From assembly GCA_036496605.1 (NCBI GenBank), contig DASXKV010000054.1, positions 186,001-250,000 of the forward strand: a stretch of DNA of 64,000 nucleotides, written 5' to 3'. Below, piece after piece: positions 1 through 64,000 of the stretch (its first letter is position 1; each line of letters starts with the position of its first letter). The stretch is from Gemmatimonadaceae bacterium (lineage in GTDB: Bacteria > Gemmatimonadota > Gemmatimonadetes > Gemmatimonadales > Gemmatimonadaceae). The notes beneath the pieces are model-generated. The model saw nothing but the letters and a program-made list of their open reading frames with translations. It was not told where the DNA came from and did no database searches. Position numbers and translations under genes: made by a program.

Positions 1-1467
1 CTCGACCAGGCGCCTCGTGCCCTCGTGCATGTCACCCGTCGTGCTATTGACGTGACCGCCGACGATGTCGAGAAAATAGGCATCGACGCCATACCGCTCG
101 ATCATCTCCGCGATGCGTCCCTCGAGATGATTCCGCCACGCATCGGCGCCAAGGTTCATGTAGGTGAGCCACGCGTCCTGATGCCGATCGTTGTTCCAGT
201 CTACCCAATTGATGTTGTACTGATCGCCGTCGATTTTGTACGTCGCTCCACTGGCGATCGACGACCACACGGGCTGCTTCCGATTCGCAGCGTTCGTACC
301 GAACATCGGCATCATCCTGAAGCCGAGCTTGCGGGCTTCCGAGATCAAGCGATGAAATCCCGTCTCTCCTCCCATGCGGGCGGGCACCGTGTAGTTCGGA
401 TAGTCCCAGTAATAGCGGCCGTCCCACGACGAGAGAAAAACAAGAACCCTCTCGGGTGCGATCTGCGTCGCCATCCACCGCAGGATCTCGAGCTGTCGCG
501 CGTAATCGTTGAAGATGAAGCCGGTGTAGTGCATCCCGTGGAGCGTCGTGACGAGGGCCACTTGTCGGAGCCATGGCGGAACATCAGAACGCGTTTCCCA
601 CGCCGGCAATGCGAATGCCCGCTCGATCTGCTCCATGTGCACCGCGATCGCGCCGTCGAGCGACGTCGCTTGGCCGAGCCGCCATCCAGGTACTTCGACG
701 CGTCGGTCGTCGCGCCACGCGTCGTGCTCGTAGACGGCTTCGACGCGAAAGGCGCGCTCCCCAGCCTGGAAATAGTAGCGTTTGGGCCGGACATGCGCGT
801 CGAGCGCCGTTAGGTAGAGGAAGCGCTGATCGCCCGCCTGCACGACGGCGACGGGCGTAGACAGGCTCGTGTTCTCGAAGTTGTGAAGATCGCCGCCGCC
901 GAAGGGATAGGCGCCGAGGATGTCTCCCTCTTTCGTGTCGACGAGCTGGCCGCCGCCGAGCGAGACGAGACCGCGGGGCACGTCGCGAATGACCGTGGTG
1001 ACGGATTTGATTGGCCGCTCCATCTCGGCGCTGACATGCCACTCGATCGTTGTCCCCTTGCGAGTGAACGTCGCCGTCAATTTGCCGGGCGCGTGCTCCT
1101 GCCCGCCGGCCCAGACGAAGCCATCACACGTGAGCTGCAGAGCGTCTGCCGTGCCCGACGTACGCATACGCGAGCGGTCGAGGGCGTACGTGTTCTCGTC
1201 GCTGAAGACAAGAAAGCTGAATCTATGATCGCCGAAGACGACCGCGGGCTCCGGGAAGTCGAAGCTGAACTTCATCCACGTGCGGCCGCGCGCGGGAGTG
1301 AAGACGTCGCTCGTCGAGTAGAGCTCGACGATATCGCCGGGCGCGTGATGCGTCTCGACGGTGAGCGGTCGTGATGGCGTGGTACCGAGATCGAGGTCGA
1401 TCGGTGCCATCGCGCCGACGCCAACGGCGCCGATAGCCTTGAGCCAATCACGGCGTGAGACGGACAT
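1..1467 (-). CDS. Tat-exported glycoside-hydrolase-like protein (DUF6259-type), C-terminus off window
   Basis: The frame is open for 489 codons from an ATG at 1467 to the left edge, so the gene is 3'-truncated by the window. The N-terminus carries a twin-arginine signal (SRRDWLKAIGAVGVGAM), so export is through Tat. After about 250 residues of beta-rich sequence comes a barrel-like part with tryptophan/aspartate-rich segments (FLSSWDGRYYWDYPNY near 345; YGVDAYFLDIVGG near 465), typical of TIM-barrel glycosidases in which the Asp after YFLD sits at a strand end. I infer a carbohydrate-active enzyme resembling the DUF6259 group, but I have not confirmed the family. It diverges from the amidohydrolase at 1610, leaving a 142-bp shared upstream region. 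Confidence 0.72.
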   Translation of the reverse strand, partial: MSVSRRDWLKAIGAVGVGAMAPIDLDLGTTPSRPLTVETHHAPGDIVELYSTSDVFTPARGRTWMKFSFDFPEPAVVFGDHRFSFLVFSDENTYALDRSRMRTSGTADALQLTCDGFVWAGGQEHAPGKLTATFTRKGTTIEWHVSAEMERPIKSVTTVIRDVPRGLVSLGGGQLVDTKEGDILGAYPFGGGDLHNFENTSLSTPVAVVQAGDQRFLYLTALDAHVRPKRYYFQAGERAFRVEAVYEHDAWRDDRRVEVPGWRLGQATSLDGAIAVHMEQIERAFALPAWETRSDVPPWLRQVALVTTLHGMHYTGFIFNDYARQLEILRWMATQIAPERVLVFLSSWDGRYYWDYPNYTVPARMGGETGFHRLISEARKLGFRMMPMFGTNAANRKQPVWSSIASGATYKIDGDQYNINWVDWNNDRHQDAWLTYMNLGADAWRNHLEGRIAEMIERYGVDAYFLDIVGGHVNSTTGDMHEGTRRLVE

Positions 1468-1609
1468 GCCGCCACCATACGCCGCGTGGCATGTGAGCGC
1501 TAGGTGGGCGGCCATGAGCCTTCACGGCCCCCGCCTGTGACCAAGGTCTCGTGTTCGCTGAATGGACGTCGTACGTTAGATCATTCACCTCCTTCCTCGT
1601 TACGACATC

Positions 1610-3115
1610 ATGCGCCTAACTGTTGTACTTGTAGCCCTCTCGCTGCCATTAGCGCTTTCTAATGTGTCGGCCCAGCGCGCCGCGCCCGTCGACGTCGTGA
1701 TCGTCGGCGGACGCGTGCTCGACCCCGAGACCGGCCTCGACGCCATTCGCGCCGTCGGCATCAAGGCCGGGCGCATCGTGTCCGTCACCACGACCGTTCC
1801 CGCCGCGCGCGATACGGTCGATGCGAAAGGCCTCGTCGTCGCGCCCGGTTTCATCGACTTGCACTCTCACGGCCAGGATTCGATCAACTACAAGTTCATG
1901 GCGCACGACGGTGTAACAACGGCGCTCGAGCTGGAGCTCGGGACGTATCCCGTCGCGCCGTGGTACGCCGAGCGCGTCGGCAAGTCGCTCATCAACTTCG
2001 GAGTCTCCGCCAGCCATCCTGGAGCGCGGCGCGCGATGCTCGACCACGATTCGACGGCCGAAGGCGCGGACGTCATCGGCGCGACCGGCAACTTCGTGCA
2101 TTCCCCGATCGAGCGCTCACGCCTCCCCGAGCTCGACCGCCGTCTCGATGGCGCCCTCAGCGAAGGCGCGTTAGGCATCGGCATGGGAATCAACTATACG
2201 CCGGCGGCGACGCGCGAGGAGATTCTCGGCGCGTTCGGAGTCGCCGCGCGTCACCACGCGCCGATCTTCGTCCACCTTCGCTCGGCGGGACTGATCGAGA
2301 ACGCCGGCGGGATCGCGGGCGTCCAGGAGGTCATCGCCGACGCCGCGGCGACAGGCGCGCCGCTCCACGTCGTGCACGTCACGAGCATGGGCCTGAGCGC
2401 GACGCCCGCCCTGCTGCAACTCATCGATGGCGCCCGCGCGCGCGGGCTCGACGTCACGACGGAAGCGTATCCGTACACTGCCGGCGCGACGATGCTCCAG
2501 AGCGCGATCTTCGACCCCGGCTTCCAGGAGCGGATGGGGATCGACTACAGCAATATTCTCTGGCCCGCGACCGGCGAGCGCCTAACGGCCGAGACCTTCG
2601 CCAAGTATCGCCAGCAGGGCGGCCTCGCGGTGATCTTCATGATCCCAGACAGCGCCGCCGACCAGGCATATCGCGACCGCGACGTGATGGTCGCGAGCGA
2701 CGGCGGTTTCCAGATTCAGAATGGCCAGCCGATCGGCCACCCGCGCAGCGCGGGCACGCACGCGCGCATCCTCGGCCGCTTCGTGCGTGAGCGAAATGTC
2801 ATCTCGCTCATGGATGCGGTGCGGAAGATGACGCTGCTCCCTGCCAAGCGACTCGAGCACGTCGATCCGGAGATGAAGCACAAGGGCCGCCTGCAGGCCG
2901 GTGCAGACGCGGACATTGTCGTCTTCGATCCTGCAAGGGTGGTCGACCGCGCGACGTTCGAGAAGCCGGCGCAGTACTCGGACGGGATCATTGACGTACT
3001 GGTGAACGGGACGTTCGTCGTGCGCGGATCGAACCTCGTTCCAGGCGTCGCGCCGGGAAAACCGGCCAGGGGGCGTGTGGGCTCGTCACGCGTTGCCGGC
3101 GGCGGCGGACGCTAA
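1610..3115 (+). CDS. Secreted amidohydrolase, D-aminoacylase / N-acyl-D-amino-acid deacylase type
   Basis: The protein has 501 aa and a Sec signal peptide (residues 1-21, ending VSAQ). The metal-dependent amidohydrolase core begins with DVVIVGGRVLDP at 28-40, and the metal-binding HxH is in FIDLHSHGQD (His85, His87). Further ligands appear as FVHLRS and HVVHVTSMG, and a late ASDGG supplies the usual Asp. The C-terminal GRLQAGADADIVVFDP is the returning strand of the composite beta-sandwich domain. Members hydrolyse N-acyl-D-amino acids or related dipeptides in the periplasm; the substrate here is inferred. The coding region carries two GCCTAACG-type words (2169, 2580) and a near-copy at the start codon (CGCCTAACT). 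Confidence 0.85.
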   Translation: MRLTVVLVALSLPLALSNVSAQRAAPVDVVIVGGRVLDPETGLDAIRAVGIKAGRIVSVTTTVPAARDTVDAKGLVVAPGFIDLHSHGQDSINYKFMAHDGVTTALELELGTYPVAPWYAERVGKSLINFGVSASHPGARRAMLDHDSTAEGADVIGATGNFVHSPIERSRLPELDRRLDGALSEGALGIGMGINYTPAATREEILGAFGVAARHHAPIFVHLRSAGLIENAGGIAGVQEVIADAAATGAPLHVVHVTSMGLSATPALLQLIDGARARGLDVTTEAYPYTAGATMLQSAIFDPGFQERMGIDYSNILWPATGERLTAETFAKYRQQGGLAVIFMIPDSAADQAYRDRDVMVASDGGFQIQNGQPIGHPRSAGTHARILGRFVRERNVISLMDAVRKMTLLPAKRLEHVDPEMKHKGRLQAGADADIVVFDPARVVDRATFEKPAQYSDGIIDVLVNGTFVVRGSNLVPGVAPGKPARGRVGSSRVAGGGGR

Positions 3116-3227
3116 TTCCCGCGACGGCGCCCCGGCCGCTATTTCGGAAATGCTCAACAGTCATGAATAGCACGCGTGCTCCTCGTCACCGCCGAGAGCT
3201 CCCGTGCAGAATACATCAACACCATGA

Positions 3228-3271
3228 ACACGGACACGGCCGGACAAAGCCGGACACGGCCGTGTCCGTGT
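3228..3271. terminator. Perfect 14-bp stem hairpin between convergent genes
   Basis: Arms acacggacacggcc (3228-3241) and ggccgtgtccgtgt (3258-3271) are exactly complementary with a 16-nt loop and are followed by ctcagtctttt. The hairpin lies between the rightward amidohydrolase (stop 3115) and the leftward permease (stop 3364), so it most likely terminates one or both. The rest of 3116-3363 shows no gene. Confidence 0.6.
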
Positions 3272-3363
3272 CTCAGTCTTTTGTGGCTCGAGTGCGAACG
3301 AAGCCAGCCTCGCGGAGTACGGTTGCCGTGCGACGCAAGTCTCGGCTCCCATCGCCGATGTAA

Positions 3364-6054
3364 TTACTCCGACCGAATCGCGATCAGCGGATCGATCCGC
3401 GTCGCCCGCCACGCAGGTACGAGACACGCCACGCCCGCGATGAGCATCAGGCTCGCGATCACGCCTGCGAGCACCAGCGGATCGCGCGGCGCCACGCCGA
3501 ACAAGATCGACGACAGCACACCCGTCGTCGCCAGTGAAAGCAAGACTCCCGCGCCCGTCCCGATCCAGGCGAGCTTCATCCCCTGCCCAACGACGAGCCG
3601 GAGCACGCTCGTTAGGCGCGCGCCGAGCGCGACCCGCAACCCGATCTCGCGCGTGCGCTGCGCCACCGAATACGACACGACGCCATAGACGCCGATACTC
3701 GCCAGCACCAACGCCAGCACGCCGAAGACGGCCGAGAACGCGGACCCGAGCCGCGTGAACAGGAACGCCGGCCCGTTGCGGAGGTGATCCTCCATCGTGC
3801 GCACGTCGAAGACCGGTGCGGTCGCGTCCAGACCGGTGACGATCGCGCGCACCGGCGCGGCAAGCGACGTCGGCTGCTGCGTCGTGTGCACGAGCAGCGT
3901 CATGTCCGAGCGATACACCTGACCAAAGTGCTGGAAGACGTACGGCCGCGGCGTCTCACCCGGCAGGAGGTCCTGCATCCCTCGAACGACGCCGACGATC
4001 TCGACGATGGAACCGTTTGCGCTATCCAAATGAAGCCGCTTTCCCACGGCCGGCTCGCCCGGCCACAGCGTCTTCGCGAGCGCGTCGTTCACGATCACGA
4101 CGCGCGGCGAATTCTCGTCGTCACGAGCGGCGAATGCGCGCCCGCTCAAGAACGGAATGCCCATCGCGGCGAAGTACTCGCTACTCACCACGTTGGTGAA
4201 ATAACTGAATCCGTTCGCTGGCACGTTCACACTCGATGCGATCGGAAACACCGTGGCGACGTCGAGGTTGTACCCGAAGGGGACGAACTCCGCGATCCCG
4301 GCGGATCGCACGCCGGGGACCGCCGTCACTCGCCTAACGAGCTCGTCGTAGAACTGGCGGCCGCTCGTGTTGTCGTGCGTCTGCGGGCGAAGCGCCGTGG
4401 ACATCATAAGTAAATGATCCGATCGGAATCCCAGGGTCATCCGGCTCGCATTGGCCGAGCTGCGCGCGAAGAGTCCAGCGGCGACGAGCACCACGACCGA
4501 CACGGCGATCTGACCGACGACGAGCATCGACCGCAATCGCTGCTGCGCCCCGAGCGGCGAGTTCCCTCCACTCGACTTGAGCAGGTCGTTGAGATTGCGT
4601 CTGCGCGCGGCCGCCGCGGGCGCGATTCCCGTAATGAGAGCGGCCGCCAATGTCGCGACCCCGCTGAACAGAATTACTCGCCAATCGAGCTCGACGCCCC
4701 AGCGCATCGGGATGTCGGTCGCCAGGTGAATGGAGTTTAGTCCGCGCACCGCGGCGTACGCCACCCCAACCGCGCCAACTCCGCCGACGAACGCGAGCAC
4801 GCAGCACTCGACCAGTATCTGGCGGACCAGCCGCCACTGACTCGCACCAATTGCAGCGCGAATCGCCAGCTCGCGACTCCTCACGACGACGCGTGCGAGC
4901 AGCAGACTCGCGACGTTTGCGCAGGCCACGAGCAAAACGAGAATCACCAACGTCATGAATACCGCCGCGAGTGCCGGCGTCAGGCTCGAGATCGCGATAC
5001 TCGGCCGCGAATAACGCTCGGGCACGGCGACGACGGTTACGTTCTTGTTCGTCGCTGGATACGCACGCTCGAGGCGACGCGCGTCGAGACGCAACGCTTC
5101 GCTTGCGCGACTCAGCGAGACACCATGGCGTAGGAGGGCGAACACGCTCAAGCCGATCGATGCACGGTTGTCTAGATCGACGGTCGCGGGCCAGACCTGG
5201 TTGATGCAGACGACGCCGTCGATATCGACGAGTGGGCGAATTCCGTGAAATGCCGGCGGCATCACGCCGATAACCGTCACTGGATGCTCGTTGACGCGAA
5301 CCACGCGGCCCACAACCGACGAGTCGCCGGCAAATCGCGCCTTCCACGCCTTGTACGTGAGCACGATCGTTGGATGCGACATGACGCCTTCGTCTTCACC
5401 GGCGAGGAAGGTTCGGCCGAGGTATGCCGGCAATCCGAGCACTCTGAAGTAGTTCGCCGTTGCCTCGTCGACCCACAGTCGCTCGGCGCCACGATCGGTG
5501 TTCAGCTCGATGATTCGCGTCGTGTAGATCGCGAGGTCGGCGAAGACCGCGGTGTCGGCGCGAAAGTCGCGAGCGTCCGCATATGAGAGATCGTGCGGCT
5601 GCGGGATGTCCTTGTCCGTTCGGCCGAGAACGACCAGCGCCGCGCCGTGGGCGCCGGGCAAGGGGCGAAACATGTATGTGTCGACGACGCTGTAGATCGC
5701 GCTCGTCACGCCGATGCCTAACGCGAATGTGAGACCGACGACGGCAACGAACCCCGGCGTCCGCGCCAGCGCGCGGCAGGCGACACGGACGTCTCGCGAC
5801 AGGTCCGCCGCAAAACGCAGGCGCTGCGCGACGCTGGCATGATGCTCGTCCATCACGCGCAGGGTGACGCGCGTCCGTTCCACATCGCCGAATTCCCGGA
5901 GCGCCTGCGCCCGCGCCGCCGCTCGCTCCATTCCAAATCTGCTCAACTCCTCGGTGCGTGCGTCGATATGAAAGGCGAGTTCGTCATCCACGTCGGCAGC
6001 GACGTTCGGACGCCAGAATCGCAGATACCGATACCACTTCGCACTATCGGGCAT
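3364..6054 (-). CDS. ADOP-family FtsX/MacB-like permease
   Basis: The likely product is 896 aa, starting at the ATG at 6054; the open frame reaches 6342, but that part overlaps padR and reads as non-protein-like sequence. Residues 15-75 form the charged prefix domain typical of ADOP proteins (DDELAFHIDARTEEL, ALREFGDVER). A membrane helix follows near 102-123, then a MacB periplasmic core domain, a central FtsX set with VACANVASLLLARVV, a second periplasmic domain, and a C-terminal FtsX set ending WRATRIDPLIAIRSE. This is the duplicated orphan permease architecture, which lacks its own ATPase gene nearby. It lies 8 bp downstream of padR in the same direction, so it is probably PadR-controlled. 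Substrate is unknown. Confidence 0.9.
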   Translation of the reverse strand: MPDSAKWYRYLRFWRPNVAADVDDELAFHIDARTEELSRFGMERAAARAQALREFGDVERTRVTLRVMDEHHASVAQRLRFAADLSRDVRVACRALARTPGFVAVVGLTFALGIGVTSAIYSVVDTYMFRPLPGAHGAALVVLGRTDKDIPQPHDLSYADARDFRADTAVFADLAIYTTRIIELNTDRGAERLWVDEATANYFRVLGLPAYLGRTFLAGEDEGVMSHPTIVLTYKAWKARFAGDSSVVGRVVRVNEHPVTVIGVMPPAFHGIRPLVDIDGVVCINQVWPATVDLDNRASIGLSVFALLRHGVSLSRASEALRLDARRLERAYPATNKNVTVVAVPERYSRPSIAISSLTPALAAVFMTLVILVLLVACANVASLLLARVVVRSRELAIRAAIGASQWRLVRQILVECCVLAFVGGVGAVGVAYAAVRGLNSIHLATDIPMRWGVELDWRVILFSGVATLAAALITGIAPAAAARRRNLNDLLKSSGGNSPLGAQQRLRSMLVVGQIAVSVVVLVAAGLFARSSANASRMTLGFRSDHLLMMSTALRPQTHDNTSGRQFYDELVRRVTAVPGVRSAGIAEFVPFGYNLDVATVFPIASSVNVPANGFSYFTNVVSSEYFAAMGIPFLSGRAFAARDDENSPRVVIVNDALAKTLWPGEPAVGKRLHLDSANGSIVEIVGVVRGMQDLLPGETPRPYVFQHFGQVYRSDMTLLVHTTQQPTSLAAPVRAIVTGLDATAPVFDVRTMEDHLRNGPAFLFTRLGSAFSAVFGVLALVLASIGVYGVVSYSVAQRTREIGLRVALGARLTSVLRLVVGQGMKLAWIGTGAGVLLSLATTGVLSSILFGVAPRDPLVLAGVIASLMLIAGVACLVPAWRATRIDPLIAIRSE

Positions 6055-6062
6055 GGCGCGCC

Positions 6063-6404
6063 TCACGACGGTTGGAGCGTGGCGTGAATGACTTTGGAGA
6101 CCGCGGTCGAGTATTGATCCCAGACCGAGACCCGAACCTTGAGTTGCTGCCGGCCCTTCGTCGTGAGCCGATAGTACTTCGCGCGGCGCTTGTTCTCGGT
6201 GAGCGCCCAGTCGGCATCGATGAGATCGCGGTGCTCCATCCGGTGGAGTGCGGGATAGAGCGCGCTGTCGTCGATCTGCAGCACCTCGTCCGTTGTCGTG
6301 CGAATCCAGCGCGCGACGCCGAAGCCGTGCATCGGCCCCCATGACAGGGCCTTGAGGATCATGACGTCGAGGGTGCCTTTGAGGAGGTCGAGATCGGCGG
6401 ACAC
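6063..6404 (-). CDS. PadR family transcriptional regulator
   Basis: The protein has 113 aa with the PadR winged-helix signature: LLKGTLDVMILKALSWGPMHGFGVARWI, then DDSALYPALHRMEHRDLI as the recognition helix and wing, and ENKRRAKYYRLTTKGRQQL. It is the first gene of a two-gene leftward operon with the ADOP permease. PadR proteins usually repress their neighbours until a ligand binds; regulation of the permease is inferred from linkage. A palindrome at 6498-6518 upstream is a candidate operator. Confidence 0.92.
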   Translation of the reverse strand: MSADLDLLKGTLDVMILKALSWGPMHGFGVARWIRTTTDEVLQIDDSALYPALHRMEHRDLIDADWALTENKRRAKYYRLTTKGRQQLKVRVSVWDQYSTAVSKVIHATLQPS

Positions 6405-6410
6405 GGAGAG

Positions 6411-6505
6411 AAGGGGCTGAGGGCTGAGGGCCTAATGCGAGGCTCGCTGCGCACGAGCAAGCATTTGCTCAACGCTCTAGCCCCTATTCTTTAGCCCTAC
6501 CCTCA
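6411..6505. repeat. Imperfect word-hairpin (GAGGGCT / AGCCCTA iterations)
   Basis: The left arm iterates aggggctgagggctgagggc (from 6411). The right arm carries the complementary words ctctagcccct and tagccctaccctc (6474-6505). The pairing is sloppy but both strands are made of one repeated word. It lies in the 158-bp space upstream of padR. It resembles other gene-end hairpins in this window (10456-10537, 12062-12180, 23478-23548, 28079-28131, 33746-33777). Confidence 0.45.
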
Positions 6506-6518
6506 TTTCCTGAGGGTA
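6498..6518. promoter_or_regulatory. Candidate PadR operator palindrome
   Basis: taccctca-tttcc-tgagggta has perfect 8-bp arms around a 5-bp spacer, about 95 bp upstream of the padR start. PadR regulators commonly bind their own upstream region as dimers. The assignment is inference; part of it overlaps the word-hairpin, so it could simply be a structural element. Confidence 0.35.
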
Positions 6519-6562
6519 CAGAACTACTATCCCGCGCTCCCCTCAGATGTCAAGGGTAACGC

Positions 6563-7204
6563 TCATTTCCTTGCAAACTTCAAGTGCGTCACGTTCGGCT
6601 CGGCCACCGTCTCGACCAGCGACAAACCGTGCATGTCGTCGATGCCATCGAACAGGCGCTCGCCGCCGCCGAGAAGAATCGGGGACTGGCTGATGAGCAT
6701 TTCGTCAACAGTCCCGGCCTTCAGATACTGCTGGGCGGCCTTCGCGCCGCCCGCGAGAGCCACGTCTTTCCCCTTTGCCGCTCGGCGCGCCTGCGCGAGC
6801 GCCGATTCGATCCCATCCGTGACGAAAGTGAATGTTGTGCCTCCTTCGAGCACGAGCGGCGCGCGCGCGTGATGCGTGAGCACGAACACCGGATGATGAT
6901 ACGGCGGATTGCTGCCCCACCAGCCCATCCACGGATTCTCGCGCGCCCACGGACCAGGATGTCCCCCGAACATGTTCCGGCCCATGATCGTCGCACCGAC
7001 GTTGACCACCGACTCCTCCACGACGCGGTTGCTCTCGTTCACCGCGCCGCCGGACTCACCGTGCATCTCGCGCCAGAACTTGAGGGGAAAGACCCATTCG
7101 TGCAGCCGCATTCCGCCGATACCGAGCGGATTGTCGACGCTCTGCTTCGGGCCAGCGACGAACCCGTCGAGTGACATTGAAATTCGAAAGCGCAGCTTCG
7201 ACAC
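6563..7204 (-). CDS. Dihydrofolate reductase family (RibD C-terminal-like) protein
   Basis: The protein has 213 aa from a GTG start preceded by acagga about 9 nt upstream. It opens with RFRISMSLDGFVAGP, the family N-terminus, and contains GATIMGRNMFGG (cofactor/substrate loop), PVFVLTHHARAPL and DVALAGGAKAAQQYL, followed by ILLGGGERLF. These match the DHFR-like reductase superfamily that uses NAD(P)H. Many such soil-bacterial proteins are uncharacterised, so a housekeeping folate role is unlikely. The start codon overlaps a near-copy of the 8-mer word (CCTAACG on the gene strand). Confidence 0.85.
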   Translation of the reverse strand: MSKLRFRISMSLDGFVAGPKQSVDNPLGIGGMRLHEWVFPLKFWREMHGESGGAVNESNRVVEESVVNVGATIMGRNMFGGHPGPWARENPWMGWWGSNPPYHHPVFVLTHHARAPLVLEGGTTFTFVTDGIESALAQARRAAKGKDVALAGGAKAAQQYLKAGTVDEMLISQSPILLGGGERLFDGIDDMHGLSLVETVAEPNVTHLKFARK

Positions 7205-7691
7205 GTTAGGAAATCCTGTCGTCGAGACGAAGTCCCCAGAGCATCAGCGCGAGCGCGGTCAAGCCGGTCGGCGCCGACGAGTACGCGAGCACCTTGATGA
7301 AAGTCTCTTGCGCCGGAGTGCCCTGGACAAGCCCGTGAGGCAGTTCGCCCTGCCTGCAGGAGCCGCTGTCCCTGACGCGAGAGCAAACCCGACCTCGTGT
7401 TGGCCTCCGGACGCTGCATGAATGATTGCGGGTCGATGCGGACAACCGTGAATCTCGACTGCCCGCTCCAATGCTCTGGCTCATCGGGCGGGCTGCCCTA
7501 GTACCCGCAGTCACGGAAACGACAGGGCAAATTACCATCACGTGCTCGAAGTGAGCCACGCTACTGTGCCTGTTTCTTCGTTATGTAAGTTGGCAACGCA
7601 CGCGGCACGCACTCGATGGCGACGACGGTCGGGTCCCGTGCGCGGCCTGGTCGGACGAGTACCGATTCACCTCTGACGCTCACGAGGTTTC
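7205..7691. other. 487-bp region without a confident gene
   Basis: No convincing intact gene is seen. On the minus strand near 7206-7320 a short stretch reads as hydrophobic helix (FIKVLAYSSAPTGLTALAL) and ends RLDDRIS, which could be the C-terminus of a lost membrane protein. The sequence upstream of it in that frame looks non-coding. I do not recognise a family. Confidence 0.3.
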
Positions 7692-8123
7692 ATGCCCACA
7701 CGTCCCTTGATCCCGAACAGCCTCGCCCAGCGGGCGGAACCTGAAACCTTTCGCGCCCGAGGCGTCTCGGCGTCACTCGCCGTGAAGGATCTTCAGAAAA
7801 GCCTCCTGTGGTACCGCGACAAAGTCGGCTTCTTCGTCGACGAAAAATTCGAGCACCGAGGAAAGCTGAACGCGGTCGCGCTCAAGGCTGGCGACGTCCG
7901 CATCCTCCTCAGTCAGGACGATGGCGGCACTGGGTGGGATCGCGTCAAGGGCGCCGGCTTCACGTTGCAATTCACGACCGCACAGGACATCGATGCGCTT
8001 GCCGAAGCCATCAAGCAGCGAGGCGGCCGATTGGACTCGGAGCCGCAGGACGTGTCCGGAACGCGGATGCTGCGTTTGCGCGACCCGGATGGTTTCAGGC
8101 TGGTAATCTCGGCGGCGAGATAA
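7692..8123 (+). CDS. VOC / glyoxalase-like domain protein
   Basis: The protein has 143 aa and a single vicinal-oxygen-chelate module: ARGVSASLAVKDLQKSLLWYRDKVGF (beta-alpha start), AGDVRILLSQDDGG, TTAQDIDALAEAIKQRGG, then MLRLRDPDGFRLVISAAR. The RDPDGFRLVI ending is diagnostic of glyoxalase/bleomycin-resistance/dioxygenase folds. A reaction cannot be assigned from sequence. A strong hairpin follows 45 bp after the stop. Confidence 0.88.
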   Translation: MPTRPLIPNSLAQRAEPETFRARGVSASLAVKDLQKSLLWYRDKVGFFVDEKFEHRGKLNAVALKAGDVRILLSQDDGGTGWDRVKGAGFTLQFTTAQDIDALAEAIKQRGGRLDSEPQDVSGTRMLRLRDPDGFRLVISAAR

Positions 8124-8167
8124 TCGAGCGCCTCGACCGGGCGGGCGCGACAAGCCGGACGAAAAAA

Positions 8168-8210
8168 CAAAGAGGCCTGCCAACAGACTCCCGTTAGGCA
8201 GGCCTCTTTG
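8168..8210 (-). terminator. 14-bp perfect hairpin with leftward U-tract, containing the 8-mer word
   Basis: Arms caaagaggcctgcc (8168-8181) and ggcaggcctctttg (8197-8210) pair perfectly. Read leftward, the stem is followed by ttgttttttc, an intrinsic terminator tail; rightward the tail is weak (tcgtgt). CGTTAGGC (8192-8199) spans the loop and right arm. No leftward gene now lies to its right, so it may be a relic or may serve as a bidirectional stop for the VOC gene. Confidence 0.7.
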
Positions 8211-8211
8211 T

Positions 8212-8748
8212 CGTGTACGGATCCGGAAAGCGCGCGTTACGATCCGAGGGGGTGAGGTTCGATTCAACGTTCGGCGCGGCCCGCTCACTCTGCTCACGGG
8301 CGGCAGCGTATATCATTATGCCAGCGATGCGACGAACCTCACGAACACGTTAGGCAACCTGTCGACGCAAGCCCTCGTCTGGTCCACGCGCGCGAACGCA
8401 ACGTGGAAGCTGACGCCGATGATGGACGCGCAGTTCTTCGTCAACTATCGTGCGCCGTTCACGACGGAAAGCGGGTCGCAGAGCGCGTTCGTGTCGATGA
8501 ACGTTGCGTTCCGGCACAAGTTGTGGCGTGATCGCGGAAGCCTCACGGTGCGCATTGCCGATCCGTTCACCATGATGACCTTCGGTTCGCGTACTCAGAG
8601 CGCGAGCGTCGTGCAACTGAGCGAGCGAAGCTTCGGGATGCGCGGCGTATTCATCGCGTTCTCGCGGAACTTCGGGCAGGAGCTCAAGCTGCGGCCGAAG
8701 CCGCAGGACACGGAAGGTCAGGCCCAGGCACAGCCGGGCGTACCCTAG
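8212..8748 (+). pseudogene. C-terminal remnant of an outer-membrane beta-barrel (TonB receptor-like) protein
   Basis: In one frame, about 178 codons without a credible start read as alternating beta-strands: VRFNVRRGPLTLLTGGSVY, then ALVWSTRANATWKLTP, MDAQFFVNYRAPF, SGSQSAFVSMNVAFRHKLW, SLTVRIADPF, and GVFIAFSRNFGQEL near the end. This matches the last strands of outer-membrane barrel/TonB-dependent receptors. The plug and most of the barrel are missing, and the fragment begins directly at the hairpin ending at 8210. I call it a 5'-truncated relic. The C-terminus has a short charged/Gln-rich tail. Confidence 0.65.
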
Positions 8749-8750
8749 TA

Positions 8751-9080
8751 GAAGGCTTCTTCGAGGGACGGGAACGGGCCGACGTCGCGCTACGCCTTGG
8801 CATCAGCGTGCAGACCTACGACAACCACCTCCAGGCCCCGTTCCGCTCGTTGCGCGCCCAGTTGGCGCACGTCGTCGAACTGTTCACCGACGTCGATCGC
8901 TCGCTCTGGTACGATTTCATCGAGGAGCTGAGCGAGCGCCACGACGCCTCGCGCCTGCGCCGCGCTTCCGCCAAGAAAGGAAAACGTTCCACATCGAAGA
9001 GCGACCGGTCCAACTTCGAAGGCGACCGGTCCAACTCTGAACGCGACCGCGGCAATAACTCGCGCGCCGGTGCCGCATAG
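8751..9080 (+). pseudogene. Remnant of a sigma-factor-like HTH protein with heptad-repeat tail
   Basis: The frame opens right after the preceding stop and has no plausible start: EGFFEGRERADVALRLGISV, then QTYDNHLQAPFRSLRAQL. This resembles the region-4 helix-turn-helix of ECF-type sigma factors (GxS..T..NHL..A...LR), followed by LFTDVDRSLWYDFIEELSER. Its C-terminal tail turns into 7-residue repeats (DRSNFEG, DRSNSER, DRGNNSR) encoded by the first units of the 21-bp array. Regions 2 and 3 are missing, so it is a fragment, joined directly to the barrel remnant. An intact short gene starting at ATG 8808 is less likely. Confidence 0.5.
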
Positions 9081-9575
9081 GTAGCGATCGCTACCAAATC
9101 GTGAGGCGTCCGCGACAAAATGCAGGGCGACCGGAACACTTCGTTAGGCGACGCGCGCAAAACTGAAGGCGACGTCGGCTCAGAGCGAGTGCACCGCGGC
9201 AATGTGTGACACGACCGCGGCCATGCAGGACTCGACCGCGGCAATGTATGACACGACCGCGACAATGTTGGTAGTCACCCTGATTGTTTTTGCAGGCGGC
9301 GGCCGCAGTTCACGACACGACCGTGACTGCACACGAGACGACCGTGACTGCACAGGACACGACCGTGGCTTCGCATGACACGACCGTGGCTTCGCATGAC
9401 ACGACCGCGGCTTCCTTCGACATGACCCTGACTTCACGCGACAGGACCGCGGCTTCCCACGACACGACCGTGGTTTCCCTCGACACGACCGTGGTTTCCC
9501 TCGACACGACCGTGACTTCACCCGGCACGACCGTGACTTCACCCGGCACGACCGCGACTTCACTAGACGCGACCG
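9003..9575. repeat. Phased 21-bp tandem repeat array, core GACCG
   Basis: The pentamer GACCG or a one-base variant recurs at 9003, 9024, 9045, then (same phase) 9129, 9150, 9171, 9192, 9213, 9234, 9255. After a 1-bp shift it recurs at 9319, 9340, 9361, 9382, 9403, 9424, 9445, 9466, 9487, 9508, 9529, 9550 and 9571. Left units resemble gcgaccggtccaacttcgaag; right units resemble gacacgaccgtggcttcgca. Because 21 is a multiple of 3, stop codons are avoided in several frames, producing long spurious reading frames on both strands. In the left part the units encode heptapeptides of the DRxN type, later interrupted by stops. Confidence 0.9.
9081..9094. repeat. 14-bp perfect palindrome gtagcgatcgctac
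   Basis: gtagcgatcgctac is identical to its reverse complement and sits immediately after the TAG that ends the sigma-like remnant, inside the gap of the 21-bp array. It contains the GCGATCGC octamer. No function can be assigned. Confidence 0.4.
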
Positions 9576-9892
9576 CGATTCGCGGGCGCACGAAGCCCGA
9601 CGCGTCTGCCCGATCAGCGCACGAAGATCGCGCGCCGTCTATTATTCTTCGCAAACAGCCTTCTGTCGCCGAGAGCCCTTTGACCGAGAAGTCCCCTGGG
9701 GCCCCCGAAACGCCTCGGCTCGGTCCCCCTACCGACCAATTAGGCACAGGGCTGGACCTTGGGGGTACATTTTACTGTTGACCTGTCCGGCCCCAGAGCT
9801 TATGCTCGCGTTCGGTGACCTTGCCACGTAGTTGGCCGTCAGGTTCACATCGATAGTTCTGCAGCACCTTTTTTACTTCAGTCAGTTCAGTT
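9576..9892. other. 317-bp region without a confident gene
   Basis: This is the end of the repeat array followed by unique, lower-GC sequence. On the minus strand, 9772-9900 reads as about 40 codons ending in TAA (KKVLQNYRCEPDGQLRGK, then TEREHKLWGRTGQQ). This looks protein-like and may be the end of a lost gene or mobile element, but I do not recognise it. Confidence 0.35.
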
Positions 9893-10432
9893 TTGTCTCG
9901 AAATTTTCACGACTCGCCCTATAGCGACGAAGGGCCCCAGCAGCGCTCCCTCCCGAGCAGTCCGTCGCACCATCAACATCGCAGCACCTGGTCGCCAGAC
10001 GAAGACCATCCGCGCTCGCAGCGCGGGCGCCGGAGACGCGGGAAGCAAGGCGCCAAGCGCGGTGCCTCCCACCGACCGCTGCAGCTCACTTCGCATCCGA
10101 CGGGACGCCTGGCGTACGCCGAAACTCGGCGGTGGCTCCTTCAGCAGCACGGACCGGTTTGCGCGTACTGCGGTGAGCGCTTCGCGCCGACAACGATGAC
10201 CCTCGACCACGTAGCTCCGCGGCGCGGTCAGACCGCCTACGATCGGCGCGACAATCTCGTCCTCGCGTGCAAGACCTGCAACGCGGCCAAGCGAGATCTC
10301 GCGCCGATCGCGTTTCTGCTCGCGCGCCGCAGCCGCGCGACCCATCTGCTTCGCTATGGCGCGCATCTGAGCCCGATGCTCATCGAGCTCGCGAGCCAGT
10401 TGGCGCCCGAGGAATCGCCCTACCGCGACTGA
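9893..10432 (+). CDS. HNH endonuclease
   Basis: The frame gives up to 179 aa from a TTG; the true start is uncertain and no good ribosome site is visible. The N-terminal 70 residues are basic and disordered (RGRRRRGKQGAKRG). The C-terminal domain is a canonical zinc-ribbon HNH: CAYCGERF, TLDHVAPRRGQ, DNLVLACKTCNAAKRDL. Both CxxC pairs and the DH metal/catalytic residues are present. Such nucleases occur in restriction systems, mobile introns and repair. It lies just right of the repeat array and gene fragments, and its stop faces a convergent gene across a 20-bp-stem hairpin. Its partner and target are unknown. Confidence 0.85.
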   Translation: MSRNFHDSPYSDEGPQQRSLPSSPSHHQHRSTWSPDEDHPRSQRGRRRRGKQGAKRGASHRPLQLTSHPTGRLAYAETRRWLLQQHGPVCAYCGERFAPTTMTLDHVAPRRGQTAYDRRDNLVLACKTCNAAKRDLAPIAFLLARRSRATHLLRYGAHLSPMLIELASQLAPEESPYRD

Positions 10433-10469
10433 CGCGCAGAGTAAAGGGTTGCGCGTAGAGGGTAGCAGC

Positions 10470-10511
10470 TAAAGGAAAGCCCGTGGGCGGTCGCCCACGG
10501 GCTTTCCTTTA
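10470..10511. terminator. 20-bp perfect inverted repeat, bidirectional terminator
   Basis: taaaggaaagcccgtgggcg and its exact complement are separated by 2 nt (gt). The A-rich left and T-rich right flanks suit termination from both sides. It lies between the HNH gene (stop 10432) and the leftward lipoprotein gene (stop 10534). The flanks gtagagggtag and ctaccctc pair again, extending the structure to roughly 10456-10537. Confidence 0.8.
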
Positions 10512-10533
10512 ACTACCGCCTACCCTCAGCGCT

Positions 10534-11997
10534 CTACGGCTTTTTCTTGTCTTTGTCCGTCGAGTCGCTCGCGGCCTTCTTGCCTTTGTCGTCCTGCTTC
10601 TGAGACGGCGGCGGGTTCACCTTCTTCATGATCGCGTCGAGCCGAGAGTTCTTCGGTGCGTCGTTATGCTGCGGCTTGGCGTCGTTGGCGTTCTTGCCGT
10701 TCTTGCCGTTGTTGCCGCTATTGCCGTTATTGCCATTGCCGGCGTTCCCGTTGCCGTTCCCACGCCCATTGTTGCCGGGCTGGTTTTGCGGCTGGCCCTG
10801 TTGCTGCGGCTGCGGATTTGACTGCGACGGCGACGACGGATTACTTGTGGCAGGCGGCTGGGTGGAAGGCTGCTGACTGCGCCCGCCGTTCCCATATCCA
10901 TTGCCATTGCCACGCGGATCGGCATTGCGCGGATCGCCGTGGGCCCGACGGCCGTTGTCCTGGTGGTCCTTGCCCTGGCTGCCCGTGTCCTGCGGCTGCG
11001 TCTGCGGCGGCTGGCTCTGCGGCGGAGTCTGGGCCGGGGGCGACGGTATCTGCGGCGGCTGGTTCTGGGGCGGCTGATTCTGCGGCGGGGTTTGCGGCTG
11101 ATTGGTTGCCGGCGTCTGCGGGTTGTTCGGCTGCGAGCGCGGGTAGGTGGGCGGGACGTTGCGTGGCGGTGGGTTATGGGGCTCGCCCTGCTGGTGACCG
11201 ACGTCCGTCGCCGCAGGGACGCGGAAGACGGGCGTTCGCGCCGAGGGATCCATCCGCCGCGGCACGCGATGTCCAGTCGATCCGAATACCGAGTCCGGCG
11301 CTTCCGTTACCGGCGGGCGGCCACGCGCCACTGTGCGCGGTGGGCACCACACGTGATTGGCGAGATCCTCGCGCACCTCGAAGTAGTTGCCACCCGGGCA
11401 ATACACCCTGGCAAATCGGATCGTGACGGTAACGCGAGCTGGCGCCATCGAAACCGAGAACATGTCCTCGCCCCACCACTCGTCCGGCTGGGCGCGGACG
11501 AACTCACGCGAGATCGCGCGTACCGTTACGTTGGCAGTCGACGCGAAGAAGGTCGATCCGAGTCGTCGCTCGAGGCCACCGCGCTCGTAATCAGAATCTT
11601 CGAAACGGAGCGGCGTGTCCGACGCGACCGCGTAGATGTACCGCGTGTCGTACGACGCGAATCGCCGATCGCGGGAGTCGTAGCGCATCGTCCAGTAGAC
11701 GTCGACCCAGGTGAGACCGGTCAGCTCGACGTCGCGTGGGTGCGTCGGCTCCGGGTACACGAGCGAGACGCCACGTCCCGGCACGATCTCGAAGACCGCG
11801 GCGTAAGCGGGGCGACTCGTCTGAATCAGGACTCGTCCATCTTCTGCGCGAACGATGCTGACCTCGAGCGGCGACACACGCGGCGGCACGGGCACACGCT
11901 CCGGCGCGGGAGTGGGCCTCGACTGGACGACATAGGTCGGCCCGCAAGCAGCAGCGCCGACGAGAGTGAGGGAAAGAAGTTGCAGGGAGAAGCGCAT
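10534..11997 (-). CDS. Lipoprotein with N-terminal DUF4384-like domain and low-complexity Pro/Gln/Asn-Gly tail
   Basis: I start at ATG 11997 (487 aa) because it gives a lipoprotein signal, MRFSLQLLSLTLVGAAAC; the frame extends 15 codons further. Residues about 40-230 form a beta-rich domain (SIVRAEDGRVLIQTSRPAY, VFEIVPGRGVSLVYPEP) like domains that format envelope-stress or adhesion outputs; the family name is tentative. From about 270 the chain is disordered: proline/glutamine repeats (QPPQNQPPQIP, PPQTQPQ), then GNGNGNAGNGNNGNSGNNGKNGKN, and a Lys/Asp-rich end. It is probably anchored in the outer membrane with an extended tail. Function is unknown. The tail is encoded by near-tandem gcc/gtt triplet repeats that can vary in length. 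Confidence 0.75.
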   Translation of the reverse strand: MRFSLQLLSLTLVGAAACGPTYVVQSRPTPAPERVPVPPRVSPLEVSIVRAEDGRVLIQTSRPAYAAVFEIVPGRGVSLVYPEPTHPRDVELTGLTWVDVYWTMRYDSRDRRFASYDTRYIYAVASDTPLRFEDSDYERGGLERRLGSTFFASTANVTVRAISREFVRAQPDEWWGEDMFSVSMAPARVTVTIRFARVYCPGGNYFEVREDLANHVWCPPRTVARGRPPVTEAPDSVFGSTGHRVPRRMDPSARTPVFRVPAATDVGHQQGEPHNPPPRNVPPTYPRSQPNNPQTPATNQPQTPPQNQPPQNQPPQIPSPPAQTPPQSQPPQTQPQDTGSQGKDHQDNGRRAHGDPRNADPRGNGNGYGNGGRSQQPSTQPPATSNPSSPSQSNPQPQQQGQPQNQPGNNGRGNGNGNAGNGNNGNSGNNGKNGKNANDAKPQHNDAPKNSRLDAIMKKVNPPPSQKQDDKGKKAASDSTDKDKKKP

Positions 11998-12061
11998 GGG
12001 AGCGTCCGGTGGGGGGAGAGATGTACTTATAAGGACGCTCAAGGATCTCGTTGGGCACCCG

Positions 12062-12180
12062 TGGGCGGGGGGCGGCGGGTCGAGGGTAGAGGGGTAGACG
12101 TAGCTGTCGCGCCTTACGCTCTACCCTCAACCCTCAACCCTCTACCTCTACCCACCCTCTACCCTCTAGCCGGCAACCCT
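12062..12180. repeat. Word-hairpin with iterated CTCTACCCTCAACC
   Basis: The left side has gggtcgagggtagaggggtag. The right side has repeated ctctaccctcaaccctcaac and ctctacccaccctctaccctctag words. Long imperfect pairing is possible. It fills the space between the cytochrome peroxidase stop (12181) and the lipoprotein gene, so it probably ends the peroxidase transcript. Confidence 0.55.
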
Positions 12181-13557
12181 CTACGGTACTGGCAGTCCGC
12201 TCGGTACGGACGCCGGAATGAGTCCGGCGAGACTGCGCGCCGCCGGGTCGGTGAGTGACTCGAGGAACGCCACGAGCTGATTCAGCTCGACGTCGCTCAA
12301 GCCTAACGGCGCACGCAGCTGCGGCGAGGCGGAGGTGAGGATCGCCGTGATCGTTGCGTCGTCACCGTGGTACTGCGCACGGAAGCGTGGGTCGAGCTGT
12401 GACACGTCATACGTGTGCAGCGCTTGCTCGGCGTTGTTGTAATGTCGGACGACGGCGTCGAGCGTCGCGAACGCACCGTCGTGCATGTATGGCGGCGTGA
12501 GCTCGACGTTGCGGAGCGCGGGCACTCGGAAAAGGAACCGATTCGTCTGTGCGGGGAACTGCGGATCCTGACCGAGGTCGAGTGGCGCGTCCTTTCCGAC
12601 ACCTGGGCCGAGCTGCGGTACTGCTGCGGCCGCGAAGGTCTGGCCGCCGAGGAGCGGACCGAAGTGACAGGTCGAGCAGCGGGCCTTCCCGAAGAAGAGC
12701 AACGCGCCATGCTTCGCATCGGTCGTGAGCCCGTCATCGTCGCGCGCGAGGTAGCGATCGAAGGGGGAGTTCGTGAAGGTGAATGCCGCCGTCTCGAACG
12801 CCGCGATCGCGTCCGCCGCATGCTGGAAACCTAACGACGATGCCGATACACCCGGGAATGCGGCGTTGAACTTGGCAACGTACCCGTTGATCGCGAGCAC
12901 GCGCTGCATCACTCCCGTCCAGATTCCCGCGAAGTCCGCGCTGTCGTATGCCGCGAGCTCGTTCGCATTCCCGGCTGCGTCGCGGTCGCCGATCTCACCG
13001 CGCATCTCGTTCCGGTTCGTCACGGGGAACATCGCCTGCGCGGCGAGCACGCTCGTTAGGCCCGCGGGCAATGCTGCACCCGCGGGCGTCTTGAACACAG
13101 CGTTCTGGATTCCGCCGAGGTCGGACACTCGCCCGTCCCAGAAGAGATAGAAGGCGCCCAGACCGGTGTTGAGCAGCGTCGGCGCGTTCCGCGGCGTGAA
13201 TTGCCGCCCCGCGCCGAGTTGGCGCGTCACACCGCTCCCGGTGCCGCCCGTGCCAATCGAGAGCGAGAGGACGTCGGCGGTGTGGTTGAGCGGACTGTGG
13301 CACGTTGCGCAGGCGACGTCGCGGTTGCCGCTCAGCACCTTGTCGAAGAAGAGCGATTTTCCGAGGTCGACGAGCGCGGGATCCGGCGCATTCACGGCGC
13401 CGATTGGTACCGCGCCCCATTGCTGGAGCGTTCCCCGCAGCTGAGCATCGAGGGTTGGCGTGGGCGGCGGCGAAGCCACACCAGTTCGGCTCGATTCGCC
13501 CCCGCACGCGGCGACTGCACACAGGAGCAGGCCAGCGATTGAGTATTTGCGCATCAT
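12181..13557 (-). CDS. Di-haem cytochrome c peroxidase (MauG/CcpA-type) lipoprotein
   Basis: The protein has 458 aa from ATG 13557. The signal ends in a lipobox-like VAAC (Cys18). Two haem-binding motifs are present, CATCH (83-87) and CSTCH (294-298), with PALRNVELTPPYMHDG typical of bacterial di-haem peroxidases and a late PYMHDGAF distal-site segment. It probably reduces peroxide or oxidises a protein partner in the periplasm. Its ATG overlaps the stop of the upstream membrane protein in ATGA (13554-13557), so the two are translationally coupled and likely act together. The open frame extends far upstream of 13557, but that part overlaps the neighbour. Confidence 0.9.
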   Translation of the reverse strand: MMRKYSIAGLLLCAVAACGGESSRTGVASPPPTPTLDAQLRGTLQQWGAVPIGAVNAPDPALVDLGKSLFFDKVLSGNRDVACATCHSPLNHTADVLSLSIGTGGTGSGVTRQLGAGRQFTPRNAPTLLNTGLGAFYLFWDGRVSDLGGIQNAVFKTPAGAALPAGLTSVLAAQAMFPVTNRNEMRGEIGDRDAAGNANELAAYDSADFAGIWTGVMQRVLAINGYVAKFNAAFPGVSASSLGFQHAADAIAAFETAAFTFTNSPFDRYLARDDDGLTTDAKHGALLFFGKARCSTCHFGPLLGGQTFAAAAVPQLGPGVGKDAPLDLGQDPQFPAQTNRFLFRVPALRNVELTPPYMHDGAFATLDAVVRHYNNAEQALHTYDVSQLDPRFRAQYHGDDATITAILTSASPQLRAPLGLSDVELNQLVAFLESLTDPAARSLAGLIPASVPSGLPVP

Positions 13558-15107
13558 GGGAGCGGCACCGAGATCGAGAGTTGGTGGGTGGTGACGCTCA
13601 CCGGCGTCAACGTCAGCGGGCCGTCCGGCGCCGCGAGAATGCTCGGCGACCCGAGTGCACCCGCCGCGGCGACGTCGGGAACCGCACCAAACTGGTTGTC
13701 CGGGATTCCGGGCCGACCCGTGCCGTGCGTCGTGCTGCCGACATAGCGAAAATCGACGCCGCCGAAGCGCATGCTCACACCCCACGTCGGCGACCACTCG
13801 ACCCACTGCTCGTACTGCTGTTGCGATGTGAGCTCGACGTGATCCTGCTGATGCAGCCAGTAATGAATCGCGTGGGCGCTGATGCCGAACTGGACGCGTA
13901 GCGGGAACTGCGCTCCCTGGATCGGGATGTCCTGCCGGAAGCCGAGTCGCGCCACAATGTTCGAGAATGTGAAATGGTTCTCGGTGGTGCGGCCTCCGGC
14001 CGGTATCAGCGAGCCGCCCGCCGTCTGAGTCTCGACCGGCGCTTCGCCCCACGTGTGTGTGAGGATCGGCTCGTAGATGAGATCGAGACCGAAGGTCGAG
14101 GGGCCGGTCTGCTGCGCGACGCCGACGCCGAAATTGTACGCCGCCGAATGACCAGGATCCCACGGCACGGGACGCACGAGGTCCAGGATCTGATAGTCAG
14201 GCAGTTTGGGGTGCGTGAGCAGATTGCCTGTCATCACGGCGCCGACGCGCCAACCGGAATCTCCAACCGGTCGTTGCCAGGCGAGGTGCACGCCCCAGGT
14301 GTTCGTGTGATCGAGGTTGCGCTCGAGCCGAGGCCGCAGGCTGATGCCGCGGAGGTTCGGATCGTAGAACGACTCCGCGAAGGTCACGTCGTGGGTCATC
14401 GCGAGCCGGTCGTGGAGGATCAGCGCTTCGAGCGACGAACCGTTCTGCCAATCACGGACGACGCCAAAACGAGCGTCGAGATCGCCGCCGTACTGGGTGA
14501 CGCTCTGGCTTCCAGCGTACAGTTGGTCGACGCCGTCGATGCGATGGAGGTCGGCGTAGAGCAGACTGCCGGCGAAGGAGAATCCATTCGCGACGCGGCG
14601 ACCGAGTGTTGCGAACGCATAACGATTGTACTTGTTGTTGAGCTGGTCAGGCGGCGGCAGCGGCGCCGCTGCGCCGAGGGTGTTGGCGCTCGCGAACACG
14701 GGCGTTGGGACCGCACTGGAGATTCGGCTGGGATTCAGTTCCTGCATCGCGACCACGGCGCCGCCGAACAGATCGCCCTTCGACATGAGCCCCCCGACCG
14801 GAATCGTCTGGCCCCCGCCGCTCGCTCGCGAGATGGAGTAGAAGGTCGGCGCACCGAAAAACTGCATCGCTCCCGACCGAAGGCGGCCTCCCTTCGCCGG
14901 ATTGACGAACGGATCGAGGAGCGAGTCGGCTAGCGCCACCGACACGCCGCCCATCGCCTCGTTCGCCGACGGAAAGAAGTTGAATTGATCGCCGGTGGCG
15001 ATGGGGATGGTCTTGATGGGGATCAGCTGCGCAGCGGCCGGTGTGGCCATGAGACTGAAGGCGCAGAGCGTGGAGCGTAGTACGCGCAGCGAAGTCGGGA
15101 CGGGCAT
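13554..15107 (-). CDS. Outer-membrane channel/transport-like beta-barrel protein
   Basis: The likely product is 517 aa from ATG 15107 with a signal peptide ending TPAAAQ. The frame runs open to 15347, but residues before this ATG look non-coding. After the signal the protein begins DQFNFFPSANEAMGGVSVAL and DSLLDPFVNPAKGG, a pattern seen in FadL/OmpP1-like and PorV-like proteins. It then alternates aromatic beta-strands (FSFAGSLLYADLHRIDG, WGVHLAWQRPVGDSGW) and ends in a strand (THQLSISVPLP). It is the first gene of a coupled pair with the cytochrome peroxidase. Transport of a substrate for that enzyme is an inference. Confidence 0.7.
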   Translation of the reverse strand: MPVPTSLRVLRSTLCAFSLMATPAAAQLIPIKTIPIATGDQFNFFPSANEAMGGVSVALADSLLDPFVNPAKGGRLRSGAMQFFGAPTFYSISRASGGGQTIPVGGLMSKGDLFGGAVVAMQELNPSRISSAVPTPVFASANTLGAAAPLPPPDQLNNKYNRYAFATLGRRVANGFSFAGSLLYADLHRIDGVDQLYAGSQSVTQYGGDLDARFGVVRDWQNGSSLEALILHDRLAMTHDVTFAESFYDPNLRGISLRPRLERNLDHTNTWGVHLAWQRPVGDSGWRVGAVMTGNLLTHPKLPDYQILDLVRPVPWDPGHSAAYNFGVGVAQQTGPSTFGLDLIYEPILTHTWGEAPVETQTAGGSLIPAGGRTTENHFTFSNIVARLGFRQDIPIQGAQFPLRVQFGISAHAIHYWLHQQDHVELTSQQQYEQWVEWSPTWGVSMRFGGVDFRYVGSTTHGTGRPGIPDNQFGAVPDVAAAGALGSPSILAAPDGPLTLTPVSVTTHQLSISVPLP

Positions 15108-15249
15108 GATCGCGCTCGGGGTGGCTCTCGATGCGCCAAACCGTTGCTTCGCTGGCCACGTCACTCTGCGGCCGGCTTGACCCCTTGTGCTTCTACAGGG
15201 AAGGGATGCATCCTGTGCCGACGCTTCCAAAGCGAGACAGGACTCGGCA

Positions 15250-15576
15250 ATGGATAAACTCGACCTACCCCAGGGCACTCTCGATCTTCTGATCCTCAAG
15301 GCCGTGTCCCTCAAGCCCGAGCACGGCTGGGCGATCTCGGAGCGCATTCACCAGGTTTCGCGGGAGACGTTGCAGATCCCTCAGGGTTCGCTCTACCCCG
15401 CCCTGCACCGGCTCGAACGACGCGGATGGATCAAGGCGACGTGGGGCGCGTCGGAAAACAATCGGCGCGCGAAGTACTACGAGCTCACGAAGGCTGGCCG
15501 GAAGCAGCTCGAGGCCGAGACCGACGCGTGGCAGCGGCTGACGTCGGCGGTCGGTCTCGTCCTCGATATGGCCTAA
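15250..15576 (+). CDS. PadR family transcriptional regulator
   Basis: The protein has 108 aa from ATG 15250; 21 upstream codons in the frame look non-coding. It has the full PadR core: LPQGTLDLLILKAVSLKPEH, GWAISERIHQVS, QGSLYPALHRLERRGWI, and ENNRRAKYYELTKAGRKQLE. The stop codon TAA lies inside a GCCTAACG word (15571-15578). It precedes the VPS10/BNR gene by 151 bp in the same direction and diverges from the outer-membrane protein gene. This suggests it controls one or both neighbours. Unlike the 6.1-kb copy it has no permease beside it. Confidence 0.92.
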   Translation: MDKLDLPQGTLDLLILKAVSLKPEHGWAISERIHQVSRETLQIPQGSLYPALHRLERRGWIKATWGASENNRRAKYYELTKAGRKQLEAETDAWQRLTSAVGLVLDMA

Positions 15577-15727
15577 CGAGATCCGCAGCTGAGTGATCCG
15601 TTTCATCCGCGCGATCCGTGTCTCCTTGGCCTCCTCAGGGAGAAGCTCCTCGAGGGTTCTTGCGCACGGCCGCGGAGATGGAGATGATTGCGCGAAGCGG
15701 AACCTTTTCCCTATCAGTGAATCGTCC

Positions 15728-18700
15728 ATGTCGATCCGTGCGCACATCGGCCTTCTGGCCCTGACTCTCGCAGCGATTACTCCAGCCGTCGCTCAGCGCG
15801 CCCAGCCCGCGCCCATCTCCTCCTTCGATCCGCAGACCGCCTCCCAACTCCAGTGGCGCTACATCGGTCCCGTCGGAAACCGCGTCGCTTGCGTGGTCGG
15901 CGTGCCCGGCGATCCGAATGTGTATTACGCCGGCGCGGCGTCCGGCGGAATCTGGAAAACCGTTGACGCGGGCATTCACTGGTCGCCGATCTTCGATGAT
16001 CAGGACGTCTCGTCCGTCGGCGCGCTGGCTGTGGCGCCGTCAAATCCGAACATCGTCTGGGCAGGCACCGGGGAGCCATGGATTCGAAGCCACATTTCGA
16101 TCGGCGACGGCGTCTACAAGTCGATGGATGCGGGACGCACGTGGAAGAAGATGGGTCTCGATTCGACGGGACGCATCGGTCGCATCGCCATCGATCCGAA
16201 CAATCCAGATGTCGTGTTCGTCGCCGCGCAGGGATACAGCTATGGTCCGCAGGAGGAGCGCGGCATCTATCGCACGACGGATGGCGGCGCGACCTGGCAG
16301 CGTGTGCTCTTCGTCGATCGCAACACGGGCGGCATCGACGTCGTTATGCATCCGACCAATCCGCAGATCCTCTTCGCGGCGACGTGGCAGCTCGAGCTGC
16401 ACACGTGGGGCCGCGAAAGTGGCGGACCAGGCAGCGGCATCTATCAGAGTACTGATGGCGGTACGACGTGGAATCGCCTAACGGGGCACGGGCTGCCGAC
16501 GCACGAGATCGGAAAGATCGGCCTCGCCATCGCACGCTCGAATCCAAGCCGCGTGTATGCGTTGATCGAAACGGGAGACGGCAATCCGCTGCACGGGCGA
16601 CCGACGGACAACGGCGAGCTGTGGAGATCGGATGACGGTGGCGCAAACTGGCGCGTCGTGAACTACGAGCGCGACCTCGCGTGTCGTCAACCGTACTACA
16701 CGCGCACGGTCGTGTCGACCGATAATCCCGATGAGATGTACTTCCTCTGCGCGAACTTCAGCCGCTCGCTCGACGGCGGCCTAACGGCCCACACGGGTGG
16801 ACGTGGCGGCGGCGGACGCGGTGGTCGCGGCGCAGCCGCGCAAGCCCCGGGCGTACCGGGCGGCGCCGTTACCACAGCCGGACGCGGCGGCGATTCGACG
16901 GCGGTCGTGCCGCTCGCGGCGGCAGGCGGCGACAACCACGACATGTGGATCGACCCGACGAACGGGAGCCGGATGGCCGTCGCGAACGATGCTGGCGTCT
17001 CGATCTCGACGACGCGCGGACGCAGCTGGCTGCGCGTTCAGCTCCCGATCGCGCAGATCTATCACGTCACGGTCGACAATCGCGTGCCGTATTACGTCTA
17101 CGGCAACAAGCAGGATGGCCCGTCATATCGTGGGCCGAGCAATAGCAGGACGGGCAACCAGATCGCGCGGAGCGAATGGCACGGTGTGGAAGGCGGCGAG
17201 AGCGGCTGGGCAACTCCCGATCCCGTCGACTCGAACATTGTCTGGTCGACCGGCTCAGGATCGGGCGCGCGCGGCGGCATCGTCATCAGGTTCGACGAGC
17301 GCCGGCGGCAGGGACAGAACGTCGAAGTGTATCCGCTCAGCACCGGCGGGTACGCCGCGGCGGACGTGAAGTATCGCTTCGTCTGGGACCCGCCGTTCGC
17401 GATCTCGCCGCACGATCACAACAAGATCTACACCGGAAGTCAGTTCGTGCACATGACGACGGACGGCGGCCGCACCTGGCGCGTCATCAGCCCCGATCTC
17501 ACGCGCAACGACAAATCGAAGCAGGGCATCTCGGGCGGCCTAACGCCGGACGACATCGGCGTGGAGTACGGCGACGTCGTGTACGCCATCGCCGAGTCGC
17601 GCGTCACGCCGGGATTGATCTGGGTGGGGACCAACGACGGACTCGTGCAGCTCACCCGCAATGGTGGCGCGACCTGGACGAACGTCACCGCGAACATTCC
17701 AGGCATTCTCACCTGGGGCTCGGTGCGTCACATCGAGCCTTCGCGCTACGACGTCGGAACGGCGTACATCGTCGTCGACGGACACCAGGAGAACAATCGC
17801 GAACCCTGGGTCTACAAGACCAACGATTACGGCAAGACGTGGAAGCTCATTGTAAATGGCATTCCGAAAAGCCCGCTGAGCTATGCCCACATCATTCGCG
17901 AGGATCCCGTTAGGCGCGGACTCCTCTACCTCGGAACGGAGAACGCCCTGTACGTGTCCCTGGACGACGGCGACCACTGGGCGCCGCTGCAATCGGGCTT
18001 GCCGCACGCGCCGGTATATGGAATGGCAATTCAGGAGCACTTCGACGACCTCGTCATCTCGACCTATGGCCGAGGGATCTACATCCTCGACGACCTGTCG
18101 CCCCTGCAGCAGCTCACGCCGCAGATCCAGACGTCGAAGGCGTTTTTCTTCCCCGTGCGCCCGGCGTATCGCTTCACGGACGTCGCGGGCAATTACTCGA
18201 TGAACGACGACCCCACAGTAGGGAGCAATCCTACCTACGGTGCTCGCTTTAACTATTGGCTAGGCGCGCAAGCGCCGGTTCGGATAGATATCGTGGACGC
18301 AGCGGGCGCAACGATCCGGACGATTCACGACTCCTCAACTCACACCGGATTGAATCGCACGAGCTGGGATCTGCGCAACACGGTGTCGCGTGGCCCACGC
18401 ATGCGCACGAAGCCGGTCAACGACGCCGAGTTCGCGATGGCGCGCGACGGTACGCGCGACGCGGCGGGGTTCGGGACGATCGCAGTGCTCATGCCGCCGG
18501 GTCGCTATACCGCGAGGCTGACGGCGAATGGCCAGACGCTCACGCAGTCGTTCGAGGTGTTGAAAGATCCGAATCAAGCGGAAACGCTGGCAGACATCAA
18601 AGCGGCGACCGATGCCCTGCTCGCTCTCCAGAAGAATCATCGCACAGCGGCGGACATGCTCGGTACGATCGAGAACGTCCGCGCGCAGCTCGAGGCGCTC

Positions 18701-19057
18701 GACGGCGGCAGCGCGACGACGACCGACATTCACCAGGCGGGCGACACCCTCGAAAACAAGTTCATGTCCGTGGAGGGGCAGCTGCTGGACCTTCGCCTAA
18801 CGGGCCAGGGGCAGGACGAAGTACGATATCCCGTCATGGCCGCCGGTCAGCTCAGCTGGCTGGCGGGCGGCATCGGTGCGTCCGATTTCGCGCCAACGTC
18901 ACAACAACGCGAAGTTCAGGGAATACTCAACACGCGCATTCAGAATACGCGCTCGGCTCTGGATCGGCTCCTGCGGCAGGACCTCGCGGCGTTCAATGGA
19001 TTGCTCAAGGCCAAGGGGATGACAACGATCGATGCGGGAGCAAAGGTGGTGTTCTGA
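15728..19057 (+). CDS. Large secreted VPS10/BNR-repeat beta-propeller protein
   Basis: The protein has 1109 aa from ATG 15728 with a signal peptide (MSIRAHIGLLALTLAAITPAVAQ). Asp-box (BNR) motifs SxDxGxTW recur: SMDAGRTW, TTDGGATW, STDGGTTW, SDDGGANW, TTDGGRTW, NDYGKTW, SLDDGDHW. These define one or two beta-propellers of the sortilin/VPS10-like family. A Gly-Arg-rich insert (TGGRGGGGRGGRGAAAQ) splits the propeller near residue 360, and the C-terminal 250 residues contain a helical segment. A glycosidase-like reading is possible but no catalytic set is visible. A paralogue lies at 56575-59601. It follows padR and carries five GCCTAACG words. Confidence 0.82.
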   Translation: MSIRAHIGLLALTLAAITPAVAQRAQPAPISSFDPQTASQLQWRYIGPVGNRVACVVGVPGDPNVYYAGAASGGIWKTVDAGIHWSPIFDDQDVSSVGALAVAPSNPNIVWAGTGEPWIRSHISIGDGVYKSMDAGRTWKKMGLDSTGRIGRIAIDPNNPDVVFVAAQGYSYGPQEERGIYRTTDGGATWQRVLFVDRNTGGIDVVMHPTNPQILFAATWQLELHTWGRESGGPGSGIYQSTDGGTTWNRLTGHGLPTHEIGKIGLAIARSNPSRVYALIETGDGNPLHGRPTDNGELWRSDDGGANWRVVNYERDLACRQPYYTRTVVSTDNPDEMYFLCANFSRSLDGGLTAHTGGRGGGGRGGRGAAAQAPGVPGGAVTTAGRGGDSTAVVPLAAAGGDNHDMWIDPTNGSRMAVANDAGVSISTTRGRSWLRVQLPIAQIYHVTVDNRVPYYVYGNKQDGPSYRGPSNSRTGNQIARSEWHGVEGGESGWATPDPVDSNIVWSTGSGSGARGGIVIRFDERRRQGQNVEVYPLSTGGYAAADVKYRFVWDPPFAISPHDHNKIYTGSQFVHMTTDGGRTWRVISPDLTRNDKSKQGISGGLTPDDIGVEYGDVVYAIAESRVTPGLIWVGTNDGLVQLTRNGGATWTNVTANIPGILTWGSVRHIEPSRYDVGTAYIVVDGHQENNREPWVYKTNDYGKTWKLIVNGIPKSPLSYAHIIREDPVRRGLLYLGTENALYVSLDDGDHWAPLQSGLPHAPVYGMAIQEHFDDLVISTYGRGIYILDDLSPLQQLTPQIQTSKAFFFPVRPAYRFTDVAGNYSMNDDPTVGSNPTYGARFNYWLGAQAPVRIDIVDAAGATIRTIHDSSTHTGLNRTSWDLRNTVSRGPRMRTKPVNDAEFAMARDGTRDAAGFGTIAVLMPPGRYTARLTANGQTLTQSFEVLKDPNQAETLADIKAATDALLALQKNHRTAADMLGTIENVRAQLEALDGGSATTTDIHQAGDTLENKFMSVEGQLLDLRLTGQGQDEVRYPVMAAGQLSWLAGGIGASDFAPTSQQREVQGILNTRIQNTRSALDRLLRQDLAAFNGLLKAKGMTTIDAGAKVVF

Positions 19058-19084
19058 TCGTCATCCCGATGAGCGCGGAGAGCT

Positions 19085-20830
19085 CTAAGACGAAACGGCC
19101 TGTGCGCGCGGGACCTGCGGCGACGTCGCCTGGCCGCGCGCCGCCACGGGGAAGCAGATCGAGAAGGTGCTGCCTTTCCCAACGGCGCTCTGCACATCGA
19201 TCGTGCCGCCATGGGCCTCGACGATCGCCTTGGCGATGGCCAGGCCCAGACCGACGCCGCGGTTGTCGCCGCTGTTGCCCTGCCAGAACTGCTCGAACAC
19301 GTGCGGCAGGCGCTCCGGGGCGATGCCGACACCGGTGTCGCGCACGCTGAACACCGCGGCCCCATTCTCGATATGGCCGTCGAGGGTGATGCGTCCGCCT
19401 TCGGCGGTGAACTTCACCGCATTGCCTAACAAGTTTCCGAGGACCTGCAGCACGCGCGCGCGGTCGACGCGGAGGCGCAGACTCCGGTCGGTGGCGTGTG
19501 CCTCGAGCTTGATGCGCCGCTCCGCCGCAAGCGGTCGACCCATCTCCTCTGCCTGATCGATGATCGAGCCGAGCGTCACGTTCTCGAAGTCGAGCGAGAG
19601 GCGTCCGGCCTGGATGCGCACCGCATCCAGCAGATCGGCGACGAGCCGCCGCATGTGGGTCACGGCGCGTGTCATCACTGCCAACAACTCGGTCCGCCGC
19701 TCTTCAGCGAGCGTCGGCTCGCCGAGGAGTTCTGTCGTCGCCATCGCGAGATGCAGCGGATTGCGCAGGTCGTGCGCGACGACGCCCAGTACCTGCTCCC
19801 GCGCGCGCGCCGTGAGCTCGGCCTCGCGCCGCCGCTCGCGTTCGGCATCGTAGCTCCGCGCCCGCTGGAGCGCGGCCGCCGCGGATTGTGTGAGCAGTAG
19901 CGTGAATGTTCGATCGGCCGCGCCGACGGCGCTCGGTTCGGAAAAACTCAGGCCTAACGCGCCGACGACCTCGTTGCCGTACCGCAATGGTGCAACGACG
20001 TGCGCCTGCCGGTCACTCACGGCACCGACGCGGTCGTAGACCTTTGGGTAGCGCGCGCGAAATTCGTCGACAGTGGACAACCAAACCGGCGACCTCGTGC
20101 GAATTGCCTCGGCGACGGGGCCATCGTCCGCGATCGTCAGGCGTGTGCGGCGCCGCATGTCCTCGGGATAGCCACTGGCGCCCAGCCGTTCGACTTGATC
20201 GCCGTCGACGAGCATGAGAAACGCGCGAGTCGCCTCGACCGCCTTCATCCCTTTTGTGAGGATGACATTGGCGACGTCGTCCACCGAGCCCGCTTCGGCG
20301 AGCGCGGTGGTGACATCGAGTAGCTGTTGAGCCTGTGCAGCGAGCCGCTCCGATTCGCGCGACAGCGCCTGGATCTGGTCGACCTGCTGCTCGAGCTCGG
20401 CGTTCATTTCCTCGACGTCCAGTGCGCGCCTCTCGGCAAGCTCGCGCGCGCGGCGCATCGCGGCTGTGGTGGCACCGATCGTCAGTGCGACGATGAGAAA
20501 CACGAAGCTGTCGACGAGCTCCTCGGAATGCGTGAGCTCGATCGATCCAATCGGCGGGAGGAAGCTGAAATCGATCGCGAAAATCGAGAGCGCTGCAGTA
20601 AGTACCCCCGGACCGCTCCCACCGTACCAGGTCGCCAGCGCGACCGCTGCTGCGAAGGGCAATCGGCTCGCTGCATCGAACTCGGCGCCGAGCGCGAGAG
20701 TCACCAGCCACGCGAGAAGTGCGAGCGCAACAGCGACCGCGTAGCGGCCAAGCCGCGCGCCCTTCGAGTTGCCACCGCGAAAGGGCAACTCTGTCAGGTG
20801 TCGCATGAGCTCGTGCGCCTTGATATCCAC
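19085..20830 (-). CDS. Sensor histidine kinase (DUF4118 - GAF - HisKA - HATPase)
   Basis: The protein has 581 aa. Three to four membrane helices occupy residues 30-125 with the KdpD-like DUF4118 pattern (LPFAAAVALATWYGGSGPGVLTAALS). A coiled linker follows at 125-170, then a GAF domain (about 170-320; LLDVTTALAEAGSVDDVANV). The HisKA motif is VVAHDLRNPLH with phospho-acceptor His353. The ATPase lobe has NLLGNAVKFTAEGG, VRDTGVGIAPERL and GVGLGLAIAKAIVEAHGG. All boxes are intact. No response regulator is adjacent, so it is an orphan kinase. It follows glgA in the same direction after 69 bp. Confidence 0.93.
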   Translation of the reverse strand: MDIKAHELMRHLTELPFRGGNSKGARLGRYAVAVALALLAWLVTLALGAEFDAASRLPFAAAVALATWYGGSGPGVLTAALSIFAIDFSFLPPIGSIELTHSEELVDSFVFLIVALTIGATTAAMRRARELAERRALDVEEMNAELEQQVDQIQALSRESERLAAQAQQLLDVTTALAEAGSVDDVANVILTKGMKAVEATRAFLMLVDGDQVERLGASGYPEDMRRRTRLTIADDGPVAEAIRTRSPVWLSTVDEFRARYPKVYDRVGAVSDRQAHVVAPLRYGNEVVGALGLSFSEPSAVGAADRTFTLLLTQSAAAALQRARSYDAERERRREAELTARAREQVLGVVAHDLRNPLHLAMATTELLGEPTLAEERRTELLAVMTRAVTHMRRLVADLLDAVRIQAGRLSLDFENVTLGSIIDQAEEMGRPLAAERRIKLEAHATDRSLRLRVDRARVLQVLGNLLGNAVKFTAEGGRITLDGHIENGAAVFSVRDTGVGIAPERLPHVFEQFWQGNSGDNRGVGLGLAIAKAIVEAHGGTIDVQSAVGKGSTFSICFPVAARGQATSPQVPRAQAVSS

Positions 20831-20899
20831 TCGAGAACGATAGCGCGTTGCCTGCGTCGGCGTCTGTTGGACGCAGGCATGACGACTTTGTTAGCGGCG

Positions 20900-22459
20900 T
20901 CAGCGCGTGACCGACGCCTGCACGACCCGTTTGTAAAGATTCAAATACTTCGCCGCCGATTGCTCCCACCCGAAGTCGCGCGCCATCGCTTCGCGCATCA
21001 TGTTATGCCAGCCTGCGGGCTCTTTGTACTGATCGACGGCGCGCACCGCAGCGCGCATGAAGTCGGCCGCGACGTAATCGTCGAAGAGGAAGCCCGTGAC
21101 GTTGTCCTCGATCGTGTCCGCCAACCCGCCGACGCGCCGCGCAATGGGTAGCGTGCCGTAGCGCTGAGCGCGCATCTGCGTGAGACCGCACGGCTCGTAC
21201 TGCGACGGCATGAGGCACATGTCGGCGCCCGCGAGCAGCTTGTGCTCGAGCTCCTCGGTAAATCGCAGCTGGACGGAGATTCGACTCGGTGCGCGGGCCG
21301 CGATCGCGGTGAGTGCCGCCTCGTAGCGCGGTTCGCCGGCGCCGAGAAAGAGAAACTGTGCATCCAGCGCGAAGTAGCCGGGATCGCCGAGAATGAGGTC
21401 GAGTCCCTTCTGCGACACGAGGCGCGCCGTCATCGCGAAGATGGGCACGCCGGGAATGCGTCGCAGACCAATCTCCTGCTGCAAGGCTTCGCGACACTGT
21501 TCCTTGCCGTCGAGCGCATCCGCGGCGTAGTGCGCTGGAATCCCGGGATCCGTCGCCGGATTCCAGCGCCTCTGGTCAATGCCATTGGTGATGCCGACGA
21601 ATCGGTCGCGCAGCGCGCGGAAGACGCCGTCGAGACCGAATCCGCCCGCCGGCGTGCGCAGCTCGTGCGCATGCGTCGGACTCACCGTCGTGACCGCGTC
21701 GGCGAAGACGAGCCCGCCCTTTAGCAAGTTTACATTTCCGTGCCACTCCATCTGCCGCCAGTTGTATAGCGACCAGGGCAGACCGAGATCGGGCATCGTC
21801 TGCGCCGGAAAGTGTCCCTGGTATCCCGCGTTATGCACCGTGAGGACGACGCTCACCCATCCGTAACGGACGTCGCCGGCGAAAAACGTGCGGAGATAGA
21901 CGGGCGCGAGCGCCGTGTGCCAGTCGTGCGCATGCAGAATGACAGGGTCGCTGCCGGCGATGCGCGGTATCGCGGCGAGCGCCGCCATGCAGAAGCATGC
22001 ATAACGACGCGCATTGTCGGGATAGTCAGCGCCCGGCGGCCCGTAGAGATACGGACGATCGAAGTACTCGGGATTCTCGATGAAGTAGACTTCGGTGCCG
22101 ACGCGAGGGTCGTCGGGACGCTTCGACAGTCGCCACAGCCGCGCCGGCTCGATGCGGCTTCCGATCTGGACGCGGAACGCTGGACCGACTGGCTCGATCT
22201 CGGGCGCCGTGTCGCGGACGGCCGCATAGAGTGGCATCATGATCGCCGACTGCAGGCCGGACGCCGCCTGGAATCGCGCCAGGCTCGCGACGGCCTCGCC
22301 CAGACCGCCGCTCCGCGCGAAGGGCGCCAGCTCGGCGACAACGTGAATCACTCGCACGCGACGGCCGTCGGGGAGTGCCAGCGCCGGCGTCGGAGGCGTC
22401 GGCACTTTCACGAAGGGTACTTCCGGAGCAGTCTCTACCGCCGCCTGGGGCGAGTTCAT
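20900..22459 (-). CDS. glgA: Glycogen synthase (GT5, ADP-glucose starch glucosyltransferase)
   Basis: The protein has 519 aa. It has the GT5 N-terminal substrate loop as FARSGGLGEAV (residues 47-57); the family usually has KTGGL, so Lys is replaced by Arg here. It also has VILHAHDWHTALAPVYL, VVLTVHNAGYQGHFP, GITNGIDQRRWNPATD, AMTARLVSQKGLDL and the catalytic SQYEPCGLTQMRAQRYGTLP. It elongates alpha-1,4-glucan from ADP-glucose in the cytoplasm. The 38-residue N-terminal extension is proline/valine-rich. It sits 89 bp downstream of the ROK kinase, consistent with sugar storage. Confidence 0.9.
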   Translation of the reverse strand: MNSPQAAVETAPEVPFVKVPTPPTPALALPDGRRVRVIHVVAELAPFARSGGLGEAVASLARFQAASGLQSAIMMPLYAAVRDTAPEIEPVGPAFRVQIGSRIEPARLWRLSKRPDDPRVGTEVYFIENPEYFDRPYLYGPPGADYPDNARRYACFCMAALAAIPRIAGSDPVILHAHDWHTALAPVYLRTFFAGDVRYGWVSVVLTVHNAGYQGHFPAQTMPDLGLPWSLYNWRQMEWHGNVNLLKGGLVFADAVTTVSPTHAHELRTPAGGFGLDGVFRALRDRFVGITNGIDQRRWNPATDPGIPAHYAADALDGKEQCREALQQEIGLRRIPGVPIFAMTARLVSQKGLDLILGDPGYFALDAQFLFLGAGEPRYEAALTAIAARAPSRISVQLRFTEELEHKLLAGADMCLMPSQYEPCGLTQMRAQRYGTLPIARRVGGLADTIEDNVTGFLFDDYVAADFMRAAVRAVDQYKEPAGWHNMMREAMARDFGWEQSAAKYLNLYKRVVQASVTR

Positions 22460-22548
22460 GTCGTCACGCTAAGCATTCTCTGGGCCGAGCGCCACGGCCG
22501 CGAAGTTCTGTTCCCGGCGCCTCGCTGACATCGCGCCACGGCGCCAAG

Positions 22549-23466
22549 CTACCACAATCGAGCAGCTCCCCGAACTCCACTCGAATCTCCAAACTTCGCG
22601 CAGACAAATCGAGTTGCCAGCTTACTCGACGTCGCACCGGCGGCAAGGACGTAGCGCGGTACGATCTCCGCGACCCGCTTCGGTAGCTCGGGCACATTGG
22701 ACATACCGCCGCCGAGCACGATCACATCCGGATCCAGCACGTTTACTAGTGACGCGAGCGACCGCCCGAGGCGGTCGCAGTAAAGGGTGAGCGACATCGT
22801 CGCAAGCGGATCACCGCCGGTGGCAGAACGCACGATCTCCGCCGCCGGAATGTTCGCGCCGGCACGCTTGGCGTGATCGCGCTCGAACCCCGGACCGGAC
22901 ACCCACATTTCGATGCAACCCATTCTCCCGCAGTAACAGCTCGGACCAGGGAACTCCTCGGCGTCCATCCAGGGCAGCGGATTATGTCCCCACTCACCGG
23001 CGATGAGATTGGCGCCGGAGAGGCACTGTCCGCCGACGACGATGCCTCCGCCGACGCCGGTGCCGATGATGACGCCGAACACCACGTGCGCGCCCGCGGC
23101 AGCACCATCGATCGCCTCGGAGAGCGCGAAACAATCCGCGTCGTTGAGGACGCGAATCTCCCGGGCCAATCGTTGCTCCAGGTCGTTGGCCAATGGCTGC
23201 CCGTTGAGCCAGACGGAGTTCGCGTTCTTCACCAATCCCGTTTCAGGCACCACGATCCCTGGAATACCGATGCCGACGGTGCCCGTGCGCCCCGCCTTCA
23301 TCTCGACGTCGGCGACGAGCTTCGTGATCGCGTCGAGTGACTCCTCATAGCCAGCCGGGGTGGGGACGCGCTGCCTAACGAGCTCCGTCCCGTCGCCGTC
23401 CATCGCGAGGGCTTCGATTTTGGTGCCGCCGAGATCGACGCCAATGCGGAGCTTGGATTTGCGCAT
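22549..23466 (-). CDS. ROK-family sugar kinase (fructokinase / N-acetylglucosamine kinase type)
   Basis: The protein has 305 aa. ATP-binding DLGGTK is at 11-16, and VGIGIPGIV begins the sugar-binding lobe. LNDADCFALSEA carries the catalytic Asp109. The ROK zinc site is complete: His161 and the CYCGRMGCIE cluster (Cys177, Cys179, Cys184). FGVIIGTGVGGGIVV and DVIVLGGGMSNV complete the fold. It closely resembles Mak/NagK-type kinases, but the substrate (fructose, glucose, GlcNAc) cannot be fixed from sequence. With glgA and the histidine kinase it forms a leftward group. It diverges from the SusC-like gene at 23690. Confidence 0.88.
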   Translation of the reverse strand: MRKSKLRIGVDLGGTKIEALAMDGDGTELVRQRVPTPAGYEESLDAITKLVADVEMKAGRTGTVGIGIPGIVVPETGLVKNANSVWLNGQPLANDLEQRLAREIRVLNDADCFALSEAIDGAAAGAHVVFGVIIGTGVGGGIVVGGQCLSGANLIAGEWGHNPLPWMDAEEFPGPSCYCGRMGCIEMWVSGPGFERDHAKRAGANIPAAEIVRSATGGDPLATMSLTLYCDRLGRSLASLVNVLDPDVIVLGGGMSNVPELPKRVAEIVPRYVLAAGATSSKLATRFVCAKFGDSSGVRGAARLW

Positions 23467-23477
23467 GGAATAAAGTG

Positions 23478-23548
23478 CAAAGGGCCAGGGGCGAGGGGTT
23501 AGGGGCTAGCGTTTTCTCTAGCCCTAGCCGCTCGACTCCAGCCCCTAC
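23478..23548. repeat. Word-hairpin with iterated AGGGGCTAG / CTAGCCCCTA
   Basis: aagggccaggggcgagggg then aggggctag on the left pairs imperfectly with ctagcccta and ccagccccta on the right; the best core is 23501-23526. It lies in the 223-bp divergent space between the ROK kinase and the SusC-like gene, where a terminator is not needed. This argues that these elements are not only terminators. Confidence 0.45.
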
Positions 23549-23689
23549 CGCATAGCATCTCGCGCCATCCGCCTTGCACCACGCGCTTGACGGCTTCCGC
23601 GCGCGACCGTATATGACGGCCCACCCACCCTCGCGCAGCTGCGCCGACGCATTGCGCACGTTGTCTGCTCCGCCCCTGAGGGAAAATCA

Positions 23690-26647
23690 ATGGCCAAACG
23701 CATCGCGTGGTCCGCGCTCCTCGCGCTCGTCCTCGCCCCCGCCGCACTCCTCGCACAACAACGACGGCTCACCGGCGCCGTTCGTGTTGAAGGAACCGCG
23801 GAGCCTATTCCCGCCGCCATCATCTCCGTCCTCAACGGAACCGGCGCAACCCAGACCGACGAACAGGGTCGCTTCGCACTGGTGATTCCGAGCGGTGGGC
23901 AACGGCTTCGCGTCCGCGCCCTCGGCTATGGCGCGCGCGAGATTGCCGCACCGGCAGCGGATACGTTGACGATCTTCTTATCACGGGCGGCGCTCACGCT
24001 CGATCAGGTCGTCGTAACGGGACAGGCAACCGTGATCAGCAAGCGCAACGCAATCACGTCTACGTCGAACGTCGATTCCGCTGAGCTGAATCGCGTGCCC
24101 GCACCGGCAGTCGACATCGCGCTCGCCGGCAAGATCGCTGGTGCGAATATCCAAACGAACTCCGGCGCCCCTGGCGGCGGCGCGCAGATTCAGATTCGCG
24201 GTAGCAATACGGTAATTGGCGGGTCCGATCCGTTGATCGTCGTCGACGGCGTGATCTACAGCAACGCGTCGATTCCGTCGGGACTCTACACGGTGACGGG
24301 CAGCGGCGGCGCGAGCGGTACCGGCCCGACGCAGGACGACGTCGCGAACCGGTTGGCGGACCTCAACCCTAACGACATCGTCAGCATCGAGGTGTTGAAG
24401 AGCGCGGCGGCGTCGTCGATCTACGGATCGAAGGCGGCGAACGGCGTCGTCATCATCACGACCAATCGCGGCCAGGCGGGCAAGCCGAGAACGCACGTCA
24501 CGCAGCGACTCGGTTGGTCGAATCTGCTTCGTGGACCGAGCGAGCGGCTCTTCGACACGACGAGCGCGTTTGCCGTCTACTCGAGCGCTGCCGACTCGGC
24601 GATCATCCGATCGCTCGAGGTCAACGGCAAGCTGCCCTACTACGATCACCTGAAAGAGCTCGCGGGTGGAAATGCGCCCGCGGCCGAGACGCAGCTCGAC
24701 GTGAGCGGAGGCACGACGAACACGACGTACTACATCTCCGGCGACGTCAAGCGCGACGATGGCATCGTTCACGACACCTACGACCAGCGTCAAACGCTGC
24801 GCTTGAATCTGTCGCAGCACCTGAGCGATCGCTTCACGCTGTCCATGACCAGCGCGTACGCGCACAACGCGAACGACCGGGGCTTCATCAACAACGACAA
24901 TACGGGCGCGGGGATGACGTACGCTCTCGCATACATCCCGAGCTTCGTGCCGTTGCTGGACGCGAGCGGGCGCTTTCGCCAGCCCGAGTTCACCTACCTC
25001 GGCTCGAACCCGCTGCAGACGGCCGCGTTCGGACGGAATCGTGAGGTGGTCAATCGCTTTACCGGTGGCGCGACGCTGAACGCCGATGCCTGGGCGAATG
25101 ATAAGCAATCGCTAAAGTTCGTGGGCTCGGCGGGCGCCGATGTCTTCAGCCAGCGCGACGCGATCATCGCGCCGCCCGATCTGTTCTTCCAGGAGCGGCT
25201 CCAGAACCCAGGCGCGTCGACCCTGAGCAACGGCAACGCGCAATACGTGAATTGGAACATCAACGCAATCCATTCTTACACGCCCGGCTCTCTCCTGCGC
25301 ACGACGACATCGGGCGGCGTGCAGTATGAGGACCGCCAGCTCCAGATCTCGCGCGTCACGGCGCGCGGCCTGTTGCCCGGGCAAACGAACATCACGCAAG
25401 GCTCCGTCTTCGGCGAGCAGCAAGAAAATCTCTCGACCGAGCGCACCGTCGCCCTCTACGGCCAGGAGCAGGTGATGGCCTTCGGAGAGCGCCTAACGAT
25501 CGAGGCCGGTCTCCGCGCCGAGAAGAGCAGCGTCTTCGGCAACACGAACAAATTCTATGTGTTTCCGAAGACCGGCGCGTCGTATCGATTCCCGGACCTC
25601 CTCGGTCAGGGAAGCGAATTCAAGTTGCGCGCGGCGTACGGCGAGACTGGCAATCAGCCGCTCTTCGGGCAGAAGTTCACGACGCTCTCGACGAGCGTGA
25701 TCGGCGGCAACGTCGGTACGAACGTCACCGGCATCTCCGGTGCGCCGGACGTCGCGCCGGAGCGCGTGAAGGAATTCGAGGGTGGATTCGACGCCGCGAG
25801 CTGGAACGGGCGCGCGACGCTCGAGGTCACCGCGTACAAGCGGCGCACGACGAATCTCTTGCTGAATCGTACGCCCGCGCCCTCGAGCGGTTTTACGCAG
25901 GTCATCCTGAATGGGGGACAACTGAGCAACGAAGGGATCGAGGCGGCGCTCGCCCTGCAAGTCGTCAGGCGGGGTGACTTCACCTGGTTGTATCGCACGA
26001 CGTATAGCCACGACCACTCCAATGTCGACAACTTGCCGGTGCCGGGCTTCCGTCCGCCGACCGCAGGATTCGGCCTCGCGTACGGCGAGTTCTTCCTCCA
26101 ACCTGGCCGGCCGATCGATCAGATCATCGGCCAGACCGGTGTCGATCAGAACGGCGATTTCATCGTCGGCTATCTGGGCCACGCGAGCCCCGCGTATCAG
26201 ATGTCGTTCTCGAACGACTTCAGCTATCGGTTCGCGACGGTTTCCGTGCTCGTCGAGATGCAGAAAGGCGGCGTCGCGCAGAACCAGACCCTCTCCCTCT
26301 ACGACTGCAATCAACTCGCGCCCGATCAGGCGACGCCCGAAGGCCAGGCGCGCGCCGATGCCTGCTTGAACACCGGCATCGCGACGCCGTTCGTGCAGTC
26401 GACCGATTTCGTGCGACTGCGTGAGGTGCGGCTCGGCTTCGCGTTGCCTCGCCGCTACACGCACTACTTCGGCTCGGACGACGTACAGGCGATCGTCTCC
26501 GGGCGCAATCTCTGGCTGCACACGAAGTACTTTGGTTACGATCCCGAATCGAGCAACTACGGCCAGCAGGCAATCACCCGCAACGTAGATCTCGGCCCCT
26601 ATCCGCCCTCGCGGCAGTTTCTGTTCTCCTTGTCCGTGGGGTTCTGA
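23690..26647 (+). CDS. SusC/RagA-type TonB-linked outer-membrane receptor
   Basis: The protein has 985 aa with a signal peptide (MAKRIAWSALLALVLAPAALLAQQ). A carboxypeptidase-regulatory-like domain follows at about 25-95 (RLTGAVRVEGTAEPIPAAII). The plug shows LDQVVVTGQ, GGGAQIQIRGSNTV, PLIVVDGVIY and SIEVLKSAAASSIYGSKAAN, then GVVIITTNRG. The rest is a large beta-barrel ending in aromatic strand SRQFLFSLSVGF. It imports oligomers (glycans or peptides) with TonB energy. The SusD partner starts 3 bp after its stop. Compared with Bacteroidota SusC the plug is standard and no FecR/sigma domain is attached. Confidence 0.93.
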   Translation: MAKRIAWSALLALVLAPAALLAQQRRLTGAVRVEGTAEPIPAAIISVLNGTGATQTDEQGRFALVIPSGGQRLRVRALGYGAREIAAPAADTLTIFLSRAALTLDQVVVTGQATVISKRNAITSTSNVDSAELNRVPAPAVDIALAGKIAGANIQTNSGAPGGGAQIQIRGSNTVIGGSDPLIVVDGVIYSNASIPSGLYTVTGSGGASGTGPTQDDVANRLADLNPNDIVSIEVLKSAAASSIYGSKAANGVVIITTNRGQAGKPRTHVTQRLGWSNLLRGPSERLFDTTSAFAVYSSAADSAIIRSLEVNGKLPYYDHLKELAGGNAPAAETQLDVSGGTTNTTYYISGDVKRDDGIVHDTYDQRQTLRLNLSQHLSDRFTLSMTSAYAHNANDRGFINNDNTGAGMTYALAYIPSFVPLLDASGRFRQPEFTYLGSNPLQTAAFGRNREVVNRFTGGATLNADAWANDKQSLKFVGSAGADVFSQRDAIIAPPDLFFQERLQNPGASTLSNGNAQYVNWNINAIHSYTPGSLLRTTTSGGVQYEDRQLQISRVTARGLLPGQTNITQGSVFGEQQENLSTERTVALYGQEQVMAFGERLTIEAGLRAEKSSVFGNTNKFYVFPKTGASYRFPDLLGQGSEFKLRAAYGETGNQPLFGQKFTTLSTSVIGGNVGTNVTGISGAPDVAPERVKEFEGGFDAASWNGRATLEVTAYKRRTTNLLLNRTPAPSSGFTQVILNGGQLSNEGIEAALALQVVRRGDFTWLYRTTYSHDHSNVDNLPVPGFRPPTAGFGLAYGEFFLQPGRPIDQIIGQTGVDQNGDFIVGYLGHASPAYQMSFSNDFSYRFATVSVLVEMQKGGVAQNQTLSLYDCNQLAPDQATPEGQARADACLNTGIATPFVQSTDFVRLREVRLGFALPRRYTHYFGSDDVQAIVSGRNLWLHTKYFGYDPESSNYGQQAITRNVDLGPYPPSRQFLFSLSVGF

Positions 26648-26649
26648 CG

Positions 26650-28074
26650 ATGAGAATACTATCAACAGTCATCGGCGCGAGCTTCGTTGCGATCACGCTC
26701 GCTGCATGTGCCGGTTTCGACGTTACTAATCCGAATCAGCCGACGCTCGACGACCTGCTCGCGAATCCGACGCGCGCGAAGCTGACCGCCGCGGCGACGG
26801 GACTCTTCTCGCGCTCGCGTAGCGAGGTCACGAGCTTCATCTGGCGGCTCGGCTCGATGGGCCGCGAAGGCATCAACCTCGCCGGCAATAACCAACCTGA
26901 TTATCAGGAGCCGTACTACGGACCACTCTCGCCAAGTGGTTTCGGCGGCGCCTTGTGGCAGAGTCGTTACGGACTGATTCGCGACGCGAACACGTACATC
27001 GAGGCATTGGGGAAGAGCGGCGACCTCTCGGCAGGCGAGAAGGCCACGTCCGAGGCGATGGCGGAGACGCTCAAGGCCCTCGCGTTCATGTATATCATCG
27101 AGACGCGCGCAAAGCTCGGCGCACCAGTCGACGTTGGGCGAGCGATCGATGCGACACCCGCGCCATTCGTCACCGAGGACAGCGTTTACGGCTATGCGCT
27201 CGGTTTGCTGAACGACGCGTCCGCAAAGCTCCAGGCCAACGCAGCGGCGGAATTCCCGTTTCCGCTGCCACCTGGGTTCTCCGGATTCGCCACGCCCTCG
27301 ACCTTCCGACTCTTCGTGAACGCACTCATCGCGAAGGCGAATGTGTTGCGGGCGACGGCCGGGTGCGGCGCGCCCTGTTATACCCTGGCACTCACGGCGC
27401 TCAACGGGTCGTTCATCGACGCGACCGATCCGAGTCAGCTGGCGAACGGAGTCTACTTCGACTTCTCCAACGCGCCGAGCGATCAGGCGAACGACCTCTC
27501 GGAGCCGCTCGACGGCGTACGATACTTCGCTGACAGCCTGATCCTCTACACGAGAGCGCAGACGACCGCGGCCGGGATCGTCGACCAACGCCTGACGAGT
27601 AAAACGGCGCTGGCGACGGCCAGTTCGCCGCAATCGGTCGGCGGTGTCGATATCACGGGTACCCTCAAGTTCACGCGCTACTTCACCAATGGACAGTCGG
27701 ACGCGGCGCACTCGATTCCGATCATCAGGAACGAGGAGCTGATCCTGTTGCGCGCCGAGGCGCGATATCTGACGGGGAATGCGGCGGGCGGGCTGAGCGA
27801 CCTGAATTACGTGCGTGTGAATTCCGGCCGCCTGGCGCCCTATGGAGCGTTCGCCACCAACGCCGCCTTTATCGACGCGCTCCTGTACGAGCGTGAGTTC
27901 TCATTGCTGTGGGAGCAAGGCACGACCTGGATCGACGCGCGGCGATTCAATCTCCTAACGACGATTCCGGTCGGTGTGTCGCCGGGTGGCAATGTGCCGA
28001 CGGTAATGCCGATTCCGTCAGCCGAGTGTGCAGCGCGCGGCAAGTCAGGTTCGTGCACACCGCTCACTGGGTGA
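26650..28074 (+). CDS. SusD/RagB-family nutrient-binding lipoprotein
   Basis: The protein has 474 aa. Lipobox ITLAAC (Cys20) anchors it to the outer membrane. It has SusD-type helical TPR features: VTNPNQPTLDDLLANPTRAK at the N-terminus, WQSRYGLIRDANTYIEAL, and the late block RNEELILLRAEARYLTGNAA, GGLSDLNYVRVNSG, YEREFSLLWEQGTTWIDARRF. It caps the SusC pore and binds substrate. No glycosidase or peptidase lies immediately downstream except the S9 peptidase at 28627 beyond one small opposite gene, so the substrate may be peptide rather than glycan. Confidence 0.93.
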   Translation: MRILSTVIGASFVAITLAACAGFDVTNPNQPTLDDLLANPTRAKLTAAATGLFSRSRSEVTSFIWRLGSMGREGINLAGNNQPDYQEPYYGPLSPSGFGGALWQSRYGLIRDANTYIEALGKSGDLSAGEKATSEAMAETLKALAFMYIIETRAKLGAPVDVGRAIDATPAPFVTEDSVYGYALGLLNDASAKLQANAAAEFPFPLPPGFSGFATPSTFRLFVNALIAKANVLRATAGCGAPCYTLALTALNGSFIDATDPSQLANGVYFDFSNAPSDQANDLSEPLDGVRYFADSLILYTRAQTTAAGIVDQRLTSKTALATASSPQSVGGVDITGTLKFTRYFTNGQSDAAHSIPIIRNEELILLRAEARYLTGNAAGGLSDLNYVRVNSGRLAPYGAFATNAAFIDALLYEREFSLLWEQGTTWIDARRFNLLTTIPVGVSPGGNVPTVMPIPSAECAARGKSGSCTPLTG

Positions 28075-28078
28075 TGTT

Positions 28079-28131
28079 GGTTGTCGGTGGTTGGTGAGTC
28101 CGAATTCGCGAGCTACCAACCACCAATGACC
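28079..28131. terminator. Word-hairpin (GGTTGGT / ACCAACC) after susD
   Basis: Arms ggttgtcggtggttggt (28079-28095) and accaaccaccaatgacc (28115-28131) pair at about 14 of 17 positions around a 19-nt loop. It lies between the convergent SusD-like and DUF3761 genes, so bidirectional termination is likely. Confidence 0.6.
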
Positions 28132-28141
28132 AACCCCCACC

Positions 28142-28495
28142 TCATCCCTTCTTCGACTTTTTCTCCTTCACCCAGAACGCCACGCCGCCGTGCTGAGAGC
28201 AGGCGCCGCGGCGTTCTGCGGTTGTCCAATACTCGCCGTCGGTGCAGCGCGCGGTCACGTTACTCGGAGCCTTGCCAAACCACTTCGCAACACCGCCGTG
28301 GCTCGAGCAGGCGCCTTGCTGCGTCTCGGCCTTCGACCAGGTGTTGTCCCCGCAACGCGCCGTCGCCTTCTTCGGCATGCGCAGCTCGTTCTTCTCCTTG
28401 GCCGGCTTCGCGGCGCTCTGTTGCGCGCAAAGCGTTGCCGGTGCAGCCAACGCGGCGACGACGAGCAAGACTCGGATCGACTCGGTGAGGCGCAT
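28142..28495 (-). CDS. Small secreted DUF3761-type protein with two CxDG...GACSxHGGV repeats
   Basis: The likely product is 117 aa from ATG 28495, preceded by ccggag; the frame runs to 28687 but the earlier part looks non-coding. The signal peptide ends TLCAQQ. Two near-identical modules follow: ARCGDNTWSKAETQQGACSS, HGGVAKWF, then ARCTDGEYWTTAERRGACSQ, HGGVAFWV. Each has two cysteines, a probable disulfide, plus HGGV and an aromatic. The C-terminus is Lys-rich. DUF3761 proteins are of unknown function. It diverges from the S9 peptidase with a 131-bp shared upstream region. Confidence 0.82.
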   Translation of the reverse strand: MRLTESIRVLLVVAALAAPATLCAQQSAAKPAKEKNELRMPKKATARCGDNTWSKAETQQGACSSHGGVAKWFGKAPSNVTARCTDGEYWTTAERRGACSQHGGVAFWVKEKKSKKG

Positions 28496-28626
28496 TGTTG
28501 TCTCCGGAGGGTTCACTCGTAAGGACCCAGGCATCGGTCTACCGGCCACGTAACAGCAATGGCGGTACTCGCGAGCAGGGGCACACGCCGCCATATTCCG
28601 CGTCTGCCTTCCACCCAGGAGAGCCG

Positions 28627-30711
28627 ATGCGACGCCTCTCGTTCGCGCTGCTGCCGCTCCTTGCCGCCGCGACATTCGCTGGCGCACAAGAGAAACACTC
28701 GGACACCCTGCTCACGGTCGATCATTACCTCGATCTCGAGCAGGTCGGCGATCCGCAAATCTCACCCGACGGCAAACAGATCGTCTACGCCCGCCGTTAC
28801 GTCAATAAGATCGACGACCGGTGGGACTCGGCGCTCTGGATCATGAACGCCGACGGGTCGCATAACCGCATGCTGGGCAAGGGCGCGAGCCCGATCTGGT
28901 CGCCGGACGGGACGCGGCTTGCCTTCCTCAAGGAAGGTGAACCGCGTGGTACCCAGCTTTTTGTGCGCTACATGGACGCCGAAGGCGCTTCGTCGCAGAT
29001 CACCCACTTGGATGAGAGTCCGGCTGACGTTCGTTGGTCGCCCGATTCAAAGTGGCTCGGGTTTAGCATGTTCGTACCTTCGACGAAGACCTGGAAGATC
29101 GACATGCCCGAGGCGCCGAAAGGTTCGCACTGGACGGCGGCGCCACGATACGAGACGTCGCTGCATTTCAAGCAGGATCGCGTCGGGTTCATGGAAACCG
29201 GGCGGCGTCATCTCTTTGTCGTGCCGTCGGACGGCGGCTCGCCGCGACAGATCACGCGCGGCGAGTGGAGCGTCGGCAGCCGGTTCGACGCATTGGACGG
29301 CGGCGTGGGCTGGGACTGGACGCCGGACGCTCGCACGATCGTGTTCGACGGCTTCGCCGACAGCACGTCGGACACGAATTATCGCAGCTCGAACATCTAT
29401 ACCGTCGACGTCACCACCGGCGCGATGCGCCGCCTAACGGCTCAAGATGGCTCGTGGTCGGGGCCGGTTGTCTCGCCGGATGGCAGGAAGGTGGCCTACC
29501 GCGGCTACACGCAGGTGCGCGACAGCTACCACGCGTCGGAGCTGTATCTCATGAACGCCGATGGCTCGGGCGCGCGGAAGCTCACAGGCGATCTCGACCG
29601 CGATGTCGGCGACGTGACGTGGACGCCCGATGGCAGTGGGCTCTATGTCACCGCCGACGATCATGGCGCGTCGAACCTCTATTGGGTCGCGTCGTCAGGC
29701 GGAGCGAAGCCGGTGACGACCGGTGATCAGATGCTCACGAGCTTCCGTCTGGCCCGCGAGAAGACCGGTCTCGTGGGCGTCGCGACGCGATCGACGTACA
29801 GGCAGCCGAACGACGTCGTGCGACTCGCGCTGAGAGGCGGCGGCGCGACGGTCACGCAACTCACGCATGTGAACGAGGATCTGCTCGCTCGCATCAAGCT
29901 CGGCGACGTCGAGCGGATCACGTACGCGTCGGCGAGCGGTACGAAGGTCGACGGTTGGATCGTGAAGCCGCCGGGTTTCGATCCCGCGAAGAAGTATCCA
30001 CTCATCATGGAGATTCACGGCGGCCCGCACGGCGCGTACAACGTTGGCTTCGGTTTTCAGTATCAGAATTTCGCCGCAAATGGATACGTAGTGCTGTACA
30101 CGAACCCGCGTGGCTCGACCGGCTACGGCAGCGCCTTCGGCAACGCGATCATGCACCGCTACCCTGGCGTCGATTACGACGATCTCATGGCCGGCGTGGA
30201 CAGCCTCGTTGGCCGAGGATATATCGACACGCAGAGCATGTATGTGGGCGGCTGCTCAGGCGGCGGCGTCCTCTCGAGCTGGGTAATTGGCCACACGAAT
30301 CGCTTCGCGGCGGCGGCGGTGCGCTGTCCGGTGATCGATTGGCTGAGCTTCGCGGGTCAGACCGACGTGCCTCTCTTCACCTACAACTTCTTTGACAAAC
30401 CCTTCTGGGAAGATCCGACGCCGTGGCTGAAGCAATCGTCGTTGATGTACGTGGGCAACGTGACGACGCCTACCGTTGTCATGACCGGTGAGCTGGATCG
30501 TCGTACGCCGATGCCGCAGAGTGAGGAGTTTTACGCGGCGCTCAAGATGCGCGGTGTGCCGACAGCTTTATTGCGCTTCGAAGGCGAGTTTCATGGTACG
30601 AGTTCCAAACCCTCCAACTTCCTGCGCACGCAGCTCTACATGATGAGTTGGTACAAGCAGTGGAAGCGAGCGCCGAGTGGGACGGTTGTGACCGCGGCAA
30701 GAGACCAGTGA
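28627..30711 (+). CDS. Secreted S9 family peptidase (DPP-IV/acylaminoacyl-type)
   Basis: The protein has 694 aa from ATG 28627 with a signal peptide ending TFAGAQ. Residues 30-400 form a WD40-like propeller with repeated ISPDGKQIVY, WSPDGTRLAF, WTPDGSGLYV segments. The alpha/beta-hydrolase half has EIHGGPHGAY, NPRGSTGYGSAF and the nucleophile in GGCSGGG (Ser544; Cys instead of the more usual Trp/Tyr-Ser context). GELDRRTPMPQSEEFY carries the Asp and FEGEFHG the His. It cleaves oligopeptides outside the cytoplasm. It ends just before a hairpin shared with the convergent M23 gene. Confidence 0.92.
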   Translation: MRRLSFALLPLLAAATFAGAQEKHSDTLLTVDHYLDLEQVGDPQISPDGKQIVYARRYVNKIDDRWDSALWIMNADGSHNRMLGKGASPIWSPDGTRLAFLKEGEPRGTQLFVRYMDAEGASSQITHLDESPADVRWSPDSKWLGFSMFVPSTKTWKIDMPEAPKGSHWTAAPRYETSLHFKQDRVGFMETGRRHLFVVPSDGGSPRQITRGEWSVGSRFDALDGGVGWDWTPDARTIVFDGFADSTSDTNYRSSNIYTVDVTTGAMRRLTAQDGSWSGPVVSPDGRKVAYRGYTQVRDSYHASELYLMNADGSGARKLTGDLDRDVGDVTWTPDGSGLYVTADDHGASNLYWVASSGGAKPVTTGDQMLTSFRLAREKTGLVGVATRSTYRQPNDVVRLALRGGGATVTQLTHVNEDLLARIKLGDVERITYASASGTKVDGWIVKPPGFDPAKKYPLIMEIHGGPHGAYNVGFGFQYQNFAANGYVVLYTNPRGSTGYGSAFGNAIMHRYPGVDYDDLMAGVDSLVGRGYIDTQSMYVGGCSGGGVLSSWVIGHTNRFAAAAVRCPVIDWLSFAGQTDVPLFTYNFFDKPFWEDPTPWLKQSSLMYVGNVTTPTVVMTGELDRRTPMPQSEEFYAALKMRGVPTALLRFEGEFHGTSSKPSNFLRTQLYMMSWYKQWKRAPSGTVVTAARDQ

Positions 30712-30719
30712 CGAGTGCC

Positions 30720-30748
30720 GAGTGGCGAGGTACGGAACCTCTCCACTC
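30720..30748. terminator. 12-bp hairpin between convergent S9 and M23 genes
   Basis: gagtggcgaggt (30720-30731) and acctctccactc (30737-30748) pair at 11 of 12 positions with a 5-nt loop. It lies 9 bp after the S9 stop. The left flank iterates the same word (gagtgccgagtgg, agtgacgagtg), as in the other word-hairpins. Confidence 0.65.
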
Positions 30749-30760
30749 ACCATTCAGCCC

Positions 30761-31921
30761 TTACGGAAATCTCACGATCTCGTTCGCCACTGGCATCGAT
30801 AGCCGCATAACGGTTGGTGTCGCGGCCATCGTACAGGTCTCGCCGAGTGACTGACACTGGCCGATGACGTAGAGCGTCTCGAAGGCATATGGTATACCCT
30901 CCGAGCCTAACGGGGAGCTCCCGTCGCTCATATGAAAGTGCAGATGCGGCTCGGTCGAGTTGCCGCTGTTGCCGACGAGACCCAGCACCTGACCGCGCTT
31001 GACGTGATCGCCACGCTTCACTCGGATCGAGTGAGGCTGGAGATGGGCGTAGAACGCGTACCGTCCGCCCCCGATCTCGATGATGACATGATTCCCGCCG
31101 ACCGTCTCGAGCGTGATCGGCACGGCACGTGAGTTCAGCCCCGGCACGTTCTCCGGGATGCTGTCCTTCACCTCGGTCACGATCCCGTCGGCGACGGCAA
31201 GGGCATTGTTCCCGTACGCGTAGTAGCTGCTGTTCTTGAGGGAGTCGCCGCTGTAGGTCTTGTTGTGCGAGTCGAGCTTCACCCAGTCGATCGCGAAGCG
31301 CTGCGCGATGTAGAACGCGCCATTGAGCGGAATCATCGCGCGCCGATGGCCGCTTTCCGCCGACGGGCCATTCGCCGCGAGCCAGCCGCTGCCCCTGAGC
31401 GGAGACGCGATGACGACGAGATCGTTGCTCACGGGTACCGCCGACGTCTCGAGAACGAACGGTCCCGCACTCCCCGTATCGGCAGTAGCCGTTAGGCGGT
31501 GGCGGATGGCCTTCGGGGGCGTTGCACTCACGGGCACCCACATGTAGACGACCGCGCGCAGCCCGGGCGCGACGTGCACGCGCTCGGCGGGTGGCATGCG
31601 CGTGCCGGGACGCGCCACCGACCGCAACAGCGCGCTGTCCGCGAGCGTGAAGAGCGGCGCGCTGCTGCTCGCGAGCGTCGGCTGACCGTTGCCGACGACG
31701 TCGGCGCCGAATACTTCGATCTTCTGCAGCGTGATCGGCTGATTGGTGAAGTTGGTGATGTGCAGCTCGTACGGTAGCACCGTCTGCCCGCCGCCGTGCA
31801 TCACCGTCGGCGGCTTCGGGACCCGGACCTCGAGCGCCGGTGGAAAGGAGACCTGTTGGGCGCGAAGGGTCGGCGTCGTGATGACGACGACAGCGGCGGC
31901 AAGCAATCGACTCGTTCTCAT
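30761..31921 (-). CDS. Secreted M23 family metallopeptidase (LytM-like)
   Basis: The likely product is 386 aa from ATG 31921, with signal peptide MRTSRLLAAAVVVITTPTLRAQQ. Residues 25-190 form a beta-rich domain of no recognised family (LPYELHITNFTNQPITLQKI). The peptidase domain shows QRFAIDWVKLD, NHVIIEIGGGRYAFYAHL, VKRGDHVKRGQVLGLVGNSG and the zinc motif PHLHFHMSDG. M23 enzymes cleave peptidoglycan cross-bridges or act as LytM scaffolds. It starts 6 bp after the upstream DsrE-like gene, so they are co-transcribed. Its role could be wall remodelling or lysis of prey cells. Confidence 0.9.
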   Translation of the reverse strand: MRTSRLLAAAVVVITTPTLRAQQVSFPPALEVRVPKPPTVMHGGGQTVLPYELHITNFTNQPITLQKIEVFGADVVGNGQPTLASSSAPLFTLADSALLRSVARPGTRMPPAERVHVAPGLRAVVYMWVPVSATPPKAIRHRLTATADTGSAGPFVLETSAVPVSNDLVVIASPLRGSGWLAANGPSAESGHRRAMIPLNGAFYIAQRFAIDWVKLDSHNKTYSGDSLKNSSYYAYGNNALAVADGIVTEVKDSIPENVPGLNSRAVPITLETVGGNHVIIEIGGGRYAFYAHLQPHSIRVKRGDHVKRGQVLGLVGNSGNSTEPHLHFHMSDGSSPLGSEGIPYAFETLYVIGQCQSLGETCTMAATPTVMRLSMPVANEIVRFP

Positions 31922-31926
31922 TGTCC

Positions 31927-32604
31927 TCAGTATTTCAGGTAAGCACACCCGGCGTTCTGAGCTCGAACAATGGCGAAGATACCGTTAGGCATGAGCAGAG
32001 CGCCAGGGACCAGCCCCGTCCGGACGTCATTGCGCACTTGCTCCACGTCACGCTTGAATTTCTCGGCGAACCCCTGCGCCCAGTTCATCGCCGCACGGTT
32101 GCACACGAGTATCGTGAGGCCGTGCGGCAAGAGTGATTCGAGCTTCGAATCGACCTCGTAGCTCGGCGCGTTCGGCGCGGCGCGGAGCCAGGGATTGCGC
32201 TTCGCCGGCGCCTTCGTGATCGGATCATTGACCTTGCGGTCTTCGCCGATAGCGTAATGATCCCAGAGCTCGTCCTTGAACGCCATCGGCACGCCCAGCC
32301 TGCGCATGACGACCACAACGCGCGTCTGCGTGTCGGGTCCGTTGTAGACCTCGCGGAACGTGTTCATGATGTCGGCGGCGTAATCAAGCGCCGCGCCATC
32401 GTCGAGGTTCTGCGAGTCGAGCACCACCTTGTATGGCGCTGCGGTAATTCGCTCGACCCACGACATGTCCCACGGCGAAGGAGTCGACTCGGGCCGTCGT
32501 GACACGCTCGTCAACACCCTCGTCGGCGCGGCCGCCGCAAGAGCCATCACACCGAGCTGTTCGAGGAACTCTCGGCGGCGCGACCGATTCGCGTCATCCT
32601 GCAT
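31927..32604 (-). CDS. Tat-exported DsrE/DsrF-like protein
   Basis: The protein has 225 aa. A twin-arginine signal is clear: RSRRREFLEQLGVMALAAAA. The body has YKVVLDSQNLDDGAALDYAA, VVVVMRRLGVPMAFKDELWD, HGLTILVCNRAAMNWAQGFA, and PNGIFAIVRAQNAGCAYLKY, with the conserved C-terminal AGC-Y typical of DsrE-fold proteins. These are usually involved in sulfur relay, though many exported members have no known substrate. It is the first gene of a two-gene unit with the M23 peptidase. Confidence 0.72.
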   Translation of the reverse strand: MQDDANRSRRREFLEQLGVMALAAAAPTRVLTSVSRRPESTPSPWDMSWVERITAAPYKVVLDSQNLDDGAALDYAADIMNTFREVYNGPDTQTRVVVVMRRLGVPMAFKDELWDHYAIGEDRKVNDPITKAPAKRNPWLRAAPNAPSYEVDSKLESLLPHGLTILVCNRAAMNWAQGFAEKFKRDVEQVRNDVRTGLVPGALLMPNGIFAIVRAQNAGCAYLKY

Positions 32605-32742
32605 GGGGAATCTCCCGATCCGATGGTTGGCGCCAGGAAAATCACCGCTGCACCGGCACGCCGCTAGGCCGGTGACCCGGCCTTGGGAACGCAGGGTCGT
32701 TTCACTGAATTCGATTGTCAGCTGAGGATGGGGGCAGAGCTG

Positions 32743-33726
32743 ATGCGTTCCCGATTCCGTCTCGCGTCAACATCGGCAGCCTGGTTCCTGGCGGTCTCCT
32801 GCGGTCGCACAACGTCCAGCGACAGCCACGACACCATCGCCGCCGCCTGTGACGAAGGCGTCGCAGACCCGAACTGCCACACGTTGCAGTTCGGCGGCGT
32901 GACACGCGCGTACTTGCTCCACGTGCCCGCGAACTTTCACGCGGGGACGAGCGGGCTTGTCGTCGCGCTGCACGGATCACAGGGCTCCGGCCTGCGACTC
33001 ATGAGCACGAGCGGCTTGAACGCCGAGTCGGATGCGATGGGTTTCGCAGTCGCGTATCCGTTTTCGCTCGTATCGCCTGGCGCAGGATTCACCGAATGGA
33101 ACGAGTTCTACAATCACTCATACGGCAGCAATCCGCCGGACGACGTCGGCTTCATTCGCCAGGTCATTCTCGACTTGCAGGCGCAGATCGGTCCCGACCC
33201 CAAGCGCATCTACGTGACGGGTCTCTCGAACGGCGGCATGATGGCGCACCGCGTCGGTGTCGAGCTGTCGTCGCTGGTCGCAGCAATCGGCGTCGTCGAA
33301 GGAACGCTCGTGTCTCCGGGTTCCGTGTCCAGCGTTCCGAGAGCCGCCGCTCCGGTCTCCGTGTTGATTCTCCACGGCGATTCGGACACCACCGTGCCCT
33401 GCTGCTCGGCACCGCCGGTCGCGTCGCAGGAGGAGACTTTCAACTACTGGTCCGGCCCATCAGCAAATTCGTGCGCGACCGTCGACACGACGCAGCCGAT
33501 CTGCGACACGGAGGGGAATGCGGTAGCAATCGAAAAGCGCGCGACCGGTTGCAATGGCGGGAGTGAGGTGCAGTACTATCGTCTCGAAGGCGGGATCCAT
33601 CTCTGGTACACGGCGCCGATGAATGTCTCCGGGCAGATGCCGTACAATCCCGATCTGAGCTCATCGACGGGCGTCACGACCGATGAGATTTTGTGGAAGT
33701 TCTTCGCGGCGCATCCCAAGCAATGA
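32743..33726 (+). CDS. LpqC/PHB-depolymerase-like secreted esterase
   Basis: The likely product is 327 aa from ATG 32743; ATGs at 32683 and 32728 are alternatives with poorer spacing to an SD. A lipobox-like LAVSCG ends the signal. The alpha/beta-hydrolase shows VVALHGSQGSGL, the nucleophile in VTGLSNGGMMAHRV, VLILHGDSDTTVP (acid) and GGIHLWYTAP (His). Cys pairs in the C-terminal third suggest disulfides. This matches the poly(3-hydroxybutyrate) depolymerase/feruloyl esterase family; the true ester is unknown. It diverges from the DsrE-like gene. Confidence 0.85.
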   Translation: MRSRFRLASTSAAWFLAVSCGRTTSSDSHDTIAAACDEGVADPNCHTLQFGGVTRAYLLHVPANFHAGTSGLVVALHGSQGSGLRLMSTSGLNAESDAMGFAVAYPFSLVSPGAGFTEWNEFYNHSYGSNPPDDVGFIRQVILDLQAQIGPDPKRIYVTGLSNGGMMAHRVGVELSSLVAAIGVVEGTLVSPGSVSSVPRAAAPVSVLILHGDSDTTVPCCSAPPVASQEETFNYWSGPSANSCATVDTTQPICDTEGNAVAIEKRATGCNGGSEVQYYRLEGGIHLWYTAPMNVSGQMPYNPDLSSSTGVTTDEILWKFFAAHPKQ

Positions 33727-33745
33727 GCGTCGTAGTGGTTCGTAT

Positions 33746-33777
33746 TTGGTGGTTGGTTGCGCGTGACCAAGCACCAA
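33746..33777. terminator. Word-hairpin (TTGGTGGTTGGT / ACCAAGCACCAA)
   Basis: Arms at 33746-33757 and 33766-33777 match at 11 of 12 positions around an 8-nt loop. A further accaacga word follows in 33778-33820. It separates the convergent esterase (stop 33726) and DUF1080 (stop 33822) genes. Confidence 0.6.
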
Positions 33778-33821
33778 CGACTAATCACGACCTAATCACC
33801 ACGCACCAACGACACGATCAG

Positions 33822-34607
33822 CTATTTCTGGCCGAGATCCCTCACCCAGATATTCCGAAAACTGATCGGCGCGCTCGGATCGCCATGCGCCTGTAGCTTG
33901 ATCGGTGCCGGACCGTGCTTCTTGTACGACGGCGTGCCGATGTAGAGTGTCTCGCCTTTCAGCTCGACGTGATTCTGAACGAGCACGCCATTCTGCAAGG
34001 CCGTCACGAACGCCGGCGTTGCCATGGAGCCGTCCTCGTGGAAGGTCGGCGCGGTCCAGATGATATCGTACGTCTGCCACTCGCCCGGCTTCCGCATCGA
34101 GTTCACGAGCGGCGGATATTGCTTGTAGATGGCCGCGGCCTGGCCATTCACGTAGGTCTTGTTGTTGTACGAATCGAGAACCTGGATCTCGTAGCCCGCG
34201 TCGCCAGGCCCGGTGGACGCGAGGAAGACACCGCTGTTGCCGCGCGCCTGGCCCTCGCCGGTGACCGCCTCGGGGATGCGCCACTCGAGATGAAGTTGAT
34301 AGTTCGTGAAACTCCGCTTCGTCTCGATGTTGCCGGCGGACTTGTTCACCGTGAGAATGCCATCGGCAACCGGCCAGGCGGCGGGCCCGCGGTCCTTCAC
34401 CGAGACCCATTGGTCGAGGTTTCGTCCGTCGAAGAGTATGATCGCGTCGGACGGCGGGGCGGCATCCGTTCGGCCCGGTGTGACGATCGGCGGAACGGGA
34501 GTCCATACTTCGGTGTCTTCGGGGCGGCCCTTCGACGCCTGCGCGAGCGCAGACGATACGCCGAGGCAACTCAATGCCAACGCGATGGTCGCACGGGGAA
34601 AGCGCAT
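33822..34607 (-). CDS. DUF1080 (3-keto-disaccharide hydrolase-like) secreted protein
   Basis: The product is 261 aa from ATG 34607 (or 264 aa from 34616). The signal peptide ends VSSALAQ. The DUF1080 beta-jelly-roll is clear: IILFDGRNLDQWVSVKDRGP, AAWPVADGILTVN, IETKRSFTNYQLHLEWRIP, GNSGVFLASTGPGDAGYEIQ, VLDSYNNKTYVNGQAAAIYK, KPGEWQTYDIIWTAPTF and ISFRNIWVRDLG. Members bind or hydrolyse oxidised disaccharides and glucans in the periplasm. It ends 24 residues after the last strand, so it is a single-domain version. Confidence 0.88.
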   Translation of the reverse strand: MRFPRATIALALSCLGVSSALAQASKGRPEDTEVWTPVPPIVTPGRTDAAPPSDAIILFDGRNLDQWVSVKDRGPAAWPVADGILTVNKSAGNIETKRSFTNYQLHLEWRIPEAVTGEGQARGNSGVFLASTGPGDAGYEIQVLDSYNNKTYVNGQAAAIYKQYPPLVNSMRKPGEWQTYDIIWTAPTFHEDGSMATPAFVTALQNGVLVQNHVELKGETLYIGTPSYKKHGPAPIKLQAHGDPSAPISFRNIWVRDLGQK

Positions 34608-34631
34608 TTCTATCACACTCCTTCGCGGTGA

Positions 34632-34973
34632 TTAGGATTCACGTAACGTCTTCGGCGCAACGCGCTGCCATGCGCCATGGACGAGCTCCTTCAGCATCGG
34701 TCGCCGGACGGCCGTGAGCCGCACGAGCACCCATGGATAATCGCGGTAATGGTCGGTGATGTAGAAGATCTTCGGATGCGATTGCATCAGGTGCGACCGC
34801 TCGAACTCATCGGTGCGGAGAACGATCGTCTCGCCGTCCTCCTTGAGCCTAACGAATAGCTTGCCTTTGACCTTGAGCGCCGCAGTGCCGTATGATGTGC
34901 CTTCCTCCACGCCCGGAAGCGCCAGCGCGATGGCGCGAACATCATCGTAGATCAACGCACCCGCGCCACTCAC
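34632..34973 (-). CDS. MmcQ/YjbR family protein
   Basis: The product is 113 aa from GTG 34973, chosen because GTGA overlaps the upstream stop (34970-34973). It shows DVRAIALALPGVEEGTSYGT, AALKVKGKLFVRLKEDGETI, IFYITDHYRDYPWVLVRL and PMLKELVHGAWQRVAPKTL, the compact MmcQ-YjbR fold sometimes called a double-wing DNA-binding domain. Its function is unknown. It is translationally coupled to the LiaF-like gene. Confidence 0.85.
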   Translation of the reverse strand: MSGAGALIYDDVRAIALALPGVEEGTSYGTAALKVKGKLFVRLKEDGETIVLRTDEFERSHLMQSHPKIFYITDHYRDYPWVLVRLTAVRRPMLKELVHGAWQRVAPKTLRES

Positions 34974-35461
34974 CGCTCGGCGCCGCTCTTCGCTCGCCCG
35001 AAAATTCGACGTCGAATCCGTTCGCCGAGACTTGGTGCATTCGGATCGATCACCTTGATCTCGATTGACCCAAGAAGCGTCGAGCCGATGATGCGAACGC
35101 GCGGCGCGTCCAACGACGTCGTGCTCGCGATCTCGCGGCGCACGTCGGCGCTGCCGAGGACTGCATCGACTTCGCTCTCGACCCGCAGGCCCGGCGGCAC
35201 TTTGATCTCCACGTTCGCCATGATGCAGCGGATGTCGATCACCGAAGTCCCGGCGCCGAGAAGGGCGTGTGTGAGATCCAGCTCGACGTTTCCCCAGAAT
35301 GTGAAAACACGAAAGAGCCGCGGGAGGATCCAATCGGCGTCGCGGCGCGTGTTCGAGAGTATTGCGACGGTGCCCCGGCGCTCCGGAACCTGATGCGCCT
35401 CGAGCGTCGGATGCAGTCGAGGCGGGACGACCGCTGGCGGAGAGGAGGTGGGGGAATTCAT
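34970..35461 (-). CDS. LiaF-like / DUF2154-type protein without membrane segment
   Basis: The product is 163 aa from ATG 35461 (a GTG at 35482 is possible). After a Pro-rich N-terminus it has RRGTVAILSNTRRDADWILP, the typical start of LiaF-like proteins, and the right-handed beta-helix-like repeats VFTFWGNVELDLTHALL, DIRCIMANVEIKVPPGLRVE, VRIIGSTLLGSIEIKVID. Such domains sit with envelope-stress systems. Unlike classical LiaF no transmembrane helices are present, so it is probably soluble. It overlaps the YjbR gene by 4 bp. Confidence 0.75.
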   Translation of the reverse strand: MNSPTSSPPAVVPPRLHPTLEAHQVPERRGTVAILSNTRRDADWILPRLFRVFTFWGNVELDLTHALLGAGTSVIDIRCIMANVEIKVPPGLRVESEVDAVLGSADVRREIASTTSLDAPRVRIIGSTLLGSIEIKVIDPNAPSLGERIRRRIFGRAKSGAER

Positions 35462-35483
35462 CGGTATGTGAGACGAAAGCACA

Positions 35484-35760
35484 TCTCGCCGGGTTTCGCT
35501 AGAGTCGCCACGTGGTTTCAGAACATCGCGCTGCGCTGCTCGTCTATCGACTCACGAAGTCGTCGTTCTGGGTGGGCGTCGCGAACTTCGCGCAGTTCAT
35601 CGGCGTCGTGATACTCGCGCCCTGGGTGGGCACGGCCGCGGATCGCATGGCCCTGGTTGGCCCACGTGCGGCGACGATCATGATGGCGCTACCAACGGCC
35701 GGCGCCGTCCTGCTCGCGTTCGAAGTAAAGCACTGCGCCGCCCGCGCTCATGCGCCGAGC
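35484..35760 (+). pseudogene. Frameshifted fragment of an MFS transporter
   Basis: The first frame reads ISPGFARVATWFQNIAL up to about 35533. One base is then missing, and the protein continues in the next frame as ALLVYRLTKSSFWVGVANFA, QFIGVVILAPWVGTAADRM and IMMALPTAGAVLLAFEV. Together they match helices 1-3 of EntS-like MFS exporters, including the GxxADR motif after helix 2. The sequence stops against the ligD 3' end. Only about 90 of an expected 400 residues remain, so it is a relic broken by a one-base deletion and a 3' loss. Confidence 0.75.
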
Positions 35761-38405
35761 TCACGGGCCAACCGCTGAAGGACCGCCTGGAGATCCGGGT
35801 TTTCCTGGAGGACCCCGACGCCAGGGTCAATCGTTAGGCTCTGCATCCGCGCGACGGCATTCTTGATCGTGAAGTTCCTGGGATCGAGTGCCTCCTCGAC
35901 TTCTTCCCAACGTAAGGGCATCGACACCGTTGCGCCGGGCAAGGGCCGTACGCTGAACGGCGCGACGATCGTCTGGCCGTGACGATTCTGTAAGTAATCC
36001 AGATACACCTTGTCGCCGCGTCTGGTGACATGCCGGACGATCGTGCCGATGTCGCCGAGCTCGCGCAGAACGCAGCGGGCGAGCAGCTCGCCAAGCGTTC
36101 GCGACTGCGCGTACGTGCACTGCCTGCCTAACGGGAGAAGGATGTGGAGGCCGGTCTTCCCCGTCGTCTTCACGTAGTTCGGCAGCTCGATCATTTCGCA
36201 CAGCCGGTGAAGTACCTGCGCCGTGCGAATGACGTCGCCGAAGGGCGCTTCCTTGGGATCGAGATCGATGACGCACCAGTCGGGAAGCTCGAGCGAGCCG
36301 ACGCGACTCGCCCAGATGTGAAGCGGGATCGAACCGAGGTTGGCGATGTATTGGAGTGAGTCCTCGTCGTCGCACACGAAGTAGCGGATCTCGCGCTGCG
36401 TGTCCTCGCTCCAGATGTGGATCGTGCGGATCCATTCGGGGGCAAACTCGGGCGCGTCCTTCTGATAGAACGATTTGCCATCGATGCCGTCGGGATAGCG
36501 CGTCATCACGAGCGGGCGGTTGCGCAGATAGGGCAGCATCCATGGCGCGATCGACTTGTAGTACTCGATCAGATCGCCCTTGGTGTATCGCTCGTTAGGC
36601 CAATAGACTTTCTTCAGGTTCGAGAAATTGATGGTCTTGCGGACAGGGGCCAGGGGCTTGGGGCTGGGGGCAAGGCTGTCATCCCGAGCGGAGCGAGGGA
36701 CCTGCTTTTCGCCGGGCTCGTCCAAGGCAGATCCCTCGCTTTCCGCCGGATGACGTTGGTCGCCTGCCTCGGAATGACCTTGTCGCACGCAGTCCCGCGG
36801 CGGCTTGTCAGTCCTGAGGCGCTCGAAGGTCGAGTGACGCAGCAAGCCATCCGGAGTCCATTCGCGGAAGCGCACCTCGACCACCGTCACCGGCTCGACC
36901 CACGTCGTCGTCTTGGCGTCCGGCACGTCCTGCGTGACGCCGCCGCCGACGAGCGGACCGGTGCACGGCGGCGTGTCGCGCACGAGTGCCGCGAGCTCGC
37001 TATCGAGCTTTGTGAGCATATTCTCATCGAAGCCCGTCCCCACGCGACCGGCGTAGACAAGGGCATCGCCGACGTAATCGGCGAGTTGGAGCGCGCCGAG
37101 GTGACTCCGGCCGCCTTTCGGGGCGGTGAAGCCAACGACGACGAAGTCGCTCGTCGGTTCTCGCTTGATCTTGATCCACTTCTCGGTCCGACCAGCGCGA
37201 TACGGCGCGTCGGCCTTCTTGGCGATGACGCCCTCGAGCCCGAGCTTGGCCACCTGGTCGAGAAACGCCTCGCCCTCACGCTCGATGTGATCGAGCATTC
37301 GGACGGGGCCCAACTTCGGGAGCGCTTCCTTGAGAAACTCCTTGCGCCTAACGAGTGGCAACGATCGCAGATCGAACCCGTCCAACGCAAGCAGATCGAA
37401 TGCGTAATACGTCGCGGGCAGCTCGACGGCCGCGCGCTTGACGTCGATCGGCGACGTGAGGCGACCACGCTGCTGCAGTCGCGAGAAGCGCGGGATGCCC
37501 TGCTCGTCCAGCACCACGACCTCGCCGTCGACGACGATGTCGTCGACCGGGAGCGCCTTGATTGCGCGCGCCACTTCCGGGAACACGTCGGTGTAATCGT
37601 TGCCGTTGCGCGTGAGGAGGCGCGCTTCACCACGCTGCTTGCCGGCAATCAGACGATAGCCGTCGAGCTTCAGCTCGAATATCCATCCATCGCGGGTGAA
37701 CGCCGCGTTCTGCGCTTCGGCGAGCATCGGCTTCACCGTGGCGGCGTCGACGTGTTGCCTAACGGCGCCCGCCGCGTCGACGGCGGTCCGGAGACGCGTC
37801 GCCGGCGTGATCCCGGCCTTCACCTCGTCGACGGTGAGGCCCGACAGTACGGATTCCTCGGGAAACTGATCGCCGGGGCTCTTGACCCAGGCGTCGCGCT
37901 CCTTGATGAGGAGCCAATCGCGCTCGCTCTTCTTGATCTTCACGAGCGTCCATTTCCCGTGCAGTTTGTAGCCCTTGAGCTCGAAGAGGAGCTTGCCCTT
38001 CTCCAAGCCTTCGCGCCAATCCTCGAGTGGCACCCATTCGCCGCGGTCCCACACGATCACGCCGCCAGCACCGTAATTCCCCTTCGGTATGATGCCTTCG
38101 AAGTCGCCGTACTCGAGTGGGTGATCCTCCACCTTCACGGCGAGTCGCTTGTCGTTCATGTCATATGACGGCCCTTTCGGCACGGCCCACGATCGCAGGA
38201 CGCCTTCCATCTCGAGGCGGAGATCGAAGTGCAACTGGCGCGCGGCGTGTTTGTGCACCACGAATAGTCGGCCGATGGCGGGCGACACGTCCCCACCGAA
38301 CGGCTCGGTCGTGCGATCCGGCGAGCGCTTCGCTCGATAGGTGCTGAGACTATCGGCGGACTCGGCCGGTGCGTCGGGCGCATCGGAGTCACTTCGATCC
38401 GTCAT
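35748..38405 (-). CDS. ligD: Multifunctional DNA ligase D (PE - LIG - POL)
   Basis: The protein has 885 aa. The phosphoesterase domain spans about 45-170 (FVVHKHAARQLHFDLRLEME, WAVPKGPS, DHPLEYGDFEGIIPKGNYG). The ATP-dependent ligase core follows with nucleophile Lys246 in FELKLDGYR and VDGEVVVLD, SDFVVVGFTAP. A 50-residue linker (about 538-588) is derived from a palindromic repeat. The polymerase/primase domain (about 590-885) has WPNERYTKGDLIEYYKSIAP, CVIDLDPKEAPFGDV and TGKTGLHILLPLG. LigD with Ku repairs double-strand breaks by end joining. Domain order PE-LIG-POL is the one common outside actinobacteria. It diverges from ku and carries five GCCTAACG words. Confidence 0.96.
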   Translation of the reverse strand: MTDRSDSDAPDAPAESADSLSTYRAKRSPDRTTEPFGGDVSPAIGRLFVVHKHAARQLHFDLRLEMEGVLRSWAVPKGPSYDMNDKRLAVKVEDHPLEYGDFEGIIPKGNYGAGGVIVWDRGEWVPLEDWREGLEKGKLLFELKGYKLHGKWTLVKIKKSERDWLLIKERDAWVKSPGDQFPEESVLSGLTVDEVKAGITPATRLRTAVDAAGAVRQHVDAATVKPMLAEAQNAAFTRDGWIFELKLDGYRLIAGKQRGEARLLTRNGNDYTDVFPEVARAIKALPVDDIVVDGEVVVLDEQGIPRFSRLQQRGRLTSPIDVKRAAVELPATYYAFDLLALDGFDLRSLPLVRRKEFLKEALPKLGPVRMLDHIEREGEAFLDQVAKLGLEGVIAKKADAPYRAGRTEKWIKIKREPTSDFVVVGFTAPKGGRSHLGALQLADYVGDALVYAGRVGTGFDENMLTKLDSELAALVRDTPPCTGPLVGGGVTQDVPDAKTTTWVEPVTVVEVRFREWTPDGLLRHSTFERLRTDKPPRDCVRQGHSEAGDQRHPAESEGSALDEPGEKQVPRSARDDSLAPSPKPLAPVRKTINFSNLKKVYWPNERYTKGDLIEYYKSIAPWMLPYLRNRPLVMTRYPDGIDGKSFYQKDAPEFAPEWIRTIHIWSEDTQREIRYFVCDDEDSLQYIANLGSIPLHIWASRVGSLELPDWCVIDLDPKEAPFGDVIRTAQVLHRLCEMIELPNYVKTTGKTGLHILLPLGRQCTYAQSRTLGELLARCVLRELGDIGTIVRHVTRRGDKVYLDYLQNRHGQTIVAPFSVRPLPGATVSMPLRWEEVEEALDPRNFTIKNAVARMQSLTIDPGVGVLQENPDLQAVLQRLARELGA
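36676..36782. repeat. Palindromic GTCATCCCGAGCG element inside ligD linker
   Basis: gtcatcccgagcggagcgag (with gacctgc) on the left and gcagatccctcgc with ggatgac on the right form an inverted repeat about 80 bp long, followed by a half-copy gcctgcctcggaatgacctt. Flanking aggggcttggggctgggggc resembles intergenic word-repeats. Such elements are normally intergenic. Here the whole element is translated in frame as the low-complexity segment AGDQRHPAESEGSALDEPGE between LIG and POL. Confidence 0.7.
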
Positions 38406-38451
38406 GTTCGTCCAGTGAGGTGCCGGGTGCTAGATGCGAGCACAGGCTGGC

Positions 38452-38465
38452 ATCACAAATGTGAT
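38452..38465. promoter_or_regulatory. Candidate operator ATCACA-AA-TGTGAT between ligD and ku
   Basis: A perfect 6-bp-arm palindrome lies in the 134-bp divergent space, 47 bp from the ligD start and 75 bp from the ku start. A shared regulator for both NHEJ genes is plausible. The half-site order is opposite to a CRP site, so CRP is not implied. Confidence 0.35.
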
Positions 38466-38539
38466 TCTCGCGTGATTGAAGTGGAAAACATGATCGACGG
38501 CTTGTACCTTCGAGAACGTACCCCATAACCCGACTGCTC

Positions 38540-39352
38540 ATGCCTGCGCGCTCGATCGCTTCGGCCACGATCTCCTTCGGGCTCGTCTCCGTTCCGGTCA
38601 ATCTCTACTCGTCCGCGGAATCGAAGACAAGCGTCTCGTTCAACATGCTGCACAAGAAGTGCAACACCCGCCTCAAGCAGCAGTACATCTGTCAGAAGGA
38701 CAGCGAGATCGTCGGTCGAGAGGATACCGTCAAGGGTTACGAATTCGCTAAAGATCAGTATGTCGTCTTCACCCCCGAGGAGCTCAAGGCGCTCGAGGAG
38801 AAGGCGACGGGGATGATCGAGGTCGTCGAGTTCGTACCACTCGCCAAGGTCCAGCGCGAGTATCTCGAGAAGGTGTACTATCTCGGGCCGGAAAAGGGTG
38901 GCGATCGCGCCTATCGCCTCTTGTGCAAGGCCCTCGAGGAGACAGGCCGCGCCGCGCTCGGCCAGTACTCGGCGCGCGGACAGCAGTATCTGATTCTGCT
39001 TCGACCGTATAACAACTGCCTCGTGATGGAGCAGCTGCATTACGCGGACGAGGTGCGCGCAACGGCGGAAGTGCCGATTCCGACGGGCGACATCAAGCCG
39101 GCGGAGCTCGCGCTCGCGAAGCAGCTCATCGATCAGACGGCAAACGACAACTTCGAGCCGCAGAAGTACAAGGACACGGTGCGCGAGCGCGTGCTCGAGA
39201 CGATTCAGCGTAAGGTCGATGGCCAGGACATCACGTCGTCCGACGTCGCGCCGGATTCCGGCGGCAAGATCGTCGACCTCATGGAAGCGCTCAAGGCCAG
39301 CCTCGCGCGATCGGAGGGGGGGGAGGAAGCGCCGGCGCGCAAGGTGTCGTGA
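38540..39352 (+). CDS. ku: Non-homologous end-joining protein Ku
   Basis: The protein has 270 aa, a normal bacterial Ku length. It starts MPARSIASATISFGLVSVPV, NLYSSAESKTSVSFNMLHKK, then contains IVGREDTVKGYEFAKDQYVV, FVPLAKVQREYLEKVYYLGP and LRPYNNCLVMEQLHYADEVR; the C-terminal tail is short and mildly acidic. Ku forms a ring-shaped homodimer that threads onto DNA ends and recruits LigD. It diverges from ligD across 134 bp. Its stop overlaps the DUF72 start in GTGA (39349-39352). Confidence 0.97.
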   Translation: MPARSIASATISFGLVSVPVNLYSSAESKTSVSFNMLHKKCNTRLKQQYICQKDSEIVGREDTVKGYEFAKDQYVVFTPEELKALEEKATGMIEVVEFVPLAKVQREYLEKVYYLGPEKGGDRAYRLLCKALEETGRAALGQYSARGQQYLILLRPYNNCLVMEQLHYADEVRATAEVPIPTGDIKPAELALAKQLIDQTANDNFEPQKYKDTVRERVLETIQRKVDGQDITSSDVAPDSGGKIVDLMEALKASLARSEGGEEAPARKVS

Positions 39353-40056
39353 GGCTCCTCGCCGGCACCAGCGGGTACGCGTTCAAGGAGTGGAAGGGCG
39401 TCTTCTATCCGCCCGAAATCGGCGATGATGCGTGGTTACGCTATTACGCCGGCCAATTCCCGACGGTCGAGATCAATAACACCTTCTACCGGCTGCCCAG
39501 GCAGCCGGTGCTCCAGGAGTGGGCGGCGCAGGTCCCGGAGCAGTTCACGTTCTCGATCAAGGCCAGCATGCGCATTACGCATCATGCGAGGCTCAAGCCG
39601 GAGTGCGCATCGGCGCTCGACTTCTTGTTGCACAACACGTCGGTACTGGGCGACCGTCTCGGGCCGATTCTCTTTCAGTTGCCGCCGAACATGGAGAAGG
39701 ATCTTCAGCGGCTGCGTGGTTTTCTCGGGTTGCTGCCGCCGAATCGTCGCTTCACGATCGAGTTCCGTCACGAGAGCTGGTTCGACAACGAGGTCTACGC
39801 GGCGCTGCGCGAGCACGACGTCGCCATGTGTCTCAACGAGCAAGAGGACTTCGCGTGCCCGATCCACGCGACCGCATCGTGGGGCTACGTGCGTTTGCAT
39901 CGATTGGATTACGACGCTGCGACGTTAGGCAGGTGGGCGTCATGCATCGGCGGACAGGGCTGGAGCGATGCGTACGTGTATTTCAAACACGACGAGGGCG
40001 TGGGCTCGGGCCCGCCCGCGGTCGGCGCGTTCCTGCAGGCGAGCGCTGCAGTTTAG
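39349..40056 (+). CDS. DUF72 (YecE-like) protein coupled to Ku
   Basis: The protein has 235 aa from GTG 39349, which shares GTGA with the ku stop. It is a DUF72 TIM-barrel-like protein: LLAGTSGYAFKEWKGVFYPP, WLRYYAGQFPTVEINNTFYR, LPRQPVLQEWAAQVPEQFTF, ILFQLPPNMEKDLQRLRGFL, FTIEFRHESWFDNEVYAAL, and a C-terminal DAYVYFKHDEG. DUF72 proteins resemble xylose-isomerase/endonuclease-IV folds and have no agreed function. Translational coupling to Ku suggests a DNA-repair or end-processing role here, which is inference. One CGTTAGGC word is near the end. Confidence 0.9.
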   Translation: MRLLAGTSGYAFKEWKGVFYPPEIGDDAWLRYYAGQFPTVEINNTFYRLPRQPVLQEWAAQVPEQFTFSIKASMRITHHARLKPECASALDFLLHNTSVLGDRLGPILFQLPPNMEKDLQRLRGFLGLLPPNRRFTIEFRHESWFDNEVYAALREHDVAMCLNEQEDFACPIHATASWGYVRLHRLDYDAATLGRWASCIGGQGWSDAYVYFKHDEGVGSGPPAVGAFLQASAAV

Positions 40057-40129
40057 CGCTCGCGCCAGGCTCGCAGGACCGGGGCCGCTCCGGACACTAT
40101 GACAACCGAACACGAGCCGGGCCTGCATC

Positions 40130-40786
40130 CTAACGACCTTCGATCCAGGCGCGCGTCGCGGCACCAACCTCCGCGAGAACCTCGGCGTCGGTTCGTCCTG
40201 ACGACTTGAGGACGTGAAACGAATGATCCGCGCCCTCGAGCCAGTGCATTCGGAAATTCGATCCGAGCCGCGGGAGCACTGCCTCCATGAGATCGCGACG
40301 GCACAAAGGATCGCGCGTTCCATTGAAGCAGATTGCCGGCATCGTTATGCTCGGCAAATGCGCATCGCGGAGTCGGTCTGGCTTGCCCGCGGGATGCAGT
40401 GGATACGCGAGTAGCAGCAGCGCGTCGCACTGGATCTTGTCGGCAGCGAGCATCGATGCGGCGCGGCCGCCCATCGAACGGCCGCCGATGATCAAACGGC
40501 CCTTGTGCTCCACCTCGGACATCACCGCTTCGATGCAGGCCCGCAGGACCGGCATCGGATCCGGCCGGCCACTCTTCTTCTCGGAATACGGGAAGTTGAA
40601 TCGCACCACATCCAGTCCACGTCCGCGAAACTCCTTCGCCACGGCTTGAATGCCGCGATCGTGCATGTTGCCGCCAGCGCCGTGTGCGCACACGAAGGTG
40701 CCGACAGCGTCGCCCGAGGTCGCCGACTCGTGGAGCACCGAGACTTCGACCTCATCCTCGATCCGTACCTTCCAACTCTTGTTCAT
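40130..40786 (-). CDS. Small alpha/beta hydrolase (Tex30/KANL3-like)
   Basis: The protein has 218 aa. It shows TFVCAHGAGGNMHDRGIQA, VRFNFPYSEKKSGRPDPMP, the nucleophile in GGRSMGGRAASML, CFNGTRDPLCRRDLM and WLEGADHSFHVL (acid and His). The family comprises predicted dienelactone-hydrolase-like enzymes of unknown substrate. Its ATG overlaps the helicase stop in ATGA (40783-40786), so it is the second gene of a coupled operon with the helicase-nuclease. Confidence 0.88.
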   Translation of the reverse strand: MNKSWKVRIEDEVEVSVLHESATSGDAVGTFVCAHGAGGNMHDRGIQAVAKEFRGRGLDVVRFNFPYSEKKSGRPDPMPVLRACIEAVMSEVEHKGRLIIGGRSMGGRAASMLAADKIQCDALLLLAYPLHPAGKPDRLRDAHLPSITMPAICFNGTRDPLCRRDLMEAVLPRLGSNFRMHWLEGADHSFHVLKSSGRTDAEVLAEVGAATRAWIEGR

Positions 40787-43686
40787 TGCACGAGCAATCC
40801 CATCTCGTCGAGAAAGCGGTGACCACCGGTGCGCTGTCCGCCACGGCGCTCGGCGCGCGTCAACACCAGCCGGTCGCGGGCGCGCGTCATGCCGACGTAT
40901 AGCAGACGTCGCGCTTCTTCTATCTCCTTCTGCGTCGCCGGATGAAGCCGAGTGCCGCCGGGCAGCTGACCGTCTTCGACGCCGAGGATGTACACACGCG
41001 AGAATTCGAGTCCTTTGGTCGAATGCAGAGTCAGCAAGTTCACACGTTCGCGCGCCGGCACAACGCCATCCTTGCTCGATAGCGCCACACGTTCGAGTAG
41101 CTCGTCGATCTGGTCGCCTAAAGATTCAGTGGTGCACGCTTGCATCAATCGGCGAAGTCGCCCCATCGCCACCGGATATCGCTCGGACGCCTTCCGCTCG
41201 GCCCGAACGCGCCGCATCGCCTCTTCCCCGCCCAGCAGCTGGATGAGAACGCGAGCGGTGGGCAGCGTTGGGTCGCCGGCGAGCTCGCGCTCCGCACGAT
41301 AGAACTCGAGGCAGTCGCTGTAGCGGCCGAGGGAGAAAGGCCGGCAGAGACGGCGCAGCAGCTGACCCTCGTCATCGAGGTCGCCGTTCCAGAGCGCGAG
41401 CGCGACGCCGAGATAATCGAGGACGTGGACGAGGGACGTCTTCCGCGCCCGGACGATCTTGGATTCGCCCAGTGCGAGAAAGACATGACCGAGTGTGCGC
41501 GCGTCGTCGAGCGCGCGGTGCGAGATGCCGGGATCGATGCCGAAGCGCGCCGCAAGATCGGAAAGCTTCGCGCTGCCGGAATGCAGCTCGCGCGCGAGGG
41601 GTAGTGTATCATACGTGCAGTGTTCCGCGCCCGTGAGCCGGCGCAGCAGCGGGAAGTCGAACTGGTACCCATTGTGCGCGACGAGCACGTCGGACCCACA
41701 GAATTCCGCGACCCGCGGCCAGACTTCTTCCAGGTACGGTGCGTGGGCAACGTCGCGCTCCGTGATCTGGTGCGCACGCGCCGCGCCCGGCGTGATTGGA
41801 CACCGCGGCCTAACGAGCATCGAGAGCTCGTCGCGAATCACCCCGTCGCGGACGCGCACGGCCGCGATCTCGACGATCTCCGCGCTGGCAACGTTGGTGT
41901 CGGTCGTCTCGAGATCGATCGCGGTGAAGTCGCGGAATTCGTTCCGGAAACTCCCCATGCGAAGGAGCTGTGCCGCTTTGAATAGCGCGACGGGGCTTGT
42001 CGTCTCGAGCGAAGGATGACAAGGGGAGTCGTTGCCCTCCCCGGGATGACAAACCGCCACGCCCACCTCGGCGAGCATGCCCTTGAGAGCGATCTCGGCG
42101 CCGCCGAGACGGGGGAGCACGATCGGGGTCCGCGTGCGCACGGCGCGACCGAGGTGGTCCGCCAGCTCTACCACCGCTGGATCGCCCGCCGGATCCGTGA
42201 GCGCATCATGATGCTCCTCGAGCGTCGTGCGATAGACCCCGACGCGCTGCGAGAGGATCTCCTCGACGAGTGAGCCGACCGCCGCATGCCGTCTGCCTAA
42301 CGCAGCGAGGTTGCGCAGCGTGTAGAGCGCACGCTTGATCTTTTTCGCGTCGCCGTGCTCGCGCGGCAACGCGTTGGCGGCCAGCTGTAGTTGAGCGACG
42401 AGCGAACGCGTCGTTCCCGCTTTCGCCCGCGCATCGTCGACCAGTGGCCCAGGCAGGACGACTTCGAGAAAGCCGTCGTCCTGCAGGTCATCGCGATGCG
42501 CGATGACCCGGAGCGCGGCAACGACATACTCGCACACCGGGTCCTCGCCGAGCGCACGCCCCTGAGCGAGCCGGCAGGGCAATCCAGCGCTGAGCAAACC
42601 CGCCTCGGCGAGATCGCCGATCTGGTGCTTGCGGTACAGTAGCGCGTAGTCGCCCCAGGAGAGCCCGTGGCGCGTGCGGTCGCGACGCAAATCTTCGATA
42701 ACCCATGCGATCTCGCTGTCCTCATCGGGGAACGTGCGCGCCATGACATCGAAGGGAGAATCGCGATCGACGGCGAGCTCCTTCCGGCCGAGGAGCGGCG
42801 CGTTGATCTCGATGAGCCGATGCGCGCGATTGACGATCGTGCGCGGGCACCGGCGATTCTCGCGCAGCTGGACGTGACGACGGAGTGAGAAGTCGTTCAT
42901 GAAAGTCAGAAACACTCGTGGGTCCGCTCCCGCCCACGAGTAGATCGACTGATCGTCGTCGCCCACGGCGAAGACGTGCCGGTGCGCGCGGCCGATATCG
43001 CGAATCACCGAGTACTGAACAGGATTGAGGTCCTGAAACTCGTCGACGAGAATGCAGTCCCAGCGGGCGGCAATGCGCGTCACCACGTTGGCATCGCCGA
43101 GAAGCTCGGCCGTCCTGAGCACGAGCTGGTCGAAATCGACGAGATTGCGATCGTCGAGAAACCGTTGATAGCGATCGAAGATGTCGCCGTCGCGCGAGTA
43201 CTCGAAGGATGCGCTGCAGAAACGGTGCGTCGCAAACCGCGTGAGGAGCCGGCCGTGCCAGCGGTTTGGAACGCCAAGCCGGCGCAACACGGCGCGCTGC
43301 TGGCGATCGTCGACGATCCCGAAGCCGCGCTCGAGTCCGACTCGATCGCCAAATTCGCGCAGCAGCTCGGCGCAGAAGGCGTGAATGGTACCGGTCTTGA
43401 CCGTCGCGGCGGAGTTCCCTAACGAGCGAGCGAGTCGCTCGGCGATCTCACCCGCGGCCTTGTTGGTAAAGGTGAAGGCGCAGAGTCGCTCGGGCCGAAG
43501 CGCGAGCGTCCCGATGAGGTAACGAATGCGCTCGATGAGACAGAAGGTCTTCCCGGCGCCTGGTCCGGCGAGGACGAGGAGTGGCTCGCGTCCGGCCTCG
43601 ATCGCCTCACGCTGTGACGGCGACGGCACCAGCGTGGGTGCTAGGAACAGCGGTACCGTCGATTCGCCGATCAGATGTGTGGTCAC
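40783..43686 (-). CDS. UvrD/Rep-family helicase with internal DnaQ-like exonuclease domain
   Basis: The protein has 967 aa. Helicase motifs: Q-motif PSPSQREAIEAG, Walker A LAGPGAGKTFCLI (41-47), FTNKAAGEIAERL, DEFQDLNPVQYSVI, GDDDQSIYSWAGA. Near residues 585-750 a complete DEDDh exonuclease interrupts the helicase: FTAIDLETT, VLVAHNGYQFDFPLLRRL, HRALDDARTLGHVFL. The helicase then resumes with LLTLHSTKGLEFSRVYILG and RRLLYVGMTRARDRLVLTRA. The junction just before the exonuclease is encoded by GATGACA-type repeat sequence (41990-42055). It likely unwinds and digests DNA in repair or recombination; it is not RecB. It is coupled to the small hydrolase gene. Confidence 0.92.
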   Translation of the reverse strand: MTTHLIGESTVPLFLAPTLVPSPSQREAIEAGREPLLVLAGPGAGKTFCLIERIRYLIGTLALRPERLCAFTFTNKAAGEIAERLARSLGNSAATVKTGTIHAFCAELLREFGDRVGLERGFGIVDDRQQRAVLRRLGVPNRWHGRLLTRFATHRFCSASFEYSRDGDIFDRYQRFLDDRNLVDFDQLVLRTAELLGDANVVTRIAARWDCILVDEFQDLNPVQYSVIRDIGRAHRHVFAVGDDDQSIYSWAGADPRVFLTFMNDFSLRRHVQLRENRRCPRTIVNRAHRLIEINAPLLGRKELAVDRDSPFDVMARTFPDEDSEIAWVIEDLRRDRTRHGLSWGDYALLYRKHQIGDLAEAGLLSAGLPCRLAQGRALGEDPVCEYVVAALRVIAHRDDLQDDGFLEVVLPGPLVDDARAKAGTTRSLVAQLQLAANALPREHGDAKKIKRALYTLRNLAALGRRHAAVGSLVEEILSQRVGVYRTTLEEHHDALTDPAGDPAVVELADHLGRAVRTRTPIVLPRLGGAEIALKGMLAEVGVAVCHPGEGNDSPCHPSLETTSPVALFKAAQLLRMGSFRNEFRDFTAIDLETTDTNVASAEIVEIAAVRVRDGVIRDELSMLVRPRCPITPGAARAHQITERDVAHAPYLEEVWPRVAEFCGSDVLVAHNGYQFDFPLLRRLTGAEHCTYDTLPLARELHSGSAKLSDLAARFGIDPGISHRALDDARTLGHVFLALGESKIVRARKTSLVHVLDYLGVALALWNGDLDDEGQLLRRLCRPFSLGRYSDCLEFYRAERELAGDPTLPTARVLIQLLGGEEAMRRVRAERKASERYPVAMGRLRRLMQACTTESLGDQIDELLERVALSSKDGVVPARERVNLLTLHSTKGLEFSRVYILGVEDGQLPGGTRLHPATQKEIEEARRLLYVGMTRARDRLVLTRAERRGGQRTGGHRFLDEMGLLVQ
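41995..42055. repeat. Short GATGACA repeat element at the helicase-exonuclease junction
   Basis: gagcgaaggatgacaagggg and cctccccgggatgacaaacc give two direct ggatgaca copies and a ggggag/ctcccc hairpin. The wording matches the GTCATCC elements at 36676 and 60771. It is translated in frame as CHPGEGNDSPCHPSLETTSP. Confidence 0.5.
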
Positions 43687-43766
43687 GACGTCGTCAGGAC
43701 GTTGTCATCGTGCCGTAAGGTGCCCCGGTCCATAGTCAGCGTGATCCTAACTCACCCGAGGTCGAT

Positions 43767-44795
43767 ATGCCACAGATTCGTGCACTCGCCCTGGCACTGC
43801 TGGCGCTTCCAGGAGTGTTGGCGGCGCAGACGTTCAAGGTCGAGAAGTACACCACTGGCGGTGAAGGCGGCACCGACTATCTGACCGCAGATCCGATAAC
43901 GGGTCGTGTCTACATCTCCCGTGGTACGCACGTCATGATCGTCGATCAGGCCACCGGTAAGGTTGTTGGAGACATACCGGACGCGCCTCGCACGCACGGC
44001 ATTGCGCTGGCGCAGAAGGACGGCCATGGCTTCACGACGAACGCCGGCGATTCCACCTCGACGATGTTCGATCTCAAAACGATGGCCGTCATCAAAAAAG
44101 TGCACGCCGGTGTCGATGGTCTGGACGGGATCATGTACGATGACGCGACCGACAAGGTCCTCACGATCGACCACAGTCATCCGACGGGCACCGCGGTCGT
44201 GATCGATCCGAAGACTGGCGATATCGTTGCGCGGGTGGAGTTGACCGGCAACGGACCCGAAGGGGGCGTGAGCGATGGCAAGGGTCGGATCTTCATCAAC
44301 CTCGAGGACAAGGCCGCCATCGACGTTATCGACACGAAAACTTGGAAGGTGACGACCACTTGGTCCATCGCGCCGTGCGAGGGACCGACTGGGATCGCGA
44401 TGGATCGCACGACGAACCGCATCTTTTCGGGATGCAGCCGAACCTCGGTCGTCGTCGACGCCGCCACTGGAAAAGTCGTCGCTCAGATCGCGAATGGAAA
44501 TGGGGTCGACGCGTTAGGCTGGGATCAAGCGCAGAAGCTGATCTACATTCCGGCCGGGCGTGACGGGAACGTCACGGTCGTTCACGAAGACTCACCGGAC
44601 AAGTACACGGTCATCGCGATGGTGCCCACCATGGTCGGCGCGAAGACGATCTCGGTGGACGACACGCGTCACGTCGCGTACGCGTTCACGCCGGAGTACG
44701 GGCCACCGCCCGCCGGCACGCCGGCCCCCGAGCCTGGGCGTCGCGGACCACGCGGCCCGATGATCGGGACGTGGTTTATCCGGATCGTGCACTAG
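43767..44795 (+). CDS. Secreted YncE/YVTN-type beta-propeller protein
   Basis: The protein has 342 aa with a signal peptide ending LAAQ. Repeating blades show DYLTADPITGRVYISRGTHV, MIVDQATGKVVGDIP, FDLKTMAVIKKVHAG, VVIDPKTGDIVARVEL, AIDVIDTKTWKVTTTW, SVVVDAATGKVVAQIANG, typical of YVTN/cytochrome-cd1-like propellers. A Pro-rich stretch precedes the last strand. These bind ligands or act as scaffolds; no catalytic residues are visible. It is convergent with the M1 peptidase. Confidence 0.85.
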   Translation: MPQIRALALALLALPGVLAAQTFKVEKYTTGGEGGTDYLTADPITGRVYISRGTHVMIVDQATGKVVGDIPDAPRTHGIALAQKDGHGFTTNAGDSTSTMFDLKTMAVIKKVHAGVDGLDGIMYDDATDKVLTIDHSHPTGTAVVIDPKTGDIVARVELTGNGPEGGVSDGKGRIFINLEDKAAIDVIDTKTWKVTTTWSIAPCEGPTGIAMDRTTNRIFSGCSRTSVVVDAATGKVVAQIANGNGVDALGWDQAQKLIYIPAGRDGNVTVVHEDSPDKYTVIAMVPTMVGAKTISVDDTRHVAYAFTPEYGPPPAGTPAPEPGRRGPRGPMIGTWFIRIVH

Positions 44796-44813
44796 GGCCA
44801 GGGCTGGGGCCTC

Positions 44814-47267
44814 TCACCGACCTGGCTTTTCCGGTTGCTCCTCCCAATGCTTGACGATGCGGTCTACCGCCGTGCGCGTCTCGGCGTACTTGAGCGTCGG
44901 CAGCGCGCTCTTGAGCGCCGCCAGCCCGCGCTCCCGGCCTAACGATCGACCAATGGCCTCGAGCGTCCAATCGCGGACATAGGGGTGCGCGTCGTTCAAG
45001 TCGGAGACGAGCAGATCGAGGGCGTACCGGCTTCCACGGCCGGCCATTACCGCGAGCGCGGAGGATGGCAAATTCCGCTCGCTCACGAGATCGTGGACCG
45101 GTGCAACGAGCGTCGAATCGCCCGCGCGCACGGCCGCACCCAACGCCGCGTTCTGTATCGCGTCCCGGTACGACGGCGTGCGCAAGCCTTCGAGAATAAG
45201 GACCCGGCGATTCGCGGTGTCGAGTCTGACGAGCGCGGAGTACGCCGCCGCGCGCACGGCGTAGCTGTCGTCGCTCTTCCATGCGGATCGGGCGAGCGTC
45301 AGCGCCTCCGTGCCGCCCAGGCGGCCGAGCGATTGAACGGCCGCTTGGCGAACCTGGCTCGAGGTGTCTCGCAACGCCTTCGTCAACGCCGGCACCGCGG
45401 CCGGCGCAGGCATCTCGCCTAACGCTCCTGCCGCCTGCGCACGCGTGAGGAAGTAGTCGCTGCTCGTCGCCGCCAGCGCGAGCGCCACCTGCGCGTCGGC
45501 ATCGGTTGGCCGATCGGCAAGCTGATCGATCACCCACGAGCGATTCCACAAATTGGTGTCGAGGCGTAGCTGCGTCGCAAGCTGCGCGCTCGGCTGATCG
45601 AATGTGAGCGTTTTGAGAATTCGATTTCCGTCGTCGAAGACGATCATTGCGGGTGCGCTCGGCACGCCGTCGACGACGATCGTGTCCTCACGCTGATCGA
45701 TCCAGCTCCTGCGCACGATATCCGCACTGCCGGTGACGCCGACGCGCACGGTGACTGGCATCCGGAACACTTCGGGAACGACATAGCGCATGCCGGCGCT
45801 GTCCGGCTTGAGCGTGTCACGTTGCGTCTGTTTTGCGACGAGTGTCAGTCGCTTCGCGGAGGCGTCGTACGCCGACGTGACCGTGAAATCCGGATAGCCG
45901 GCGCTGTACATCCACTCGTTCCAGAACCAGGCGAGGTTCTCGCCGGTCGCTTCGAGCACCGATTGACGGAGGTCGTCGGTGACGGCGTTGCCGAAGGCGT
46001 GCGTCGTAAGGTACCGATGGATCGCCGACCAGAAGCGCTGCTCGCCGAGATAGTTCTTGAGCATCTCGAGAACGAGCGCGCCTTTCGGGTACATGTTGTT
46101 CGACCCCTGCGAGACGAGGGGCATACGGCGCCGCGCGTCGATCTGCATGAACTGGCGGTACTCGTCGAGGTAGTAATCCTCCTCGAGGTGCGCGCCCTTC
46201 TTCTCGCGCCAGTACTGACCCGGCATGAATTCGGCGAAGCCCTCGTTCAGGAACATATTCGCCCAGTTCGCGGTGGTGACGTAGTCGCCGAACCATTGGT
46301 GCGCGAGCTCGTGTGGGATGAGTATATGCTGATACCAGGGTCGATCCTGGTAGGCTCTTGCGTCGGGCAACCAATCGACGAGCGTGGTCGCGCTGACATT
46401 TTCCATTCCGCCAAAGAAATCGGCGACGGTCGTTTGGGCGTACTTCGGCCACGGATACTCGACGCCGGTGAGTCTCGAGTACACATCGATCATGTCGGGG
46501 GTCACGTGGAAGAGACGCCAGGCGAGCGCGCTGTCTGCGTGGTAGACGTAGTAGTCCACCGGCACGCTCTTCCATGCATCGTGAATCCTGGCGAGCGGCG
46601 CGACGACGATCGAGACCAGGTAAGTCGCGCTGGGCCGGTCCTCGCGCCAGCGCAACGTGCGTGCTCCGCTCGCGTCTTTCGTGTCGCTCACGAGCGCGCC
46701 GTTCGACACCGCCATGAAGCCCGCGGGGACCGTCGCCTCGAGCTCCCACGTCATCTTGTCGTTCGGGTAATCATAGGTCGGGAACCAGTAGTGATTGTCG
46801 TACGACTCACCCATGCTCCAGATCTGTCGCGGCGTGTGCGGTCGCTCGTCGATGAATGTGAGGCCGTGACCGTTCTCGATCTTGCCTGCGTAGTCGATGG
46901 TGAAGCGGACAGTATCGTGAAAAGCGACTGGTCGTGGGAGATACACGACGAGCGTGTCGCCATGGCGACTCGTCCTCAGCGTAACGGTTCCGCTCGAGAC
47001 TCGCTTGATACCGAGGAGTGCTCCGGCGTCGAACACAACGGAATCGAACGCCGGCCGCAGGGCGATAAGCGTAGTGGAAACATTGCCGCCGAACGACAGG
47101 GAGTCCCAATTGAAATCGTGAACGACGATGCGCTGGTGCACGAGATCATAATCGTGCGAGCGCGTGTAGCGGTCGTTGGCGATGCTCTCGAGATTAGGGT
47201 TCTGGGCTCGGGCCGTTGCGGCGAGCACTGCGAGCGCGGCAAGCAGCGCTGTGACGTGAGTTCGCAT
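44814..47267 (-). CDS. Secreted M1 family aminopeptidase with C-terminal HEAT repeats
   Basis: The protein has 817 aa with a signal peptide ending ATARAQ. The M1 exopeptidase motif GGMENVSATTLVDW and the zinc site HELAHQWFGDY with NEGFAEF (HExxH-18-E, near residue 320) are intact. After the catalytic and beta-sandwich domains, residues about 600-810 are HEAT-like repeats (GEMPAPAAVPALTKALRDTS, QVRQAAVQSLGRLGGTEALT, DAHPYVRDWTLEAIGRSLG). It removes N-terminal residues from peptides in the periplasm. It diverges from the S9A peptidase with a 191-bp shared upstream region. Confidence 0.93.
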   Translation of the reverse strand: MRTHVTALLAALAVLAATARAQNPNLESIANDRYTRSHDYDLVHQRIVVHDFNWDSLSFGGNVSTTLIALRPAFDSVVFDAGALLGIKRVSSGTVTLRTSRHGDTLVVYLPRPVAFHDTVRFTIDYAGKIENGHGLTFIDERPHTPRQIWSMGESYDNHYWFPTYDYPNDKMTWELEATVPAGFMAVSNGALVSDTKDASGARTLRWREDRPSATYLVSIVVAPLARIHDAWKSVPVDYYVYHADSALAWRLFHVTPDMIDVYSRLTGVEYPWPKYAQTTVADFFGGMENVSATTLVDWLPDARAYQDRPWYQHILIPHELAHQWFGDYVTTANWANMFLNEGFAEFMPGQYWREKKGAHLEEDYYLDEYRQFMQIDARRRMPLVSQGSNNMYPKGALVLEMLKNYLGEQRFWSAIHRYLTTHAFGNAVTDDLRQSVLEATGENLAWFWNEWMYSAGYPDFTVTSAYDASAKRLTLVAKQTQRDTLKPDSAGMRYVVPEVFRMPVTVRVGVTGSADIVRRSWIDQREDTIVVDGVPSAPAMIVFDDGNRILKTLTFDQPSAQLATQLRLDTNLWNRSWVIDQLADRPTDADAQVALALAATSSDYFLTRAQAAGALGEMPAPAAVPALTKALRDTSSQVRQAAVQSLGRLGGTEALTLARSAWKSDDSYAVRAAAYSALVRLDTANRRVLILEGLRTPSYRDAIQNAALGAAVRAGDSTLVAPVHDLVSERNLPSSALAVMAGRGSRYALDLLVSDLNDAHPYVRDWTLEAIGRSLGRERGLAALKSALPTLKYAETRTAVDRIVKHWEEQPEKPGR

Positions 47268-47458
47268 GCCGGAAAGCTAAGGTCGACCGAAGTGAGGCGG
47301 GGCTTGAAGACACATTCATTACAGGCAACCGCATGATACGACCCGCCTATGGCGCCCGTGCTTGCCAGTGCCGTGGACGCGGCGCATCATAGAAGCCTCG
47401 TGAATCCCATGCGTCGCGGGGGCTCCGCGGCAGGCGTCCGATCCTTCCCGAGGGTGTC

Positions 47459-49585
47459 ATGCAGCGCATCTCGCGTTTTCTCGGTGCGGTGGCCTTCGTC
47501 GCCGCGATCGTTCCTCTTCGCGCGCAGACTCCGGCCGCGCAACAGGGCACGGCGCTGGCGCCGGTCGCCAACGCTCAACCGTACGTCACGCACATTCACG
47601 GCTACACGCGCACCGACAACTATTTCTGGCTCCGTGAGAAGAGCAATCCCGCCGTCCGCGCCTACCTCGAGGCGGAGAACGCGTATACCGACGCGGCGAT
47701 GAAGCCAACCGAAGCGCTGCAGCACCAACTCTACGACGAGATGCTGCGCCGCATCAAGCAGACTGACGAGAGCGCGCCATACCCCGAAAACGGCTTTCTG
47801 TACTACTCGCGGACTGAAGAAGGAAAGGAGTACCCGATTCTGTGCCGGAAGCGTGCCGGCAGCGACGTTGAGCAAGTACTGGTTGACGAGAACGAGATGG
47901 CGAAGGGGCTCGGTTTCTTTTCTGTCGGGACCGCGACCGTCAGCAACGACGGCAATCTGCTCGCGTTCACAACGGACACGACCGGGTATCGGCAATACAC
48001 GCTCCACATCAAGGATCTCCGCTCCGGTCAATTTCTCCCCGATCGCATCGTTCGTGTCGGCAGCGTCGTGTGGTCCACCGATGACCACACGCTCTTCGTG
48101 ACGACGGAGGATTCCGTCACGAAGCGAAGCGACAATTTCTGGCGACACACCGTCGGCTCCAACGATACAAAGCTGGTCTACCATGAGCCCGACGAGCTGT
48201 TCGACGTATTCGGTCTGCGCTCGGAAGACCGAACGACCGTCATTCTCATCTCGTTCGCGAAGACAATGACCGAAGCCCGCTATGTTCGCGCCGATCATCC
48301 GCTGGCGTCGCTCACCCTGCTACTGCCGCGGGAGCCCGGGCACGAGTACTACCCGGATTTCGACGACGGAAAGCTGCTGATTCGCACGAACAAGGGCGCG
48401 AAGAACTTCCGGCTCGTCTCAGCTCCGATCAAGGCGCCGACGCAGTGGAAGGAAGTCGTTCCGCACGACCCGCACGTCAAGCTCGACGACTTCACGCCGT
48501 TCAGGAATTTTCTCGTTCTCAGCGAGCGCGAAGACGGACTCCCGTACCTACGAATTATCGACAAGAAGACGGGCGCGTCGCATCGCGTCGCGACGCCGGA
48601 GCCAGCGTACCTCATTAGCCTGGGCAACAATCACGAGTACGACGCGAAGCGCATCCAGTTCTTCTACACGTCGCTGGTGACACCGGCGTCGACGTTCGAC
48701 TACGACGTTCGAACGCGCGAGAGAAAGTTGCTCAAGCAGCAGCCGGTCTTCGGCTACGACCCGGTGAACTACGAGTCGCGGCGACTCTGGGCAACAGCTC
48801 GCGACGGTACCAAGGTGCCCGTCGCCATCGTGTACAAGAAAGGGACGTCGGTCGACGGGACCGCACCGCTCTTGCTCTATGCCTACGGTTCGTACGGTGC
48901 GTCGATCGATCCATCGTTCACGTCCAATCGAGTCAGCCTGCTCGATCGCGGATTCATCTATGCGCTCGCCAGCATTCGCGGCGGTGGTGAGCTCGGGGAG
49001 GAATGGCGCGAGGCTGGCCGAATGATGAAGAAGATGAACACCTTCACCGACTTCATCGATGTCGCGCAGTACCTGGTCGACAACAAATACACGTCCACCG
49101 ATCGGCTGATGATTCAAGGCGCCTCAGCCGGTGGATTGCTCATGGGCGCGGTCACGAACATGCGACCAGATCTCTTCAAGGCCGTCAACGCCGGCGTCCC
49201 GTTCGTCGACGTCATGAACACGATGCTCGACGCGTCGCTCCCACTGACGACGAGCGAGTACATCGAGTGGGGCAATCCTAACGAGAAGCCAGCCTACGAT
49301 TACATGATGCAGTACTCGCCCTACGACAACGTGAAGGCACAGCGCTATCCGGCGATGCTCGTCGAGGTTTCGTTCAACGACAGCCAGGTGCCGTACTGGG
49401 AAGGAACCAAGCTCGTGGCCAAGCTGCGCGCCACCAAGACCGATTCCAATGCACTGCTGCTCAAAGCCAATCTTGGTGCGGGACACGGCGGGTCATCCGG
49501 CCGGTACGACCGACTCAAGGAGATCGCGTTCGAGTACGCGTTCTTCTTGAACCAGTTACCGGACTCGAAACGCGTGGTGCCGTGA
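47459..49585 (+). CDS. Secreted S9A prolyl oligopeptidase / oligopeptidase B-type
   Basis: The protein has 708 aa with a signal peptide (MQRISRFLGAVAFVAAIVPLRAQ). The N-terminus has THIHGYTRTDNYFWLREKSN, then a propeller, then the catalytic domain with PLLLYAYGSYGASIDPSF, GEEWREAGRMMKKMNTFTDF, IQGASAGGLLMGAVTNMRPD (Ser556), VSFNDSQVPYWEGTKLVAKL (Asp) and GAGHGGSSGRYDRLKEIAF (His). The pattern fits protease II/PtrB-like enzymes that cleave after basic residues, but export is unusual for that group. It ends 3 bp before the convergent ADOP gene with no visible terminator. Confidence 0.93.
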   Translation: MQRISRFLGAVAFVAAIVPLRAQTPAAQQGTALAPVANAQPYVTHIHGYTRTDNYFWLREKSNPAVRAYLEAENAYTDAAMKPTEALQHQLYDEMLRRIKQTDESAPYPENGFLYYSRTEEGKEYPILCRKRAGSDVEQVLVDENEMAKGLGFFSVGTATVSNDGNLLAFTTDTTGYRQYTLHIKDLRSGQFLPDRIVRVGSVVWSTDDHTLFVTTEDSVTKRSDNFWRHTVGSNDTKLVYHEPDELFDVFGLRSEDRTTVILISFAKTMTEARYVRADHPLASLTLLLPREPGHEYYPDFDDGKLLIRTNKGAKNFRLVSAPIKAPTQWKEVVPHDPHVKLDDFTPFRNFLVLSEREDGLPYLRIIDKKTGASHRVATPEPAYLISLGNNHEYDAKRIQFFYTSLVTPASTFDYDVRTRERKLLKQQPVFGYDPVNYESRRLWATARDGTKVPVAIVYKKGTSVDGTAPLLLYAYGSYGASIDPSFTSNRVSLLDRGFIYALASIRGGGELGEEWREAGRMMKKMNTFTDFIDVAQYLVDNKYTSTDRLMIQGASAGGLLMGAVTNMRPDLFKAVNAGVPFVDVMNTMLDASLPLTTSEYIEWGNPNEKPAYDYMMQYSPYDNVKAQRYPAMLVEVSFNDSQVPYWEGTKLVAKLRATKTDSNALLLKANLGAGHGGSSGRYDRLKEIAFEYAFFLNQLPDSKRVVP

Positions 49586-49588
49586 GAC

Positions 49589-52075
49589 TCACTCGTACCG
49601 GAGGGCTTTGGTCGGCTCAACGCGTGCGGCCCGCAACGCCGGCAGCCAGCTCGCCGCGAGCGCGACGGCAAGCAGCGACACGGCCACGACCACGAACACT
49701 GCGGGATCGCGGGGCGACTCGTCGAAGAGGAGTGGCGCAAGCCATTTGCCCGCCCCGAGCGCGATCGCCCCGCCGATGACGACGCCTGCGATGCCGAAGG
49801 CCACTCCTTCCTTCACGATGAGCCGAATCACGTCACTCGCCTGAGCGCCTAACGCCATCCGCACGCCCATTTCGTGCGTGCGCTGGGCCACATTGTAGGC
49901 GATCACGCTGTATAGGCCGATCGCCGCCAGCACGAGCGCGAGCGCGCCGAACGCACTGAACATCGACGCGCCGAGACGCCACGATCGTGTTTCCTGTCCC
50001 AGGACCTCGGAAAGCGGCGTCGTGGTGATATACGACGCTCCAGGCATCTCATGCTGAAGCGAGCGACGCACGGCGTCGGCGTTCTTCGCCGCATCGCCCC
50101 GCACGCGAACGAAGAGGCCCGTCCGATTGGGATTGAATTGCGTCGCCGGGAGATAGTAGTACATCTCTGTCTCGTTGCTCAACTGGTGCGACTTGATGTC
50201 CTCGGCGATACCGACGACATAGCGGCAGGGCGCCGTATCGGCGTTCATACGGATGCACTTGCCGATCGCATCATCGTTAGGCCAGAGCGTGTGCGCCATC
50301 GCCTGGCTCACGACCATCACGAGCTGGGAGTGCTCGAGGTCCGTTGCCTGAATTCCTCGGCCGCGGAGGATGCGCGTCCCCATCGTCTTGAAGTAATCCG
50401 GCGACACCGCGCTCAAGTCGAAGCGGCCGAGTCGCGATACAGTGTCGATGCCGCTCACGAACAGGCTCGTGCTCCATGTACTCCAGAACGGGATTCCGAT
50501 TTGGAGCGTGGCGCTCCTCACATTCGGCGTTGTCTGCGCGCGCTCGAGCAAGCGACGGCGGAGATCGACCTGCTGCGCGCTATCGAGTTGGACGCCGCGC
50601 ATATTCAGGTCGACGATGAGCACGGGATCGGTGTCGAAGCCGAGGCGGATGTTACGCACATTCGTTAGGCTTCGGACGAACAAGCCGGCGCCGACGAGTA
50701 ACGTCACGGATAGCGCGCCCTGAACGAGCAGCAGCCCAATACGCAATCGCGAGCGCTGGTATGTCCCCTCGCGCGCGCCAGCCTTGAGGTCGCCCGTGAG
50801 ATCGGCGCGGCTTGCCTGGAGGATGGGCGCGAGACCCGTGAGCAATCCCACGATCAACGCGGCAGCGCCAGCGAAGAGCAGTGTCCGCTGGTCCCTGAGC
50901 ACCGATTGCGAGACGCTGCCAGGGAGAAAGGCCATGCGCAGACCGGCGCCGCTCCATTGCGCCACGAGCACCCCCGCGACGCCACCAGCAAGCGCCAACA
51001 GCACGCTCTCAGTGAGCAGCTGCGAAAGCAGGCGGCCACGGCTCACGCCTAACGCGAGGCGAACTGCGATCTCGCGCCGGCGGCGCAGCGCGCGGGCGAA
51101 GAGCAGATTCGCGACATTGGCGCAGGCAATCAGCAGCACGACCACGGCCACACCACCCAGCCATGCCGCAACCTTTGCGAAGCCGGATGCATTCGGCCCC
51201 CGTTCGCTGAGGATCGACCCGATCTGCGCTCGGGGACGCATCAATTTGTTCGATGGCATTCGCGGCGAGCCGACGCGCTCAGCTTCGATGCTCTTGAGGA
51301 ATGCCTGCGTGACGTCCGCGTTCGCCGTTGCCTCGCTGACAGCCGGCTTCGTGCGGGCGATCATGTCCATCCATCCCCAGTGGTACGTCGTCCACCATGA
51401 CTCGTTCTTCCCAATGAATCCGCCGCGGGCCTGTGAGGCGCCGTACGTCACGATCGGGATGAAGTACGCGGGCGGCTCATTGGGCCAGAGACCCACGAAG
51501 CCCGGCGCCGAAACGCCAATGATCGTGTAGATGTCCGAGCCGATCTGCACCTTCGTGCCGAGAATTTCCTTTCTGCCGCCGTACTCGGTCTGCCAGCGTG
51601 CATAGCTCGCGACGGCCACGTTGGTGCCGCTCGGGGGCGCATCTTCGCTCGGGAGGAAGTAGCGCCCGAGCGCCGGCGGCGCGTCGAAGAAGCCGAAGAA
51701 GCTCGAGCTTACGATCCCGATGCGCATCTCGCGGGCAGCCTCGCCGATACCAACCGCCAAATCTCTCTCCGTGAAGCCGGACGTCCGATCGAACGACGTG
51801 GTGTACTTCGACATGTCGACGTATCGCGCATACTGGCCACCCAAGCCCACACGCTCCTTGCCGCGATAGGTCTGGAATCCATAGACGCGATGAACGGCGT
51901 CCGGATTAACGAGGAGCGGCGGCGGCCGAAAGAGCATCCGATCGACGAGCGAGAACATCGCCGCATTGGCGCCGATACCGAGCGCGAGCGTGAGGACAAT
52001 CGCGGTCGTGAACGCGGGCTTCGCGCGCAGGCCGCGAAGGGCGTAGGACAGATCCTGCAGGAAGGAGTCGATCAT
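49589..52075 (-). CDS. ADOP-family FtsX/MacB-like permease
   Basis: The protein has 828 aa and starts MIDSFLQDLSYALRGLRAKP, lacking the charged prefix domain found in the 6-kb copy. It has two MacB/FtsX halves: LTLALGIGANAAMFSLVDRM, VAAWLGGVAVVVLLIACANV, NLLFARALRRRREIAVRLAL for the first, and SAFGALALVLAAIGLYSVIA, NVAQRTHEMGVRMALGAQA, DVIRLIVKEG for the second, ending LRAARVEPTKALRYE. It is downstream of the BTAD-TPR regulator by 68 bp in the same direction and carries four GCCTAACG words. No ATPase is adjacent. Confidence 0.9.
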   Translation of the reverse strand: MIDSFLQDLSYALRGLRAKPAFTTAIVLTLALGIGANAAMFSLVDRMLFRPPPLLVNPDAVHRVYGFQTYRGKERVGLGGQYARYVDMSKYTTSFDRTSGFTERDLAVGIGEAAREMRIGIVSSSFFGFFDAPPALGRYFLPSEDAPPSGTNVAVASYARWQTEYGGRKEILGTKVQIGSDIYTIIGVSAPGFVGLWPNEPPAYFIPIVTYGASQARGGFIGKNESWWTTYHWGWMDMIARTKPAVSEATANADVTQAFLKSIEAERVGSPRMPSNKLMRPRAQIGSILSERGPNASGFAKVAAWLGGVAVVVLLIACANVANLLFARALRRRREIAVRLALGVSRGRLLSQLLTESVLLALAGGVAGVLVAQWSGAGLRMAFLPGSVSQSVLRDQRTLLFAGAAALIVGLLTGLAPILQASRADLTGDLKAGAREGTYQRSRLRIGLLLVQGALSVTLLVGAGLFVRSLTNVRNIRLGFDTDPVLIVDLNMRGVQLDSAQQVDLRRRLLERAQTTPNVRSATLQIGIPFWSTWSTSLFVSGIDTVSRLGRFDLSAVSPDYFKTMGTRILRGRGIQATDLEHSQLVMVVSQAMAHTLWPNDDAIGKCIRMNADTAPCRYVVGIAEDIKSHQLSNETEMYYYLPATQFNPNRTGLFVRVRGDAAKNADAVRRSLQHEMPGASYITTTPLSEVLGQETRSWRLGASMFSAFGALALVLAAIGLYSVIAYNVAQRTHEMGVRMALGAQASDVIRLIVKEGVAFGIAGVVIGGAIALGAGKWLAPLLFDESPRDPAVFVVVAVSLLAVALAASWLPALRAARVEPTKALRYE

Positions 52076-52144
52076 GAGAGGTCAGACACGGTCCAGTCGA
52101 CGAAGGTTCGCGCGAAACCTATCGCCACCTCGAGCATGGAGAGG

Positions 52145-54997
52145 TCAGCGGCGACTCTCTCGCTGCAGCTGGAAGCTTTTGAGCTTACTCAGGCCATCGC
52201 GCGCCTTACGGACCGATACGAGATCGGTGTCGGCTTTCGGCCATTGCGCGAGGAATCGCTCGTACAAGCTGCGGACACGTGCCTGATCGCCGATGCGTTC
52301 GTAGCTGTCGGCGGCGCTCACCGGCGCGATCAATCCGTACTGCTCGGCCTCGTAGCCGTACCAGCCACCAGTCGCGCCCGCGAGGGACTCGTACAAGCGT
52401 GCGGCGCCGTGGAGATCGCCGCTCTGGCCGACGGCACGCGCGAGGGATTCCCGGATGTACTCGGTGGAGTCCGTGGCGTAAGCGAGTCGAAGGACGCTCA
52501 CGGCGCTGTCGGGGTGACCCTGCGCGAGCGCGACCTCGCCGCTCAGAACCTGCACATTCGAGCGATCCCCGGGGTTGTCAGCGCGGGCGCGTCGGCGGAG
52601 CGTGTCGAGCACCTCGACAGCGAGCGGCAGCTGCCCGTCTCGCACGAGTGCCTTGCCGAGATAGACGAGGAACCGCGGCTCGAAGTAGGCCTTCCTGAAC
52701 AGCCCATACGCCGAGCGGATCTCCGCGCTCGCCGAGTCGCGCCAGCCTTTCTCTTGCTCGGCCGACGCGAGGAAGAGGCGATTGCGCGCCTCCGTCAGCT
52801 CGCGATTCGGCGCCTCACTGAGCAGCGTCGCCTGGCGAAAGCGATCGATCGCTTCGGCGTAGTGCCCCTGCGACATCGCGAGGAGGCCTAACGAGCGATT
52901 ACCGCGCGCCTGCTGATCGGGATCGCCGACGAGCATCGAGTCGTACACGGCTCGCGCTTCGTCGTGCTTGCCGGCCAGCACGAGCGTCTCGCCATACTCG
53001 TGATTCAAGTTCTCGAGCGTGAGCAGGTTTGGCTGCAGCCGGAAGGCACGCTTGTAGTTCACGATGGCGGAGTCGTATGCGGCGAGTTCCTTGTGTGCCG
53101 TGGCGAGATTGATGTAATCGCCGGCGCTGCTGGAATCGCGCGACAGCTGGGTGCGCAAAGCGGCAACGGCCTCCTGCGCGTGCCCGAGACGCATGTAGTC
53201 GTAGCCGATCTTCCCCCACGCGCTGCGGTCACCGGGGTACACCGCCAGCAGCGCACGACGGAGCTCGATTGCGTGCAAGCGATTTCCTCTCCAGCTCTCC
53301 GCGGCGGCCCGCACCGTTAGGCGCTCTCGATCGGTGAGGCGGTCGAGCAGACGCAGTGCATGGTCAAAGTGCGCGTCGCCGTTGGGACGGTCGTTGGTCC
53401 AGTAATACGCGCCGCCGAGCTCTGCGTGCGCGAGGGCGAAGTCGGAGTCGATCGCGACGGCTTCCTCATAGAGCTCGACGGCGGGCTTTCGCTGTCCTGC
53501 TTTCCAGGCGGCGAGGCCGTCGGCGTATTTATGAAGGGCTTCGAGCGAGGCGGTCGTCGCCTGCGGCAGGGGAAGGTCGTGCTTCGCAATGGCACCCGCG
53601 GATTCGCCGATGTCGCGACGCAGCCGTCGCACCAGATCGTCGACGGCGGCGATCACGTCCGACCGCCGATTGGCGAGGCGCGTCTCGGCGGCGAGCGCGC
53701 GGCCACTCGACGCGTCGACGATCTGTGCCGTGAGCATGTAGCTGCTGTCGACGCGGTCGATGGCCGCGACGACCACCGAATTGATGCCCTCGCGCTGCGC
53801 CACTTCGCGAGCCGACGTCTCGTCGAGATGCATTGTTGTTGCTGCCCCGTGCGGGCGGCCCATGCGCGCGAGGGTTTGCTCAATCCGTGCGCGGGGGAAC
53901 ACGCTCACATAGGCAGACTGCTGAAGACCCGTCGCCAGCGCCGCATCGAGCGCACGATCGAAGATCGAATCGCGCGTGCGGTTGTCGAAGTCCGCGGCAA
54001 GAATCCATGCTCGTTCGGCGTCGCGGCCGCGATTCGTGTACATCCGAGAGAGGATGAGCGCGAGCAGCACGATCAAGCCGGCGGCAAATCCGGCGACTCG
54101 GTAGGGCTTCGTCTTCTGTGTAACGAGGCGGAACGGCGTCGCGCGGCGTGGCGCCGCCGCGGCTTCGACTGTCGGCGCCGGGGCTGACGCGAACGTCCGC
54201 GGAGTAGCTGGCGCGACTGGCGCCGTCGTCGGCGGGACGACGCGGGGCTCGGTCGAACGTCGAGGGGCGTCCGTCTTCACCGGCTGTCGACGCAGCTTGT
54301 CGGCGAGTGCGGCGACCGCGGGATTGGGCTCGGCTTCGAGATCGTCGCGAACGAGCGTGTGATAGATCTCGGCATGGCGCAACGCGCTGGCGCGGTCACC
54401 GGTCGCGGCAAGCTCCGTCATGAGCGAGAGGACGACTCGCGTCTTCCGCGGCTCCATGACGGCGAGCCGTTGCCAGCGTTGCACCGCGCCCGCGTGGTCG
54501 CCCTTCCCGGCCGCCTCCGTGGCGAGGGATTCGAGCGCGAATTCCACCTCTCTCGTTAGGCGCGCACGCTCCTCGTCGACCCAGCGATCGAATCCCGGCG
54601 CGCCCGTGATGAACACGCCGTCGAGGAACGGCCCCCTATAGAGCTCCGCCGCGCCGATGCGATCGCCGCGTGCCAGCGCCGCCTGGAAGTCTTCGACGTC
54701 GCTCGTTATTGCAGCCGGATTGAGTGATGGTTCTTCGCGACCGATGACGAGTGCCTCAGCCCCGAGATCTTTCTTGAGCGAGTAGAGAGTCTGATCGAGG
54801 GCATGGCGCGCGCGGTCGGTGTCGCTCTCTGGCCAGAACAGTGCGAGGAGCTTGTCGCGCGGCACGCCACGGGGCGCACTCACGGCGAGAACAGCGAGCA
54901 GGGCCAAGCGCCGCCGTGCCGATGTTGCGGCAGACGGCGACGCTCTACCGTCGCTTTGCTCGATCGAAAGGCCACCGAGCGTCCGAAGCCTCAACAC
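52145..54997 (-). CDS. Membrane-anchored BTAD/TPR transcriptional regulator
   Basis: The protein has 950 aa. Residues 1-95 form an OmpR-like winged helix (MLRLRTLGGLSIEQ, RRRLALLAVLAVSAPRGVPR, DRARHALDQTLYSLKKDLG), 96-245 a BTAD helical domain. Then a Pro/Ala-rich linker and one membrane helix (301-320; VAGFAAGLIVLLALILSRMY). After it come a FlgO/penicillin-binding-like sensor segment (AWILAADFDNRTRDSIFDRA, VNSVVVAAIDRVDSSYMLTA) and TPR repeats to the end. The layout resembles CadC/ToxR tethered activators with an extracytoplasmic sensor. It is likely to control the ADOP permease downstream. Confidence 0.85.
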   Translation of the reverse strand: MLRLRTLGGLSIEQSDGRASPSAATSARRRLALLAVLAVSAPRGVPRDKLLALFWPESDTDRARHALDQTLYSLKKDLGAEALVIGREEPSLNPAAITSDVEDFQAALARGDRIGAAELYRGPFLDGVFITGAPGFDRWVDEERARLTREVEFALESLATEAAGKGDHAGAVQRWQRLAVMEPRKTRVVLSLMTELAATGDRASALRHAEIYHTLVRDDLEAEPNPAVAALADKLRRQPVKTDAPRRSTEPRVVPPTTAPVAPATPRTFASAPAPTVEAAAAPRRATPFRLVTQKTKPYRVAGFAAGLIVLLALILSRMYTNRGRDAERAWILAADFDNRTRDSIFDRALDAALATGLQQSAYVSVFPRARIEQTLARMGRPHGAATTMHLDETSAREVAQREGINSVVVAAIDRVDSSYMLTAQIVDASSGRALAAETRLANRRSDVIAAVDDLVRRLRRDIGESAGAIAKHDLPLPQATTASLEALHKYADGLAAWKAGQRKPAVELYEEAVAIDSDFALAHAELGGAYYWTNDRPNGDAHFDHALRLLDRLTDRERLTVRAAAESWRGNRLHAIELRRALLAVYPGDRSAWGKIGYDYMRLGHAQEAVAALRTQLSRDSSSAGDYINLATAHKELAAYDSAIVNYKRAFRLQPNLLTLENLNHEYGETLVLAGKHDEARAVYDSMLVGDPDQQARGNRSLGLLAMSQGHYAEAIDRFRQATLLSEAPNRELTEARNRLFLASAEQEKGWRDSASAEIRSAYGLFRKAYFEPRFLVYLGKALVRDGQLPLAVEVLDTLRRRARADNPGDRSNVQVLSGEVALAQGHPDSAVSVLRLAYATDSTEYIRESLARAVGQSGDLHGAARLYESLAGATGGWYGYEAEQYGLIAPVSAADSYERIGDQARVRSLYERFLAQWPKADTDLVSVRKARDGLSKLKSFQLQRESRR

Positions 54998-55088
54998 GCC
55001 GGACTGTCCTCCGCCTTGCGGATGGCGAGACTAGCGTACGGTCGGACTTGTGATGACGCAAGACCAAACGACGACGGCGGCTCGATCC

Positions 55089-55772
55089 TCAGCTCCGGGG
55101 TTGATCCGTCGCGTCCCTGCCCAGTTGCGCCGGCTTGTAGTTGCGCCGCTCGGGAAGCCGTTCCCTCAATTCGCGCCCGCTCATTCCGGTGTTATAAACC
55201 TGCGCTCCAGGCTCGAACTCCTTCCCCCGAACGAGTTCTCCAACAACCACAGGCTCGAAGCCGGCGTCCCGGACCAGCCGTGCGACGACATCCAGCGCCT
55301 CGCGGTCGTCACTGGCCAGCGGGATGCCGACTTGCTCACCCTTCCGATGCGCCTCCGTCTCGAGTGTCTTGTAATAAACGGTATTGAACGCCTTCACCCA
55401 GCGCGCCCGCGGGAACATCGAGGCAGTCCAGCCCGCGGATCCGCGCGGATCGCGCGTCGCCTCGCGGGCGAAGCTGCCGTCCCGCTGCTCGTAGGCATTG
55501 CCCGTGTCGAGGACGATCTTGCCGGCCAGCAATGGTCCGATGTCTCGCGCCAGTTCCGGCATCGCCTTGAGCGGCACGGTGACCAGGACGGCGTCACCGA
55601 ATTGCGACGCCTCCGCGGGCGAACCGGCGGAGGCGCGCTCGCCAAGCTTCTTGACGAGGGACTCGAGCTCGTTAGGGTGACGCGACGCAAGTCGCACGTC
55701 GTGTCCAGCGTCGACCCACAGCTTCGCGAGAGTCGAACCGATCATCCCCGCGCCAACGATGCCGATGCGCAT
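55089..55772 (-). CDS. NADPH-dependent F420 reductase-like / NAD(P)-binding protein
   Basis: The protein has 227 aa. It has a dinucleotide-binding N-terminus, MRIGIVGAGMIGSTLAKLWV, with DVRLASRHP for NADP preference, and DAVLVTVPLKAMPELARDIG, KIVLDTGNAYEQRDG, WVKAFNTVYYKTLETEA, SDDREALDVVARLVRDAGFE. This is the F420:NADP oxidoreductase-like fold, though no F420 synthesis genes are in the window. The C-terminal 30 residues are not conserved-looking. A role in redox recycling is inferred. Confidence 0.82.
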   Translation of the reverse strand: MRIGIVGAGMIGSTLAKLWVDAGHDVRLASRHPNELESLVKKLGERASAGSPAEASQFGDAVLVTVPLKAMPELARDIGPLLAGKIVLDTGNAYEQRDGSFAREATRDPRGSAGWTASMFPRARWVKAFNTVYYKTLETEAHRKGEQVGIPLASDDREALDVVARLVRDAGFEPVVVGELVRGKEFEPGAQVYNTGMSGRELRERLPERRNYKPAQLGRDATDQPRS

Positions 55773-55848
55773 GACGGCCTCCAGCAGATCGAGAAGGTGA
55801 ACATCTCAGAGTAATCTGCCAGCGGGCGCAATTGGCCCTCCAAAGCCG

Positions 55849-56220
55849 CTATCTGCGCGCGACGTAGGTCGCGAGGAGGCCGACGATCGCGGGAATGACC
55901 GCCATGGCACCCTGACCCTGGATCAGTGTCGTCACCACGGCGCCGATCATGATAATCACCAAACCCCGCGCGGCGACCGGCGTTAGGCGCTCCTGAATGT
56001 GAAACAGGCCGGGCAGAACCACGCCGAGGGCACCCAAGGTCTCGCAGATGCCGATGAACTTGATGAAGCCGCCGGGAAGGTGGGACTGTTCGGCGAGCAC
56101 GGCGGCAGGTAGCACCAGCTTCATTCCACCCGCAAAAAGAAAGATCGCGGCCAAAAGGCCCTGGGCGATCCACATGCGGGTGGTGGACCGGTCGCGCTGG
56201 CTCAGACTGATCGAGGTCAT
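55849..56220 (-). CDS. DoxX family membrane protein
   Basis: The product is 123 aa from ATG 56220; the open frame reaches 56406 but the earlier part reads as non-coding. Four membrane helices: WIAQGLLAAIFLFAGGMKLV, FIKFIGICETLGALGVVLPG, LTPVAARGLVIIMIGAVVTT, and VIPAIVGLLATYVARR, the DoxX/DoxD pattern. Such proteins are quinone-linked or stress-associated. It lies 76 bp upstream of the F420-type reductase gene in the same direction, so both may serve redox balance. Confidence 0.85.
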   Translation of the reverse strand: MTSISLSQRDRSTTRMWIAQGLLAAIFLFAGGMKLVLPAAVLAEQSHLPGGFIKFIGICETLGALGVVLPGLFHIQERLTPVAARGLVIIMIGAVVTTLIQGQGAMAVIPAIVGLLATYVARR

Positions 56221-56433
56221 GGTCGTGTCTCCGAGTTCGGGTTGGCTTGGGTTTTCTGTCCTCTGCCAACACGTCGAGCGGCGAGATCGGAAATCGACAC
56301 GCGGAGAAATCAGGGAAGCGATGGGCTCTGGCTCCTTGGCGGGCCGCCTGGGGAAACATTCCGCCGGGCAAGAGCATTGACACACTACCTGTCGAAACGG
56401 TACCAAGCGGCCCTACTCGATGAGCCACTATGA

Positions 56434-56574
56434 CGGGCGACATGCGGCACCTTCCGAACGACGGTCGAAATCGAGAACCCAGCACGGCGAGGCGTACGGC
56501 GCGCCTTGCATGGCGTGCTCGTCGATACTGGCGCCGAAGTCTCCTGGGTTCCAGCCGCCTGCGGCGGCCGCTCC
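56434..56574 (+). pseudogene. N-terminal remnant of a retropepsin-like aspartyl protease
   Basis: In one frame the sequence reads GTFRTTVEIENPARRGVRRA, LHGVLVDTGAEVSWVPA, which is the start of clan AA proteases with the catalytic VDTGAE. No start codon fits this frame: the nearby ATG (56442) is one base out (atgcggcacc instead of the expected atgggcacc), so one inserted base has broken the gene. The frame runs into the convergent VPS10 gene and loses its second half. The remainder of 56221-56433 holds no gene. Confidence 0.6.
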
Positions 56575-59500
56575 CTAACGCTGATCCGCCAATCCGCTGA
56601 CCTCCTTCTTGACGGCGGCCAGCTCGGCGCGGCTCTCAATCAATGCCTGCCGGTTCATCGCCGTGGGCGGCGCGAAGCTTCCCTGCTGCGCGCCCTGACC
56701 GTTGAACGCCCGCGCCACGGCACCGAGCTTGGCACGCGTTGCGTTCCGTCCAACCGTTAGGCGCCGCTCCAGAGCGACGTATCGCGCCGAGTCCGCACCC
56801 GTCGCCGACGAGCGCCGCGAGCGCAGATCGGCGACGACCCGCTCGACCTCGACCTGCGCCGCCTGGATATCCAGCAAGAACGACTCACGCGTGCGCTGCT
56901 GCGCCAACGTATAAGTACTCATCGGATCCGCGCGCACCTCGAGAGGACGCGAGCTCGTGTCGCCATCGACATCGAGCGTGACAGTAAATGCTCCCGGGGC
57001 GACGAATGGCCCGCGCACGCCGATGTCGTGCATCGGCACCGGCAATTGTTGCTGCGGCTCGACGCGCCGGCCGCCACCTTCACCGCCGCCCTCTTCAGCG
57101 ACCACACCCGCACCGACGGTCGATGGCGGCGGCTCATGCCGGAGATCCCACGTCACGCGGTGAATGACGCCGGCCGTCGTGCTGCCCAACAGCACACGAA
57201 CGACTTTCCCATTCGCGCGGCGAATCGTGAGGCGGACCTTCTGCGCCGGACGCGAGAGATAGTAGGTGAGCGCCGCGCCGTCGGCGGGATTCTCCGCGGC
57301 GTAAAAGCCTTGCGCCATGTTCGAGACGTCGTCCCAATACTGCATGAGCGTCGCGCGGCGCGTTGGAAAGAGATGGGACCCTCGCGCCGCGATCATGTCC
57401 GACCACTCGCCGATCGGGGACGCGTCGTCGAGGAGCCAGAGGCTGCGGCCGTGCGTGGCGAGGAGCAGGTCCTTCGTCCGCGGATGGATCAGAATGTCGT
57501 CGTAGATCGTCGTCGGCAGGTTGCTCGTTAGGCGTGTCCAGTGCGCGCCCGTATCGAGCGTCACGAAGAGGAAGCGCTCCGTGCCCGCGAAGAGGACGCT
57601 GGGCTTCCCCGGGTACTCGGCGATGCTGCGTACCGACGCGTCGCCGGGAAGGCCGGCGCTGATCGATTTCCACGTCTTGCCGAAGTCCGTCGTGCGGACG
57701 ATGTACGGCGCGAAGTCCCCACTGCGATGCGCGTCGAAGGCAACGTAGGCCGTGGCACGCGCGGCCGACGAGGCAACAATGCGTCCGACGTAGGTACCAT
57801 TCGCAATTCCGGTCGACGTGCTGATCGCGGTGCTCAACTCGTGCCACGTCGTTCCACCGTCGGTCGAGAGCTGCACATTACCGTCATCCGTACCGATCCA
57901 TAGAACGTGGCCGTCGAGCGGTGACTCAGCGATCGCGGTGAGCTCGCTGTAGCTCGATTCGCCGTCGTTGCGCGAGATCTTGATCTCGCGATCCTTGATA
58001 CCCATCAAGGTGAGTGTGTCGCGATTGATATTGCGCGTGAGATCGGCGGTGCGTGTCCACGTCGTGCCGCGGTCGCGCGAGACGAAGAGACGGTTCGCGC
58101 CGATGTACACCGTGCCCGGCGTGTGCGTCGAGGCGACGAGCGGAGAATTCCAGTCCCACCGATACGCCGAATCGCCCTTTGGCGCTTGCGGCTTGATGTC
58201 GAGACGATCGCCCGTCTCGGGATCGACGCGTTGGACGTTGCCGTTGGTCGACGACGTGTAAAGCGTCCGATAGCCGCCCTTATCCACCTGCTGGCCCGTG
58301 CCGTCGCTCAAACCGATCTGCCTCCAGTCCTGATTGAGGATGCCTAACCAGTGGCGCGTCGCACTCGGCCCCATCCACGAGTGGTTGTCCTGCAAACCGC
58401 CGTATATCCAATACGGATCGCGATCGTCGACGGCAATATGATAGAACTGCCCGATCGGGATGTTGTTTATGCGAATGTACGTCATCCCGAGATCCCAGCT
58501 TTCGTTCAATCCGCCGTCACCGCCGACCAGAATGTGACGCGAGTCGCGTGGATCGATCCACATCGTGTGGTGATCGGTCTTGAGACCGATGTCGTATGCC
58601 GGCGACGTCGGTTGGCCCTCGAATGTGACGCCGCCATCCTCACTCTTCACGATGACGGTGCCAAGCAGCCAGATGCGCTTGTCGTTCGTGGGATCGATGA
58701 ATGGCGCGCTGTAATACATCGGACGTGGATTGACGCGGCTCGTGCGGCGCCACGTCAGGCCTGCGTCGTCGGAGCGATAGATGCCGCCTTCGGTCGGATG
58801 CTCGACGGTCGCGACGAGGGCCTTCGGATTCGACGCGCCGATCGCCAGGCCGATGCGCCCCTTGTCACCGGTGGGAATTCCCACCTCGAGTTTTTTCCAG
58901 GTGGCGCCGCCGTCGCTCGTTTTGTAGATCGCGCTGCCCGCGCCACCGCCGTTGAAGCCGAAGGCGCTGCGCAGGCGTTGGTACGTCGCGGCGTAGAGCG
59001 TATTGGGATCGCGCGGATCCATCGCGATATCCGTTGCACCCGTTAGGCTATCGACGTAGAGAATCCTGTTCCAGCTCTTGCCGCCGTCGGTTGTCTTGAA
59101 CACGCCACGCTCGGTGGTCGCTTTCCAGAGATTACCGACGGCGGCGACATACGCGACGCTGCAGTCCATTGGGTTCACGCGCACGCGGCCGATACTGGCC
59201 GTACTCGTCAGACCGACTTGCGTCCAGGTGCGGCCAGCGTCTGTCGACCGGTACATGCCGCCGCCCCACGACGAGCTCTGTCGATTGTTCTGCTCTCCCG
59301 TTCCCGCCCAGATCACACGCGGGTCGGCCTCACAGATCGCGAGATCGCCGAAGGTATTGTCGGGCAGACCGTCGAAGATCGGCGTCCACAACGTCCCCTT
59401 ATTCGTCGTCTTCCAGATGCCGCCCGAGGCACTCGCGACGTAGATCGTGGACGGATCCTTCGGGTCGACTTCGATGTCGTGAATGCGACCGCCGGTCGCG

Positions 59501-59601
59501 GCGGGTCCGATTGAACGGAAGTGGAGAGAATCGAAGGGCGATTGTGCGTGAAGCGCCGCGGGGAGAAACGCGGCTATGACCGTGAGAACGCTGCGTGGCA
59601 C
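56575..59601 (-). CDS. Large secreted VPS10/BNR-repeat beta-propeller protein
   Basis: The protein has 1008 aa with a signal peptide (MPRSVLTVIAAFLPAALHAQ). Asp-box motifs recur: TTNKGTLW, STDAGRTW, TTDGGKSW, TSDGGATW, SDDAGLTW, STDGGTTW, TTDFGKTW. They build large propellers as in sortilin-like proteins. The C-terminal part has LRHEPPPSTVGAG, a basic/Glu-rich insert and a helical RESFLLDIQAAQVEVERVVA segment. It is a paralogue of 15728-19057 with the same order (propeller, insert, beta-domain, helices) but no padR. It is monocistronic with the broken protease at its 3' end. Confidence 0.82.
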   Translation of the reverse strand: MPRSVLTVIAAFLPAALHAQSPFDSLHFRSIGPAATGGRIHDIEVDPKDPSTIYVASASGGIWKTTNKGTLWTPIFDGLPDNTFGDLAICEADPRVIWAGTGEQNNRQSSSWGGGMYRSTDAGRTWTQVGLTSTASIGRVRVNPMDCSVAYVAAVGNLWKATTERGVFKTTDGGKSWNRILYVDSLTGATDIAMDPRDPNTLYAATYQRLRSAFGFNGGGAGSAIYKTSDGGATWKKLEVGIPTGDKGRIGLAIGASNPKALVATVEHPTEGGIYRSDDAGLTWRRTSRVNPRPMYYSAPFIDPTNDKRIWLLGTVIVKSEDGGVTFEGQPTSPAYDIGLKTDHHTMWIDPRDSRHILVGGDGGLNESWDLGMTYIRINNIPIGQFYHIAVDDRDPYWIYGGLQDNHSWMGPSATRHWLGILNQDWRQIGLSDGTGQQVDKGGYRTLYTSSTNGNVQRVDPETGDRLDIKPQAPKGDSAYRWDWNSPLVASTHTPGTVYIGANRLFVSRDRGTTWTRTADLTRNINRDTLTLMGIKDREIKISRNDGESSYSELTAIAESPLDGHVLWIGTDDGNVQLSTDGGTTWHELSTAISTSTGIANGTYVGRIVASSAARATAYVAFDAHRSGDFAPYIVRTTDFGKTWKSISAGLPGDASVRSIAEYPGKPSVLFAGTERFLFVTLDTGAHWTRLTSNLPTTIYDDILIHPRTKDLLLATHGRSLWLLDDASPIGEWSDMIAARGSHLFPTRRATLMQYWDDVSNMAQGFYAAENPADGAALTYYLSRPAQKVRLTIRRANGKVVRVLLGSTTAGVIHRVTWDLRHEPPPSTVGAGVVAEEGGGEGGGRRVEPQQQLPVPMHDIGVRGPFVAPGAFTVTLDVDGDTSSRPLEVRADPMSTYTLAQQRTRESFLLDIQAAQVEVERVVADLRSRRSSATGADSARYVALERRLTVGRNATRAKLGAVARAFNGQGAQQGSFAPPTAMNRQALIESRAELAAVKKEVSGLADQR

Positions 59602-59743
59602 CGTGGATCTGACCTGTGTTGGAAGCGCGCGGAATATGAGAAGCTCGACCGCGTGACACCAGACGGTTGCTGGTCCGAATGTATGCTGGCTGCGCGCTAT
59701 GCGAGTGGCCCGACGCGTGTCGCTCAGGATGCCGAGTGCGAGG

Positions 59744-60151
59744 TCAATACCCCCACTGACGCACGATCTTGCCGCGGCGCACCTCGTAGATGTTCACGTG
59801 CTTCTGCTTCCGCCCGTTCCCCTTTGCGACATAGAAGTCAGTGACCATCGAGCCGGTGAGGACACGCTTCGAGAGCGTGAGCTTCGCATCCTTGGTGCGC
59901 TGGAAGAGCACGATGAGACTGTCGCGCACGTCGACGCGAGAGACGAGGCGCGGCCCTGCCGAATCCGACAGGTTCTGGTACAGATAGCTCGGCGGATACT
60001 CCGCCTCGATGGCGACGACGTCGTGATGATTGTAGCCGTCGAGGGCACGCTGCACGACCTTCTGCGGCAGCGTATCGCGGTGCGTAAAGTGAAACTGTGC
60101 GTGTAGCGGTCGCGCGAACGCGAGCACGAGGAAAACCAGGTAGCGCCTCAT
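59744..60151 (-). CDS. Secreted SnoaL/DUF4440-like protein
   Basis: The protein has 135 aa with a signal peptide (MRRYLVFLVLAFARPLHAQ). The body reads VVQRALDGYNHHDVVAIEAE, YPPSYLYQNLSDSAGPRLVS, RVDVRDSLIVLFQRTKDAKL, VNIYEVRRGKIVRQWGY, a cone-shaped NTF2-like fold that binds small hydrophobic ligands. No catalytic Asp-His pair is obvious, so binding rather than isomerisation is favoured. It stands alone, 142 bp upstream of the VPS10 start and 36 bp downstream of ogt. Confidence 0.75.
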   Translation of the reverse strand: MRRYLVFLVLAFARPLHAQFHFTHRDTLPQKVVQRALDGYNHHDVVAIEAEYPPSYLYQNLSDSAGPRLVSRVDVRDSLIVLFQRTKDAKLTLSKRVLTGSMVTDFYVAKGNGRKQKHVNIYEVRRGKIVRQWGY

Positions 60152-60187
60152 GTCTATAGGGCGAATGAGGGGCCGCCCGCGTAACAG

Positions 60188-60727
60188 CTAGAAAAGGGAG
60201 AGGGCCTCGGCGCGGGCCTCCAGGTCGAGCAATTTCTTCTTACGCCACACGCCGCCGCCGTAGCCGACGAGGTCTCCGGTCGAGCCGATCACGCGATGAC
60301 AGGGGATGATGATCGCGATGCGGTTATCGCCATTCGCCCGCGCCACGGCGCGCACCGCGTTAGGCTGTCCGATCGATTCGGCGAGACGCGCGTAGCTCGT
60401 CGTCGTCCCGCAGGGGATCCGCAGCAGCGCCGACCAGACCCGCGTCTGGAAGGGCGTGCCCGGCACGTCGAGGGGCAGGCTGAACTCCCGTCGGTCGCCG
60501 TGGAAGTATTCGTCGAGTTGGGCTCGCAGCGTCGCGAAGATGGGGGACTCGCCGGGCGCGAGCTCACAGTCGTGGGCGCGTCGCACGCGGTCGAGCTGCG
60601 TGTCGATCATCCGCCGGTGAGGAAACTCGAACAGGAGGAGATGCGAGTCCGACGCCGCGGCAATCATCGGACCGATCGGCGTCTCGATTTCGGCGGTGAC
60701 GGCGTGAAGTCGCGTGGTCGGGGTCAT
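60188..60727 (-). CDS. ogt: Methylated-DNA--protein-cysteine methyltransferase
   Basis: The protein has 179 aa. The active-site motif is IIIPCHRVIG with Cys143, followed by GDLVGYGGGVWRKKKLLDLE; the HTH part has TPFQTRVWSALLRIPCGTTT, SYARLAESIGQPNAVRAVAR, ANGDNRIA. It reverses O6-alkylguanine damage by transferring the alkyl group to its own cysteine. The gene strand has tataattcgga immediately before ATG; a TATAAT so close to the start would give a nearly leaderless transcript. A CGTTAGGC word lies inside (60358). Confidence 0.93.
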   Translation of the reverse strand: MTPTTRLHAVTAEIETPIGPMIAAASDSHLLLFEFPHRRMIDTQLDRVRRAHDCELAPGESPIFATLRAQLDEYFHGDRREFSLPLDVPGTPFQTRVWSALLRIPCGTTTSYARLAESIGQPNAVRAVARANGDNRIAIIIPCHRVIGSTGDLVGYGGGVWRKKKLLDLEARAEALSLF

Positions 60728-60770
60728 TCCGAATTATAGCTGCGGAGGGTATGATCGCCACGAGCCAATT

Positions 60771-60900
60771 TGTCATCCTGAGTAGCGCAGCGACGAAGGA
60801 TGTACGCGTTCATTGTTAGAGGCTGTCACGAGCAATGCAACTAAATCCTTCCCTTCACCGCGTGGGCTCCTCGAGCGCAGGCGCTGCGCACAGGGTGACA
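60771..60900. repeat. Palindromic TGTCATCCTGAG...AGGGTGACA element
   Basis: tgtcatcctgagtagcgcag and gacgaaggat on the left face atccttc, ctcgagcgcaggcgctgcgc and cagggtgaca on the right, giving a 130-bp imperfect inverted repeat. It lies between ogt and the NHL gene. It shares GTCATCC and GAAGGAT words with the elements inside ligD and the helicase. Confidence 0.6.
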
Positions 60901-60914
60901 GCGGAGAATCATTC

Positions 60915-62006
60915 ATGCGCATTCATCTGACCGTCCTGCTTTTGCTCGCTGCCGTGTCGCTATCCGCGCAGCAAGTTCCCGAAATCCCCTTCGACGCGAG
61001 CGTGGACTTTCTCAAGCTCCCCGCCGGGATGAATTTCGGCGAGGTGGCCGGCGTCGCAATCGATGCCCGGCGTCACCTGTACGTGTTCAGCCGAACCGGC
61101 TCGCGCAGCACCGTCCACGGCGCCAGCGCGGCGCAGCTCTTCGAGTTCGGACCCGACGGCGCATTCATTCGCGAGATCGGCAAGGACCTATATGGTTTTG
61201 CGTTTGCTCACACCGTGCGTGTCGACGCGAACGGCAATCTGTGGGCGACGGACGAAGGCACGAACATGATCGTCGAGTTCAATCCGGCGGGACGTGTGCT
61301 GATGGTCCTCGGCCGTCGCGCGGAGGCGGTCGAAGCACCGCCAGCGCAGCCATTGCCGGGGACACAGGCGCGGCCCGGCTGGGGCACCTTCAATCGCCCG
61401 ACGGACGTCACCTGGGATCGTGAAGGCAATGTCTTTGTCGCCGATGGTTACAACAATTCGCGCGTCGTAAAGATCGACAAGCACGGCCGCTGGGTGAAAA
61501 CCTGGGGCGAGCGCGGCACGAGCCCCGGTCAGTTCAACATCCTGCATTCGATTGCGAGCGACATTGCGGGCAACATCTATGTCGCCGATCGGACCAACCG
61601 ACGCATTCAGGTGTTCGATCACGACGGTGCCTTCCTCCGCCAATTCACCATCGACGTCCCCTACGACAAGGAGCCTAACGTGATGGTCGGCGCAATGCCC
61701 GGCGCCAGCAGCAATCCGCTTTCGGTTTCCGGCGCGCCGTGGGCGATCTGTATCACGCCGGGTCCGAATCAGGTGCTGTTCAGCGCTGACGCCGTGCCGG
61801 GCCGGATTTACAAGCTCTCATTGGACGGCAAGGTCCTCGGCGTACTCGGCGACGCGGGAAAAGAGCCGAAGCAGTTTGGCTGGATTCACGAGATCGCCTG
61901 CCCTTCCGACAACGAGCTGTACGTGGCCGAGCTTCTGAATTGGCGCGTGCAGCGCATAGCGCTCAACCCTCGACGCACCCAGCACGCTTCGATATCTAAA
62001 CATTAG
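60915..62006 (+). CDS. Secreted NHL-repeat beta-propeller protein
   Basis: The product is 363 aa from ATG 60915, with ggag 8-11 nt upstream; the frame is open from 60813 but that part is repeat. The signal peptide ends SLSAQQ. NHL-type blades: TVRVDANGNLWATDEGTNMI, VTWDREGNVFVADGYNNSRV, VKIDKHGRWVKTWGERGTSP, SDIAGNIYVADRTNRRIQVF, DHDGAFLRQF, then IHEIACPSDNELYVAELLNW. Six-blade peptidyl-alpha-hydroxyglycine lyase-like propellers look like this, but no catalytic set is assured. Function unknown. Confidence 0.85.
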   Translation: MRIHLTVLLLLAAVSLSAQQVPEIPFDASVDFLKLPAGMNFGEVAGVAIDARRHLYVFSRTGSRSTVHGASAAQLFEFGPDGAFIREIGKDLYGFAFAHTVRVDANGNLWATDEGTNMIVEFNPAGRVLMVLGRRAEAVEAPPAQPLPGTQARPGWGTFNRPTDVTWDREGNVFVADGYNNSRVVKIDKHGRWVKTWGERGTSPGQFNILHSIASDIAGNIYVADRTNRRIQVFDHDGAFLRQFTIDVPYDKEPNVMVGAMPGASSNPLSVSGAPWAICITPGPNQVLFSADAVPGRIYKLSLDGKVLGVLGDAGKEPKQFGWIHEIACPSDNELYVAELLNWRVQRIALNPRRTQHASISKH

Positions 62007-62032
62007 TGCTCGTTCACGTCGGTGTCTCGACC

Positions 62033-64000
62033 TCAGCCTCCGGCGCGAAGAAGCTGTGCGGGGTCGACTCGCAGCGCACGACGCGAGGGCAGCCAGCACG
62101 AAGCACTGGCTGCGAGCAGCAGCACGCCGGCCACCAGCGAGTACGTCGCGGCGTCAGTCGGCTGGACGTGAAATAGGAGATTCGTCACGAGGCGGCTTGC
62201 GAGGAGGGCCACGCCGCACCCGACTACGACACCGATGACGACGATCGCGAGGCCCTGTCGCATAACGAGCCTGAGCACGCGGGGGGCATCGGCGCCTAAC
62301 GCCATCCGAACCGCAATCTCTGGTAAGCGTTGCGTCACCGAGTAGCCGATGACGCCGGCGAGCCCGGTCGCGGTGAGCAACAGCGCGAAGGCGGCGAACG
62401 CGGCGATGAGGGTCGTCGTTAGGCGCGGCTCGGCGAGCTGAGCACCCCGAATCTCCTCGAGCGTTTGTACATTCGAAATCGGCGTTTGGGCATCGACATC
62501 ACGCACGGCTGCCCGAAGCGCCGCGAGAATCGCCGGCCGGGGCCCCAACGTGCGCAGGAAGATGCGAACGTTCCCCGTCGGGCTGCCGAGCATCGGTGCG
62601 TAGATCTCGTCGGTGATGTCCGCGTCCAATCGACGCTGCCGCACGTCGCCGACGACGCCGATCACCGTGAGCCAGTGTTTCCCGCTATCGGGCGAGATGC
62701 GCGTCCCGATCGGGTCGTGGCCACCCCAATACGTCTGCACGAGTCGGGCGCCCAGGAGGACGGGCGGCGCGAGCGTGTCGCGGTCCGCGAGCGTGAAATC
62801 CCTCCCTCGCAGCAACGGTATGCCGACGGTACGGAAGTATCCCGGGCTGATCGCGATCGCCTCGGCGTGAGGGAGCTGCACGCCACTGGAGGGGGCGATG
62901 CCCTCGATTTCGAAGCTGAGCTGCGTTTGTTGGGCCCCGTTGAGAGGCAGCGTGCTCGCCATCGCGACGGACGAGACGCTCGGCAGTCCGTCCACGCGCC
63001 GCAACAACGCTTCGTCCACCGCGCTCACCTTCGCCCCAGTGTTGTACCTGGAGAAATTGAACGACAGTTGTGCCGTCAGCACGTTGTGCACGTCGATTCC
63101 GGCGTCGACGCGCTCGAGCTCGAAGAGACTGCGGCCAATGAGGCCCGCGCCGACAAGCATGACGAACGCGATCGCCACCTGGCCGACGACGAGCATATTC
63201 CTCATCCTGAGATCACCACGCGATCCCACGGAGGCAGTGTTGCCCTGACGAAGCGCGGCGGCGAAGCGGTTTTGTCGAAGGACCCGGAGGAAGGGCACCG
63301 CGGCCACCGCGAGGGCAATTACGAGTGACAGCGCGAGGGCAAACGCGAGTGCCGTCGCATCGATGTGAATCTCGTCCGCGCGTGGCGTGAGTCGCGTCGC
63401 TATCGAACGCAGCATGCCGATGCCACTCGTCGCGAGCGCCACACCGAGTCCGCCGCCGGCTAGGGCAAGGACCAGGCTCTCGAAGCTCAGCTGCCGATAG
63501 AGCCGTGCTTGATCCGCGCCGAGCGCGACGCGGAGCGCCATTTCGCGTGCGCGTCTCAGCTGCCGTGCGAGACTCAGATTAGCGACGTTGGCCATCGCCG
63601 CCAGGAGAAGAAAACCTGCCGTCGCAAAGAGGAGGTAAAGAATTGGCTTCGCCCGATTCGTCATCTCGTCGCGCGCGTCGATCAACGCGAAGTGCAGCCG
63701 CTGCTGGGCAGGATAGTCCGCTGGATAGGCGCCGTGGAACCGCGCGCTGAGGGCCGCGACCTCGGCTTGCGCGCGCTCGAGCGTCATACCCGGTTTCAGC
63801 ACCGCGAACGCGCCCACCATCCGATGATCGCGCGTATTCATCATCATTGGTGACGAGCGAAACGGACAGGCACCGGCAGGCATCCAGATGTCGTTCTCGT
63901 TAGGATAACTCGGGAGGGGCGGCAGGACGCCGACGACGCGGTGTATCTTATCGTTCATCGTGAACGTCGCGCCGACAATCGAGGGATCGCCGAAGAACTG
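62033..64000 (-). CDS. ADOP-family FtsX/MacB-like permease, N-terminus off window
   Basis: The frame is open from the stop at 62033 to the right edge; residues before the internal ATG 63958 (QFFGDPSIVGATFT) are clearly part of a MacB periplasmic domain, so the gene starts beyond 64000. It shows LLFATAGFLLLAAMANVANL, SLARQLRRAREMALRVALGA, FALLLTATGLAGVIGYSVTQ, RLPEIAVRMALGADAPRVLR and ends LPSRRALRVDPAQLLRAGG. This is the third permease of this family in the window. Two GCCTAACG words lie at 62294 and 62417. Confidence 0.9.
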   Translation of the reverse strand, partial: QFFGDPSIVGATFTMNDKIHRVVGVLPPLPSYPNENDIWMPAGACPFRSSPMMMNTRDHRMVGAFAVLKPGMTLERAQAEVAALSARFHGAYPADYPAQQRLHFALIDARDEMTNRAKPILYLLFATAGFLLLAAMANVANLSLARQLRRAREMALRVALGADQARLYRQLSFESLVLALAGGGLGVALATSGIGMLRSIATRLTPRADEIHIDATALAFALALSLVIALAVAAVPFLRVLRQNRFAAALRQGNTASVGSRGDLRMRNMLVVGQVAIAFVMLVGAGLIGRSLFELERVDAGIDVHNVLTAQLSFNFSRYNTGAKVSAVDEALLRRVDGLPSVSSVAMASTLPLNGAQQTQLSFEIEGIAPSSGVQLPHAEAIAISPGYFRTVGIPLLRGRDFTLADRDTLAPPVLLGARLVQTYWGGHDPIGTRISPDSGKHWLTVIGVVGDVRQRRLDADITDEIYAPMLGSPTGNVRIFLRTLGPRPAILAALRAAVRDVDAQTPISNVQTLEEIRGAQLAEPRLTTTLIAAFAAFALLLTATGLAGVIGYSVTQRLPEIAVRMALGADAPRVLRLVMRQGLAIVVIGVVVGCGVALLASRLVTNLLFHVQPTDAATYSLVAGVLLLAASASCWLPSRRALRVDPAQLLRAGG

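Follow-up and report, generated by a model that had tools for sequence, protein, structure and literature searches.

We identified an octamer, GCCTAACG, that is about 50 times more frequent than expected throughout the genome of a Gemmatimonadaceae bacterium of the phylum Gemmatimonadota (GCA_036496605.1, here G000), and that is most likely a DNA uptake sequence of these Gemmatimonadota, that is, a tag by which they would recognise and take up each other's DNA. The word occurs on both strands and in four reading frames, it is placed synonymously in a conserved gene, often at positions shared among genera, and it is present or absent by lineage.

Excess, spacing and near-miss variants of the word

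The sequence analysed, hereafter the window, comprises 64,000 nucleotides of contig DASXKV010000054.1 (positions 186,001-250,000, forward strand). It contains exactly 50 exact copies of the word (Table 1), the first at 2169 and the last ending at 62424, with 27 on the forward and 23 on the reverse strand, while 100 dinucleotide shuffles gave a mean of 1.31 and at most 5 copies. The word is also the most over-represented 8-mer of the window (50 versus 1.07 under an order-2 model with the sites included in the model). Thus, the roughly 50 copies and the strand balance reported in a preliminary description of the window were both accurate, and the suggestion that the word is spread through the genome holds as well: rather than a near-Markov frequency, we counted 3,411 copies in the 5,968,761 bases (70 contigs) of the host genome, 1,750 on the forward and 1,661 on the reverse strand, or about 1 per 1.75 kb. 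In a 460 kb sample including the window, there are 280 copies versus 5.3 (order 2) or 3.9 (order 3) expected with the sites masked. The full excess cannot be seen with models of high order, since these derive the expected count from the sub-words that make up the 8-mer; with the sites masked, order 4 still predicts 15.7 copies in this sample, and a maximal-order model predicts 49.0 of the 50 copies in the window. The word read backwards has 197 + 211 copies genome-wide, close to the number predicted for it at order 2 (28.6 per 460 kb).

Table 1. Copies of GCCTAACG in the window
Feature	Position	Strand	Basis
GCCTAACG copy	2169..2176	-	exact-match count
GCCTAACG copy	2580..2587	+	exact-match count
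GCCTAACG copy	3610..3617	-	exact-match count
GCCTAACG copy	4332..4339	+	exact-match count
GCCTAACG copy	5716..5723	+	exact-match count
GCCTAACG copy	8192..8199	-	exact-match count
GCCTAACG copy	8348..8355	-	exact-match count
GCCTAACG copy	9142..9149	-	exact-match count
GCCTAACG copy	12301..12308	+	exact-match count
GCCTAACG copy	13054..13061	-	exact-match count
GCCTAACG copy	15571..15578	+	exact-match count
GCCTAACG copy	16476..16483	+	exact-match count
GCCTAACG copy	16779..16786	+	exact-match count
GCCTAACG copy	17538..17545	+	exact-match count
GCCTAACG copy	17908..17915	-	exact-match count
GCCTAACG copy	18795..18802	+	exact-match count
GCCTAACG copy	19952..19959	+	exact-match count
GCCTAACG copy	23373..23380	+	exact-match count
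GCCTAACG copy	25491..25498	+	exact-match count
GCCTAACG copy	29432..29439	+	exact-match count
GCCTAACG copy	30905..30912	+	exact-match count
GCCTAACG copy	31490..31497	-	exact-match count
GCCTAACG copy	31983..31990	-	exact-match count
GCCTAACG copy	34847..34854	+	exact-match count
GCCTAACG copy	35832..35839	-	exact-match count
GCCTAACG copy	36126..36133	+	exact-match count
GCCTAACG copy	36593..36600	-	exact-match count
GCCTAACG copy	37346..37353	+	exact-match count
GCCTAACG copy	37757..37764	+	exact-match count
GCCTAACG copy	39923..39930	-	exact-match count
GCCTAACG copy	41808..41815	+	exact-match count
GCCTAACG copy	42295..42302	+	exact-match count
GCCTAACG copy	44512..44519	-	exact-match count
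GCCTAACG copy	44937..44944	+	exact-match count
GCCTAACG copy	45417..45424	+	exact-match count
GCCTAACG copy	49847..49854	+	exact-match count
GCCTAACG copy	50275..50282	-	exact-match count
GCCTAACG copy	50663..50670	-	exact-match count
GCCTAACG copy	51047..51054	+	exact-match count
GCCTAACG copy	52886..52893	+	exact-match count
GCCTAACG copy	53315..53322	-	exact-match count
GCCTAACG copy	54554..54561	-	exact-match count
GCCTAACG copy	55981..55988	-	exact-match count
GCCTAACG copy	56755..56762	-	exact-match count
GCCTAACG copy	57526..57533	-	exact-match count
GCCTAACG copy	59041..59048	-	exact-match count
GCCTAACG copy	60358..60365	-	exact-match count
GCCTAACG copy	61673..61680	+	exact-match count
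GCCTAACG copy, facing next copy 123 bases on	62294..62301	+	exact-match count
GCCTAACG copy	62417..62424	-	exact-match count

Pairs of copies closer than 200 bases are scarce, both in G000 (4.0% versus 10.7% in the 19 control words, all of which had more) and in G080 (6.2% versus 13.4% in the controls, only 1 of 82 reaching so low a value), a point in favour of uptake. Against it, the share of pairs within 100 bases is ordinary in G080 (12 of 82 controls as low), as is the overall variation in spacing, the CV being as low in 11 of 19 (G000) and 9 of 82 (G080) controls. Likewise, no two copies in the G000 sample are closer than 76 bases, hence the sample has no terminator-like inverted pairs. 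Foreign DNA was rejected as the cause of word-free gaps on the only gap fully examined, the longest of the sample (13.8 kb), which contains housekeeping genes such as smc, lolA and those for DAHP synthase and RF-1. The flanks of the word carry little information, except that C/T is preferred directly before it, T is avoided just after it in G000, and A is favoured as the second base after it in G200 (39/85); a repeat element with a longer conserved unit was therefore rejected.

Only certain near-miss words are enriched, and these differ by lineage, being ACCTAACG and GCATAACG in G000, and GCCTAACA and GCCCAACG in G200, G080 and G244, as expected of a protein with drifting specificity. Specific single-mismatch variants are in strong excess, for instance 25/0.5 in G080 and 42/2.9 in G000, the latter one of the changes tolerated there at the first base (42/2.9, 12/2.8 and 14/3.3), alongside those at the last base (15/1.9, 11/3.1 and 7/1.7). 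Of the two word ends in G080, only the 3' end is tolerant, and the core CCTAAC without the flanking G is at expectation (3 versus about 2.3). Graded drive as described for known uptake words (PMC1939737) is not clear here, since the summed single-mismatch excess (1.36 in G000, 0.98 in G080 and 1.94 in G200) lies within the range of the permuted controls (0.52-2.40).

Placement in genes and occurrence among relatives

Our own simple gene caller predicted 386 genes, and each of the 271 copies within them is in one of the four stop-free frames, the other two being empty because TAA or TAG would fall in frame; the earlier statement that copies occur in every frame therefore has to be restricted to four of six. 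The unusual codons noted at the same time are indeed concentrated in the word, which accounts for 96 of 252 TTA, 74 of 393 CTA and 51 of 367 AGG codons, TTA making up only about 1.7% of leucine codons. There is no clear preference for a gene strand (124 sense, 147 antisense) or for intergenic DNA (271 coding, 30 intergenic and 8 boundary copies; coding fraction 0.863), and about a quarter of the positions that the proteins permit are filled (271 of 1,077). Codon-atypical genes are not poorer in the word (0.62 per kb versus 0.62 and 0.58), a point against uptake.

In rpoB of the host family (f1), the word stands at synonymous positions, mostly as NCG TTA GGC where relatives have CTC/CTG, and these positions are often common to several genera, while at the same residues the unenriched relatives almost without exception use ordinary codons. 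Permissible rpoB positions are filled in 29 of 128 cases in 12 enriched f1 genomes versus 0 of 38 in three unenriched genomes. It is on the DNA, and not on the protein, that the word is imposed. In the comparison of orthologues suggested earlier, carried out against random placement rather than as a full comparison with other 8-mers, positions are shared in excess: the 12 enriched f1 genomes give 42 pairs of shared rpoB positions versus 23.8 at random, a number reached by 65 of 20,000 permutations. In 17 enriched genomes, the rpoB regions hold 51 copies versus 59.6 at their genome densities; therefore, this core gene region is not spared.

Within the host family, 26 of 179 genomes and 11 of 35 genera are enriched, the remaining genomes having at most about 19 copies per Mb. 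A weaker excess was seen in eight genomes from two other families of the order (f2/f3), and none in any sampled genome outside the order. The rpoB regions of f2/f3 hold 4 copies versus 10.5 at their genome densities, and no copy lies in rpoB itself (7 genomes), so that the case in these families is one of counts. Among the best 80 loci matched in an rpoB-based scan, the 6 from Gemmatimonadota had 1 copy in one of the six, with none clearly enriched, and the 74 from other phyla had 4 copies versus 17.2 expected. The density reaches 1 per 1.15 kb in G200, and the excess ranges from about 50-fold (G000 and G200) to 116-fold (G080). Two sampled Gemmatirosa megaplasmids have a density like that of the chromosome, 12 copies per 20 kb, a point in favour of uptake; on the other hand, no dialect word stood out in four unenriched genomes (87-127 kb sample each), and the best over-represented words in unenriched G144 look like pieces of an integron array.

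A putative uptake system

The pattern resembles the uptake sequences of Neisseriaceae and Pasteurellaceae more nearly than anything else known to us. In the mechanism we propose, the DNA-binding part of a competence pilus, or another surface protein, would prefer DNA bearing the word, which the type IV pilus and ComEA/ComEC would bring in and DprA and RecA would recombine into the chromosome. Recipients would thereby acquire alleles containing the word in preference to alleles lacking it; over time, the word would therefore spread to many sites tolerated by the proteins, and it would be lost again in lineages whose receptor was lost or changed. Of the three readings offered in the preliminary description (an uptake sequence, a site for a nucleoid or recombination protein, and a methylation target), the first fits best, while we infer the existence of the receptor, its action at DNA uptake and the multiplication of the word by biased uptake.

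The competence genes and pilin signatures suggested earlier as a check are present, but the competence genes are equally so in unenriched relatives and hence do not discriminate. ComEC was found in 51 of 55 genomes (18 of 20 enriched versus 33 of 35 unenriched), the HHH_3/ComEA-type domain in all 55 (54 over cut-off), DprA over cut-off in 49 of 55 (18 of 20 versus 31 of 35), and pilin signatures in all 11 genomes searched; G000, going by genes alone, carries all four. No receptor was identified among two FimT-like minor pilin families compared across the 20 enriched and 35 unenriched genomes, as neither follows the word. The first scores above 100 bits in 15 of the 20 enriched genomes and in 17 of the 35 unenriched ones, G000 and G080 not among them, and the second comes near full score only in its two building genomes, followed by the unenriched G159 and G170. 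The name FimT-like is loose, since Pfam GspH was over cut-off in 2 and below it in 3 of the 5 proteins used for these families.

Like the DUS of Neisseriaceae, of which the genomes of N. meningitidis and N. gonorrhoeae each have about 1,900 (PMC3630211), the word is short and asymmetric, has hundreds to thousands of copies on both strands and shows lineage-specific near-miss tolerance in genomes with competence genes and type IV pili. Unlike DUS, it has only 8 bases, lies within genes in proportion to coding DNA, has no dialect word in the four unenriched relatives and no ComP-like counterpart among the two pilin families, and would have its candidate uptake role in another phylum. With the USS of Pasteurellaceae it shares density, asymmetry, placement in genes and the scarcity of very close pairs; the USS, however, has a core of 9 bases plus flanking motifs, whereas the flanks here carry little signal. 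As late as 2025, the Pasteurellaceae receptor was described as unknown, the prediction being a minor pilin of the FimT/GspH-like type (PMC12616744). We found no earlier report of a Gemmatimonadota uptake word or of an attC link in literature coverage that leaves aside subscription journals and preprints, and the terms competence, natural transformation, integron and pilus do not occur in the portion of PMC10581226 covered.

Alternative explanations and implications

The alternative that survives best, possible though not probable, is that an orphan DNA methyltransferase recognises a core in the word, such as CCTAAC, and that the sites arise and persist through methylation-biased mismatch repair and have no part in uptake, an origin reportedly proposed by Elhai for cyanobacterial HIP1. 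HIP1 (GCGATCGC) has a density of 300-2,700 per Mb, although exceptional members of the phylum have few copies or almost none, and it deviates mostly at its first and last base (PMC4390886). GCCTAACG is likewise a highly iterated 8-mer of similar density with a patchy presence in its phylum, G000 tolerates changes at both end positions, and competence genes do not predict the word. However, HIP1, a palindrome, is linked to known methyltransferases, whereas GCCTAACG is not its own reverse complement and is not known to have such an enzyme; in G080, CCTAAC shows no excess of its own and tolerance is confined to one end; and the same 8-mer in three families seems more constant than would be expected of methyltransferase specificities.

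A role in recombination or chromosome organisation, either as a Chi-like word for a RecBCD/AddAB/AdnAB-type nuclease or as a site for a nucleoid or segregation protein, is unlikely. Chi sites are also asymmetric 8-mers in excess, and the present word is spread across chromosome and plasmids, but its excess is larger than that of Chi, and its presence and absence within one family would be odd for an essential chromosome function. On the G-rich strand lie 134 of 248 copies in 21 Gemmatirosa chromosome samples, which gives no strand preference, though this is a poor test given the weak GC skew.

The integron attC core box has the consensus RYYYAAC/GTTRRRY, contained in only 128 of 32,896 strand-collapsed octamers, and seven bases of the word, GCCTAAC, form a canonical R'' box. 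The cassette-like arrays of two relatives hold the full 8-mer; the one in unenriched G138 has 17, all of which share a strand, and GTTAGGC follows 13 of these within 160 bases, as in attC. We nevertheless consider it very improbable that the word derives from integrons, spread by the integrase or left as attC relics. A full-score integrase occurs in 12 of 12 enriched versus 15 of 20 unenriched f1 genomes of the set, but over all 55 genomes there is no association (13 of 20 versus 20 of 35), and in f2/f3 only 1 of 8 enriched genomes has an integrase over cut-off; the integrase was thus rejected as the cause. Three loci were scanned for perfectly paired boxes, with none in 40 kb around two G000 integrase loci and a few on a small Gemmatirosa contig. 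Unlike attC, the dispersed copies are single boxes without a folded site or attC flanks, on both strands and inside genes in all open frames, and they were accordingly rejected as dispersed attC sites. It would be a long shot that the competence receptor of Gemmatimonadales recognises the attC core, so that cassettes would carry a built-in uptake tag, copied genome-wide by biased uptake where the receptor was kept.

Finally, although most copies lie in genes, an explanation by codon usage, base composition or a repeat family can practically be dismissed given the shuffles, the masked order-2 and order-3 models, the use of rare codons on both strands in four frames, the poorly conserved flanks, the near absence of the word at the same rpoB codons of relatives and its deficit in rpoB loci of other phyla.

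To our knowledge, self-specific uptake words have been found only in Neisseriaceae, Pasteurellaceae and relatives. If uptake is the true function of GCCTAACG, it would be a third, independent case, in another phylum, in which enriched and lacking relatives, and the sequenced species Gemmatirosa kalamazoonensis as a named carrier, would make comparative tests possible, opening selection versus drive, the nature of the receptor, and the gain and loss of uptake words to comparison. The word placed in donor DNA may then be a practical aid for Gemmatimonadota genetics, and its spread would be genomic evidence that natural transformation is frequent in this common but little-known phylum of soil bacteria.

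Abundance and distribution of the word

The octamer GCCTAACG (hereafter the word) occurs exactly 50 times in the window, with 27 copies on the forward and 23 on the reverse strand, in agreement with the roughly 50 strand-balanced copies of the preliminary description. It is the most over-represented 8-mer of the window under an order-2 model, and 100 dinucleotide shuffles of the window contained on average 1.31 copies and at most 5. The host genome (5.97 Mb in 70 contigs) carries 1,750 forward and 1,661 reverse copies, while the word read backwards has 197 and 211, respectively. In a 460 kb sample of this genome that includes the window, we counted 280 copies versus 5.3 (order 2) or 3.9 (order 3) expected with the sites masked; an order-4 model, to which parts of the word remain visible, expects 15.7. 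The excess over composition that had been estimated by hand for the window is real and genome-wide, and amounts to about 50-fold.

Among the best 80 loci from named genomes, the RpoB sequences most like that of the host (78-81% identity) belong to five metagenome-assembled genomes named Gemmatimonadaceae or Gemmatimonadetes, and the gene set of the window (TonB/SusD-like, S9 peptidases, MacB/FtsX) agrees with this placement. In a survey of 298 genomes of the phylum (genome sizes rounded), 20 contained at least 45 copies per Mb. These belong without exception to the order of the host (12 to its own family, seven and one to two other families), and the remaining genomes had at most about 25 per Mb. 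Among the 179 genomes of the host's family returned by the search, enrichment is seen in 26, which carry from 72 to about 970 copies per Mb and fall in 11 of 35 genera; in the unenriched ones the density does not exceed about 19 per Mb. As an outside control, 74 rpoB loci of other phyla (1.38 Mb) contained four copies versus 17.2 expected. One enriched member of the family is Gemmatirosa kalamazoonensis (G080), of which 20 kb of contig C3 is identical (100%) to plasmid NZ_CP007129.1.

Genera of the host's family are uniform for enrichment with one exception, G229, which has three copies versus 1,586 to 3,754 in the five other genomes of its genus; it is 88% complete, its sample is higher in G+C, and either it lost the word completely and very recently or its placement in the genus is wrong. 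One genus of another family is also mixed, with 168 copies in one genome (G186) and 11 in another (G260). When mapped on a quick RpoB tree that covers 49 genomes, of which 19 are enriched, the enrichment label needs nine changes versus 15.3 for shuffled labels, and at least seven of the nine are forced by well supported branches; therefore, the word has been lost, or gained, many times. It is a real, strong and order-specific signal that is repeatedly lost or gained.

Placement in genes and turnover in rpoB

Using our own simple gene caller on 512 kb of the host genome, we found 271 copies in coding DNA, 30 in intergenic DNA and eight at boundaries, so that genic copies track the coding share of the DNA (86.3%). 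The coding copies (124 sense, 147 antisense) are restricted to the four frames in which the word introduces no stop codon, contrary to the earlier statement that every frame is used. The reliance on unusual codons was borne out, as 96 of 252 TTA, 74 of 393 CTA and 51 of 367 AGG codons lie inside the word. Positions whose amino acids permit the word are filled in 271 of 1,077 cases, a fraction that includes positions whose residues the word itself may have altered. The flanks carry little signal: C or T is preferred directly before the word, T is avoided directly after it in the host, and in G200, an enriched genome of the same family, 39 of 85 copies have A as the second base downstream.

As a conserved gene, rpoB largely escapes the problem of word-altered amino acids. 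In 12 enriched genomes of the host's family, the word fills 29 of 128 permissible positions, from 0/11 in G257 to 6/11 in G200, while none of 38 is filled in the unenriched G229, G144 and G159. At alignment column 4720, six enriched genomes from five genera have GCG TTA GGC, and the others encode the same Ala-Leu-Gly with CTC, CTG, CTT or TTG. The single rpoB copy in an unenriched genome (G020, column 1882) is taken for chance. The sharing of positions among the enriched genomes of this family, which bears on the conservation among orthologues that had been proposed as a check, exceeds random placement: 42 shared pairs versus a mean of 23.8, with 65 of 20,000 permutations as high. This sharing fits inheritance, with shared ancestry and favoured positions being indistinguishable here. 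Turnover is visible within one genus, where three genomes have two (G029), two (G156) and no (G257) copies. In the alignment, rpoB of seven enriched genomes from the two other families contains no copy; their rpoB regions hold four versus 10.5 at their own genome densities, and those of 17 enriched genomes 51 versus 59.6.

Spacing, near-miss words and other repeats

Pairs of words less than 200 bases apart make up 4.0% in the host versus 10.7% in controls of like frequency (0/19 as low), and 6.2% versus 13.4% in G. kalamazoonensis (1/82 as low). Below 100 bases, pairs are scarce in the former (0/19) but not clearly so in the latter (12/82), and overall spacing variation is ordinary relative to controls. 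The near-miss words ACCTAACG and GCATAACG are in 7- to 15-fold excess in the host, where GGCTAACG, GTCTAACG and GCTTAACG show none; in G200, G080 and G244 those in excess are GCCTAACA and GCCCAACG. In one frame GCCCAACG gives TTG, a synonymous step from TTA, so that some of the copies in excess may be mutational intermediates. Summed single-mismatch words were not beyond the range of permuted control words.

Several other features were seen (see table). The longest stretch without the word in the sample (13.8 kb) carries smc, DAHP synthase, lolA, S41 peptidase and RF-1, and G304, which belongs to the host's genus, has two words that adjoin head to head in a 16-base palindrome. A second repeat of the host, the heptamer GGGGCTA, occurs singly or in short tandem runs and, unlike the word, is intergenic; AGGGGCTA has 47 of 51 copies in non-coding DNA of the 460 kb sample. 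In a small Gemmatirosa contig (L035; 20,952 bases, 20,000 read), the sequence recurs after about 15 kb, and some of it is also present at the start of the chromosome (L036). An inverted word pair of 66 bases encloses a hairpin on this contig and appears twice because of the contig repeat; a further inverted pair spans 101 bases. In the first sample from Gemmatirosa, the nonamer AGATAGGAC is in strong excess.

Coordinates of repeats and other sequence features in the host and related genomes
Feature	Location	Strand
GGGGCTA repeat	window 23501	+
GGGGCTA repeat	window 6478	-
GGGGCTA repeat	L010:15599-15648	
GGGGCTA repeat	L014:1143-1157	
Longest stretch without the word	G000 (host):C1:58451-72251	
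Head-to-head words	G304:C3:8364-8379	
Words marking the contig repeat	L035 (G080:C1) 1112/16109, 3990/18987, 4803/19800	
AGATAGGAC, region	L036:5161-5244	
AGATAGGAC, single	L036 5161 and 5372	+
AGATAGGAC, tandem run	L036 5218-5244	-
One-strand run of the word	L049 (G138:C5:9000-26000)	
One-strand run of the word	L050 (G114:C2:1-13000)	

Alternative origins and the uptake reading

It is possible that the word is made by methylation-biased repair, as in a HIP1-like origin. HIP1 is similarly dense, is likewise missing in exceptional genomes and also tolerates changes at its ends (PMC4390886), but GCCTAACG lacks palindromy, and the CCTAAC core without a flanking G is not in excess in G. kalamazoonensis. 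Less probable is a Chi-like site or one that organises the chromosome; 134 of 248 words in 21 samples of the Gemmatirosa chromosome lie on the G-rich strand, although GC skew is weak there, which makes this a weak strand test.

The boldest reading links the word to integrons, since it contains GCCTAAC, a canonical integron R'' box. Only 128 of 32,896 octamers contain RYYYAAC, so the match is unlikely to arise by chance, albeit noticed post hoc. Among the matches listed, some unenriched genomes have part of their few copies in one-strand runs. Two such cases were read: 17 of 17 copies are on one strand in G138, 13 of them followed by GTTAGGC within 160 bases, and 11 of 12 in G114, 10 of these followed likewise. 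Judged by eye, these runs appear to be attC sites of integron-like cassette arrays. Of the 55 genomes of the order that were searched, 33 have an integron integrase above the cut-off: 13 of the 20 enriched and 20 of the 35 unenriched ones (12/12 and 15/20 in the host's family, 1/8 and 5/15 in the other two). No attC structure was found at the dispersed copies. Therefore, we do not regard this as the main reading, and the coincidence is unexplained.

As for the DNA uptake sequence suggested in the preliminary description, the competence genes it calls for are present: ComEC in 51 of the 55 genomes (all but G257, G026, G170 and G168), an HHH_3 (ComEA-type) domain in all 55, DprA above cut-off in 49, and type IV pilin signatures in all 11 genomes searched. 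However, they are equally common in unenriched genomes (ComEC 33/35, DprA 31/35), and thus permit but do not prove the uptake model. A receptor was sought among 65 pilin candidates of five enriched genomes, taken from the regions fetched rather than from all signature hits; neither of two FimT/GspH-like families searched over the 55 genomes tracks the word. In the literature searched, we found no uptake word reported for Gemmatimonadota. Like known uptake words, GCCTAACG is dense and asymmetric, occurs on both strands, is placed synonymously, avoids close pairs and differs between lineages in the variants it tolerates. Taken on this likeness, the word is best explained, with moderate confidence, as a sequence that would function in DNA uptake.

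Follow-up and report, generated by a model that had tools for sequence, protein, structure and literature searches.

Arrays of 21-bp direct repeats are present in the genome of a Gemmatimonadaceae soil bacterium as about 18-20 related copies, each of which starts within the final codons of an ECF-sigma gene and extends past its stop; at the loci of one gene family, ORF2, in other genera, 21-bp arrays of usually unrelated unit sequence lie directly upstream on the same strand. The unit sequences vary from genus to genus, so what has been conserved is the period. We give roughly even chances to the reading that the array consists of non-coding direct repeats in helical phase, bound by a protein, probably the ORF2 product, within a sigma-factor cassette; the array probably serves as the docking track of a DNA-binding protein. 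Binding, ORF2 as the binder and the consequence, whether auto-regulation, silencing or organisation, are what we infer from the sequence evidence described below.

In the window, that is, the whole 64-kb stretch of DNA that was analysed, the units keep their phase from ~8,994 to ~9,581 with a single 1-bp slip; an earlier reading made from the letters only (the sequence-only reading) had correctly located the array at 9003-9575, which is slightly too short at both ends. The CGACC cores of the first block stand at 9002, 9023, 9044, 9128, 9212, 9233 and 9254, with spacings that are all multiples of 21, including the 84-bp steps; after 64 bp (3x21+1) a second block of 13 units follows, with cores at 9318, 9339, 9360, 9381, 9402 and 9465 ... 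9570. Thus, the exact phase across an 84-bp gap and the 1-bp shift followed by 13 more units, both described in that reading, are confirmed, the gap being made of degenerate units in the same phase. TRF reported a period of 21 with 12.6 copies and 84% match, and the period-21 column statistic of the array reached z = 38.9, compared with a maximum of 4.6 in 500 shuffles; in the rest of the window it nowhere exceeds z = 9. A length of 21 bp corresponds to exactly two turns of the double helix. The layout of the region is as follows:

8757..9077, plus strand: 5'-truncated ECF sigma remnant (region 4 and C-terminal tail), with 58% identity to P0001 residues 183-289 by tblastn
8994..9077, plus strand: first four 21-bp units, still coding, for the sigma tail SKSDRSN FEGDRSN SERDRGN NSRAGAA
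9078..9098, plus strand: unit with the sigma stop codon and the 16-bp palindrome GGTAGCGATCGCTACC
9099..9266, plus strand: eight degenerate non-coding 21-bp units in the same phase
9267..9308, plus strand: two divergent units, GTTGGTAGTCACCCTGATT / GCAGGCGGCGGCCGCAG, with the 1-bp phase shift at their end
9309..9581, plus strand: thirteen 21-bp units with a GACACGACCG-type core (TRF; z = 38.9)

The sigma remnant lacks the upstream half of the gene (the first ~180 residues) and starts 9 bp past the stop of the preceding gene; a complete frame with region 2, as expected of a functional sigma gene, is absent from this copy. The array had also been described as open in several frames on both strands: ORFs are indeed found on both strands, as a consequence of the period being a multiple of 3, and several of the frames carry stops. 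Directly 3' of the array, on the same strand, an ORF at 9893-10432 encodes a putative HNH endonuclease-like protein (CxxC..H..N..C..C, recognised by eye).

The genome to which the window belongs (G000) comprises 5.97 Mb in 70 contigs; the array search gave 26 matches at ~20 places, and 18 regions were extracted and laid out in 21-bp lines. The usual order, seen in most copies, is the 3' end of the ECF-sigma gene, two to five tail-coding units (KKGKRSTSKSDRSNFEGDRSN...) and then non-coding units in phase; in many copies a unit placed between the coding and the non-coding ones has the stop codon inside a palindromic stem, whose pairing is kept among paralogues by paired changes (GGTAG/CTACC vs GGCAG/CTGCC). 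Position-specific unit types are common to the paralogues, many of which also carry the two divergent units at the matching place. The sigma gene is intact in two copies, L033 (P0001) and L028 (P0002); both products contain the region 4 domain of ECF sigma factors (Pfam Sigma70_r4_2, PF08281, above cut-off), and the first array units encode the heptads at their C-termini, for example SEGDR / GGDRSNFEENPSN. Intact proteins with a heptad tail, for which the sequence-only reading had proposed a search, are therefore found in these two paralogues. Homologous arrays and tailed proteins, whose joint absence was to point to random drift or assembly error, both exist, and random drift is contradicted by the number of related arrays in this one genome.

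Most sigma copies of the genome are 5'-truncated, as in the window, and the one in L021 has an internal deletion. Apart from the intact copies and L021, the listed copies, the window copy (residue 183) among them, start at residue ~154, 155, 156, 174, 183, 203, 208, 211, 218, 225 or 229, and the truncated copies L022, L023, L026 and L034 also begin shortly past the end (stop codon or terminator) of an unrelated gene; the 3' ends of the copies vary too. Many arrays stand without ORF2 and without a gene that they could obviously regulate, and the window copy, which lacks ORF2 and follows a truncated sigma gene, is best read as a dispersed remnant or satellite copy. Contig ends, where the assembly breaks, hold several of the arrays and ORF2 genes, so that the true copy number is probably higher; contigs C13, C14, C15, C44, C46 and C48 start at arrays or at the first ORF2 bases, and C23, C29, C43 and C61 end there. 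A retrotransposon-like spread, suggested by the 5'-truncated copies, was considered and rejected: the sole reverse transcriptase match belongs to an insertion on contig C38 that resembles a group II intron, and the 3' ends of the copies vary, which leaves a TPRT mechanism unsupported. The intron-like sequence with its reverse transcriptase domain (L028:4935-5300; G000:C38:192525-193035) lies just behind the ORF2 terminator of the most complete copy.

A further repeated string was observed in the same DNA. CGTTAGG (mostly CGTTAGGC) occurs 61 times in the window, on both strands, compared with 3.6 expected, for example at 7204, 8192, 8348 and 9142; its density is ~0.7/kb in other loci of this genome and near zero in most related genomes (0.28/kb in G078). 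It looks like a genome-wide highly iterated octamer of the uptake or HIP1 type. The 5' junctions of the truncated copies L023, L026, L029, L030 and L034 fall on or close to TTAG(G), which matches the iterated octamer; this may reflect chance or a target preference.

Downstream of the array, the fuller copies carry ORF2, a gene for a protein of ~235 aa, represented in L028 by P0003 (4175-4885, 236 aa). DNA searches outside the own genome returned only short weak matches in relatives, and the wider family was revealed by the protein search with ORF2, not by DNA similarity: the protein is found in 24 of 149 relatives, and an ORF2 profile search recovered it in 43 of 395 Gemmatimonadota genomes, belonging to 18 of 138 genera, a single genome holding up to 7 copies. 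Named GTDB contigs, when scanned, gave the same ORF2 loci, as Gemmatimonadales/Gemmatimonadetes MAGs; matches in one Deltaproteobacteria and one Acidobacteria MAG cover only a C-terminal fragment and could stem from misbinning, and no relative was found in the viral contigs searched. ORF2 has no accepted Pfam family, and NCBIfam gave a weak match in only 2 of 23 members. The protein is strongly basic (pI 9.4-11.4 in 28 of 30 members), and AlphaFold2, run on six natural homologues, predicts an all-helical bundle (pLDDT 87, pTM 0.71) with two helices of 54-60 residues. The fold search matched generic helical bundles only, the best DALI-scale Z of 10.5 being under the ~13 limit for bundles, and neither family nor fold searches found a recognisable DNA-binding domain.

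The association of the period with ORF2 was quantified by comparing periods 10-40 in the 700 bp flanking the gene at 44 loci. Period 21 is strongest beside ORF2 at 40 of them, 35 times in the flank taken as upstream and five times in the opposite one; two of these five were re-examined, and in the true orientation the array lies upstream of ORF2. With a strict threshold, 111 of 527 scanning windows upstream of ORF2 have period 21 vs 14 of 3,791 elsewhere, and none of the 527 passes at periods 18, 20, 22 or 24. At the ORF2 loci L125 and L143 the array is faint or absent, and no arrays were found at plain ECF-sigma loci of relatives. The sample consists of MAG and draft assemblies, in which several loci are cut by contig ends, and part of the ORF2 loci were inspected in full. 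ACCG and CGACC are the most consistently oriented k-mers across arrays, over-represented on one strand in the ORF2 orientation (permutation test, p = 0.0065 by locus; by genus 0.037 for ACCG and 0.065 for CGACC); this weakly hints at a distantly shared oriented core across genera, GACCG being the motif that the sequence-only reading had singled out. At L204 (G110:C32:2775-3683), in another genus, an array is present with no ORF2 or sigma gene detected nearby, and orphan arrays may thus not be unique to the genome of the window.

A selfish or neutral satellite, made of units born by slippage that spread without function and inherited their period from one ancestral array, would account for the ~20 dispersed, often truncated copies in one genome, for the array copies that a DNA search brought up in another genome, including one with neither ORF2 nor sigma detected, and for the patchy distribution over the Gemmatimonadota genomes. 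However, a neutral array whose sequence has become unrecognisable should lose its strict 21-bp phase and its column-specific core, and the position before one gene family is consistent in many genera; we consider this explanation rather unlikely.

The way in which the arrays change was analysed on close pairs. Between two MAGs (L185 vs L188) ORF2 is 95% identical and the array ~80%, with internal gaps in the array of exactly 21 nt and of 4 nt, one each; in the paralogue arrays of G000 the internal gaps are 21, 21, 42, 43, 1 and 1. Mismatches among these paralogues are unevenly distributed over the 21 columns (chi2 = 91, p = 5e-11) and define a ~12-bp core, columns 4-15 having 12% mismatches vs 21% in the remaining columns, although the p values, that for codon positions (below) included, are only indicative, because the core range was set post hoc and the compared pairs are interdependent. 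As judged from these alignments, the arrays change mostly by whole units and keep the ~12-bp core. In one MAG a deletion (L185:3454-3490) fuses the array to the inside of ORF2 and removes the ORF2 start.

The mismatches of the G000 paralogues show no codon-position bias (164/160/150, p = 0.70), and the post-stop array has stops in nearly all frames; a protein-coding tandem repeat is thus rejected for this part. The sequence-only reading had proposed an expanding protein tail that outgrew its gene, and its coding half stands for the first units of the window, which do encode the sigma tail. Likewise, the first 2-5 units encode the tail of the intact sigma paralogues, the sigma frame of L123 continues through ~ten units, and the array of L114 has no stop in the ORF2 frame. 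Over most of the array, however, the idea is not supported: besides the even codon positions, stops are found in most frames of both strands, 1-bp slips occur, and in other genera the array precedes ORF2, often without any such tail. The heptad-coding explanation is therefore largely refuted, and we regard it as extremely improbable.

A role of the transcribed array as RNA, for instance as a leader bound by ORF2 or as a source of 21-nt units, would suit its location on the ORF2 strand, where it could be the 5' UTR, and the basic protein, which could bind RNA. But folding is not in excess of shuffled sequences on either strand (mean z ~+0.4 to -1.6, mostly 0 to -1) and Rfam has no match to the array, so that a structured RNA was discarded; moreover, the units of G000 are near-identical, not variable or guide-like, and this explanation appears highly unlikely. 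Intrinsic curvature, which the sequence-only reading had suggested predicting, is not in excess either: in a Bolshoy-type wedge model the arrays score no higher than column-permuted controls. Because codon positions are evenly hit and neither folding nor curvature is in excess, selection seems to act at the DNA level, on the spacing and on the unit core. The second proposal of that reading, a protein-binding array, is favoured by inference: the strict 21-bp period, the conserved core and the basic partner protein suggest it, and the lack of both coding and RNA signals is consistent with it.

An ECF sigma gene is close to the array in about nine genomes (G110, G203, G253, G012, G078, G098, G088, G067 and G000), a raw count, in which sigma absence elsewhere is bounded by the length of the examined flank. 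The gene is placed in three ways, upstream on the same strand as in G000, divergent, or downstream of ORF2; L123 and L205 have the G000 order sigma - array - ORF2. The cassette often also includes a FecR-like protein, DUF2188, small membrane proteins of no family, and enzymes similar to phage endolysins (Amidase_2 or CHAP-like). Given this neighbourhood, the units could be target sites of the adjoining ECF sigma/RNA polymerase, as tandem promoters or as a titrating decoy, with ORF2 as the controlled gene; unit cores differ by locus, as sigma specificities would, and in L120 many units end in GAAC, which we take to be like an ECF -35 element. Yet the footprint of the polymerase is larger than 21 bp, so that adjacent units could not all be used, GAAC-type cores are not general, and many ORF2 loci have no sigma gene within the examined flank; we judge such a function of the units unlikely.

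In the docking-track reading, with one unit per two helical turns, ~12 of the 21 bp would be recognised by a protein lined up on one face of the helix. The natural setting would be immediately upstream of ORF2, often between it and the neighbouring ECF-sigma gene, and the likeliest ligand would be the strongly basic, all-helical ORF2 product itself. By binding cooperatively to 10-57 units in a row, the protein would build a nucleoprotein track, which could auto-regulate or silence the ORF2/sigma cassette, with its FecR-like anti-sigma, DUF2188, small membrane proteins and endolysin-type amidase/CHAP enzymes. Within G000, the sigma 3' end has been copied together with the array to the ~18-20 sites; at most of them the sigma gene is truncated on its 5' side, and ORF2 is frequently missing.

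Iterons and plasmid centromeres (parC/ParR, sopC/SopB, tubC/TubR) typically combine helically phased direct repeats with an adjacent gene for a DNA-binding protein. The arrays described here are likewise direct repeats in helical phase, with a 21-bp period, and adjoin a gene whose product may bind DNA, but they are chromosomal, consist of 10-57 degenerate units, have dispersed orphan copies, and combine a strict period with unit sequences that are unrelated between genera; in addition, the putative partner is a helical-bundle protein without a RHH, HTH or Rep domain, and no replicon or ATPase partner was noticed in the examined flanks. CRISPR and TIGR arrays are likewise regular and flank a conserved gene; here, however, the linkers are similar between units and paralogues, not spacer-like, RNA structure is absent, and no cas/Tas-like gene is found among the recurrent neighbour families. 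REP/BIME and other dispersed repeats also have many intergenic copies in one genome, whereas the present units are tandem, phased and tied to one gene family, and no RAYT transposase was noticed in the vicinity. AraC-type operators contain 21-bp direct repeats (PMC3870299) and share this spacing of recognition elements, but as single half-site pairs instead of long arrays.

No description of such an array was found in the published literature searched. It is possible, and we propose it tentatively, that an undescribed system of the Gemmatimonadota couples a basic helical-bundle protein and its own long, degenerate 21-bp-phased track with an ECF sigma/FecR-like pair and endolysin-type genes; selection would hold the helical spacing while the unit sequence drifts, and the tracks would be scattered as chromosomal binding stations. 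The element is defined by its spacing of two helical turns, not by its sequence, which makes it invisible to ordinary homology searches, and it is kept before one uncharacterised gene family across many genera. If the basic protein coats the array, the system would allow selection on helical phase alone to be tested cleanly, would bring to a poorly studied phylum a further module that regulates genes or organises the chromosome, and would provide an initial clue to the function of an unnamed multi-copy gene family.
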